Of a stretch of DNA of 64,000 nt, positions 1 to 64,000 are shown piece by piece. The translations under genes were made by a program, and so were the position numbers. The stretch's first letter is position 1. The number at the start of each line of letters is the position of its first letter. This stretch comes from Loxodes magnus (Eukaryota > Ciliophora > Karyorelictea > Loxodida > Loxodidae), in the NCBI GenBank assembly GCA_946699065.1, contig CAMPDV010000106.1, forward strand, positions 1-64,000. Direction: 5' to 3'. The notes below the pieces were generated by a model that saw nothing but the letters and a program-made list of their open reading frames with translations, ran no database searches and was not told the origin of the DNA.

Positions 1-20
1 ACAGCATATACCTAATTTGT

Positions 21-1745
21 GTAACCACTCATGGTCTTAAAGGTACCAGTCTTGACGTCCCATAGTCTCACCGTCTAATCTAAACTTCCCGATACGATGA
101 ACTCTGAATTACTGGATATAGCCACAGCATATACCTAATTTGTGTGACCACTCATGGTCTTACAGGTACCTGTAATGACGTCCCATAGTCTCACCGTCTA
201 ATCTACACTTCCCGATACGATGAACTCTGAATTACTGGATATAGCCACAGATCTTACATAACTAGTGTGACCACTCATGGTCTTACAGGTACCTGTCTTG
301 ACGTCCCATAGTCTCACCGTCTAATCTACACTTCCCGATACGATGAACTCTGAATTACTGGATATAGCCACAGATCTTACATAACTAGTGTGACCACTCA
401 TGGTCTTACAGGTACCAGTCTTGACGTCCCATAGTCTCACCGTCTAATCTACACTTCCCGATACGATGAACTCTGAATTACTGGATATAGCCACAGCATA
501 TACATAACTAGTGTGACCACTCATGGTCTTACAGGTACCTGTCTTGACGTCCCATAGTCTCACCGTCAAATCTACACTTCCCGATACGATGAACTCTGAA
601 TTACTGGATATAGCCACAGCAGATACCTAATTTGTGTGACCACTCATGGTCTTAAAGGTACCAGTCTTGACGTCCCATAGTCTCACCGTCTAATCTACAC
701 TTCCCGATACGATGAACTCTGAATTACTGGATATAGCCACAGCATATACATAACTAGTGTGACCACTCATGGTCTTACAGGTACCTGTTTTGACGTCCCA
801 TAGTCTCACCGTCTAATCTAAACTTCCCGATACGATGAACTCTGAATTACTGGATATAGCCACAGCATATACCTAATGTGTGTGACCACTCATGGTCTTA
901 CAGGTACCTGTCTTGACGTCCCATAGTCTCACCGTCTAATCTACACTTCCCGATACGATGAACTCTGAATTACTGGATATAGCCACAGATCTTACATAAC
1001 TAGTGTGACCACTCATGGTCTTACAGGTACCTGTCTTGACGTCCCATAGTCTCACCGTCTAATCTACACTTCCCGATACGATGAACTCTGAATTACTGGA
1101 TATAGCCACAGATCTTACATAACTAGTGTGACCACTCATGGTCTTACAGGTACCTGTCTTGACGTCCCATAGTCTCACCGTCTAATCTACACTTCCCGAT
1201 ACGATGAACTCTGAATTACTGGATATAGCCACAGCATATACATAATGTGTGTGACCACTCATGGTCTTACAGGTACCTGTCTTGACGTCCCATAGTCTCA
1301 CCGTCTAATCATAACTTCCCGATACGATGAACTCTGAATCACTGGATATAGCCACAGCATATACCTAATTTGTGTAACCACTCATGGTCTTAAAGGTACC
1401 AGTCTTGACGTCCCATAGTCTCACCGTCTAATCTACACTTCCCGATACGATGAACTCTGAATTACTGGATATAGCCACAGCATATACCTAATTTGTGTGA
1501 CCACTCATGGTCTTACAGGTACCTGTCTTGACGTCCCATAGTCTCACCGTCTAATCTACACTTCCCGATACGATGAACTCTGAATTACTGGATATAGCCA
1601 CAGCATATACATAATGTGTGTGACCACTCATGGTCTTACAGGTACCTGTCTTGACGTCCCATAGTCTCACCGTCTAATCATAACTTCCCGATACGATGAA
1701 CTCTGAATCACTGGATATAGCCACAGCATATACCTAATTTGTGTA
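21..1745 (-). other. Three units with the tetrad His changed to Tyr
   Basis: H2 is TAC (plus-strand gta) at 21-23, 1,374-1,376 and 1,743-1,745, spaced exactly 11 and 3 units apart. All three are N4-TAG5, Phe37, ACT34 units. I did not see this change elsewhere, so it is a local duplication product. H2 is a structural tetrad residue, so the change would weaken a blade. Confidence 0.8.
520..531. repeat. 12 bp perfect palindrome, example of one per unit
   Basis: The sequence acaggtacctgt is its own reverse complement and recurs in many units at codons 34-37 (Thr-Gly-Thr-Cys); 529-540 is approximately this instance. The common variants accagt (silent ACT Thr34) and aaaggt (Phe37) break the symmetry, so only a fraction of units keep it. 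No function is evident. Confidence 0.5.
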
Positions 1746-2042
1746 ACCACTCATGGTCTTAAAGGTACCAGTCTTGACGTCCCATAGTCTCACCGTCTAA
1801 TCTAAACTTCCCGATACGATGAACTCTGAATCACTGGATATAGCCACAGCAGATACCTAATTTGTGTGACCACTCATGGTCTTACAGGTACCTGTCTTGA
1901 CGTCCCATAGTCTCACCGTCTAATCTAAACTTCCCGATACGATGAACTCTGAATTACTGGATATAGCCACAGCATATACCTAATTTGTGTGACCACTCAT
2001 GGTCTTAAAGGTACCTGTCTTGACGTCCCATAGTCTCACCGT

Positions 2043-2285
2043 CTAATCTACACTTCCCGATACGATGAACTCTGAATTACTGGATATAGCCACAGCATAT
2101 ACATAATGTGTGTGACCACTCATGGTCTTACAGGTACCTGTCTTGACGTCCCATAGTCTCACCGTCAAATCTACACTTCCCGATACGATGAACTCTGAAT
2201 TACTGGATATAGCCACAGATCTTACATAACTAGTGTGACCACTCATGGTCTTACAGGTACCAGTCTTGACGTCCCATAGTCTCAC
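2043..2285 (-). pseudogene. Stop-free WD40 segment, two units
   Basis: These 80 open codons pass through an Arg7-Ser8 unit (GTA AGA TCT) and a His4-Tyr5 unit. Bounded by TAG at residue 25. No start signal. Confidence 0.25.
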
Positions 2286-3026
2286 CGTCTAATCTACACT
2301 TCCCGATACGATGAACTCTGAATTACTGGATATAGCCACAGCAGATACCTAATGTGTGTGACCACTCATGGTCTTACAGGTACCTGTTTTGACGTCCCAT
2401 AGCCTCACCGTCTAATCTGCACTTCCCGATACGATGAACTCTGAATCACTGGATATAGCCACAGCAGATACCTAATTTGTGTGACCACTCATGGTCTTAC
2501 AGGTACCAGTCTTGACGTCCCATAGTCTCACCGTCTAATCTAAACTTCCCGATACGATGAACTCTGAATTACTGGATATAGCCACAGATCTTACATAACT
2601 AGTGTGACCACTCATGGTCTTACAGGTACCTGTTTTGACGTCCCATAGTCTCACCGTCTAATCTACACTTCCCGATACGATGAACTCTGAATTACTGGAT
2701 ATAGCCACAGCATATACATGATGTGTGTGACCACTCATGGTCTTACAGGTACCAGTCTTGACGTCCCATAGTCTCACCGTCTAATCTACACTTCCCGATA
2801 CGATGAACTCTGAATCACTGGATATAGCCACAGCAGATACCTAATGTGTGTGACCACTCATGGTCTTACAGGTACCTGTCTTGACGTCCCATAGTCTCAC
2901 CGTCAAATCTACACTTCCCGATACGATGAACTCTGAATCACTGGATATAGCCACAGCATATACATAATGTGTGTGACCACTCATGGTCTTACAGGTACCT
3001 GTCTTGACGTCCCATAGTCTCACCGT

Positions 3027-3269
3027 CTAATCTACACTTCCCGATACGATGAACTCTGAATTACTGGATATAGCCACAGCATATACATAACTAGTGTGAC
3101 CACTCATGGTCTTACAGGTACCAGTCTTGACGTCCCATAGTCTCACCGTCAAATCTACACTTCCAGATACGATGAACTCTGAATTACTGGATATAGCCAC
3201 AGCATATACATAACTAGTGTGACCACTCATGGTCTTACAGGTACCTGTCTTGACGTCCCATAGTCTCAC
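3027..3269 (-). pseudogene. Stop-free WD40 segment, two units
   Basis: These 80 open codons are in Ser4-Tyr5 units, with one TCT Ser20 codon (plus-strand ccagata near 3,163). A 60-codon open piece with the same phase lies next to it at 2,841-3,023, separated by one TAG. Confidence 0.25.
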
Positions 3270-6101
3270 CGTCTAATCTACACTTCCCGATACGATGAAC
3301 TCTGAATCACTGGATATAGCCACAGCAGATACCTAATTTGTGTGACCACTCATGGTCTTAAAGATACCTGTCTTGACGTCCCATAGTCTCACCGTCTAAT
3401 CTACACTTCCCGATACGATGAACTCTGAATTACTGGATATAGCCACAGCATATACATAATGTGTGTGACCACTCATGGTCTTACAGGTACCAGTCTTGAC
3501 GTCCCATAGTCTCACCGTCTAATCTGCACTTCCCGATACGATGAACTCTGAATTACTGGATATAGCCACAGCATATACATAATGTGTGTGACCACTCATG
3601 GTCTTACAGGTACCTGTCTTGACGTCCCATAGTCTCACCGTCAAATCTACACTTCCCGATACGATGAACTCTGAATTACTGGATATAGCCACAGCAGATA
3701 CCTAATGTGTGTGACCACTCATGGTCTTACAGGTACCTGTTTTGACGTCCCATAGTCTCACCGTCTAATCTAAACTTCCCGATACGATGAACTCTGAATT
3801 ACTGGATATAGCCACAGCATATACCTAATGTGTGTGACCACTCATGGTCTTACAGGTACCTGTCTTGACGTCCCATAGTCTCACCGTCTAATCTACACTT
3901 CCCGATACGATGAACTCTGAATTACTGGATATAGCCACAGCATATACCTAATGTGTGTGACCACTCATGGTCTTACAGGTACCTGTCTTGACGTCCCATA
4001 GTCTCACCGTCTAATCTACACTTCCCGATACGATGAACTCTGAATTACTGGATATAGCCACAGCATATACCTAATTTGTGTGACCACTCATGGTCTTACA
4101 GGTACCTGTCTTGACGTCCCATAGTCTCACCGTCTAATCTACACTTCCCGATACGATGAACTCTGAATCACTGGATATAGCCACAGCATATACATAATGT
4201 GTGTGACCACTCATGGTCTTACAGGTACCTGTCTTGACGTCCCATAGTCTCACCGTCTAATCTACACTTCCCGATACGATGAACTCTGAATTACTGGATA
4301 TAGCCACAGCATATACCTAATTTGTGTGACCACTCATGGTCTTACAGGTACCTGTCTTGACGTCCCATAGTCTCACCGTCTAATCTACACTTCCCGATAC
4401 GATGAACTCTGAATTACTGGATATAGCCACAGCAGATACCTAATGTGTGTGACCACTCATGGTCTTACAGGTACCTGTTTTGACGTCCCATAGTCTCACC
4501 GTCTAATCTACACTTCCCGATACGATGAACTCTGAATTACTGGATATAGCCACAGCATATACCTAATTTGTGTGACCACTCATGGTCTTACAGGTACCTG
4601 TCTTGACGTCCCATAGTCTCACCGTCTAATCTACACTTCCCGATACGATGAACTCTGAATTACTGGATATAGCCACAGCAGATACCTAATGTGTGTGACC
4701 ACTCATGGTCTTAAAGGTACCTGTCTTGACGTCCCATAGTCTCACCGTCTAATCTACACTTCCCGATACGATGAACTCTGAATTACTGGATATAGCCACA
4801 GCAGATACCTAATGTGTGTGACCACTCATGGTCTTACAGGTACCTGTTTTGACGTCCCATAGTCTCACCGTCTAATCTAAACTTCCCGATACGATGAACT
4901 CTGAATCACTGGATATAGCCACAGCATATACATAATGTGTGTGACCACTCATGGTCTTACAGGTACCTGTCTTGACGTCCCATAGTCTCACCGTCTAATC
5001 TACACTTCCCGATACGATGAACTCTGAATTACTGGATATAGCCACAGCATATACCTAATTTGTGTGACCACTCATGGTCTTACAGGTACCTGTCTTGACG
5101 TCCCATAGTCTCACCGTCTAATCTACACTTCCCGATACGATGAACTCTGAATCACTGGATATAGCCACAGCAGATACCTAATTTGTGTGACCACTCATGG
5201 TCTTAAAGGTACCTGTCTTGACGTCCCATAGTCTCACCGTCTAATCTACACTTCCCGATACGATGAACTCTGAATTACTGGATATAGCCACAGCATATAC
5301 ATAATGTGTGTGACCACTCATGGTCTTACAGGTACCTGTCTTGACGTCCCATAGTCTCACCGTCTAATCTACACTTCCCGATACGATGAACTCTGAATCA
5401 CTGGATATAGCCACAGCATATACCTAATTTGTGTGACCACTCATGGTCTTACAGGTACCAGTCTTGACGTCCCATAGTCTCACCGTCTAATCTACACTTC
5501 CCGATACGATGAACTCTGAATTACTGGATATAGCCACAACAGATACCTAATTTGTGTGACCACTCATGGTCTTACAGGTACCTGTCTTGACGTCCCATAG
5601 TCTCACCGTCTAATCTACACTTCCCGATACGATGAACTCTGAATTACTGGATATAGCCACAGCAGATACCTAATGTGTGTGACCACTCATGGTCTTACAG
5701 GTACCTGTTTTGACGTCCCATAGTCTCACCGTCTAATCTAAACTTCCCGATACGATGAACTCTGAATTACTGGATATAGCCACAGCATATACCTAATGTG
5801 TGTGACCACTCATGGTCTTACAGGTACCAGTCTTGACGTCCCATAGTCTCACCGTCTAATCTAAACTTCCCGATACGATGAACTCTGAATCACTGGATAT
5901 AGCCACAGCAGATACCTAATTTGTGTGACCACTCATGGTCTTACAGGTACCTGTCTTGACGTCCCATAGTCTCACCGTCTAATCTACACTTCCCGATACG
6001 ATGAACTCTGAATTACTGGATATAGCCACAGATCTTACATAACTAGTGTGACCACTCATGGTCTTACAGGTACCTGTCTTGACGTCCCATAGTCTCACCG
6101 T

Positions 6102-6344
6102 CTAATCATAACTTCCCGATACGATGAACTCTGAATTACTGGATATAGCCACAGCATATACATAATGTGTGTGACCACTCATGGTCTTACAGGTACCTGT
6201 CTTGACGTCCCATAGTCTCACCGTCAAATCTACACTTCCCGATACGATGAACTCTGAATTACTGGATATAGCCACAGCATATACATAATGTGTGTGACCA
6301 CTCATGGTCTTACAGGTACCTGTTTTGACGTCCCATAGTCTCAC
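6102..6344 (-). pseudogene. Stop-free WD40 segment, two units
   Basis: These 80 open codons are in His4-Tyr5 units, ending in a Tyr23 unit whose residue 25 is TAG. This is the Tyr23-Asp24-TAG state, one base away from the Tyr23-Asp24-Lys25 state common after 15.9 kb. Confidence 0.25.
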
Positions 6345-7280
6345 CGTCTAATCTAAACTTCCCGATACGATGAACTCTGAATCACTGGATATAGCCACAG
6401 CAGATACCTAATGTGTGTGACCACTCATGGTCTTACAGGTACCAGTCTTGACGTCCCATAGTCTCACCGTCTAATCTACACTTCCCGATACGATGAACTC
6501 TGAATTACTGGATATAGCCACAGCATATACATAACTAGTGTGACCACTCATGGTCTTACAGGTACCTGTCTTGACGTCCCATAGTCTCACCGTCTAATCT
6601 ACACTTCCCGATACGATGAACTCTGAATCACTGGATATAGCCACAGATCTTACATAACTAGTGTGACCACTCATGGTCTTACAGGTACCAGTCTTGACGT
6701 CCCATAGTCTCACCGTCTAATCTACACTTCCCGATACGATGAACTCTGAATTACTGGATATAGCCACAGCATATACCTAATTTGTGTGACCACTCATGGT
6801 CTTACAGGTACCTGTCTTGACGTCCCATAGTCTCACCGTCTAATCTACACTTCCCGATACGATGAACTCTGAATTACTGGATATAGCCACAGCATATACC
6901 TAATTTGTGTGACCACTCATGGTCTTACAGGTACCTGTCTTGACGTCCCATAGTCTCACCGTCTAATCTACACTTCCCGATACGATGAACTCTGAATCAC
7001 TGGATATAGCCACAGCAGATACCTAATTTGTGTGACCACTCATGGTCTTAAAGGTACCTGTCTTGACGTCCCATAGTCTCACCGTCTAATCTACACTTCC
7101 CGATACGATGAACTCTGAATTACTGGATATAGCCACAGATCTTACATAACTAGTGTGACCACTCATGGTCTTACAGGTACCTGTCTTGACGTCCCATAGT
7201 CTCACCGTCTAATCATAACTTCCCGATACGATGAACTCTGAATTACTGGATATAGCCACAGCATAAACATAATGTGTGTG

Positions 7281-7292
7281 ACCACATTGGTC
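7281..7292 (-). other. Short unit 1: one-base loss, frameshift
   Basis: Plus-strand ccacattggtc replaces the usual ccactcatggtc, so ATG AGT GGT becomes AATGTGGT and the frame shifts after Thr39. The shifted frame always meets TGA, because the invariant ACG-GTG-AGA is read as CGG-TGA. The nearest unit upstream has the cataaacat (Tyr7-to-Phe-like) variant with Cys37. Confidence 0.9.
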
Positions 7293-7305
7293 TTACAGGT
7301 ACCTG

Positions 7306-8472
7306 TCTTGACGTCCCATAGTCTCACCGTCAAATCTACACTTCCCGATACGATGAACTCTGAATTACTGGATATAGCCACAGCATATACCTAATTTGTG
7401 TGACCACTCATGGTCTTACAGGTACCTGTCTTGACGTCCCATAGTCTCACCGTCTAATCTACACTTCCCGATACGATGAACTCTGAATTACTGGATATAG
7501 CCACAGCAGATACCTAATGTGTGTGACCACTCATGGTCTTAAAGGTACCTGTCTTGACGTCCCATAGTCTCACCGTCTAATCTACACTTCCCGATACGAT
7601 GAACTCTGAATTACTGGATATAGCCACAGCAGATACCTAATGTGTGTGACCACTCATGGTCTTACAGGTACCTGTTTTGACGTCCCATAGTCTCACCGTC
7701 TAATCTAAACTTCCCGATACGATGAACTCTGAATCACTGGATATAGCCACAGCATATACATAATGTGTGTGACCACTCATGGTCTTACAGGTACCTGTCT
7801 TGACGTCCCATAGTCTCACCGTCTAATCTACACTTCCCGATACGATGAACTCTGAATTACTGGATATAGCCACAGCATATACCTAATTTGTGTGACCACT
7901 CATGGTCTTAAAGGTACCTGTCTTGACGTCCCATAGTCTCACCGTCAAATCTACACTTCCCGATACGATGAACTCTGAATTACTGGATATAGCCACAGCA
8001 TATACCTAATTTGTGTGACCACTCATGGTCTTACAGGTACCTGTCTTGACGTCCCATAGTCTCACCGTCTAATCTACACTTCCCGATACGATGAACTCTG
8101 AATTACTGGATATAGCCACAGCAGATACCTAATGTGTGTGACCACTCATGGTCTTAAAGGTACCTGTCTTGACGTCCCATAGTCTCACCGTCTAATCTAC
8201 ACTTCCCGATACGATGAACTCTGAATTACTGGATATAGCCACAGCAGATACCTAATGTGTGTGACCACTCATGGTCTTACAGGTACCTGTTTTGACGTCC
8301 CATAGTCTCACCGTCTAATCTAAACTTCCCGATACGATGAACTCTGAATCACTGGATATAGCCACAGCATATACATAATGTGTGTGACCACTCATGGTCT
8401 TACAGGTACCTGTCTTGACGTCCCATAGTCTCACCGTCTAATCTACACTTCCCGATACGATGAACTCTGAAT
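7306..8472 (-). repeat. Five-unit (615 bp) tandem duplication
   Basis: Sequence from about 7,306 to 7,857 matches about 7,921 to 8,472 at offset 615, including the order of the His4-TAG5 / Phe37 unit and the AAA Lys33 unit. The same unit order also occurs at about 4,560-5,030. Confidence 0.7.
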
Positions 8473-9421
8473 CACTGGATATAGCCACAGCATATACATA
8501 ATGTGTGTGACCACTCATGGTCTTACAGGTACCTGTCTTGACGTCCCATAGTCTCACCGTCTAATCTAAACTTCCCGATACGATGAACTCTGAATCACTG
8601 GATATAGCCACAGCATATACATAATGTGTGTGACCACTCATGGTCTTACAGGTACCTGTCTTGACGTCCCATAGTCTCACCGTCTAATCTACACTTCCCG
8701 ATACGATGAACTCTGAATCACTGGATATAGCCACAGCAGATACCTAATTTGTGTGACCACTCATGGTCTTAAAGGTACCTGTCTTGACGTCCCATAGTCT
8801 CACCGTCTAATCTACACTTCCCGATACGATGAACTCTGAATTACTGGATATAGCCACAGCATATACATAATGTGTGTGACCACTCATGGTCTTACAGGTA
8901 CCTGTCTTGACGTCCCATAGTCTCACCGTCTAATCTACACTTCCCGATACGATGAACTCTGAATCACTGGATATAGCCACAGCATATACCTAATTTGTGT
9001 GACCACTCATGGTCTTACAGGTACCAGTCTTGACGTCCCATAGTCTCACCGTCTAATCTACACTTCCCGATACGATGAACTCTGAATCACTGGATATAGC
9101 CACAGCAGATACCTAATTTGTGTGACCACTCATGGTCGTAAAGGTACCAGTCTTGACGTCCCATAGTCTCACCGTCTAATCTACACTTCCCGATACGATG
9201 AACTCTGAATTACTGGATATAGCCACAGATCTTACATAACTAGTGTGACCACTCATGGTCTTACAGGTACCAGTCTTGACGTCCCATAGTCTCACCGTCT
9301 AATCTACACTTCCCGATACGATGAACTCTGAATTACTGGATATAGCCACAGCATAAACATAATTAGTGTGACCACTCATGGTCTTACAGGTACCTGTCTT
9401 GACGTCCCATAGTCTCACCGT

Positions 9422-9910
9422 CTAATCTGCACTTCCCGATACGATGAACTCTGAATTACTGGATATAGCCACAGCATATACATAACTAGTGTGACCACTC
9501 ATGGTCTTACAGGTACCTGTCTTGACGTCCCATAGTCTCACCGTCAAATCTACACTTCCCGATACATTGAACTCTGAATTACTGGATATAGCCACAGCAT
9601 AAACATAACTAGTGTGACCACTCATGGTCTTACAGGTACCTGTCTTGACGTCCCATAGTCTCACCGTCAAATCTACACTTCCCGATACGATGAACTCTGA
9701 ATTACTGGATATAGCCACAGCATAAACATAACTAGTGTGACCACTCATGGTCTTACAGGTACCAGTCTTGACGTCCCATAGTCTCACCGTCAAATCTAAA
9801 CTTCCCGATACGATGAACTCTGAATCACTGGATATAGCCACAGCATATACATAACTAGTGTGACCACTCATGGTCTTACAGGTACCTGTCTTGACGTCCC
9901 ATAGTCTCAC
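9422..9910 (-). pseudogene. Stop-free WD40 segment, four units
   Basis: This is 162 codons without a stop under the standard code. Residue 5 is TAT in every unit, mostly in the Ser4-Tyr5-Val6-Tyr7 form, and residue 25 is Leu (TTG). One unit carries an Ile18-to-Asn change at about 9,565 that is not seen elsewhere. It is bounded on both sides by TAG at residue 25. All four units keep H2, D24, T26 and W30. Confidence 0.3.
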
Positions 9911-11092
9911 CGTCTAATCTACACTTCCCGATACGATGAACTCTGAATTACTGGATATAGCCACAGCATATACATAATGTGTGTGACCACTCATGGTCTT
10001 ACAGGTACCTGTCTTGACGTCCCATAGTCTCACCGTCTAATCTGCACTTCCCGATACGATGAACTCTGAATTACTGGATATAGCCACAGATCTTACATAA
10101 CTAGTGTGACCACTCATGGTCTTACAGGTACCTGTCTTGACGTCCCATAGTCTCACCGTCTAATCTACACTTCCCGATACGATGAACTCTGAATTACTGG
10201 ATATAGCCACAGCATATACATAACTAGTGTGACCACTCATGGTCTTACAGGTACCTGTCTTGACGTCCCATAGTCTCACCGTCAAATCTACACTTCCCGA
10301 TACGATGAACTCTGAATTACTGGATATAGCCACAGCAGATACCTAATTTGTGTGACCACTCATGGTCTTAAAGGTACCAGTCTTGACGTCCCATAGTCTC
10401 ACCGTCTAATCTACACTTCCCGATACGATGAACTCTGAATTAAAGGATATAGCCACAGCATAAACATAATTTGTGTGACCACTCATGGTCTTACAGGTAC
10501 CAGTCTTGACGTCCCATAGTCTCACCGTCTAATCTACACTTCCCGATACGATGAACTCTGAATTACTGGATATAGCCACAGCATATACCTAATTTGTGTG
10601 ACCACTCATGGTCTTACAGGTACCTGTCTTGACGTCCCATAGTCTCACCGTCTAATCTACACTTCCCGATACGATGAACTCTGAATCACTGGATATAGCC
10701 ACAGCATATACATAACTAGTGTGACCACTCATGGTCTTACAGGTACCTGTCTTGACGTCCCATAGTCTCACCGTCTAATCTACACTTCCCGATACGATGA
10801 ACTCTGAATCACTGGATATAGCCACAGCAGATACCTAATTTGTGTGACCACTCATGGTCTTAAAGGTACCAGTCTTGACGTCCCATAGTCTCACCGTCTA
10901 ATCTGCACTTCCCGATACGATGAACTCTGAATCACTGGATATAGCCACAGCATATACCTAATTTGTGTGACCACTCATGGTCTTAAAGGTACCAGTCTTG
11001 ACGTCCCATAGTCTCACCGTCTAATCTACACTTCCCGATACGATGAACTCTGAATCACTGGATATAGCCACAGCAGATACCTAATTTGTGTG

Positions 11093-11104
11093 ACCACATT
11101 GGTC
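11093..11104 (-). other. Short unit 2: one-base loss, frameshift
   Basis: Same allele, here on an N4-TAG5 unit with the AAA Lys33 codon typical of the first 12.5 kb. It therefore sits on a background not shared by the other copies. Confidence 0.9.
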
Positions 11105-14100
11105 TTACAGGTACCTGTTTTGACGTCCCATAGTCTCACCGTCTAATCTGCACTTCCCGATACGATGAACTCTGAATCACTGGATATAGCCACAGCAGAT
11201 ACCTAATTTGTGTGACCACTCATGGTCTTAAAGGTACCAGTCTTGACGTCCCATAGTCTCACCGTCTAATCTAAACTTCCCGATACGATGAACTCTGAAT
11301 TACTGGATATAGCCACAGATCTTACATAACTAGTGTGACCACTCATGGTCTTACAGGTACCAGTCTTGACGTCCCATAGTCTCACCGTCTAATCTACACT
11401 TCCCGATACGATGAACTCTGAATCACTGGATATAGCCACAGCAGATACCTAATTTGTGTGACCACTCATGGTCTTACAGGTACCTGTCTTGACGTCCCAT
11501 AGTCTCACCGTCTAATCTACACTTCCCGATACGATGAACTCTGAATTACTGGATATAGCCACAGCAGATACCTAATTTGTGTGACCACTCATGGTCTTAC
11601 AGGTACCTGTCTTGACGTCCCATAGCCTCACCGTCTAATCTGCACTTCCCGATACGATGAACTCTGAATCACTGGATATAGCCACAGCAGATACCTAATT
11701 TGTGTGACCACTCATGGTCTTAAAGGTACCAGTCTTGACGTCCCATAGTCTCACCGTCTAATCTAAACTTCCCGATACGATGAACTCTGAATTACTGGAT
11801 ATAGCCACAGATCTTACATAACTAGTGTGACCACTCATGGTCTTACAGGTACCTGTCTTGACGTCCCATAGTCTCACCGTCTAATCTAAACTTCCCGATA
11901 CGATGAACTCTGAATTACTGGATATAGCCACAGCATATACATAACTAGTGTGACCACTCATGGTCTTACAGGTACCTGTCTTGACGTCCCATAGTCTCAC
12001 CGTCTAATCTACACTTCCCGATACGATGAACTCTGAATTACTGGATATAGCCACAGCATATACATGATGTGTGTGACCACTCATGGTCTTACAGGTACCA
12101 GTCTTGACGTCCCATAGTCTCACCGTCTAATCTACACTTCCCGATACGATGAACTCTGAATCACTGGATATAGCCACAGCAGATACCTAATGTGTGTGAC
12201 CACTCATGGTCTTACAGGTACCTGTCTTGACGTCCCATAGTCTCACCGTCTAATCTACACTTCCCGATACGATGAACTCTGAATCACTGGATATAGCCAC
12301 AGCATATACCTAATTTGTGTGACCACTCATGGTCTTACAGGTACCTGTCTTGACGTCCCATAGTCTCACCGTCTAATCTACACTTCCCGATACGATGAAC
12401 TCTGAATTACTGGATATAGCCACAGCATATACCTAATGTGTGTGACCACTCATGGTCTTACAGGTACCTGTTTTGACGTCCCATAGTCTCACCGTCTAAT
12501 CTAAACTTCCCGATACGATGAACTCTGAATCACTGGATATAGCCACAGCAGATACCTAATTTGTGTGACCACTCATGGTCTTACAGGTACCTGTCTTGAC
12601 GTCCCATAGTCTCACCGTCTAATCTACACTTCCCGATACGATGAACTCTGAATTACTGGATATAGCCACAGATCTTACATAACTAGTGTGACCACTCATG
12701 GTCTTACAGGTACCTGTCTTGACGTCCCATAGTCTCACCTTCTAATCTGCACTTCCCGATACGATGAACTCTGAATCACTGGATATAGCCACAGCAGATA
12801 CATAACTAGTGTGACCACTCATGGTCTTACAGGTACCAGTCTTGACGTCCCATAGTCTCACCGTCAAATCTACACTTCCCGATACGATGAACTCTGAATT
12901 ACTGGATATAGCCACAGCAGATACCTAATTTGTGTGACCACTCAGGGTCTTAAAGGTACCAGTCTTGACGTCCCATAGTCTCACCGTCTAATCTACACTT
13001 CCCGATACGATGAACTCTGAATTACTGGATATAGCCACAGATCTTACATAACTAGTGTGACCACTCATGGTCTTACAGGTACCTGTCTTGACGTCCCATA
13101 GTCTCACCTTCTAATCTACACTTCCCGATACGATGAACTCTGAATCACTGGATATAGCCACAGCAGATACCTAATTTGTGTGACCACTCATGGTCTTACA
13201 GGTACCAGTCTTGACGTCCCATAGTCTCACCGTCTAATCTACACTTCCCGATACGATGAACTCTGAATTACTGGATATAGCCACAGCATATACCTAATGT
13301 GTGTGACCACTCATGGTCTTACAGGTACCTGTCTTGACGTCCCATAGTCTCACCGTCTAATCTACACTTCCCGATACGATGAACTCTGAATCACTGGATA
13401 TAGCCACAGCATATACCTAATTTGTGTGACCACTCATGGTCTTACAGGTACCTGTCTTGACGTCCCATAGTCTCACCGTCTAATCTACACTTCCCGATAC
13501 GATGAACTCTGAATCACTGGATATAGCCACAGCATATACATAATGTGTGTGACCACTCATGGTCTTACAGGTACCTGTCTTGACGTCCCATAGTCTCACC
13601 GTCTAATCTACACTTCCCGATACGATGAACTCTGAATCACTGGATATAGCCACAGCATATACATAATGTGTGTGACCACTCATGGTCTTACAGGTACCTG
13701 TCTTGACGTCCCATAGTCTCACCGTCTAATCTACACTTCCCGATACGATGAACTCTGAATTACTGGATATAGCCACAGCAGATACCTAATTTGTGTGACC
13801 ACTCATGGTCTTACAGGTACCTGTCTTGACGTCCCATAGTCTCACCGTCTAATCTAAACTTCCCGATACGATGAACTCTGAATTACTGGATATAGCCACA
13901 GCATATACCTAATTTGTGTGACCACTCATGGTCTTACAGGTACCAGTCTTGACGTCCCATAGTCTCACCGTCAAATCTACACTTCCCGATACGATGAACT
14001 CTGAATTACTGGATATAGCCACAGATCTTACATAACTAGTGTGACCACTCATGGTCTTACAGGTACCTGTCTTGACGTCCCATAGTCTCACCGTCTAATC

Positions 14101-15628
14101 TACACTTCCCGATACGATGAACTCTGAATTACTGGATATAGCCACAGCATATACATAATGTGTGTGACCACTCATGGTCTTACAGGTACCTGTCTTGACG
14201 TCCCATAGTCTCACCTTCTAATCTGCACTTCCCGATACGATGAACTCTGAATCACTGGATATAGCCACAGCATATACATAATGTGTGTGACCACTCATGG
14301 TCTTACAGGTACCAGTCTTGACGTCCCATAGTCTCACCGTCTAATCTACACTTCCCGATACGATGAACTCTGAATCACTGGATATAGCCACAGCAGATAC
14401 CTAATTTGTGTGACCACTCATGGTCTTACAGGTACCTGTCTTGACGTCCCATAGTCTCACCGTCTAATCTAAACTTCCCGATACGATGAACTCTGAATCA
14501 CTGGATATAGCCACAGCAGATACCTAATTTGTGTGACCACTCATGGTCTTAAAGGTACCAGTCTTGACGTCCCATAGTCTCACCGTCTAATCTACACTTC
14601 CCGATACGATGAACTCTGAATCACTGGATATAGCCACAGCAGATACCTAATGTGTGTGACCACTCATGGTCTTACAGGTACCTGTCTTGACGTCCCATAG
14701 TCTCACCGTCAAATCTACACTTCCCGATACGATGAACTCTGAATCACTGGATATAGCCACAGCAGATACATAACTAGTGTGACCACTCATGGTCTTACAG
14801 GTACCTGTCTTGACGTCCCATAGTCTCACCGTCTAATCTACACTTCCCGATACGATGAACTCTGAATCACTGGATATAGCCACAGCAGATACCTAATTTG
14901 TGTGACCACTCATGGTCTTACAGGTACCTGTCTTGACGTCCCATAGTCTCACCGTCTAATCATAACTTCCCGATACGATGAACTCTGAATCACTGGATAT
15001 AGCCACAGCATATACCTAATTTGCGTGACCACTCATGGTCTTAAAGGTACCAGTCTTGACGTCCCATAGTCTCACCGTCTAATCTAAACTTCCCGATACG
15101 ATGAACTCTGAATTACTGGATATAGCCACAACAGATACCTAATTTGTGTGACCACTCATGGTCTTACAGGTACCTGTCTTGACGTCCCATAGTCTCACCG
15201 TCTAATCTAAACTTCCCGATACGATGAACTCTGAATCACTGGATATAGCCACAGCAGATACCTAATGTGTGTGACCACTCATGGTCTTACAGGTACCAGT
15301 CTTGACGTCCCATAGTCTCACCGTCTAATCTACACTTCCCGATACGATGAACTCTGAATTACTGGATATAGCCACAGCATATACATAACTAGTGTGACCA
15401 CTCATGGTCTTACAGGTACCTGTCTTGACGTCCCATAGTCTCACCGTCTAATCTACACTTCCCGATACGATGAACTCTGAATCACTGGATATAGCCACAG
15501 CATATACCTAATTTGCGTGACCACTCATGGTCTTACAGGTACCTGTCTTGACGTCCCATAGTCTCACCGTCTAATCTACACTTCCCGATACGATGAACTC
15601 TGAATCACTGGATATAGCCACAGCATAA

Positions 15629-17165
15629 ACATAATGTGTGTGACCACTCATGGTCTTACAGGTACCTGTCTTGACGTCCCATAGTCTCACCTTCTAATCT
15701 GCACTTCCCGATACGATGAACTCTGAATTACTGGATATAGCCACAGCATATACCTAATTTGTGTGACCACTCATGGTCTTACAGGTACCAGTCTTGACGT
15801 CCCATAGCCTCACCGTCTAATCTAAACTTCCCGATACGATGAACTCTGAATCACTGGATATAGCCACAGATCTTACATAACTAGTGTGACCACTCATGGT
15901 CTTACAGGTACCTGTCTTGACGTCCCATAGTCTCACCGTCTTATCATAACTTCCCGATACGATGAACTCTGAATCACTGGATATAGCCACAGCATATACC
16001 TAATTTGTGTGACCACTCATGGTCTTAAAGGTACCAGTCTTGACGTCCCATAGTCTCACCGTCAAATCTACACTTCCCGATACGATGAACTCTGAATCAC
16101 TGGATATAGCCACAGCAGATACCTAATGTGTGTGACCACTCATGGTCTTACAGGTACCTGTCTTGACGTCCCATAGTCTCACCGTCTAATCTACACTTCC
16201 CGATACGATGAACTCTGAATCACTGGATATAGCCACAGCATATACCTAATTTGTGTGACCACTCATGGTCTTACAGGTACCTGTCTTGACGTCCCATAGT
16301 CTCACCGTCTAATCTACACTTCCCGATACGATGAACTCTGAATCACTGGATATAGCCACAGCATATACATAATGTGTGTGACCACTCATGGTCTTACAGG
16401 TACCTGTCTTGACGTCCCATAGTCTCACCTTCTAATCTGCACTTCCCGATACGATGAACTCTGAATTACTGGATATAGCCACAGCATATACCTAATTTGT
16501 GTGACCACTCATGGTCTTACAGGTACCAGTCTTGACGTCCCATAGCCTCACCGTCTAATCTAAACTTCCCGATACGATGAACTCTGAATCACTGGATATA
16601 GCCACAGATCTTACATAACTAGTGTGACCACTCATGGTCTTACAGGTACCTGTCTTGACGTCCCATAGTCTCACCGTCTTATCATAACTTCCCGATACGA
16701 TGAACTCTGAATCACTGGATATAGCCACAGCATATACCTAATTTGTGTGACCACTCATGGTCTTAAAGGTACCAGTCTTGACGTCCCATAGTCTCACCGT
16801 CAAATCTACACTTCCCGATACGATGAACTCTGAATCACTGGATATAGCCACAGCAGATACCTAATGTGTGTGACCACTCATGGTCTTACAGGTACCTGTC
16901 TTGACGTCCCATAGTCTCACCGTCTAATCTACACTTCCCGATACGATGAACTCTGAATCACTGGATATAGCCACAGCATATACCTAATTTGTGTGACCAC
17001 TCATGGTCTTACAGGTACCTGTCTTGACGTCCCATAGTCTCACCGTCTAATCTACACTTCCCGATACGATGAACTCTGAATCACTGGATATAGCCACAGC
17101 ATATACATAATGTGTGTGACCACTCATGGTCTTACAGGTACCTGTCTTGACGTCCCATAGTCTCA
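15629..17165 (-). repeat. Six-unit (738 bp) tandem duplication
   Basis: About 15,629-16,427 matches 16,367-17,165 at offset 738. Shared markers in order are Lys26 with GCA23, an AGG Arg28 unit, an Arg7-Ser8 unit, a Tyr23-Lys25 unit (cttatcata) and a Leu25 unit. One A/T difference lies near the left edge. Confidence 0.8.
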
Positions 17166-17610
17166 CCGTCTAATCTACACTTCCCGATACGATGAACTCT
17201 GAATCACTGGATATAGCCACAGCATATACATAATTTGTGTGACCACTCATGGTCTTACAGGTACCTGTCTTGACGTCCCATAGTCTCACCGTCTAATCTA
17301 CACTTCCCGATACGATGAACTCTGAATTACTGGATATAGCCACAGCAGATACCTAATTTGTGTGACCACTCATGGTCTTACAGGTACCTGTCTTGACGTC
17401 CCATAGTCTCACCGTCTAATCTAAACTTCCCGATACGATGAACTCTGAATTACTGGATATAGCCACAGCAGATACCTAATTTGTGTGACCACTCATGGTC
17501 TTACAGGTACCTGTCTTGACGTCCCATAGTCTCACCGTCAAATCTACACTTCCCGATACGATGAACTCTGAATTACTGGATATAGCCACAGCATATACCT
17601 AATGTGTGTG

Positions 17611-17622
17611 ACCACATTGGTC
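17611..17622 (-). other. Short unit 3: one-base loss, frameshift
   Basis: Same allele, with Phe37 and a His4-TAG5 context. Confidence 0.9.
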
Positions 17623-18716
17623 TTAAAGGTACCTGTCTTGACGTCCCATAGTCTCACCGTCTAATCTACACTTCCCGATACGATGAACTCTGAATCACTG
17701 GATATAGCCACAGCATATACCTAATGTGTGTGACCACTCATGGTCTTACAGGTACCAGTCTTGACGTCCCATAGTCTCACCGTCTAATCTGCACTTCCCG
17801 ATACGATGAACTCTGAATTACTGGATATAGCCACAGCATATACCTAATTTGTGTGACCACTCATGGTCTTAAAGGTACCAGTCTTGACGTCCCATAGTCT
17901 CACCGTCTAATCTACACTTCCCGATACGATGAACTCTGAATCACTGGATATAGCCACAGCAGATACCTAATTTGTGTGACCACTCATGGTCTTACAGGTA
18001 CCTGTCTTGACGTCCCATAGTCTCACCGTCTAATCATAACTTCCCGATACGATGAACTCTGAATCACTGGATATAGCCACAGCATATACCTAATTTGTGT
18101 GACCACTCATGGTCTTACAGGTACCAGTCTTGACGTCCCATAGTCTCACCGTCTAATCTACACTTCCCGATACGATGAACTCTGAATTACTGGATATAGC
18201 CACAGCATAAACATAATGTGTGTGACCACTCATGGTCTTACAGGTACCTGTCTTGACGTCCCATAGTCTCACCGTCTAATCTACACTTCCCGATACGATG
18301 AACTCTGAATCACTGGATATAGCCACAGATCTTACATAACTAGTGTGACCACTCATGGTCTTACAGGTACCTGTCTTGACGTCCCATAGTCTCACCGTCT
18401 AATCATAACTTCCCGATACGATGAACTCTGAATCACTGGATATAGCCACAGCATATACCTAATTTGTGTGACCACTCATGGTCTTACAGGTACCAGTCTT
18501 GACGTCCCATAGTCTCACCGTCTAATCTACACTTCCCGATACGATGAACTCTGAATTACTGGATATAGCCACAGCATATACCTAATTTGTGTGACCACTC
18601 ATGGTCTTACAGGTACCTGTCTTGACGTCCCATAGTCTCACCGTCAAATCTACACTTCCCGATACGATGAACTCTGAATTACTGGATATAGCCACAGCAT
18701 AAACATAATGTGTGTG

Positions 18717-18728
18717 ACCACATTGGTC
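18717..18728 (-). other. Short unit 4: one-base loss, frameshift
   Basis: Same allele on the cataaacat / Phe37 haplotype that recurs at 53,761, 57,327 and 60,401. Confidence 0.9.
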
Positions 18729-21175
18729 TTAAAGGTACCTGTCTTGACGTCCCATAGTCTCACCGTCTAATCTAAACTTCCCGATACGATGAACTCTGAA
18801 TTACTGGATATAGCCACAGCAGATACCTAATTTGTGTGACCACTCATGGTCTTACAGGTACCTGTCTTGACGTCCCATAGTCTCACCGTCTAATCTAAAC
18901 TTCCCGATACGATGAACTCTGAATTACTGGATATAGCCACAGCATATACCTAATTTGTGTGACCACTCATGGTCTTAAAGGTACCAGTCTTGACGTCCCA
19001 TAGTCTCACCGTCAAATCATAACTTCCCGATACGATGAACTCTGAATCACTGGATATAGCCACAGCATATACCTAATTTGTGTGACCACTCATGGTCTTA
19101 CAGGTACCTGTCTTGACGTCCCATAGTCTCACCGTCTAATCATAACTTCCCGATACGATGAACTCTGAATCACTGGATATAGCCACAGCAGATACCTAAT
19201 TTGAGTGACCACTCATGGTCTTACAGGTACCTGTCTTGACGTCCCATAGTCTCACCGTCTAATCTAAACTTCCCGATACGATGAACTCTGAATCACTGGA
19301 TATAGCCACAGATCTTACATAACTAGTGTGACCACTCATGGTCTTACAGGTACCTGTCTTGACGTCCCATAGTCTCACCGTCTTATCATAACTTCCCGAT
19401 ACGATGAACTCTGAATCACTGGATATAGCCACAGCAGATACCTAATTTGTGTGACCACTCATGGTCTTACAGGTACCAGTCTTGACGTCCCATAGCCTCA
19501 CCGTCTAATCTACACTTCCCGATACGATGAACTCTGAATCACTGGATATAGCCACAGCAGATACCTAATTTGAGTGACCACTCATGGTCTTACAGGTACC
19601 TGTCTTGACGTCCCATAGTCTCACCGTCTAATCTACACTTCCCGATACGATGAACTCTGAATCACTGGATATAGCCACAGCAGATACCTAATTTGTGTGA
19701 CCACTCATGGTCTTACAGGTACCTGTCTTGACGTCCCATAGTCTCACCGTCTAATCTGCACTTCCCGATACGATGAACTCTGAATCACTGGATATAGCCA
19801 CAGCAGATACCTAATTTGTGTGACCACTCATGGTCTTAAAGGTACCAGTCTTGACGTCCCATAGTCTCACCGTCTAATCTACACTTCCCGATACGATGAA
19901 CTCTGAATCACTGGATATATCCACAGCAGATACCTAATGTGTGTGACCACTCATGGTCTTAAAGGTACCAGTCTTGACGTCCCATAGTCTCACCGTCTAA
20001 TCTGCACTTCCCGATACGATGAACTCTGAATCACTGGATATAGCCACAGCATATACCTAATTTGTGTGACCACTCATGGTCTTAAAGGTACCAGTCTTGA
20101 CGTCCCATAGTCTCACCGTCTAATCTGCACTTCCCGATACGATGAACTCTGAATCACTGGATATAGCCACAGCAGATACCTAATTTGTGTGACCACTCAT
20201 GGTCTTACAGGTACCTGTCTTGACGTCCCATAGTCTCACCGTCTAATCATAACTTCCCGATACGATGAACTCTGAATCACTGGATATAGCCACAGCATAT
20301 ACATGATGTGTGTGACCACTCATGGTCTTACAGGTACCAGTCTTGACGTCCCATAGTCTCACCGTCTAATCTACACTTCCCGATACGATGAACTCTGAAT
20401 TACTGGATATAGCCACAGCATAAACATAATGTGTGTGACCACTCATGGTCTTACAGGTACCTGTCTTGACGTCCCATAGTCTCACCTTCTAATCTGCACT
20501 TCCCGATACGATGAACTCTGAATTACTGGATATAGCCACAGCAGATACATAATGTGTGTGTCCACTCATGGTCTTACAGGTACCTGTCTTGACGTCCCAT
20601 AGTCTCACCGTCTAATCTACACTTCCCGATACGATGAACTCTGAATTACTGGATATAGCCACAGCAGATACCTAATTTGTGTGACCACTCATGGTCTTAC
20701 AGGTACCTGTCTTGACGTCCCATAGTCTCATCGTCTAATCATAACTTCCCGATACGATGAACTCTGAATCACTGGATATATCCACAGCAGATACCTAATG
20801 TGTGTGACCACTCATGGTCTTACAGGTACCAGTCTTGACGTCCCATAGCCTCACCGTCTAATCTAAACTTCCCGATACGATGAACTCTGAATCACTGGAT
20901 ATAGCCACAGCAGATACCTAATTTGTGTGACCACTCATGGTCTTACAGGTACCTGTCTTGACGTCCCATAGTCTCACCGTCTAATCTGCACTTCCCGATA
21001 CGATGAACTCTGAATTACTGGATATAGCCACAGCATATACCTAATTTGTGTGACCACTCATGGTCTTACAGGTACCAGTCTTGACGTCCCATAGCCTCAC
21101 CGTCTAATCTAAACTTCCCGATACGATGAACTCTGAATCACTGGATATAGCCACAGCAGATACCTAATTTGTGTG

Positions 21176-21187
21176 ACCACATTGGTC
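21176..21187 (-). other. Short unit 5: one-base loss, frameshift
   Basis: Same allele on the Leu23-Leu25 haplotype. Minus-strand translation leaves the WD40 frame at 21,187 and stops about 28 codons after Thr39's shift, before 21,109. Confidence 0.9.
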
Positions 21188-21411
21188 TTACAGGTACCTG
21201 TCTTGACGTCCCATAGTCTCACCGTCAAATCTAAACTTCCCGATACGATGAACTCTGAATTACTGGATATAGCCACAGATCTTACATAACTAGTGTGACC
21301 ACTCATGGTCTTACAGGTACCTGTCTTGACGTCCCATAGTCTCACCTTCTAATCTACACTTCCCGATACGATGAACTCTGAATCACTGGATATAGCCACA
21401 GCAGATACCTA

Positions 21412-21531
<120 letters not shown>

Positions 21532-23133
21532 CTAATTTGTGTGACCACTCATGGTCTTAAAGGTACCAGTCTTGACGTCCCATAGTCTCACCTTCTAATC
21601 TGCACTTCCCGATACGATGAACTCTGAATTACTGGATATAGCCACAGCAGATACCTAATTTGTGTGACCACTCATGGTCTTACAGGTACCTGTCTTGACG
21701 TCCCATAGCCTCACCGTCTAATCTAAACTTCCCGATACGATGAACTCTGAATCACTGGATATAGCCACAGATCTTACATAACTAGTGTGACCACTCATGG
21801 TCTTACAGGTACCAGTCTTGACGTCCCATAGTCTCACCGTCTAATCTACACTTCCCGATACGATGAACTCTGAATCACTGGATATAGCCACAGATCTTAC
21901 ATAACTAGTGTGACCACTCATGGTCTTACAGGTACCTGTCTTGACGTCCCATAGTCTCACCGTCTAATCTACACTTCCCGATACGATGAACTCTGAATCA
22001 CTGGATATAGCCACAGCAGATACCTAATTTGTGTGACCACTCATGGTCTTACAGGTACCTGTCTTGACGTCCCATAGTCTCACCGTCTTATCATAACTTC
22101 CCGATACGATGAACTCTGAATCACTGGATATAGCCACAGCATATACATAATGTGTGTGACCACTCATGGTCTTACAGGTACCTGTCTTGACGTCCCATAG
22201 TCTCACCTTCTAATCTGCACTTCCCGATACGATGAACTCTGAATTACTGGATATAGCCACAGCAGATACCTAATTTGTGTGACCACTCATGGTCTTAAAG
22301 GTACCAGTCTTGACGTCCCATAGTCTCACCTTCTAATCTGCACTTCCCGATACGATGAACTCTGAATTACTGGATATAGCCACAGCAGATACCTAATTTG
22401 TGTGACCACTCATGGTCTTACAGGTACCTGTCTTGACGTCCCATAGTCTCACCGTCTAATCATAACTTCCCGATACGATGAACTCTGAATCACTGGATAT
22501 ATCCACAGCAGATACCTAATGTGTGTGACCACTCATGGTCTTACAGGTACCAGTCTTGACGTCCCATAGCCTCACCGTCTAATCTAAACTTCCCGATACG
22601 ATGAACTCTGAATCACTGGATATAGCCACAGATCTTACATAACTAGTGTGACCACTCATGGTCTTACAGGTACCTGTCTTGACGTCCCATAGTCTCACCT
22701 TCTAATCTGCACTTCCCGATACGATGAACTCTGAATTACTGGATATAGCCACAGCATATACCTAATTTGTGTGACCACTCATGGTCTTACAGGTACCAGT
22801 CTTGACGTCCCATAGCCTCACCGTCTAATCTAAACTTCCCGATACGATGAACTCTGAATCACTGGATATAGCCACAGATCTTACATAACTAGTGTGACCA
22901 CTCATGGTCTTACAGGTACCTGTCTTGACGTCCCATAGTCTCACCGTCTAATCTACACTTCCCGATACGATGAACTCTGAATTACTGGATATAGCCACAG
23001 ATCTTACATAACTAGTGTGACCACTCATGGTCTTACAGGTACCTGTCTTGACGTCCCATAGTCTCACCTTCTAATCTACACTTCCCGATACGATGAACTC
23101 TGAATCACTGGATATAGCCACAGCAGATACCTA

Positions 23134-23253
<120 letters not shown>

Positions 23254-24372
23254 CTAATTTGTGTGACCACTCATGGTCTTAAAGGTACCAGTCTTGACGT
23301 CCCATAGTCTCACCGTCTAATCTGCACTTCCCGATACGATGAACTCTGAATCACTGGATATAGCCACAGCATATACATAACTAGTGTGACCACTCATTGT
23401 CTTACAGGTACCAGTCTTGACGTCCCATAGTCTCACCGTCTAATCTACACTTCCCGATACGATGAACTCTGAATTACTGGATATAGCCACAGCAGATACC
23501 TAATTTGTGTGACCACTCATGGTCTTACAGGTACCTGTCTTGACGTCCCATAGTCTCACCGTCTAATCTACACTTCCCGATACGATGAACTCTGAATCAC
23601 TGGATATAGCCACAGCAGATACCTAATTTGAGTGACCACTCATGGTCTTACAGGTACCTGTCTTGACGTCCCATAGTCTCACCGTCTAATCTACACTTCC
23701 CGATACGATGAACTCTGAATCACTGGATATAGCCACAGCACATACCTAATTTGTGTGACCACTCATGGTCTTACAGGTACCAGTCTTGACGTCCCATAGT
23801 CTCACCGTCTAATCTACACTTCCCGATACGATGAACTCTGAATTACTGGATATAGCCACAGCATATACCTAATTTGTGTGACCACTCATGGTCTTACAGG
23901 TACCAGTCTTGACGTCCCATAGTCTCACCGTCTAATCTACACTTCCCGATACGATGAACTCTGAATCACTGGATATAGCCACAGCATATACATAATGTGT
24001 GTGACCACTCATGGTCTTACAGGTACCTGTCTTGACGTCCCATAGTCTCACCGTCTAATCTACACTTCCCGATACGATGAACTCTGAATCACTGGATATA
24101 GCCACAGCAGATACCTAATTTGTGTGACCACTCATGGTCTTACAGGTACCTGTCTTGACGTCCCATAGTCTCACCGTCTAATCTACACTTCCCGATACGA
24201 TGAACTCTGAATCACTGGATATAGCCACAGCAGATACCTAATTTGTGTGACCACTCATGGTCTTAAAGGTACCAGTCTTGACGTCCCATAGTCTCACCGT
24301 CAAATCTACACTTCCCGATACGATGAACTCTGAATCACTGGATATAGCCACAGCAGATACCTAATTTGTGTG

Positions 24373-24384
24373 ACCACATTGGTC
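24373..24384 (-). other. Short unit 6: one-base loss, frameshift
   Basis: Leu23-Leu25 haplotype, same flanking variants as the copy at 21,176. The surrounding block to about 24,790 resembles 21,100-22,200. Confidence 0.9.
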
Positions 24385-26216
24385 TTACAGGTACCTGTCT
24401 TGACGTCCCATAGTCTCACCGTCAAATCTAAACTTCCCGATACGATGAACTCTGAATTACTGGATATAGCCACAGATCTTACATAACTAGTGTGACCACT
24501 CATGGTCTTACAGGTACCTGTCTTGACGTCCCATAGTCTCACCTTCTAATCTACACTTCCCGATACGATGAACTCTGAATCACTGGATATAGCCACAGCA
24601 GATACCTAATTTGAGTGACCACTCATGGTCTTACAGGTACCTGTCTTGACGTCCCATAGTCTCACCGTCTTATCATAACTTCCCGATACGATGAACTCTG
24701 AATCACTGGATATAGCCACAGCATATACATAATGTGTGTGACCACTCATGGTCTTACAGGTACCTGTCTTGACGTCCCATAGTCTCACCTTCTAATCTGC
24801 ACTTCCCGATACGATGAACTCTGAATTACTGGATATAGCCACAGCAGATACCTAATTTGTGTGACCACTCATGGTCTTACAGGTACCTGTCTTGACGTCC
24901 CATAGTCTCACCGTCTAATCATAACTTCCCGATACGATGAACTCTGAATCACTGGATATATCCACAGCAGATACCTAATGTGTGTGACCACTCATGGTCT
25001 TACAGGTACCAGTCTTGACGTCCCATAGCCTCACCGTCTAATCTAAACTTCCCGATACGATGAACTCTGAATTACTGGATATAGCCACAGCATATACATA
25101 ATGTGTGTGACCACTCATGGTCTTACAGGTACCTGTCTTGACGTCCCATAGTCTCACCTTCTAATCTACACTTCCCGATACGATGAACTCTGAATCACTG
25201 GATATAGCCACAGCAGATACATAACTAGTGTGACCACTCATTGTCTTACAGGTACCAGTCTTGACGTCCCATAGTCTCACCGTCTAATCTACACTTCCCG
25301 ATACGATGAACTCTGAATCACTGGATATAGCCACAGCATATACATAATGTGTGTGACCACTCATGGTCTTACAGGTACCTGTCTTGACGTCCCATAGTCT
25401 CACCTTCTAATCTACACTTCCCGATACGATGAACTCTGAATCACTGGATATAGCCACAGCATATACATAACTAGTGTGACCACTCATTGTCTTACAGGTA
25501 CCAGTCTTGACGTCCCATAGTCTCACCGTCTAATCTACACTTCCCGATACGATGAACTCTGAATCACTGGATATAGCCACAGATCTTACATAACTAGTGT
25601 GACCACTCATGGTCTTACAGGTACCTGTCTTGACGTCCCATAGTCTCACCGTCTAATCTACACTTCCCGATACGATGAACTCTGAATCACTGGATATAGC
25701 CACAGCATATACATAATGTGTGTGACCACTCATGGTCTTACAGGTACCTGTCTTGACGTCCCATAGTCTCACCGTCTAATCTACACTTCCCGATACGATG
25801 AACTCTGAATTACTGGATATAGCCACAGCAGATACCTAATTTGTGTGACCACTCATGGTCTTACAGGTACCAGTCTTGACGTCCCATAGTCTCACCGTCT
25901 AATCTACACTTCCCGATACGATGAACTCTGAATCACTGGATATAGCCACAGCAGATACCTAATTTGTGTGACCACTCATGGTCTTAAAGGTACCAGTCTT
26001 GACGTCCCATAGTCTCACCGTCTAATCTAAACTTCCCGATACGATGAACTCTGAATTACTGGATATAGCCACAGCATATACCTAATTTGTGTGACCACTC
26101 ATGGTCTTAAAGGTACCAGTCTTGACGTCCCATAGTCTCACCGTCAAATCTACACTTCCCGATACGATGAACTCTGAATCACTGGATATAGCCACAGCAG
26201 ATACCTAATTTGTGTG

Positions 26217-26228
26217 ACCACATTGGTC
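26217..26228 (-). other. Short unit 7: one-base loss, frameshift
   Basis: Leu23-Leu25 haplotype again, but the preceding unit is Tyr7 instead of Arg7-Ser8. Confidence 0.9.
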
Positions 26229-27031
26229 TTACAGGTACCTGTCTTGACGTCCCATAGTCTCACCGTCAAATCTAAACTTCCCGATACGATGAACTCTGAA
26301 TTACTGGATATAGCCACAGCATATACATAACTAGTGTGACCACTCATGGTCTTACAGGTACCTGTCTTGACGTCCCATAGTCTCACCTTCTAATCTACAC
26401 TTCCCGATACGATGAACTCTGAATCACTGGATATAGCCACAGCAGATACCTAATTTGAGTGACCACTCATGGTCTTACAGGTACCTGTCTTGACGTCCCA
26501 TAGTCTCACCGTCTAATCTACACTTCCCGATACGATGAACTCTGAATCACTGGATATAGCCACAGCATATACATAATGTGTGTGACCACTCATGGTCTTA
26601 CAGGTACCTGTCTTGACGTCCCATAGTCTCACCGTCTAATCTACACCTCCCGATACGATGAACTCTGAATTACTGGATATAGCCACAGCAGATACCTAAT
26701 TTGTGTGACCACTCATGGTCTTACAGGTACCAGTCTTGACGTCCCATAGTCTCACCGTCTAATCTACACTTCCCGATACGATGAACTCTGAATTACTGGA
26801 TATAGCCACAGCATATACCTAATTTGTGTGACCACTCATGGTCTTAAAGGTACCAGTCTTGACGTCCCATAGTCTCACCGTCTAATCTACACTTCCCGAT
26901 ACGATGAACTCTGAATCACTGGATATAGCCACAGCAGATACCTAATTTGTGTGACCACTCATGGTCTTAAAGGTACCAGTCTTGACGTCCCATAGTCTCA
27001 CCGTCTAATCTGCACTTCCCGATACGATGAA

Positions 27032-27034
27032 CTA
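27032..27034 (-). other. TAG replacing the conserved Glu16
   Basis: The plus strand reads gaactatgaa where all other units inspected read gaactctgaa, turning GAG into TAG. It is the only stop seen outside residues 5, 25 and 30, and a singleton. Confidence 0.88.
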
Positions 27035-28357
27035 TGAATCACTGGATATAGCCACAGCATATACCTAATTTGTGTGACCACTCATGGTCTTAAAGGTACC
27101 AGTCTTGACGTCCCATAGTCTCACCGTCTAATCTACACTTCCCGATACGATGAACTCTGAATCACTGGATATAGCCACAGCATATACATAACTAGTGTGA
27201 CCACTCATGGTCTTACAGGTACCAGTCTTGACGTCCCATAGTCTCACCGTCTAATCTACACTTCCCGATACGATGAACTCTGAATCACTGGATATAGCCA
27301 CAGCATATACATAATGTGTGTGACCACTCATGGTCTTACAGGTACCTGTCTTGACGTCCCATAGTCTCACCGTCTAATCTACACTTCCCGATACGATGAA
27401 CTCTGAATTACTGGATATAGCCACAGCAGATACCTAATTTGTGTGACCACTCATGGTCTTAAAGGTACCTGTCTTGACGTCCCATAGTCTCACCGTCAAA
27501 TCTAAACTTCCCGATACGATGAACTCTGAATTACTGGATATAGCCACAGCATATACATAACTAGTGTGACCACTCATGGTCTTACAGGTACCTGTCTTGA
27601 CGTCCCATAGTCTCACCTTCTAATATACACTTCCCGATACGATGAACTCTGAATCACTGGATATAGCCACAGCAGATACCTAATTTGAGTGACCACTCAT
27701 GGTCTTACAGGTACCTGTCTTGACGTCCCATAGTCTCACCGTCTAATCTACACTTCCCGATACGATGAACTCTGAATCACTGGATATAGCCACAGCAGAT
27801 ACCTAATTTGTGTGACCACTCATGGTCTTACAGGTACCTGTCTTGACGTCCCATAGTCTCACCGTCTAATCTACACTTCCCGATACGATGAACTCTGAAT
27901 CACTGGATATAGCCACAGCAGATACATAATGTGTGTGTCCACTCATGATCTTACAGGTACCTGTCTTGACGTCCCATAGTCTCACCGTCTAATCTACACT
28001 TCCCGATACGATGAACTCTGAATTACTGGATATAGCCACAGCAGATACCTAATTTGTGTGACCACTCATGGTCTTACAGGTACCTGTCTTGACGTCCCAT
28101 AGTCTCACCGTCTAATCTACACTTCCCGATACGATGAACTCTGAATCACTGGATATATCCACAGCAGATACCTAATGTGTGTGACCACTCATGGTCTTAC
28201 AGGTACCAGTCTTGACGTCCCATAGCCTCACCGTCTAATCTAAACTTCCCGATACGATGAACTCTGAATCACTGGATATAGCCACAGATCTTACATAACT
28301 AGTGTGACCACTCATGGTCTTACAGGTACCTGTCTTGACGTCCCATAGTCTCACCGT

Positions 28358-28360
28358 ATA
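28358..28360 (-). other. Residue 25 as TAT (Tyr), singleton
   Basis: The plus strand reads caccgtataatc, giving Asp24-Tyr25. This fourth state at residue 25, next to TAG, TTG and AAG, is one base from TAG and was seen once. Confidence 0.85.
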
Positions 28361-30397
28361 ATCTGCACTTCCCGATACGATGAACTCTGAATCACTGGAT
28401 ATAGCCACAGATCATACCTAATTAGTGTGACCACTCATGGTCTTAAAGGTACCAGTCTTGACGTCCCATAGTCTCACCGTCTAATCTGCACTTCCCGATA
28501 CGATGAACTCTGAATCACTGGATATAGCCACAGCATATACATAACTAGTGTGACCACTCATTGTCTTACAGGTACCAGTCTTGACGTCCCATAGTCTCAC
28601 CGTCTAATCTACACTTCCCGATACGATGAACTCTGAATTACTGGATATAGCCACAGCATATACCTAATTTGTGTGACCACTCATGGTCTTAAAGGTACCA
28701 GTCTTGACGTCCCATAGTCTCACCGTCTAATCTACACTTCCCGATACGATGAACTCTGAATTACTGGATATAGCCACAGCAGATACCTAATTTGTGTGAC
28801 CACTCATGGTCTTAAAGGTACCAGTCTTGACGTCCCATAGTCTCACCGTCTAATCTACACTTCCCGATACGATGAACTCTGAATTACTGGATATAGCCAC
28901 AGCAGATACCTAATTTGTGTGACCACTCATGGTCTTACAGGTACCTGTCTTGACGTCCCATAGTCTCACCGTCTAATCTACACTTCCCGATACGATGAAC
29001 TCTGAATCACTGGATATAGCCACAGCATATACCTAATTTGTGTGACCACTCATGGTCTTACAGGTACCTGTCTTGACGTCCCATAGTCTCACCGTCTAAT
29101 CTACACTTCCCGATACGATGAACTCTGAATTACTGGATATAGCCACAGCATATACATAATGTGTGTGACCACTCATGGTCTTACAGGTACCTGTCTTGAC
29201 GTCCCATAGTCTCACCGTCTAATCTACACTTCCCGATACGATGAACTCTGAATCACTGGATATAGCCACAGCATATACATAACTAGTGTGACCACTCATT
29301 GTCTTACAGGTACCAGTCTTGACGTCCCATAGTCTCACCGTCTAATCTACACTTCCCGATACGATGAACTCTGAATCACTGGATATAGCCACAGCATATA
29401 CATAATGTGTGTGACCACTCATGGTCTTACAGGTACCTGTCTTGACGTCCCATAGTCTCACCGTCAAATCTACACTTCCCGATACGATGAACTCTGAATT
29501 ACTGGATATAGCCACAGCATATACCTAATTTGTGTGACCACTCATGGTCTTAAAGGTACCAGTCTTGACGTCCCATAGTCTCACCGTCTAATCTACACTT
29601 CCCGATACGATGAACTCTGAATCACTGGATATAGCCACAGCAGATACCTAATTTGTGTGACCACTCATGGTCTTACAGGTACCTGTCTTGACGTCCCATA
29701 GTCTCACCTTCTAATCTACACTTCCCGATACGATGAACTCTGAATCACTGGATATAGCCACAGCATATACATAATGTGTGTGACCACTCATGGTCTTACA
29801 GGTACCTGTCTTGACGTCCCATAGTCTCACCGTCTAATCTACACTTCCCGATACGATGAACTCTGAATTACTGGATATAGCCACAGCAGATACCTAATTT
29901 GTGTGACCACTCATGGTCTTACAGGTACCAGTCTTGACGTCCCATAGTCTCACCGTCTAATCTACACTTCCCGATACGATGAACTCTGAATTACTGGATA
30001 TAGCCACAGATCTTACATAACTAGTGTGACCACTCATGGTCTTACAGGTACCTGTCTTGACGTCCCATAGTCTCACCGTCTAATCTACACTTCCCGATAC
30101 GATGAACTCTGAATCACTGGATATAGCCACAGCAGATACCTAATTTGTGTGACCACTCATGGTCTTAAAGGTACCAGTCTTGACGTCCCATAGTCTCACC
30201 GTCTAATCTAAACTTCCCGATACGATGAACTCTGAATTACTGGATATAGCCACAGCATATACCTAATTTGTGTGACCACTCATGGTCTTAAAGGTACCAG
30301 TCTTGACGTCCCATAGTCTCACCGTCTAATCTACACTTCCCGATACGATGAACTCTGAATCACTGGATATAGCCACAGCAGATACCTAATTTGTGTG

Positions 30398-30409
30398 ACC
30401 ACATTGGTC
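30398..30409 (-). other. Short unit 8: one-base loss, frameshift
   Basis: Leu23-Leu25 haplotype with Phe37 instead of Cys37, probably a recombinant of the two main short-unit backgrounds. Confidence 0.9.
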
Positions 30410-31749
30410 TTAAAGGTACCTGTCTTGACGTCCCATAGTCTCACCGTCAAATCTAAACTTCCCGATACGATGAACTCTGAATTACTGGATATAGCCACAG
30501 CATATACATAACTAGTGTGACCACTCATGGTCTTACAGGTACCTGTCTTGACGTCCCATAGTCTCACCTTCTAATCTACACTTCCCGATACGATGAACTC
30601 TGAATCACTGGATATAGCCACAGCAGATACCTAATTTGAGTGACCACTCATGGTCTTACAGGTACCTGTCTTGACGTCCCATAGTCTCACCGTCTAATCT
30701 ACACTTCCCGATACGATGAACTCTGAATTACTGGATATAGCCACAGCAGATACCTAATTTGTGTGACCACTCATGGTCTTACAGGTACCAGTCTTGACGT
30801 CCCATAGTCTCACCGTCTAATCTAAACTTCCCGATACGATGAACTCTGAATTACTGGATATAGCCACAGCATATACCTAATTTGTGTGACCACTCATGGT
30901 CTTAAAGGTACCAGTCTTGACGTCCCATAGTCTCACCGTCTAATCTACACTTCCCGATACGATGAACTCTGAATTACTGGATATAGCCACAGCATATACC
31001 TAATTTGTGTGACCACTCATGGTCTTAAAGGTACCAGTCTTGACGTCCCATAGTCTCACCGTCTAATCTACACTTCCCGATACGATGAACTCTGAATCAC
31101 TGGATATAGCCACAGCAGATACCTAATTTGTGTGACCACTCATGGTCTTACAGGTACCAGTCTTGACGTCCCATAGTCTCACCGTCAAATCTACACTTCC
31201 CGATACGATGAACTCTGAATCACTGGATATAGCCACAGATCTTACATAACTAGTGTGACCACTCATGGTCTTACAGGTACCTGTCTTGACGTCCCATAGT
31301 CTCACCGTCTAATCTACACTTCCCGATACGATGAACTCTGAATTACTGGATATAGCCACAGCAGATACCTAATTTGTGTGACCACTCATGGTCTTACAGG
31401 TACCAGTCTTGACGTCCCATAGCCTCACCGTCTAATCTACACTTCCCGATACGATGAACTCTGAATTACTGGATATAGCCACAGCATATACATAACTAGT
31501 GTGACCACTCATGGTCTTAAAGGTACCAGTCTTGACGTCCCATAGTCTCACCGTCAAATCTACACTTCCCGATACGATGAACTCTGAATCACTGGATATA
31601 GCCACAGCATATACCTAATTTGTGTGACCACTCATGGTCTTACAGGTACCTGTCTTGACGTCCCATAGCCTCACCGTCTAATCTGCACTTCCCGATACGA
31701 TGAACTCTGAATCACTGGATATAGCCACAGCAGATACCTAATTTGTGTG

Positions 31750-31761
31750 ACCACATTGGTC
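31750..31761 (-). other. Short unit 9: one-base loss, frameshift
   Basis: Leu23-Leu25 haplotype. The downstream unit has GCA (Ala23) and AAG at residue 26, so the shifted frame reads CAG and runs four codons longer before its TGA (31,671-31,919 is open). Confidence 0.9.
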
Positions 31762-33593
31762 TTACAGGTACCTGTCTTGACGTCCCATAGTCTCACCGTC
31801 AAATCTAAACTTCCCGATACGATGAACTCTGAATTACTGGATATAGCCACAGCATATACATAACTAGTGTGACCACTCATGGTCTTACAGGTACCTGTCT
31901 TGACGTCCCATAGTCTCACCTTCTAATATACACTTCCCGATACGATGAACTCTGAATCACTGGATATAGCCACAGCAGATACCTAATTTGAGTGACCACT
32001 CATGGTCTTACAGGTACCTGTCTTGACGTCCCATAGTCTCACCGTCTAATCTACACTTCCCGATACGATGAACTCTGAATCACTGGATATAGCCACAGCA
32101 TATACATAATGTGTGTGACCACTCATGGTCTTACAGGTACCTGTCTTGACGTCCCATAGCCTCACCGTCTAATCTGCACTTCCCGATACGATGAACTCTG
32201 AATCACTGGATATAGCCACAGCAGATACCTAATTTGTGTGACCACTCATGGTCTTACAGGTACCAGTCTTGACGTCCCATAGTCTCACCGTCTAATCTAC
32301 ACTTCCCGATACGATGAACTCTGAATCACTGGATATAGCCACAGCAGATACCTAATTTGAGTGACCACTCATGGTCTTACAGGTACCTGTCTTGACGTCC
32401 CATAGTCTCACCGTCTTATCATAACTTCCCGATACGATGAACTCTGAATTACTGGATATAGCCACAGCATATACATAACTAGTGTGACCACTCATTGTCT
32501 TACAGGTACCAGTCTTGACGTCCCATAGTCTCACCGTCTAATCTACACTTCCCGATACGATGAACTCTGAATCACTGGATATAGCCACAGCATATACATA
32601 ATGTGTGTGACCACTCATGGTCTTACAGGTACCTGTCTTGACGTCCCATAGTCTCACCGTCTAATCTACACTTCCCGATACGATGAACTCTGAATCACTG
32701 GATATAGCCACAGCAGATACCTAATTTGAGTGACCACTCATGGTCTTACAGGTACCTGTCTTGACGTCCCATAGTCTCACCGTCTTATCATAACTTCCCG
32801 ATACGATGAACTCTGAATTACTGGATATAGCCACAGCATATACATAACTAGTGTGACCACTCATGGTCTTACAGGTACCAGTCTTGACGTCCCATAGTCT
32901 CACCGTCTAATCTACACTTCCCGATACGATGAACTCTGAATCACTGGATATAGCCACAGCAGATACCTAATTTGTGTGACCACTCATGGTCTTACAGGTA
33001 CCAGTCTTGACGTCCCATAGTCTCACCGTCTAATCTACACTTCCCGATACGATGAACTCTGAATTACTGGATATAGCCACAGCATATACATAATGTGTGT
33101 GACCACTCATGGTCTTACAGGTACCAGTCTTGACGTCCCATAGTCTCACCGTCTAATCTACACTTCCCGATACGATGAACTCTGAATCACTGGATATAGC
33201 CACAGCAGATACCTAATTTGTGTGACCACTCATGGTCTTACAGGTACCTGTCTTGACGTCCCATAGCCTCACCGTCTAATCTAAACTTCCCGATACGATG
33301 AACTCTGAATCACTGGATATAGCCACAGCAGATACCTAATTTGTGTGACCACTCATGGTCTTAAAGGTACCAGTCTTGACGTCCCATAGTCTCACCGTCT
33401 AATCTAAACTTCCCGATACGATGAACTCTGAATTACTGGATATAGCCACAGCATATACCTAATTTGTGTGACCACTCATGGTCTTAAAGGTACCAGTCTT
33501 GACGTCCCATAGTCTCACCGTCAAATCTACACTTCCCGATACGATGAACTCTGAATCACTGGATATAGCCACAGCAGATACCTAATTTGTGTG

Positions 33594-33605
33594 ACCACAT
33601 TGGTC
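33594..33605 (-). other. Short unit 10: one-base loss, frameshift
   Basis: Same allele with ACT Thr34 and TAG at residue 25. First of four short units within 1.5 kb. Confidence 0.9.
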
Positions 33606-33997
33606 TTACAGGTACCAGTCTTGACGTCCCATAGTCTCACCGTCTAATCTAAACTTCCCGATACGATGAACTCTGAATTACTGGATATAGCCACAGCAAA
33701 TACCTAATTTGTGTGACCACTCATGGTCTTACAGGTACCTGTCTTGACGTCCCATAGTCTCACCTTCTAATCTACACTTCCCGATACGATGAACTCTGAA
33801 TCACTGGATATAGCCACAGCAGATACCTAATTTGAGTGACCACTCATGGTCTTACAGGTACCAGTCTTGACGTCCCATAGTCTCACCGTCTAATCTACAC
33901 TTCCCGATACGATGAACTCTGAATTACTGGATATAGCCACAGCAGATACCTAATTTGTGTGACCACTCATGGTCTTAAAGGTACCAGTCTTGACGTC

Positions 33998-34000
33998 TCA
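33998..34000 (-). other. In-frame TGA replacing the WD tryptophan
   Basis: The plus strand reads gacgtctcatag, so W30 is TGA instead of TGG. This is a nonsense codon in the standard code and silent only where TGA means Trp. W30 is a tetrad residue. Confidence 0.9.
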
Positions 34001-34084
34001 TAGTCTCACCGTCAAATCTACACTTCCCGATACGATGAACTCTGAATCACTGGATATAGCCACAGCAGATACCTAATTTGTGTG

Positions 34085-34096
34085 ACCACATTGGTC
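34085..34096 (-). other. Short unit 11: one-base loss, frameshift
   Basis: Leu23-Leu25 haplotype, four units after the previous one, and directly adjacent to the unit with TGA at W30 (33,998-34,000). Confidence 0.9.
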
Positions 34097-34452
34097 TTAC
34101 AGGTACCTGTCTTGACGTCCCATAGTCTCACCGTCAAATCTAAACTTCCCGATACGATGAACTCTGAATTACTGGATATAGCCACAGCATATACCTAATT
34201 TGTGTGACCACTCATGGTCTTAAAGGTACCAGTCTTGACGTCCCATAGTCTCACCGTCTAATCTACACTTCCCGATACGATGAACTCTGAATCACTGGAT
34301 ATAGCCACAGCATATACCTAATTTGTGTGACCACTCATGGTCTTACAGGTACCAGTCTTGACGTCCCATAGTCTCACCGTCTAATCTACACTTCCCGATA
34401 CGATGAACTCTGAATCACTGGATATAGCCACAGCAGATACCTAATTTGTGTG

Positions 34453-34464
34453 ACCACATTGGTC
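34453..34464 (-). other. Short unit 12: one-base loss, frameshift
   Basis: Same allele, with Val23 and TAG at residue 25; three units from its neighbour. Confidence 0.9.
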
Positions 34465-34979
34465 TTACAGGTACCTGTCTTGACGTCCCATAGTCTCACC
34501 GTCTAATCTACACTTCCCGATACGATGAACTCTGAATTACTGGATATAGCCACAGATCTTACATAACTAGTGTGACCACTCATGGTCTTACAGGTACCTG
34601 TCTTGACGTCCCATAGTCTCACCGTCTAATCTACACTTCCCGATACGATGAACTCTGAATCACTGGATATAGCCACAGCAAATACCTAATTTGTGTGACC
34701 ACTCATGGTCTTACAGGTACCTGTCTTGACGTCCCATAGTCTCACCTTCTAATCTACACTTCCCGATACGATGAACTCTGAATCACTGGATATAGCCACA
34801 GCAGATACCTAATTTGAGTGACCACTCATGGTCTTACAGGTACCAGTCTTGACGTCCCATAGTCTCACCGTCTAATCTACACTTCCCGATACGATGAACT
34901 CTGAATTACTGGATATAGCCACAGCATATACCTAATTTGTGTGACCACTCATGGTCTTAAAGGTACCAGTCTTGACGTC

Positions 34980-34982
34980 TCA
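34980..34982 (-). other. In-frame TGA replacing the WD tryptophan (second copy)
   Basis: Same TGG-to-TGA change as at 33,998, in the same position relative to an adjacent short unit, so a duplicate of that block and not an independent mutation. Confidence 0.9.
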
Positions 34983-35066
34983 TAGTCTCACCGTCAAATC
35001 TACACTTCCCGATACGATGAACTCTGAATCACTGGATATAGCCACAGCAGATACCTAATTTGTGTG

Positions 35067-35078
35067 ACCACATTGGTC
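35067..35078 (-). other. Short unit 13: one-base loss, frameshift
   Basis: Leu23-Leu25 haplotype. The next unit in minus-strand order again carries TGA at W30 (34,980-34,982), so this pairing is a copied block. Confidence 0.9.
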
Positions 35079-36664
35079 TTACAGGTACCTGTCTTGACGT
35101 CCCATAGTCTCACCGTCAAATCTAAACTTCCCGATACGATGAACTCTGAATTACTGGATATAGCCACAGCATATACATAACTAGTGTGACCACTCATGGT
35201 CTTACAGGTACCTGTCTTGACGTCCCATAGTCTCACCTTCTAATCTACACTTCCCGATACGATGAACTCTGAATCACTGGATATAGCCACAGCAGATACC
35301 TAATTTGAGTGACCACTCATGGTCTTACAGGTACCTGTCTTGACGTCCCATAGTCTCACCGTCTTATCATAACTTCCCGATACGATGAACTCTGAATTAC
35401 TGGATATAGCCACAGCATATACATAACTAGTGTGACCACTCATTGTCTTACAGGTACCAGTCTTGACGTCCCATAGTCTCACCGTCTAATCTACACTTCC
35501 CGATACGATGAACTCTGAATCACTGGATATAGCCACAGCATATACATAATGTGTGTGACCACTCATGGTCTTACAGGTACCTGTCTTGACGTCCCATAGT
35601 CTCACCGTCTAATCTACACTTCCCGATACGATGAACTCTGAATTACTGGATATAGCCACAGCAGATACCTAATTTGTGTGACCACTCATGGTCTTACAGG
35701 TACCAGTCTTGACGTCCCATAGTCTCACCGTCTAATCTACACTTCCCGATACGATGAACTCTGAATTACTGGATATAGCCACAGCATATACCTAATTTGT
35801 GTGACCACTCATGGTCTTACAGGTACCTGTCTTGACGTCCCATAGTCTCACCGTCAAATCTACACTTCCCGATACGATGAACTCTGAATTACTGGATATA
35901 GCCACAGCAGATACCTAATTTGTGTGACCACTCATGGTCTTACAGGTACCAGTCTTGACGTCCCATAGTCTCACCGTCTAATCTAAACTTCCCGATACGA
36001 TGAACTCTGAATTACTGGATATAGCCACAGCATATACCTAATTTGTGTGACCACTCATGGTCTTACAGGTACCAGTCTTGACGTCCCATAGTCTCACCGT
36101 CTAATCTACACTTCCCGATACGATGAACTCTGAATTACTGGATATAGCCACAGCATATACATAACTAGTGTGACCACTCATTGTCTTACAGGTACCAGTC
36201 TTGACGTCCCATAGTCTCACCGTCTAATCTACACTTCCCGATACGATGAACTCTGAATCACTGGATATAGCCACAGCATATACATAATGTGTGTGACCAC
36301 TCATGGTCTTACAGGTACCAGTCTTGACGTCCCATAGTCTCACCGTCTAATCTACACTTCCCGATACGATGAACTCTGAATTACTGGATATAGCCACAGC
36401 ATATACCTAATTTGTGTGACCACTCATGGTCTTAAAGGTACCAGTCTTGACGTCCCATAGTCTCACCGTCTAATCTACACTTCCCGATACGATGAACTCT
36501 GAATCACTGGATATAGCCACAGCATATACCTAATTTGTGTGACCACTCATGGTCTTACAGGTACCAGTCTTGACGTCCCATAGTCTCACCGTCTAATCTA
36601 CACTTCCCGATACGATGAACTCTGAATCACTGGATATAGCCACAGCAGATACCTAATTTGTGTG

Positions 36665-36676
36665 ACCACATTGGTC
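36665..36676 (-). other. Short unit 14: one-base loss, frameshift
   Basis: Same allele with Val23 and TAG25, matching the 34,453 copy. It is the last short unit before a 17 kb stretch of constant phase. Confidence 0.9.
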
Positions 36677-37149
36677 TTACAGGTACCTGTCTTGACGTCC
36701 CATAGTCTCACCGTCTAATCTACACTTCCCGATACGATGAACTCTGAATTACTGGATATAGCCACAGATCTTACATAACTAGTGTGACCACTCATGGTCT
36801 TACAGGTACCTGTCTTGACGTCCCATAGTCTCACCGTCTAATCTACACTTCCCGATACGATGAACTCTGAATCACTGGATATAGCCACAGCATATACCTA
36901 ATTTGTGTGACCACTCATGGTCTTAAAGGTACCAGTCTTGACGTCCCATAGTCTCACCGTCTAATCTACACTTCCCGATACGATGAACTCTGAATCACTG
37001 GATATAGCCACAGCAGATACCTAATTTGTGTGACCACTCATGGTCTTACAGGTACCAGTCTTGACGTCCCATAGTCTCACCGTCTAATCTAAACTTCCCG
37101 ATACGATGAACTCTGAATCACTGGATATAGCCACAGCATATACATAATG

Positions 37150-38400
37150 TGTGTGACCACTCATGGTCTTAAAGGTACCAGTCTTGACGTCCCATAGTCT
37201 CACCGTCTAATCTACACTTCCCGATACGATGAACTCTGAATCACTGGATATAGCCACAGCAGATACATAATGTGTGTGACCACTCATGGTCTTACAGGTA
37301 CCTGTCTTGACGTCCCATAGTCTCACCTTCTAATCTGCACTTCCCGATACGATGAACTCTGAATCACTGGATATAGCCACAGATCTTACATAACTAGTGT
37401 GACCACTCATGGTCTTACAGGTACCTGTCTTGACGTCCCATAGTCTCACCGTCTAATCTACACTTCCCGATACGATGAACTCTGAATCACTGGATATAGC
37501 CACAGCAGATACCTAATGTGTGTGACCACTCATGGTCTTACAGGTACCTGTCTTGACGTCCCATAGTCTCACCGTCAAATCTACACTTCCAGATACGATG
37601 AACTCTGAATTACTGGATATAGCCACAGCATATACATAACTAGTGTGACCACTCATGGTCTTACAGGTACCTGTCTTGACGTCCCATAGTCTCACCGTCT
37701 AATCTACACTTCCCGATACGATGAACTCTGAATTACTGGATATAGCCACAGCAGATACCTAATTTGTGTGACCACTCATGGTCTTAAAGATACCTGTCTT
37801 GACGTCCCATAGTCTCACCGTCTTATCATAACTTCCCGATACGATGAACTCTGAATTACTGGATATAGCCACAGCATATACATAATGTGTGTGACCACTC
37901 ATTGTCTTACAGGTACCTGTCTTGACGTCCCATAGTCTCACCGTCAAATCTACACTTCCAGATACGATGAACTCTGAATTACTGGATATAGCCACAGCAT
38001 ATACATAACTAGTGTGACCACTCATGGTCTTACAGGTACCTGTCTTGACGTCCCATAGTCTCACCGTCTAATCTACACTTCCCGATACGATGAACTCTGA
38101 ATCACTGGATATAGCCACAGCAGATACCTAATTTGTGTGACCACTCATGGTCTTAAAGATACCTGTCTTGACGTCCCATAGTCTCACCGTCTTATCATAA
38201 CTTCCCGATACGATGAACTCTGAATTACTGGATATAGCCACAGCATATACATAATGTGTGTGACCACTCATTGTCTTACAGGTACCAGTCTTGACGTCCC
38301 ATAGTCTCACCGTCTAATCTACACTTCCCGATACGATGAACTCTGAATCACTGAATATAGCCACAGCATATACATAATGTGTGTGACCACTCATGGTCTT
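37150..38400 (-). repeat. Block copied at 44.4-45.65 kb and 49.1-50.3 kb
   Basis: Open pieces at 37,513, 37,759 and 38,128 correspond to 44,770, 45,016 and 45,385 at offset 7,257 (59 units), and through the 4,674 bp repeat to 49,444, 49,690 and 50,059. The Ile36-Phe37 allele and the TCT Ser20 codon travel with it. A partial copy is at 62.36-62.66 kb. Confidence 0.75.
37759..38064 (-). pseudogene. Stop-free segment of the Ile36-Phe37 haplotype
   Basis: These 101 codons join a Ser4-Tyr5 unit, a Leu25 unit and a Tyr23-Lys25 unit whose C37 is Phe and T36 is Ile (ATC TTT, plus-strand aaagata near 37,787). One Ser20 codon is TCT instead of TCG. It ends at a TAG at residue 5. The same combination recurs at 62,356-62,661 and, interrupted, at 44,770-45,198, 45,385-45,567, 49,444-49,872 and 50,059-50,241, marking copied blocks. 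Confidence 0.3.
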
Positions 38401-41400
38401 ACAGGTACCTGTCTTGACGTCCCATAGTCTCACCGTCTAATCTACACTTCCCGATACGATGAACTCTGAATTACTGGATATAGCCACAGCAGATACCTAA
38501 TTTGTGTGACCACTCATGGTCTTACAGGTACCAGTCTTGACGTCCCATAGTCTCACCGTCTAATCTACACTTCCCGATACGATGAACTCTGAATTACTGG
38601 ATATAGCCACAGCATATACCTAATTTGTGTGACCACTCATGGTCTTACAGGTACCAGTCTTGACGTCCCATAGTCTCACCGTCAAATCTACACTTCCCGA
38701 TACGATGAACTCTGAATCACTGGATATAGCCACAGCAGATACCTAATTTGTGTGACCACTCATGGTCTTACAGGTACCTGTCTTGACGTCCCATAGTCTC
38801 ACCGTCTAATCTACACTTCCCGATACGATGAACTCTGAATTACTGGATATAGCCACAGCAGATACCTAATTTGTGTGACCACTCATGGTCTTACAGGTAC
38901 CTGTCTTGACGTCCCATAGCCTCACCGTCTAATCTAAACTTCCCGATACGATGAACTCTGAATCACTGGATATAGCCACAGCAGATACCTAATTTGTGTG
39001 ACCACTCATGGTCTTAAAGGTACCAGTCTTGACGTCCCATAGTCTCACCGTCTAATCTACACTTCCCGATACGATGAACTCTGAATCACTGGATATAGCC
39101 ACAGCATATACATAATTTGTGTGACCACTCATGGTCTTACAGGTACCTGTCTTGACGTCCCATAGTCTCACCGTCTAATCTACACTTCCCGATACGATGA
39201 ACTCTGAATTACTGGATATAGCCACAGCATATACATAATTTGTGTGACCACTCATGGTCTTACAGGTACCTGTCTTGACGTCCCATAGTCTCACCGTCTA
39301 ATCTACACTTCCCGATACGATGAACTCTGAATTACTGGATATAGCCACAGCAGATACCTAATTTGTGTGACCACTCATGGTCTTACAGGTACCTGTCTTG
39401 ACGTCCCATAGTCTCACCGTCTAATCTACACTTCCCGATACGATGAACTCTGAATCACTGGATATAGCCACAGCAGATACCTAATTTGTGTGACCACTCA
39501 TGGTCTTACAGGTACCAGTCTTGACGTCCCATAGTCTCACCGTCAAATCTACACTTCCCGATACGATGAACTCTGAATCACTGGATATAGCCACAGATCT
39601 TACATAACTAGTGTGACCACTCATGGTCTTACAGGTACCTGTCTTGACGTCCCATAGTCTCACCGTCTAATCTACACTTCCCGATACGATGAACTCTGAA
39701 TTACTGGATATAGCCACAGCAGATACCTAATTTGTGTGACCACTCATGGTCTTACAGGTACCTGTCTTGACGTCCCATAGCCTCACCGTCTAATCTAAAC
39801 TTCCCGATACGATGAACTCTGAATCACTGGATATAGCCACAGCAGATACCTAATTTGTGTGACCACTCATGGTCTTAAAGGTACCAGTCTTGACGTCCCA
39901 TAGTCTCACCGTCTAATCTACACTTCCCGATACGATGAACTCTGAATCACTGAATATAGCCACAGCATATACATAATGTGTGTGACCACTCATGGTCTTA
40001 CAGGTACCTGTCTTGACGTCCCATAGTCTCACCGTCTAATCTACACTTCCCGATACGATGAACTCTGAATTACTGGATATAGCCACAGCAGATACCTAAT
40101 TTGTGTGACCACTCATGGTCTTACAGGTACCAGTCTTGACGTCCCATAGTCTCACCGTCTAATCTACACTTCCCGATACGATGAACTCTGAATTACTGGA
40201 TATAGCCACAGCATATACCTAATTTGTGTGACCACTCATGGTCTTACAGGTACCAGTCTTGACGTCCCATAGTCTCACCGTCAAATCTACACTTCCCGAT
40301 ACGATGAACTCTGAATCACTGGATATAGCCACAGCAGATACCTAATTTGTGTGACCACTCATGGTCTTACAGGTACCTGTCTTGACGTCCCATAGTCTCA
40401 CCGTCTAATCTACACTTCCCGATACGATGAACTCTGAATTACTGGATATAGCCACAGCAGATACCTAATTTGTGTGACCACTCATGGTCTTACAGGTACC
40501 TGTCTTGACGTCCCATAGCCTCACCGTCTAATCTAAACTTCCCGATACGATGAACTCTGAATCACTGGATATAGCCACAGCAGATACCTAATTTGTGTGA
40601 CCACTCATGGTCTTAAAGGTACCAGTCTTGACGTCCCATAGTCTCACCGTCTAATCTACACTTCCCGATACGATGAACTCTGAATTACTGGATATAGCCA
40701 CAGCATATACATAATGTGTGTGACCACTCATTGTCTTACAGGTACCAGTCTTGACGTCCCATAGTCTCACCGTCTAATCTACACTTCCCGATACGATGAA
40801 CTCTGAATCACTGAATATAGCCACAGCATATACATAATGTGTGTGACCACTCATGGTCTTACAGGTACCTGTCTTGACGTCCCATAGTCTCACCGTCTAA
40901 TCTACACTTCCCGATACGATGAACTCTGAATTACTGGATATAGCCACAGCAGATACCTAATTTGTGTGACCACTCATGGTCTTACAGGTACCAGTCTTGA
41001 CGTCCCATAGTCTCACCGTCTAATCTACACTTCCCGATACGATGAACTCTGAATTACTGGATATAGCCACAGCATATACCTAATTTGTGTGACCACTCAT
41101 GGTCTTACAGGTACCAGTCTTGACGTCCCATAGTCTCACCGTCAAATCTACACTTCCCGATACGATGAACTCTGAATCACTGGATATAGCCACAGCAGAT
41201 ACCTAATTTGTGTGACCACTCATGGTCTTACAGGTACCTGTCTTGACGTCCCATAGTCTCACCGTCTAATCTACACTTCCCGATACGATGAACTCTGAAT
41301 TACTGGATATAGCCACAGCAGATACCTAATTTGTGTGACCACTCATGGTCTTACAGGTACCTGTCTTGACGTCCCATAGCCTCACCGTCTAATCTAAACT

Positions 41401-41575
41401 TCCCGATACGATGAACTCTGAATCACTGGATATAGCCACAGCAGATACCTAATTTGTGTGACCACTCATGGTCTTAAAGGTACCAGTCTTGACGTCCCAT
41501 AGTCTCACCGTCTAATCTACACTTCCCGATACGATGAACTCTGAATCACTGGATATAGCCACAGCATATACATAA
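38205..41575 (-). repeat. Three copies of a ~0.9 kb block
   Basis: A block whose marker is a Ser12-equivalent change to Phe (plus-strand actgaatatag) starts near 38,350, 39,950 and 40,811, i.e. offsets of 13 and 7 units. The 38,205-39,115 and 40,665-41,575 copies agree at every marker I compared. The same marker reappears at 45,608, 50,282 and near 58,890. Confidence 0.75.
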
Positions 41576-44500
41576 TGTGTGTGACCACTCATGGTCTTAC
41601 AGGTACCTGTCTTGACGTCCCATAGTCTCACCGTCTAATCTACACTTCCCGATACGATGAACTCTGAATCACTGGATATAGCCACAGCAGATACCTAATT
41701 TGTGTGACCACTCATGGTCTTACAGGTACCTGTCTTGACGTCCCATAGCCTCACCGTCTAATCTAAACTTCCCGATACGATGAACTCTGAATCACTGGAT
41801 ATAGCCACAGCAGATACCTAATTTGTGTGACCACTCATGGTCTTAAAGGTACCTGTCTTGACGTCCCATAGTCTCACCGTCTAATCTACACTTCCCGATA
41901 CGATGAACTCTGAATTACTGGATATAGCCACAGCAGATACCTAATTTGTGTGACCACTCATGGTCTTACAGGTACCTGTCTTGACGTCCCATAGTCTCAC
42001 CTTCTAATCTACACTTCCCGATACGATGAACTCTGAATCACTGGATATAGCCACAGCAGATACCTAATTTGTGTGACCACTCATGGTCTTACAGGTACCT
42101 GTCTTGACGTCCCATAGTCTCACCGTCAAATCTACACTTCCCGATACGATGAACTCTGAATCACTGGATATAGCCACAGCATATACATAACTAGTGTGAC
42201 CACTCATGGTCTTACAGGTACCTGTCTTGACGTCCCATAGTCTCACCGTCTAATCTGCACTTCCCGATACGATGAACTCTGAATCACTGGATATAGCCAC
42301 AGCAGATACCTAATTTGAGTGACCACTCATGGTCTTACAGGTACCTGTCTTGACGTCCCATAGTCTCACCGTCTTATCATAACTTCCCGATACGATGAAC
42401 TCTGAATTACTGGATATAGCCACAGCATATACATAACTAGTGTGACCACTCATGGTCTTACAGGTACCTGTCTTGACGTCCCATAGTCTCACCGTCTAAT
42501 CTACACTTCCCGATACGATGAACTCTGAATTACTGGATATAGCCACAGCAGATACCTAATTTGTGTGACCACTCATGGTCTTACAGGTACCTGTCTTGAC
42601 GTCCCATAGCCTCACCGTCTAATCTAAACTTCCCGATACGATGAACTCTGAATCACTGGATATAGCCACAGCAGATACCTAATTTGTGTGACCACTCATG
42701 GTCTTAAAGGTACCAGTCTTGACGTCCCATAGTCTCACCGTCTAATCTACACTTCCCGATACGATGAACTCTGAATCACTGGATATAGCCACAGCATATA
42801 CCTAATTTGTGTGACCACTCATGGTCTTAAAGGTACCAGTCTTGACGTCCCATAGTCTCACCGTCTAATCTACACTTCCCGATACGATGAACTCTGAATC
42901 ACTGGATATAGCCACAGCAGATACCTAATTTGTGTGACCACTCATGGTCTTACAGGTACCAGTCTTGACGTCCCATAGTCTCACCGTCTAATCTAAACTT
43001 CCCGATACGATGAACTCTGAATTACTGGATATAGCCACAGCATATACCTAATTTGTGTGACCACTCATGGTCTTAAAGGTACCAGTCTTGACGTCCCATA
43101 GTCTCACCGTCTAATCTACACTTCCCGATACGATGAACTCTGAATCACTGGATATAGCCACAGCAGATACATAATGTGTGTGACCACTCATGGTCTTACA
43201 GGTACCTGTCTTGACGTCCCATAGTCTCACCTTCTAATCTGCACTTCCCGATACGATGAACTCTGAATCACTGGATATAGCCACAGCAGATACCTAATTT
43301 GTGTGACCACTCATGGTCTTAAAGGTACCAGTCTTGACGTCCCATAGTCTCACCGTCTAATCTACACTTCCCGATACGATGAACTCTGAATCACTGGATA
43401 TAGCCACAGCAGATACCTAATTTGTGTGACCACTCATGGTCTTACAGGTACCTGTCTTGACGTCCCATAGTCTCACCGTCAAATCTACACTTCCCGATAC
43501 GATGAACTCTGAATCACTGGATATAGCCACAGCATATACATAACTAGTGTGACCACTCATGGTCTTACAGGTACCTGTCTTGACGTCCCATAGTCTCACC
43601 GTCTAATCTGCACTTCCCGATACGATGAACTCTGAATCACTGGATATAGCCACAGCAGATACCTAATTTGAGTGACCACTCATGGTCTTACAGGTACCTG
43701 TCTTGACGTCCCATAGTCTCACCGTCTTATCATAACTTCCCGATACGATGAACTCTGAATTACTGGATATAGCCACAGCATATACATAACTAGTGTGACC
43801 ACTCATGGTCTTACAGGTACCTGTCTTGACGTCCCATAGTCTCACCGTCTAATCTACACTTCCCGATACGATGAACTCTGAATTACTGGATATAGCCACA
43901 GCAGATACCTAATTTGTGTGACCACTCATGGTCTTACAGGTACCTGTCTTGACGTCCCATAGCCTCACCGTCTAATCTAAACTTCCCGATACGATGAACT
44001 CTGAATCACTGGATATAGCCACAGCAGATACCTAATTTGTGTGACCACTCATGGTCTTAAAGGTACCAGTCTTGACGTCCCATAGTCTCACCGTCTAATC
44101 TACACTTCCCGATACGATGAACTCTGAATCACTGGATATAGCCACAGCATATACCTAATTTGTGTGACCACTCATGGTCTTAAAGGTACCAGTCTTGACG
44201 TCCCATAGTCTCACCGTCTAATCTACACTTCCCGATACGATGAACTCTGAATCACTGGATATAGCCACAGCAGATACCTAATTTGTGTGACCACTCATGG
44301 TCTTACAGGTACCAGTCTTGACGTCCCATAGTCTCACCGTCTAATCTAAACTTCCCGATACGATGAACTCTGAATTACTGGATATAGCCACAGCATATAC
44401 CTAATTTGTGTGACCACTCATGGTCTTAAAGGTACCAGTCTTGACGTCCCATAGTCTCACCGTCAAATCTACACTTCCCGATACGATGAACTCTGAATCA

Positions 44501-47500
44501 CTGGATATAGCCACAGCAGATACATAATGTGTGTGACCACTCATGGTCTTACAGGTACCTGTCTTGACGTCCCATAGTCTCACCTTCTAATCTGCACTTC
44601 CCGATACGATGAACTCTGAATCACTGGATATAGCCACAGATCTTACATAACTAGTGTGACCACTCATGGTCTTACAGGTACCTGTCTTGACGTCCCATAG
44701 TCTCACCGTCTAATCTACACTTCCCGATACGATGAACTCTGAATCACTGGATATAGCCACAGCAGATACCTAATGTGTGTGACCACTCATGGTCTTACAG
44801 GTACCTGTCTTGACGTCCCATAGTCTCACCGTCAAATCTACACTTCCAGATACGATGAACTCTGAATTACTGGATATAGCCACAGCATATACATAACTAG
44901 TGTGACCACTCATGGTCTTACAGGTACCTGTCTTGACGTCCCATAGTCTCACCGTCTAATCTACACTTCCCGATACGATGAACTCTGAATCACTGGATAT
45001 AGCCACAGCAGATACCTAATTTGTGTGACCACTCATGGTCTTAAAGATACCTGTCTTGACGTCCCATAGTCTCACCGTCTTATCATAACTTCCCGATACG
45101 ATGAACTCTGAATTACTGGATATAGCCACAGCATATACATAATGTGTGTGACCACTCATGGTCTTACAGGTACCAGTCTTGACGTCCCATAGTCTCACCG
45201 TCTAATCTGCACTTCCAGATACGATGAACTCTGAATTACTGGATATAGCCACAGCATATACATAACTAGTGTGACCACTCATGGTCTTACAGGTACCTGT
45301 CTTGACGTCCCATAGTCTCACCGTCTAATCTACACTTCCCGATACGATGAACTCTGAATCACTGGATATAGCCACAGCAGATACCTAATTTGTGTGACCA
45401 CTCATGGTCTTAAAGATACCTGTCTTGACGTCCCATAGTCTCACCGTCTTATCATAACTTCCCGATACGATGAACTCTGAATTACTGGATATAGCCACAG
45501 CATATACATAATGTGTGTGACCACTCATTGTCTTACAGGTACCAGTCTTGACGTCCCATAGTCTCACCGTCTAATCTACACTTCCCGATACGATGAACTC
45601 TGAATCACTGAATATAGCCACAGCATATACATAATGTGTGTGACCACTCATGGTCTTACAGGTACCTGTCTTGACGTCCCATAGTCTCACCGTCTAATCT
45701 GCACTTCCCGATACGATGAACTCTGAATCACTGGATATAGCCACAGCAGATACCTAATTTGAGTGACCACTCATGGTCTTACAGGTACCAGTCTTGACGT
45801 CCCATAGTCTCACCGTCTAATCTACACTTCCCGATACGATGAACTCTGAATTACTGGATATAGCCACAGCATATACCTAATTTGTGTGACCACTCATGGT
45901 CTTACAGGTACCAGTCTTGACGTCCCATAGTCTCACCGTCTAATCTACACTTCCCGATACGATGAACTCTGAATTACTGGATATAGCCACAGCAGATACC
46001 TAATTTGTGTGACCACTCATGGTCTTACAGGTACCTGTCTTGACGTCCCATAGCCTCACCGTCTAATCTAAACTTCCCGATACGATGAACTCTGAATCAC
46101 TGGATATAGCCACAGCAGATACCTAATTTGTGTGACCACTCATGGTCTTAAAGGTACCAGTCTTGACGTCCCATAGTCTCACCGTCTAATCTACACTTCC
46201 CGATACGATGAACTCTGAATCACTGGATATAGCCACAGCATATACATAATGTGTGTGACCACTCATGGTCTTACAGGTACCTGTCTTGACGTCCCATAGT
46301 CTCACCGTCTAATCTACACTTCCCGATACGATGAACTCTGAATCACTGGATATAGCCACAGCAGATACCTAATTTGTGTGACCACTCATGGTCTTACAGG
46401 TACCTGTCTTGACGTCCCATAGCCTCACCGTCTAATCTAAACTTCCCGATACGATGAACTCTGAATCACTGGATATAGCCACAGCAGATACCTAATTTGT
46501 GTGACCACTCATGGTCTTAAAGGTACCTGTCTTGACGTCCCATAGTCTCACCGTCTAATCTACACTTCCCGATACGATGAACTCTGAATTACTGGATATA
46601 GCCACAGCAGATACCTAATTTGTGTGACCACTCATGGTCTTACAGGTACCTGTCTTGACGTCCCATAGTCTCACCTTCTAATCTACACTTCCCGATACGA
46701 TGAACTCTGAATCACTGGATATAGCCACAGCAGATACCTAATTTGTGTGACCACTCATGGTCTTACAGGTACCTGTCTTGACGTCCCATAGTCTCACCGT
46801 CAAATCTACACTTCCCGATACGATGAACTCTGAATCACTGGATATAGCCACAGCATATACATAACTAGTGTGACCACTCATGGTCTTACAGGTACCTGTC
46901 TTGACGTCCCATAGTCTCACCGTCTAATCTGCACTTCCCGATACGATGAACTCTGAATCACTGGATATAGCCACAGCAGATACCTAATTTGAGTGACCAC
47001 TCATGGTCTTACAGGTACCTGTCTTGACGTCCCATAGTCTCACCGTCTTATCATAACTTCCCGATACGATGAACTCTGAATTACTGGATATAGCCACAGC
47101 ATATACATAACTAGTGTGACCACTCATGGTCTTACAGGTACCTGTCTTGACGTCCCATAGTCTCACCGTCTAATCTACACTTCCCGATACGATGAACTCT
47201 GAATTACTGGATATAGCCACAGCAGATACCTAATTTGTGTGACCACTCATGGTCTTACAGGTACCTGTCTTGACGTCCCATAGCCTCACCGTCTAATCTA
47301 AACTTCCCGATACGATGAACTCTGAATCACTGGATATAGCCACAGCAGATACCTAATTTGTGTGACCACTCATGGTCTTAAAGGTACCAGTCTTGACGTC
47401 CCATAGTCTCACCGTCTAATCTACACTTCCCGATACGATGAACTCTGAATCACTGGATATAGCCACAGCATATACCTAATTTGTGTGACCACTCATGGTC

Positions 47501-50500
47501 TTAAAGGTACCAGTCTTGACGTCCCATAGTCTCACCGTCTAATCTACACTTCCCGATACGATGAACTCTGAATCACTGGATATAGCCACAGCAGATACCT
47601 AATTTGTGTGACCACTCATGGTCTTACAGGTACCAGTCTTGACGTCCCATAGTCTCACCGTCTAATCTAAACTTCCCGATACGATGAACTCTGAATTACT
47701 GGATATAGCCACAGCATATACCTAATTTGTGTGACCACTCATGGTCTTAAAGGTACCAGTCTTGACGTCCCATAGTCTCACCGTCTAATCTACACTTCCC
47801 GATACGATGAACTCTGAATCACTGGATATAGCCACAGCAGATACATAATGTGTGTGACCACTCATGGTCTTACAGGTACCTGTCTTGACGTCCCATAGTC
47901 TCACCTTCTAATCTGCACTTCCCGATACGATGAACTCTGAATCACTGGATATAGCCACAGCAGATACCTAATTTGTGTGACCACTCATGGTCTTAAAGGT
48001 ACCAGTCTTGACGTCCCATAGTCTCACCGTCTAATCTACACTTCCCGATACGATGAACTCTGAATCACTGGATATAGCCACAGCAGATACCTAATTTGTG
48101 TGACCACTCATGGTCTTACAGGTACCTGTCTTGACGTCCCATAGTCTCACCGTCAAATCTACACTTCCCGATACGATGAACTCTGAATCACTGGATATAG
48201 CCACAGCATATACATAACTAGTGTGACCACTCATGGTCTTACAGGTACCTGTCTTGACGTCCCATAGTCTCACCGTCTAATCTGCACTTCCCGATACGAT
48301 GAACTCTGAATCACTGGATATAGCCACAGCAGATACCTAATTTGAGTGACCACTCATGGTCTTACAGGTACCTGTCTTGACGTCCCATAGTCTCACCGTC
48401 TTATCATAACTTCCCGATACGATGAACTCTGAATTACTGGATATAGCCACAGCATATACATAACTAGTGTGACCACTCATGGTCTTACAGGTACCTGTCT
48501 TGACGTCCCATAGTCTCACCGTCTAATCTACACTTCCCGATACGATGAACTCTGAATTACTGGATATAGCCACAGCAGATACCTAATTTGTGTGACCACT
48601 CATGGTCTTACAGGTACCTGTCTTGACGTCCCATAGCCTCACCGTCTAATCTAAACTTCCCGATACGATGAACTCTGAATCACTGGATATAGCCACAGCA
48701 GATACCTAATTTGTGTGACCACTCATGGTCTTAAAGGTACCAGTCTTGACGTCCCATAGTCTCACCGTCTAATCTACACTTCCCGATACGATGAACTCTG
48801 AATCACTGGATATAGCCACAGCATATACCTAATTTGTGTGACCACTCATGGTCTTAAAGGTACCAGTCTTGACGTCCCATAGTCTCACCGTCTAATCTAC
48901 ACTTCCCGATACGATGAACTCTGAATCACTGGATATAGCCACAGCAGATACCTAATTTGTGTGACCACTCATGGTCTTACAGGTACCAGTCTTGACGTCC
49001 CATAGTCTCACCGTCTAATCTAAACTTCCCGATACGATGAACTCTGAATTACTGGATATAGCCACAGCATATACCTAATTTGTGTGACCACTCATGGTCT
49101 TAAAGGTACCAGTCTTGACGTCCCATAGTCTCACCGTCAAATCTACACTTCCCGATACGATGAACTCTGAATCACTGGATATAGCCACAGCAGATACATA
49201 ATGTGTGTGACCACTCATGGTCTTACAGGTACCTGTCTTGACGTCCCATAGTCTCACCTTCTAATCTGCACTTCCCGATACGATGAACTCTGAATCACTG
49301 GATATAGCCACAGATCTTACATAACTAGTGTGACCACTCATGGTCTTACAGGTACCTGTCTTGACGTCCCATAGTCTCACCGTCTAATCTACACTTCCCG
49401 ATACGATGAACTCTGAATCACTGGATATAGCCACAGCAGATACCTAATGTGTGTGACCACTCATGGTCTTACAGGTACCTGTCTTGACGTCCCATAGTCT
49501 CACCGTCAAATCTACACTTCCAGATACGATGAACTCTGAATTACTGGATATAGCCACAGCATATACATAACTAGTGTGACCACTCATGGTCTTACAGGTA
49601 CCTGTCTTGACGTCCCATAGTCTCACCGTCTAATCTACACTTCCCGATACGATGAACTCTGAATCACTGGATATAGCCACAGCAGATACCTAATTTGTGT
49701 GACCACTCATGGTCTTAAAGATACCTGTCTTGACGTCCCATAGTCTCACCGTCTTATCATAACTTCCCGATACGATGAACTCTGAATTACTGGATATAGC
49801 CACAGCATATACATAATGTGTGTGACCACTCATGGTCTTACAGGTACCAGTCTTGACGTCCCATAGTCTCACCGTCTAATCTGCACTTCCAGATACGATG
49901 AACTCTGAATTACTGGATATAGCCACAGCATATACATAACTAGTGTGACCACTCATGGTCTTACAGGTACCTGTCTTGACGTCCCATAGTCTCACCGTCT
50001 AATCTACACTTCCCGATACGATGAACTCTGAATCACTGGATATAGCCACAGCAGATACCTAATTTGTGTGACCACTCATGGTCTTAAAGATACCTGTCTT
50101 GACGTCCCATAGTCTCACCGTCTTATCATAACTTCCCGATACGATGAACTCTGAATTACTGGATATAGCCACAGCATATACATAATGTGTGTGACCACTC
50201 ATTGTCTTACAGGTACCAGTCTTGACGTCCCATAGTCTCACCGTCTAATCTACACTTCCCGATACGATGAACTCTGAATCACTGAATATAGCCACAGCAT
50301 ATACATAATGTGTGTGACCACTCATGGTCTTACAGGTACCTGTCTTGACGTCCCATAGTCTCACCGTCTAATCTGCACTTCCCGATACGATGAACTCTGA
50401 ATCACTGGATATAGCCACAGCAGATACCTAATTTGAGTGACCACTCATGGTCTTACAGGTACCTGTCTTGACGTCCCATAGTCTCACCGTCTAATCTACA

Positions 50501-50644
50501 CTTCCCGATACGATGAACTCTGAATTACTGGATATAGCCACAGCATATACCTAATTTGTGTGACCACTCATGGTCTTACAGGTACCAGTCTTGACGTCCC
50601 ATAGTCTCACCGTCTAATCTACACTTCCCGATACGATGAACTCT
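41240..50644 (-). repeat. 38-unit (4,674 bp) tandem higher-order duplication
   Basis: All eight open pieces between 42,064 and 45,567 recur with identical translation exactly 4,674 bp later, between 46,738 and 50,241, and nucleotide markers agree from about 41,240/45,914 to 45,787/50,461. After that only scattered differences appear to about 45,970/50,644. The first copy is therefore about 41,240-45,913 and the second 45,914-50,6xx. This is the largest clear higher-order repeat in the window. Confidence 0.85.
42005..44640 (-). repeat. 11-unit (1,353 bp) duplication nested in the 4,674 bp repeat
   Basis: About 42,005-43,357 matches 43,358-44,640 at offset 1,353, with one difference at residue 25 (TAG near 43,111 versus TTG near 44,464). 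The same pair of units (Leu25 unit followed by Tyr23-Lys25 unit) is also at 46,738, 48,091 and 51,781. The 11-unit event preceded the 38-unit one, since both large copies contain it. Confidence 0.8.
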
Positions 50645-51213
50645 GAATTAAAGGATATAGCCACAGCAGATACCTAATTTGTGTGACCACTCATGGTCTT
50701 ACAGGTACCTGTCTTGACGTCCCATAGTCTCACCGTCTAATCTACACTTCCCGATACGATGAACTCTGAATTACTGGATATAGCCACAGCATATACCTAA
50801 TTTGTGTGACCACTCATGGTCTTACAGGTACCAGTCTTGACGTCCCATAGTCTCACCGTCTAATCTACACTTCCCGATACGATGAACTCTGAATTAAAGG
50901 ATATAGCCACAGCAGATACCTAATTTGTGTGACCACTCATGGTCTTACAGGTACCAGTCTTGACGTCCCATAGCCTCACCGTCTAATCTAAACTTCCCGA
51001 TACGATGAACTCTGAATCACTGGATATAGCCACAGCAGATACCTAATTTGTGTGACCACTCATGGTCTTAAAGGTACCAGTCTTGACGTCCCATAGTCTC
51101 ACCGTCTAATCTACACTTCCCGATACGATGAACTCTGAATTACTGGATATAGCCACAGCAGATACATAACTAGTGTGACCACTCATGGTCTTACAGGTAC
51201 CTGTCTTGACGTC

Positions 51214-51216
51214 TCA
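51214..51216 (-). other. In-frame TGA replacing the WD tryptophan (third copy)
   Basis: Same change, but in a gatacataac Ser4-Tyr5 unit with no short unit nearby. It is the only TGA I found in the WD40 frame between 36,677 and 53,760. Confidence 0.88.
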
Positions 51217-52212
51217 TAGTCTCACCGTCTAATCTACACTTCCCGATACGATGAACTCTGAATCACTGGATATAGCCACAGCAGATACCTAATTTGTGTG
51301 ACCACTCATGGTCTTACAGGTACCAGTCTTGACGTCCCATAGTCTCACCGTCTAATCTAAACTTCCCGATACGATGAACTCTGAATTACTGGATATAGCC
51401 ACAGCATATACCTAATTTGTGTGACCACTCATGGTCTTACAGGTACCTGTCTTGACGTCCCATAGTCTCACCGTCTAATCTACACTTCCCGATACGATGA
51501 ACTCTGAATCACTGGATATAGCCACAGCAGATACCTAATTTGTGTGACCACTCATGGTCTTACAGGTACCTGTCTTGACGTCCCATAGCCTCACCGTCTA
51601 ATCTAAACTTCCCGATACGATGAACTCTGAATCACTGGATATAGCCACAGCAGATACCTAATTTGTGTGACCACTCATGGTCTTAAAGGTACCAGTCTTG
51701 ACGTCCCATAGTCTCACCGTCTAATCTACACTTCCCGATACGATGAACTCTGAATCACTGGATATAGCCACAGCAGATACCTAATTTGTGTGACCACTCA
51801 TGGTCTTACAGGTACCTGTCTTGACGTCCCATAGTCTCACCGTCAAATCTACACTTCCCGATACGATGAACTCTGAATCACTGGATATAGCCACAGCATA
51901 TACATAACTAGTGTGACCACTCATGGTCTTACAGGTACCTGTCTTGACGTCCCATAGTCTCACCGTCTAATCTACACTTCCCGATACGATGAACTCTGAA
52001 TCACTGGATATAGCCACAGCAGATACCTAATTTGAGTGACCACTCATGGTCTTACAGGTACCTGTCTTGACGTCCCATAGTCTCACCGTCTTATCATAAC
52101 TTCCCGATACGATGAACTCTGAATTACTGGATATAGCCACAGCATATACATAACTAGTGTGACCACTCATGGTCTTACAGGTACCTGTCTTGACGTCCCA
52201 TAGTCTCACCGT

Positions 52213-52578
52213 CTAATCTACACTTCCCGATACGATGAACTCTGAATTACTGGATATAGCCACTGCACATACATAACTAGTGTGACCACTCATGGTCTTA
52301 CAGGTACCTGTCTTGACGTCCCATAGTCTCACCGTCAAATCTGCACTTCCCGATACGATGAACTCTGAATTACTGGATATAGCCACAGCATATACATAAT
52401 GTGTGTGACCACTCATAGTCTTACAGCTACCTGTCTTGACGTCCCATAGTCTCACCGTCAAATCTACACTTCCCGATACGATGAACTCTGAATTACTGGA
52501 TATAGCCACAGATCTTACATAACTAGTGTGACCACTCATGGTCTTACAGGTACCTGTCTTGACGTCCCATAGTCTCAC
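52213..52578 (-). pseudogene. Stop-free WD40 segment, three units
   Basis: This is 121 codons in the same frame as the 262-codon segment, separated from it by a single TAG at residue 25 (52,579-52,581), and it ends at a TAG at 52,210-52,212. It contains private changes: a Thr36-to-Ser change with an ACT Thr39 (about 52,411-52,430) and a Cys7 unit. Those singletons suggest this island has escaped recent homogenisation. It begins at GTG Val27, so no real start exists. Confidence 0.3.
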
Positions 52579-52581
52579 CGT

Positions 52582-53370
52582 CTAATCTACACTTCCCGAT
52601 ACGATGAACTCTGAATTACTGGATATAGCCACAGCATATACATAATGTGTGTGACCACTCATGGTCTTACAGGTACCTGTCTTGACGTCCCATAGTCTCA
52701 CCGTCTTATCATAACTTCCCGATACGATGAACTCTGAATTACTGGATATAGCCACAGCATAAACATAATTTGTGTGACCACTCATGGTCTTACAGGTACC
52801 TGTCTTGACGTCCCATAGTCTCACCGTCAAATCTACACTTCCCGATACGATGAACTCTGAATTACTGGATATAGCCACAGCATATACATAATGTGTGTGA
52901 CCACTCATGGTCTTACAGGTACCTGTCTTGACGTCCCATAGTCTCACCGTCTTATCATAACTTCCCGATACGATGAACTCTGAATCACTGGATATAGCCA
53001 CAGCACATACATAACTAGTGTGACCACTCATGGTCTTACAGGTACCTGTCTTGACGTCCCATAGTCTCACCGTCAAATCTACACTTCCCGATACGATGAA
53101 CTCTGAATTACTGGATATAGCCACAGCATATACATAATGTGTGTGACCACTCATGGTCTTACAGGTACCAGTCTTGACGTCCCATAGTCTCACCGTCAAA
53201 TCTACACTTCCCGATACGATGAACTCTGAATTACTGGATATAGCCACAGCATATACATAACTAGTGTGACCACTCATGGTCTTACAGGTACCTGTCTTGA
53301 CGTCCCATAGTCTCACCGTCAAATCTAAACTTCCCGATACGATGAACTCTGAATCACTGGATATAGCCAC
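52582..53370 (-). CDS. Longest stop-free WD40 segment (262 codons, ~6.4 blades)
   Basis: Six and a half consecutive units are open here under the standard code, the longest open stretch in the window. Residue 5 is always TAT except in one N4-Y5 unit that is also sense, and residue 25 is TTG (Leu) or AAG (Lys, always with Tyr23). All tetrad residues H2, D24, T26 and W30 are intact. It is bounded by a TAG at residue 5 just upstream (53,377-53,379) and a TAG at residue 25 just downstream (52,579-52,581). The nominal first codon is the GTG of Val9, not a credible start, and there is no upstream regulatory sequence, so it is an open fragment rather than a gene. It may preserve the ancestral coding form of the unit. 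Together with 52,213-52,578 it nearly gives ten clean units. Confidence 0.3.
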   Translation of the reverse strand: MAISSDSEFIVSGSLDLTVRLWDVKTGTCKTMSGHTSYVYAVAISSNSEFIVSGSVDLTVRLWDVKTGTCKTMSGHTHYVYAVAISSNSEFIVSGSVDLTVRLWDVKTGTCKTMSGHTSYVCAVAISSDSEFIVSGSYDKTVRLWDVKTGTCKTMSGHTHYVYAVAISSNSEFIVSGSVDLTVRLWDVKTGTCKTMSGHTNYVYAVAISSNSEFIVSGSYDKTVRLWDVKTGTCKTMSGHTHYVYAVAISSNSEFIVSGSVD

Positions 53371-53760
53371 AGCAGATACCTAATTTGTGTGACCACTCAT
53401 GGTCTTACAGGTACCTGTCTTGACGTCCCATAGTCTCACCGTCAAATCTACACTTCCCGATACGATGAACTCTGAATTACTGGATATAGCCACAGCATAT
53501 ACATAACTAGTGTGACCACTCATTGTCTTACAGGTACCAGTCTTGACGTCCCATAGTCTCACCGTCTAATCTACACTTCCCGATACGATGAACTCTGAAT
53601 CACTGGATATAGCCACAGCATATACATAATGTGTGTGACCACTCATGGTCTTACAGGTACCTGTCTTGACGTCCCATAGTCTCACCGTCAAATCTACACT
53701 TCCCGATACGATGAACTCTGAATTACTGGATATAGCCACAGCATAAACATAATGTGTGTG

Positions 53761-53772
53761 ACCACATTGGTC
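53761..53772 (-). other. Short unit 15: one-base loss, frameshift
   Basis: The cataaacat / Phe37 haplotype. It closes the 17 kb constant-phase stretch. Confidence 0.9.
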
Positions 53773-56700
53773 TTAAAGGTACCTGTCTTGACGTCCCATA
53801 GTCTCACCGTCTAATCTACACTTCCCGATACGATGAACTCTGAATTACTGGATATAGCCACAGCATATACCTAATTTGTGTGACCACTCATGGTCTTAAA
53901 GGTACCAGTCTTGACGTCCCATAGTCTCACCGTCTAATCTGCACTTCCCGATACGATGAACTCTGAATCACTGGATATAGCCACAGCACATACCTAATTT
54001 GTGTGACCACTCATGGTCTTAAAGGTACCAGTCTTGACGTCCCATAGTCTCACCGTCTAATCTACACTTCCCGATACGATGAACTCTGAATCACTGGATA
54101 TAGCCACAGCATATACATGATGTGTGTGACCACTCATGGTCTTACAGGTACCTGTCTTGACGTCCCATAGTCTCACCGTCTAATCTACACTTCCCGATAC
54201 GATGAACTCTGAATCACTGGATATAGCCACAGCAGATACCTAATTTGTGTGACCACTCATGGTCTTAAAGGTACCAGTCTTGACGTCCCATAGTCTCACC
54301 GTCTAATCTACACTTCCCGATACGATGAACTCTGAATCACTGGATATAGCCACAGCATATACCTAATTTGTGTGACCACTCATGGTCTTACAGGTACCTG
54401 TCTTGACGTCCCATAGTCTCACCGTCTAATCTACACTTCCCGATACGATGAACTCTGAATCACTGGATATAGCCACAGCATATACATAACTAGTGTGACC
54501 ACTCATGGTCTTACAGGTACCAGTCTTGACGTCCCATAGTCTCACCTTCTAATCTGCACTTCCCGATACGATGAACTCTGAATTACTGGATATAGCCACA
54601 GCATATACATGATGTGTGTGACCTCTCATGGTCTTACAGGTACCTGTCTTGACGTCCCATAGTCTCACCTTCTAATCTGCACTTCCCGATACGATGAACT
54701 CTGAATTACTGGATATAGCCACAGCATATACATGATGTGTGTGACCACTCATGGTCTTACAGGTACCAGTCTTGACGTCCCATAGTCTCACCGTCTAATC
54801 TACACTTCCCGATACGATGAACTCTGAATCACTGGATATAGCCACAGCAGATACCTAATTTGTGTGACCACTCATGGTCTTACAGGTACCTGTCTTGACG
54901 TCCCATAGTCTCACCGTCAAATCTACACTTCCCGATACGATGAACTCTGAATTACTGGATATAGCCACAGCAGATACCTAATGTGTGTGACCACTCATGG
55001 TCTTACAGGTACCTGTCTTGACGTCCCATAGTCTCACCGTCTAATCTACACTTCCCGATACGATGAACTCTGAATCACTGGATATAGCCACAGCAGATAC
55101 CTAATTTGAGTGACCACTCATGGTCTTACAGGTACCTGTCTTGACGTCCCATAGTCTCACCGTCTAATCTGCACTTCCCGATACGATGAACTCTGAATCA
55201 CTGGATATAGCCACAGCATATACATGATGTGTGTGACCACTCATGGTCTTACAGGTACCTGTCTTGACGTCCCATAGTCTCACCGTCTAATCTAAACTTC
55301 CCGATACGATGAACTCTGAATCACTGGATATAGCCACAGCATATACATAATGTGTGTGACCACTCATGGTCTTACAGGTACCTGTCTTGACGTCCCATAG
55401 TCTCACCGTCTAATCTACACTTCCCGATACGATGAACTCTGAATCACTGGATATAGCCACAGCATATACATGATGTGTGTGACCACTCATGGTCTTACAG
55501 GTACCTGTCTTGACGTCCCATAGTCTCACCGTCTAATCTGCACTTCCCGATACGATGAACTCTGAATCACTGGATATAGCCACAGCAGATACCTAATTTG
55601 TGTGACCACTCATGGTCTTAAAGGTACCAGTCTTGACGTCCCATAGTCTCACCGTCTAATCTACACTTCCCGATACGATGAACTCTGAATTACTGGATAT
55701 AGCCACAGCAGATACCTAATTTGTGTGACCACTCATGGTCTTAAAGGTACCAGTCTTGACGTCCCATAGTCTCACCTTCTAATCTACACTTCCCGATACG
55801 ATGAACTCTGAATCACTGGATATAGCCACAGCAGATACCTAATTTGTGTGACCACTCATGGTCTTACAGGTACCTGTCTTGACGTCCCATAGTCTCACCG
55901 TCAAATCTACACTTCCCGATACGATGAACTCTGAATTACTGGATATAGCCACAGCATATACATAACTAGTGTGACCACTCATGGTCTTACAGGTACCTGT
56001 CTTGACGTCCCATAGTCTCACCTTCTAATCTGCACTTCCCGATACGATGAACTCTGAATTACTGGATATAGCCACAGCATATACATGATGTGTGTGACCA
56101 CTCATGGTCTTACAGGTACCAGTCTTGACGTCCCATAGTCTCACCGTCTAATCTGCACTTCCCGATACGATGAACTCTGAATCACTGGATATAGCCACAG
56201 CAGATACCTAATTTGTGTGACCACTCATGGTCTTAAAGGTACCAGTCTTGACGTCCCATAGTCTCACCGTCTAATCTACACTTCCCGATACGATGAACTC
56301 TGAATTACTGGATATAGCCACAGCATATACATAACTAGTGTGACCACTCATGGTCTTACAGGTACCTGTCTTGACGTCCCATAGTCTCACCTTCTAATCT
56401 GCACTTCCCGATACGATGAACTCTGAATTACTGGATATAGCCACAGCATATACATGATGTGTGTGACCACTCATGGTCTTACAGGTACCAGTCTTGACGT
56501 CCCATAGTCTCACCGTCTAATCTGCACTTCCCGATACGATGAACTCTGAATCACTGGATATAGCCACAGCACATACCTAATTTGTGTGACCACTCATGGT
56601 CTTAAAGGTACCAGTCTTGACGTCCCATAGTCTCACCGTCAAATCTACACTTCCCGATACGATGAACTCTGAATTACTGGATATAGCCACAGCAGATACC

Positions 56701-57326
56701 TAATTTGTGTGACCACTCATGGTCTTACAGGTACCAGTCTTGACGTCCCATAGTCTCACCGTCTAATCTACACTTCCCGATACGATGAACTCTGAATTAC
56801 TGGATATAGCCACAGCATATACCTAATTTGTGTGACCACTCATGGTCTTAAAGGTACCAGTCTTGACGTCCCATAGTCTCACCGTCTAATCTACACTTCC
56901 CGATACGATGAACTCTGAATTACTGGATATAGCCACAGCATAAACATAATGTGTGTGACCACTCATGGTCTTACAGGTACCTGTCTTGACGTCCCATAGT
57001 CTCACCTTCTAATCTGCACTTCCCGATACGATGAACTCTGAATTACTGGATATAGCCACAGCATATACCTAATTTGTGTGACCACTCATGGTCTTACAGG
57101 TACCAGTCTTGACGTCCCATAGTCTCACCGTCTAATCTACACTTCCCGATACGATGAACTCTGAATTACTGGATATAGCCACAGAACTTACATAACTAGT
57201 GTGACCACTCATGGTCTTACAGGTACCTGTCTTGACGTCCCATAGTCTCACCGTCAAATCTACACTTCCCGATACGATGAACTCTGAATTACTGGATATA
57301 GCCACAGCATAAACATAATGTGTGTG

Positions 57327-57338
57327 ACCACATTGGTC
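57327..57338 (-). other. Short unit 16: one-base loss, frameshift
   Basis: The cataaacat / Phe37 haplotype. The flanking units are near copies of those at 53.7 and 60.4 kb. Confidence 0.9.
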
Positions 57339-60300
57339 TTAAAGGTACCTGTCTTGACGTCCCATAGTCTCACCGTCTAATCTACACTTCCCGATACGAT
57401 GAACTCTGAATTACTGGATATAGCCACAGCATATACCTAATTTGTGTGACCACTCATGGTCTTAAAGGTACCAGTCTTGACGTCCCATAGTCTCACCGTC
57501 TAATCTACACTTCCCGATACGATGAACTCTGAATCACTGGATATAGCCACAGCAGATACCTAATTTGTGTGACCACTCATGGTCTTACAGGTACCAGTCT
57601 TGACGTCCCATAGTCTCACCGTCTAATCTACACTTCCCGATACGATGAACTCTGAATTACTGGATATAGCCACAGCAGATACCTAATTTGTGTGACCACT
57701 CATGGTCTTACAGGTACCTGTCTTGACGTCCCATAGCCTCACCGTCTAATCTGCACTTCCCGATACGATGAACTCTGAATCACTGGATATAGCCACAGCA
57801 GATACCTAATTTGTGTGACCACTCATGGTCTTAAAGGTACCAGTCTTGACGTCCCATAGTCTCACCGTCTAATCTAAACTTCCCGATACGATGAACTCTG
57901 AATTACTGGATATAGCCACAGATCTTACATAACTAGTGTGACCACTCATGGTCTTACAGGTACCTGTCTTGACGTCCCATAGTCTCACCGTCTAATCTGC
58001 ACTTCCCGATACGATGAACTCTGAATTACTGGATATAGCCACAGCATATACATGATGTGTGTGACCACTCATGGTCTTACAGGTACCAGTCTTGACGTCC
58101 CATAGTCTCACCGTCTAATCTACACTTCCCGATACGATGAACTCTGAATTACTGGATATAGCCACAGCATATACATGATGTGTGTGACCACTCATGGTCT
58201 TACAGGTACCAGTCTTGACGTCCCATAGTCTCACCGTCTAATCTACACTTCCCGATACGATGAACTCTGAATCACTGGATATAGCCACAGCAGATACCTA
58301 ATGTGTGTGACCACTCATGGTCTTACAGGTACCTGTCTTGACGTCCCATAGTCTCACCGTCTAATCTACACTTCCCGATACGATGAACTCTGAATCACTG
58401 GATATAGCCACAGCATATACCTAATTTGTGTGACCACTCATGGTCTTACAGGTACCAGTCTTGACGTCCCATAGTCTCACCGTCTAATCTACACTTCCCG
58501 ATACGATGAACTCTGAATCACTGGATATAGCCACAGCATATACATAACTAGTGTGACCACTCATGGTCTTACAGGTACCTGTCTTGACGTCCCATAGTCT
58601 CACCGTCTAATCTACACTTCCCGATACGATGAACTCTGAATCACTGGATATAGCCACAGCAGATACCTAATTTGTGTGACCACTCATGGTCTTACAGGTA
58701 CCTGTCTTGACGTCCCATAGTCTCACCTTCTAATCTGCACTTCCCGATACGATGAACTCTGAATTACTGGATATAGCCACAGCATATACATGATGTGTGT
58801 GACCACTCATTGTCTTACAGGTACCAGTCTTGACGTCCCATAGTCTCACCGTCTAATCTACACTTCCCGATACGATGAACTCTGAATCACTGAATATAGC
58901 CACAGCATATACATAATGTGTGTGACCACTCATGGTCTTACAGGTACCTGTCTTGACGTCCCATAGTCTCACCGTCTAATCTGCACTTCCCGATACGATG
59001 AACTCTGAATCACTGGATATAGCCACAGCAGATACCTAATTTGAGTGACCACTCATGGTCTTACAGGTACCTGTCTTGACGTCCCATAGTCTCACCGTCT
59101 AATCTACACTTCCCGATACGATGAACTCTGAATTACTGGATATAGCCACAGCATATACCTAATTTGTGTGACCACTCATGGTCTTACAGGTACCAGTCTT
59201 GACGTCCCATAGTCTCACCGTCTAATCTACACTTCCCGATACGATGAACTCTGAATTAAAGGATATAGCCACAGCAGATACCTAATTTGTGTGACCACTC
59301 ATGGTCTTACAGGTACCTGTCTTGACGTCCCATAGTCTCACCGTCTAATCTACACTTCCCGATACGATGAACTCTGAATTACTGGATATAGCCACAGCAG
59401 ATACCTAATTTGTGTGACCACTCATGGTCTTACAGGTACCTGTCTTGACGTCCCATAGCCTCACCGTCTAATCTAAACTTCCCGATACGATGAACTCTGA
59501 ATCACTGGATATAGCCACAGCAGATACCTAATTTGTGTGACCACTCATGGTCTTAAAGGTACCAGTCTTGACGTCCCATAGTCTCACCGTCTAATCTACA
59601 CTTCCCGATACGATGAACTCTGAATCACTGGATATAGCCACAGCATATACATAATGTGTGTGACCACTCATGGTCTTACAGGTACCTGTCTTGACGTCCC
59701 ATAGTCTCACCGTCTAATCTACACTTCCCGATACGATGAACTCTGAATCACTGGATATAGCCACAGCAGATACCTAATTTGTGTGACCACTCATGGTCTT
59801 ACAGGTACCAGTCTTGACGTCCCATAGTCTCACCGTCTAATCTAAACTTCCCGATACGATGAACTCTGAATTACTGGATATAGCCACAGCATATACCTAA
59901 TTTGTGTGACCACTCATGGTCTTAAAGGTACCAGTCTTGACGTCCCATAGTCTCACCGTCAAATCTACACTTCCCGATACGATGAACTCTGAATTACTGG
60001 ATATAGCCACAGCAGATACCTAATTTGTGTGACCACTCATGGTCTTACAGGTACCAGTCTTGACGTCCCATAGTCTCACCGTCTAATCTACACTTCCCGA
60101 TACGATGAACTCTGAATTACTGGATATAGCCACAGCATATACCTAATTTGTGTGACCACTCATGGTCTTAAAGGTACCAGTCTTGACGTCCCATAGTCTC
60201 ACCGTCTAATCTACACTTCCCGATACGATGAACTCTGAATTACTGGATATAGCCACAGATCTTACATAACTAGTGTGACCACTCATGGTCTTACAGGTAC

Positions 60301-60400
60301 CTGTCTTGACGTCCCATAGTCTCACCGTCAAATCTACACTTCCCGATACGATGAACTCTGAATTACTGGATATAGCCACAGCATAAACATAATGTGTGTG

Positions 60401-60412
60401 ACCACATTGGTC
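60401..60412 (-). other. Short unit 17: one-base loss, frameshift
   Basis: The cataaacat / Phe37 haplotype, preceded in minus-strand order by the His4-His5 open segment. Confidence 0.9.
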
Positions 60413-60450
60413 TTAAAGGTACCTGTCTTGACGTCCCATAGTCTCACCGT

Positions 60451-60693
60451 CTAATCTACACTTCCCGATACGATGAACTCTGAATTACTGGATATAGCCA
60501 CAGCATATACATGATGTGTGTGACCACTCATGGTCTTACAGGTACCTGTCTTGACGTCCCATAGTCTCACCGTCAAATCTAAACTTCCCGATACGATGAA
60601 CTCTGAATCACTGGATATAGCCACAGCATATACATGATGTGTGTGACAACTCATGGTCTTACAGGTACCTGTCTTGACGTCCCATAGTCTCAC
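60451..60693 (-). pseudogene. Stop-free WD40 segment, His4-His5 type
   Basis: These 80 codons have residue 5 as CAT (His) in both units. One unit has Gly1 changed to Cys (TGT, near 60,647), which would disrupt the conserved Gly-His turn. It lies just upstream, in minus-strand order, of the short unit at 60,401. Confidence 0.25.
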
Positions 60694-60942
60694 CGTCTAA
60701 TCTACACTTCCCGATACGATGAACTCTGAATCACTGGATATAGCCACAGCATATACCTAATTTGTGTGACCACTCATGGTCTTACAGGTACCTGTCTTGA
60801 CGTCCCATAGTCTCACCGTCTAATCATAACTTCCCGATACGATGAACTCTGAATTACTGGATATAGCCACAGCATATACCTAATTTGTGTGACCACTCAT
60901 GGTCTTACAGGTACCTGTCTTGACGTCCCATAGTCTCACCGT

Positions 60943-61185
60943 CTAATCTACACTTCCCGATACGATGAACTCTGAATCACTGGATATAGCCACAGCATAT
61001 ACATAATGTGTGTGACCACTCATGGTCTTACAGGTACCTGTCTTGACGTCCCATAGTCTCACCGTCAAATCTACACTTCCCGATACGATGAACTCTGAAT
61101 CACTGGATATAGCCACAGCATATACATAACTAGTGTGACCTCTCATGGTCTTACAGGTACCTGTCTTGACGTCCCATAGTCTCAC
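60943..61185 (-). pseudogene. Stop-free WD40 segment, two units
   Basis: These 80 codons include one unit where Ser41 is Arg (AGA, plus-strand acctctcat near 61,139), a change also present at about 54,612 and 62,860. It lies only one TAG away from the next open segment at 61,189. Confidence 0.25.
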
Positions 61186-61188
61186 CTT

Positions 61189-61554
61189 CTAATCTGCACT
61201 TCCCGATACGATGAACTCTGAATCACTGGATATAGCCACAGCATATACATAATGTGTGTGACCACTCATGGTCTTACAGGTACCTGTCTTGACGTCCCAT
61301 AGTCTCACCGTCTTATCATAACTTCCCGATACGATGAACTCTGAATCACTGGATATAGCCACAGCACATACATAACTAGTGTGACCACTCATGGTCTTAC
61401 AGGTACCTGTCTTGACGTCCCATAGTCTCACCGTCAAATCTACACTTCCCGATACGATGAACTCTGAATTACTGGATATAGCCACAGCATATACATAATG
61501 TGTGTGACCACTCATGGTCTTACAGGTACCTGTCTTGACGTCCCATAGTCTCAC
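61189..61554 (-). pseudogene. Stop-free WD40 segment, three units
   Basis: These 121 codons comprise a His4-Tyr5 unit, a Leu25 unit, a Cys7 unit and a Tyr23-Lys25 unit. Cys7 (TGT, plus-strand acatac) is a rare state also found in the 52.2-53.4 kb island, which suggests a shared source. Bounded by TAG at residue 25 on each side. Confidence 0.28.
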
Positions 61555-61803
61555 CGTCTAATCTACACTTCCCGATACGATGAACTCTGAATTACTGGAT
61601 ATAGCCACAGCAGATACCTAATTTGTGTGACCACTCATGGTCTTACAGGTACCTGTCTTGACGTCCCATAGTCTCACCGTCTAATCTACACTTCCCGATA
61701 CGATGAACTCTGAATCACTGGATATAGCCACAGCATATACATAATGTGTGTGACCACTCATGGTCTTACAGGTACCTGTCTTGACGTCCCATAGTCTCAC
61801 CGT

Positions 61804-62046
61804 CTAATCTACACTTCCCGATACGATGAACTCTGAATTACTGGATATAGCCACAGCACATACATAACTAGTGTGACCACTCATGGTCTTACAGGTACCT
61901 GTCTTGACGTCCCATAGTCTCACCGTCTTATCATAACTTCCCGATACGATGAACTCTGAATTACTGGATATAGCCACAGCATATACATAATGTGTGTGAC
62001 CACTCATGGTCTTACAGGTACCTGTCTTGACGTCCCATAGTCTCAC
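61804..62046 (-). pseudogene. Stop-free WD40 segment, two units
   Basis: These 80 codons contain a Tyr23-Lys25 unit and a Cys7 unit, the same rare states as in the 61.2 and 52.6 kb open segments. TAG codons bound it on both sides. Confidence 0.25.
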
Positions 62047-62355
62047 CGTCTAATCTAAACTTCCCGATACGATGAACTCTGAATTACTGGATATAGCCAC
62101 AGCACATACCTAATTTGTGTGACCACTCATGGTCTTACAGGTACCAGTCTTGACGTCCCATAGTCTCACCGTCTAATCTACACTTCCCGATACGATGAAC
62201 TCTGAATCACTGGATATAGCCACAGCATATACATAATGCTTGTGACCACTCATGGTCTTACAGGTACCTGTCTTGACGTCCCATAGTCTCACCGTCTAAT
62301 CTACACTTCCCGATACGATGAACTCTGAATTACTGGATATAGCCACAGCAGATAC

Positions 62356-62661
62356 CTAATTTGTGTGACCACTCATGGTCTTAAAGATACCTGTCTTGAC
62401 GTCCCATAGTCTCACCGTCTTATCATAACTTCCCGATACGATGAACTCTGAATTACTGGATATAGCCACAGCATATACATAATGTGTGTGACCACTCATT
62501 GTCTTACAGGTACCTGTCTTGACGTCCCATAGTCTCACCGTCAAATCTACACTTCCAGATACGATGAACTCTGAATTACTGGATATAGCCACAGCATATA
62601 CATAACTAGTGTGACCACTCATGGTCTTACAGGTACCTGTCTTGACGTCCCATAGTCTCAC
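62356..62661 (-). pseudogene. Distant copy of the Ile36-Phe37 segment
   Basis: These 101 codons have the same translation as 37,759-38,064 about 24.6 kb away, including Ile36-Phe37 in the last unit and the TCT Ser20 codon. The spacing is 200 units minus three bases, matching three short units in between. It is bounded by TAG on both sides. This shows transfer of a multi-unit block over tens of kilobases within the array. Confidence 0.3.
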
Positions 62662-63597
62662 CGTCTAATCTACACTTCCCGATACGATGAACTCTGAATC
62701 ACTGGATATAGCCACAGCAGATACCTAATTTGTGTGACCACTCATGGTCTTACAGGTACCTGTCTTGACGTCCCATAGTCTCACCTTCTAATCTGCACTT
62801 CCCGATACGATGAACTCTGAATTACTGGATATAGCCACAGCATATACATGATGTGTGTGACCTCTCATGGTCTTACAGGTACCTGTCTTGACGTCCCATA
62901 GTCTCACCTTCTAATCTGCACTTCCCGATACGATGAACTCTGAATTACTGGATATAGCCACAGCATATACATGATGTGTGTGACCACTCATGGTCTTACA
63001 GGTACCAGTCTTGACGTCCCATAGTCTCACCGTCTAATCTACACTTCCCGATACGATGAACTCTGAATCACTGGATATAGCCACAGCATATACATAATGT
63101 GTGTGACCACTCATGGTCTTACAGGTACCTGTCTTGACGTCCCATAGTCTCACCGTCTAATCTACACTTCCCGATACGATGAACTCTGAATCACTGGATA
63201 TATCCACAGCAGATACATAATGTGTGTGTCCACTCATGGTCTTACAGGTACCAGTCTTGACGTCCCATAGTCTCACCGTCTAATCTACACTTCCCGATAC
63301 GATGAACTCTGAATTACTGGATATAGCCACAGCAGATACCTAATGTGTGTGACCACTCATGGTCTTACAGGTACCTGTCTTGACGTCCCATAGTCTCACC
63401 GTCTAATCTACACTTCCCGATACGATGAACTCTGAATCACTGGATATAGCCACAGCATATACCTAATTTGTGTGACCACTCATGGTCTTACAGGTACCTG
63501 TCTTGACGTCCCATAGTCTCACCGTCAAATCTACACTTCCCGATACGATGAACTCTGAATCACTGGATATAGCCACAGCAGATACCTAATTTGTGTG

Positions 63598-63609
63598 ACC
63601 ACATTGGTC
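63598..63609 (-). other. Short unit 18: one-base loss, frameshift
   Basis: Same allele with Val23 and TAG25, like those at 34,453 and 36,665, about 27 kb away. Confidence 0.9.
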
Positions 63610-64000
63610 TTACAGGTACCTGTCTTGACGTCCCATAGTCTCACCGTCTAATCTACACTTCCCGATACGATGAACTCTGAATCACTGGATATAGCCACAG
63701 CATATACATAATGTGTGTGACCACTCATGGTCTTACAGGTACCTGTCTTGACGTCCCATAGTCTCACCGTCTAATCATAACTTCCCGATACGATGAACTC
63801 TGAATTACTGGATATAGCCACAGCATATACATAACTAGTGTGACCACTCATTGTCTTACAGGTACCAGTCTTGACGTCCCATAGTCTCACCGTCTAATCT
63901 AAACTTCCCGATACGATGAACTCTGAATTACTGGATATAGCCACAGCAGATACCTAATTTGTGTGACCACTCATGGTCTTACAGGTACCTGTCTTGACGT

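Follow-up and report, generated by a model that had tools for sequence, protein, structure and literature searches.

The window, meaning the whole 64,000-nt stretch of DNA analyzed, is probably an untranslated megasatellite that grew from a WD40 gene and in which short-tract exchange and the duplication of blocks spread two nonsense alleles. Using TRF, a single array with a period of 123 nt, 520.5 copies, and 95% matches was identified across its entire length. Parsing of the minus strand yielded 519 whole units, 501 with a length of 123 nt and 18 with a length of 122 nt, and a mean of 6.0 differences per 123 nt between units; codon tallies span their 21,279 codon positions, including 18 gapped ones. 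Non-repeat sequence, and hence a gene border, was absent from the 64-kb window, which therefore cannot be a single reading frame, whatever the meaning of TAG.

1..64000, minus strand: tandem array of the 123-nt unit (41-residue WD40 repeat), identified by TRF and running past both window ends.
52582..53370, minus strand: longest open frame by the standard code, 262 amino acids from a GTG, inside a TAG-poor island.

The protein from this open stretch (P0001) belongs to the WD40 family, matching Pfam PF00400 in seven stretches (E value, 1.1e−67). NCBIfam returned three matches, two below cut-off; the one above, to TIGR00305 (a PIN-family toxin model), covered 21 residues and was taken as a chance match with repeat sequence. 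Rfam gave no matches.

The periodic TAG pattern is certain. Codon 17 (D-x-T; residue 25 in the numbering of the first-pass annotation) is TAG in 421 of the 519 units, TTG in 71, AAG in 26, and TAT in 1, while codon 38 (GHTN-x-V; residue 5) is TAG in 306, TAT in 196, and CAT in 17. Both the high frequencies and the alternative codons described in that annotation were thus confirmed, as was its statement that TAA does not occur in frame: TAA, CAG, and CAA were all absent from the 21,279 codon positions. Its claim that TAG is restricted to two codons held for 727 of 728 in-frame TAGs and failed for one at codon 8. The codon-8 TAG, four in-frame TGA codons, and a −1 deletion in 18 units had not been mentioned. 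A TAT-to-TAA base change considered as a real stop was rejected, as it is part of an AGA codon.

126..63944, minus strand: units carrying in-frame TAG at codon 17 (TAG17) and codon 38 (TAG38), from codon tallies.
26933..27055, minus strand: unit with TAG at codon 8, the sole in-frame TAG beyond codons 17 and 38.
28409..28531, minus strand: unit with TGA at codon 40.
33941..34063, minus strand: unit with TGA at codon 22.
34923..35045, minus strand: unit with TGA at codon 22.
51157..51279, minus strand: unit with TGA at codon 22, the WD tryptophan.
7260..63698 (outer ends of first and last), minus strand: 18 units of 122 nt with an identical −1 deletion in codon 32, on 10 backgrounds.

Under the standard code, 484 of 519 units carry an in-frame stop. 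The deletion lies on 10 backgrounds and TGA at the WD tryptophan was found in three units on three backgrounds, so disabling changes unrelated to TAG also multiplied. Besides TAG, no disabling allele exceeds 18 of 519 units, and a single indel type was seen. Relative to an assumed ancestral unit lacking both TAGs, single-base codon alleles comprise 4 nonsense, 28 missense, and 10 synonymous; about 2.4 nonsense would be expected without selection among 56 base changes. The existence of nonsense alleles is not unusual; the frequency of two of them is.

TAG17 and TAG38 are uncorrelated within units (r2, 0.0027). Linkage decays over the unit, mean r2 being 0.128 at 1 to 5 bp and 0.013 at 45 to 61 bp; together these results indicate that short-tract exchange reshuffled the TAGs. 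TAG38 follows AAT or CAT at codon 37 and never AGT, a context that fits one origin. Larger-scale duplication and a local scarcity of TAG were also identified.

41317..45744, minus strand: second copy of a 36-unit block, an exact repeat of 45991..50418.
45991..50418, minus strand: the 36-unit block, holding 28 TAG17 and 23 TAG38.
51895..53739, minus strand: island of 15 TAG-poor units (6 TAG in 15).

Across 200 shuffles of unit order, the longest exact run was three units. The poorest 16 consecutive units hold seven TAGs, a count as low being reached in 0 of 3,000 shuffles, and the island fits an invading nonsense allele. The first-pass annotation had offered, as the simpler of two readings, that two nonsense alleles arose once each and were multiplied by unit duplication; this is the better supported of the two, although duplication was not the only route of spread, since short-tract exchange contributed.

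The ratio of missense to synonymous alleles was near neutral at 0.86 (95% interval, 0.41 to 1.99); among alleles present in at least three units it was 0.61 (0.25 to 1.66), which may leave room for mild constraint. This test had low power, its result ranging from 0.57 to 0.96 across four codes and three thresholds, and alleles were therefore split by frequency and by WD40 conservation. Differences among units were flat across the three codon positions (0.31, 0.35, and 0.34), whereas those of a coding control locus leaned to third positions (0.29, 0.23, and 0.47); with units 45% different this is a weak control, and it was the only one of 12 fetched loci to give at least four units in a 126-nt register by the motif used.

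Codons 15, 17, 38, and 40 correspond to the partner-binding positions that are diversified in fungal HET-D/HET-E WD40 repeats, and the placement of both TAG17 and TAG38 in this four-codon face set is new here. All four codons fell within the eight most diverse of the unit (P = 0.0007), or three of the four with stops excluded (P = 0.019); these and the following P values are descriptive, as cut-offs and codon set were chosen after clusters were seen. Codon 37, the most diverse of all, and codon 6 lie outside the set. The WD40 profile drew on 12 prokaryotic loci, 171 of its 179 rows being near-full units, with core defined as information of ≥2.2 bits (25 codons), codons 29 to 33, at or beyond the profile edge, set to unconserved by hand, and common alleles defined by a 10-copy cut-off. 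Common alleles concentrate at face codons (9 of 21) and spare core codons, and rare alleles show neither clearly, with 11 of 31 rare nonsynonymous alleles at core codons, not under the neutral 45% (P = 0.18). Even within TAG17 units, the 19 common nonsynonymous alleles include 3 in the core (P = 0.007) and 7 in the face codons (P = 0.0015). The unit offers 16 to 18 single-step nonsense opportunities, 5 to 7 of them in the face codons, so that both TAGs arising there by coincidence is not remote. None of the nine common nonsynonymous alleles of the two triplets is at middle codon 16 or 39 (P = 0.026; 0 of 6 without TAG events, P = 0.088), which weakly disfavors regional mutation in place of selection.

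Similar variation is known from the NWD/HNWD genes of Podospora anserina (het-d, het-e, and pseudogenes NWDp1 and NWDp2), where it falls at four codons, two flanking a conserved V and two a conserved D (PMC1805685, excerpt). The array resembles these genes in its near-identical WD40 repeats under concerted evolution, in its four corresponding hypervariable codons flanking V and D (PMC1805685, excerpt), in a between-unit identity within the 80 to 100% described for repeats of one locus, and in repeats with stops or frameshifts, as carried by some Podospora alleles (PMC12222747, excerpt). Both het-R and het-E1 have 11 repeats (PMC2873952, excerpt). It differs in having at least 519 units, stops in 484 of them, and repeat units only within the window; the NACHT and effector domains of an open NWD/HNWD gene were not found there, the longest standard frame being 262 amino acids, and the array ends beyond the window. 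NWD/HNWD genes have about 3 to 14 repeats each. Highly repetitive WD40 proteins likewise vary at interaction hot spots while remaining highly identical internally (PMC5587647, excerpt), but are encoded by open genes, and the array is not open. With satellite DNA it shares a long (>64 kb), homogeneous, head-to-tail arrangement, block duplication, and reshuffled variants, and, with 485 of 519 units carrying a stop or the deletion when read in the standard code, it would be untranslated; unlike satellite DNA, its monomer is still a plain protein-coding repeat. No WD40-derived satellite was named among the literature matches listed, which is not proof of absence in print. Unit DNA patterns had no matches in viral or genome contigs, and BLASTN of 789 bases found none in plasmids. 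At the protein level, P0001 had no match in viral contigs, and matched nine prokaryotic loci (29 to 44% identity), 329 plasmid records (all <60%; best among the matches listed, 48.1%), and two phage records (40.8% and 34.0%).

These features suggest that the WD40-repeat part of a gene expanded into a megasatellite. The founder WD40 protein was probably of the recognition type and highly repetitive, its repeats nearly identical outside the partner-binding face. Large blocks would have undergone unequal exchange and units short-tract conversion, which together multiplied the copies and reshuffled them. After translation had ceased to matter, TAG17 and TAG38, acting as stops, would have arisen, probably once each, and may have drifted to 81% and 59% of units, respectively, with other disabling changes spreading less (the −1 deletion to 18 units, TGA to 4, and the codon-8 TAG to 1). 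The missing gene border, multiplied deletion and TGA changes, near-neutral ratio, flat codon positions, rare alleles that do not spare the core, independence of the two TAGs, and block copy all speak for an untranslated satellite. Against it, common alleles within TAG17 units look protein-filtered, which is unexpected if they are younger than TAG17 in untranslated DNA; the satellite reading holds only if they are older than TAG17 and were reshuffled, or were imported. Also against it are the tie of codon-15 alleles to TAG17 (65 of 76 TTA and 57 of 59 GCA units carry TAG17, and neither ever occurs with AAG17), the low ceiling on non-TAG disabling alleles, the single indel type, and the possible mild constraint.

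In a rival reading, TAG would be a sense codon (Gln, Leu, Tyr, Glu, or other) that simply adds a residue state at two partner-binding positions that are hypervariable. Such recoding is unlikely, although both common TAGs sit in face codons, variation within TAG17 units stays protein-like, 497 of 519 units lack TGA and the deletion, and frames of up to 4,875 codons open with TAG as sense. The first-pass annotation had judged Gln plausible at both positions, and in WD40 units of prokaryotic relatives it is indeed the commonest residue at the codon-17 position (29 of 170) and accounts for 12 of 170 at codon 38. However, the 18 deletions and four TGAs break the frame even with TAG as sense, no gene border was identified in the 64-kb window, and the TAG-poor island also counts against recoding. 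The scan for tRNA genes, which covered the window, gave none. Neither does TAG interchange with synonymous codons of one amino acid: the alternatives encode L, K, or Y at codon 17 and Y or H at codon 38, so that TAT at codon 38 is synonymous only if TAG is Tyr and TTG at codon 17 only if TAG is Leu. Tyr or Leu would therefore each suit mainly one site, and Gln, weakened by the missing CAG, CAA, and TAA as well as by the deletions and TGA, is retained only as a rival. The Blastocrithidia code reads TAG as Glu and TGA as Trp. Its application here (GAG/TAG at codon 8, TGG/TGA at codon 22) was rejected, being based on one and three units, respectively, with the deletions remaining. Phyllopharyngean ciliates have reassigned UAG alone to Leu or Gln, and abundant in-frame TAG without TAA is a point of likeness; that reassignment is genome-wide, with CUA-anticodon tRNAs in two genomes, in contrast to the one broken repetitive locus here (PMC11687900, excerpt).

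It is quite doubtful that the array is a silent reservoir which, itself untranslated, supplies WD40 units to a recognition gene expressed from another locus, with two-way conversion keeping the face diverse and the core conserved whether TAG is a stop or not. Short-range exchange is extensive, common alleles are core-sparing and face-enriched despite the broken array, and pseudogene WD repeats in Podospora have been proposed to be replaced by repeats of active loci (PMC1805685, excerpt); yet an acceptor gene is not known, and so many disabled units would make a poor donor library unless TAG were sense. A combination, in which TAG is sense and some 500 units form a silent WD40 library from which conversion rewrites an expressed receptor's face, selection on that copy keeping common alleles functional, is very unlikely. 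That assembly or sequencing artefact produced the TAG pattern or the array is highly improbable: the array includes an exact 36-unit repeat, arrays of this sort are difficult to assemble, and one Podospora assembly has a WD40 deletion that was put down to misassembly (PMC12222747, excerpt), but the TAG alleles, which are substitutions, occur on 155 and 109 unit backgrounds, and random errors would yield neither alleles common to hundreds of units nor indels of just one type.

If TAG were recoded, the array would offer a new setting for work on stop-codon reassignment together with a very large recognition repertoire. If the array is instead an untranslated satellite, exchange can raise the number of units with a nonsense allele to 421 of 519, a caution against reading a changed genetic code into a single repetitive locus. 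In that case the repeat region of a protein gene turned into a satellite of >64 kb whose common variants still record the diversification of the founder protein, and it would offer a gene-to-satellite conversion with stages that can be ordered.

The window is filled by a single head-to-tail array with a period of 123 nt (520.5 copies, 95% matches), the minus strand of which reads as one 41-residue WD40 repeat per unit; codons are numbered here within this unit. Across 126..63944, parsing recovered 519 whole units, of which 501 measure 123 nt and 18 measure 122 nt; they represent 204 haplotypes, with an average of 6.0 differing positions between units. Under the standard code, six frames of at least 100 aa were present in the window, all on the minus strand, and the longest lies in a region poor in TAG:

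51895..53739, minus strand: TAG-poor island of 15 units, containing the window's longest open frame
52582..53370, minus strand: longest naturally open stretch under the standard code (262 aa)

The 262-aa stretch carried seven stretches matching Pfam WD40 (E value, 1.1e-67), and its top solved-structure match by sequence was the WD40 protein 2ymu, described as a 14-repeat protein (PMC5587647).

The first-pass annotation had reported frequent TAG at two codons, with a short list of alternatives and no in-frame TAA, and the tallies over 519 units agree. Codon 17 (D-x-T) was TAG in 421 units, TTG in 71, AAG in 26, and TAT in 1, and codon 38 (GHTN-x-V) was TAG in 306, TAT in 196, and CAT in 17; no TAA was identified among 21,279 codon positions, a total that includes 18 gapped ones. 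The first-pass annotation had listed neither the remaining stops, which were TGA at the WD tryptophan in three units, TGA at codon 40 in one, and TAG at codon 8 in one, nor a −1 deletion shared by 18 units on 10 backgrounds, spread over 7260..63698. Altogether, 484 of the 519 units had an in-frame stop. When TAG was taken as sense, the longest frames were 4,875, 2,430, and 2,202 codons, the second of which reaches the window end. Because of the 18 deletions and the absence of any non-repeat sequence in the 64 kb, the window cannot be read as one protein whatever meaning TAG has, and therefore the presence of TAG requires no coding role.

In HET-D and HET-E of Podospora, codons 7, 9, 25, and 27, paired around conserved positions 8 and 26, are described as lying on the binding face under diversifying selection (PMC1805685). 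Using our own matching by motif position (V of GHxxxV, D of SGSxD), these were equated with unit codons 38, 40, 15, and 17, respectively (face codons). In the general WD40 hot-spot scheme, three of the four are equivalent to R1-2, R1, and D-1 (PMC3419727), and variation at hot spots is described as general in highly repetitive WD40 proteins (PMC5587647). As in HET-D and HET-E, variation in the window's sequence appears concentrated at the matched codons, which include both TAG codons. All four were within the eight most diverse codons (P = 0.0007), or three of four with stops omitted (P = 0.019), while the middle codons of the pairs were almost invariant (V39, only synonymous GTT in 14 units; D16, TAT in 2 units). 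The most diverse codon was 37, and codon 6 was likewise high; neither is a face codon. Of the unit's 16 to 18 nonsense opportunities, 5 to 7 are at face codons, so the likelihood that both TAGs lie there by chance is not remote.

A conservation profile was built on 171 WD40 units drawn from 12 prokaryotic loci, and common codon alleles were those with at least 10 copies; these cut-offs were set after data inspection, making the following P values descriptive. Common alleles lay at face codons in 9 of 21 cases (P = 8e-5; 6 of 18 without three TAG-involving events, P = 0.006), and 3 of 21 were nonsynonymous at core codons (25 conserved WD40 positions, ≥2.2 bits) versus 45% expected (P = 0.003). 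For rare alleles, the values were 5 of 31 (P = 0.18) and 11 of 31 (P = 0.18), and the direct contrast was merely suggestive (Fisher P = 0.12). In our reading, older variation was moulded by a functioning protein, with newer variation lacking visible constraint.

When common variable columns were paired, 156 of the 253 pairs showed all four combinations, and within-unit mean r2 fell with distance from 0.128 (1 to 5 bp) through 0.076, 0.042, and 0.014 to 0.013 (45 to 61 bp); TAG at codon 17 was independent of TAG at codon 38 (r2, 0.0027). Direct neighbours resembled each other no more than random units did (6.08 versus 6.02 differences; sd, 0.085). Differences were slightly lower at lags of 2, 3, 5, and 20 units (5.79 to 5.83) and lowest, among the lags listed, at 38 (5.54). 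For adjacent units, mean r2 slightly exceeded the null (0.0077 versus 0.0019). From these column combinations, r2 decay, and neighbour likeness, short-tract exchange between units is extensive; local copying occurs but is weak. The array has also undergone block duplication:

45991..50418 and 41317..45744, minus strand: 36-unit block, exact duplicate pair with letter-for-letter identity

The block includes 28 TAG at codon 17 and 23 at codon 38, and shuffling the unit order 200 times gave a maximum exact run of 3 units. It measures 4,428 nt and occurs twice within 41317..50418, the copies 38 units apart; its presence in two copies reflects either segmental duplication in the recent past or a duplicate introduced by the assembly. 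The earlier proposal that two nonsense alleles were multiplied by unit duplication thus holds for duplication itself, but not for duplication alone, given the extent of short-tract exchange. Codon 37 before TAG at codon 38 was AAT or CAT, never AGT, in line with a single origin. In all 26 units with AAG at codon 17, codon 15 was TAT; the codon-15 partners of TAG at codon 17 were GTA (285), TTA (65), GCA (57), and TAT (14). TTG at codon 17 may have given rise to TAG or have been derived from it. Several alleles at codons 15 to 18 and 36 to 41 differ by three or four adjacent bases together, such as TAT versus GTA at codon 15 and AGATCT versus TATGCT at codons 40 and 41; single point changes account for these poorly, and older divergence or template switching is proposed.

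That TAG is a sense codon is unlikely, its probability being increased by whatever part of a further reading, the array as an untranslated donor of WD40 units for an expressed recognition gene elsewhere, has TAG as sense. In favour of sense, TAG is located at hypervariable codons, every other disabling allele is uncommon, and common variation counted within just the units that bear TAG at codon 17 remains protein-like (core, 3 of 19, P = 0.007; face, 7 of 19, P = 0.0015). Gln, previously considered plausible at both sites, fits them, accounting for 29 of 170 residues at codon 17 and 12 of 170 at codon 38 in prokaryotic WD40 relatives, although Trp (39 of 170) and Arg (30 of 170) lead at the latter. 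However, Gln synonyms are absent, the alternative codons converge on no single residue, deletions and TGA disrupt the frame, and the window lacks a gene border. The TAG-poor island also argues against sense: the poorest 16 consecutive units held 7 TAG (0 of 3,000 shuffles that low), and the island's run of 6 lesion-free units was beyond 5,000 shuffles. The island may be a founder-gene relic, or an active copy may have supplied it recently. Searches with the unit DNA identified no match in viral, prokaryotic, or plasmid collections. Taken with the satellite form of the array, these negative results hint at a eukaryotic source. A WD40 array with a 135-nt period (4.6 copies, 81% matches) lies in a gene for 492 aa of a Dependentiae MAG (L008, 3410..4888); one of its units closely resembles that of the window and has Tyr at the D-x-T position.

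The array is probably an untranslated, WD40-derived megasatellite through which nonsense alleles spread, an explanation that accounts for most of the data. New and testable is that the array appears, from its sequence, to have kept a recognition-type variation pattern at its binding-face codons, and that both TAGs fall within that pattern.
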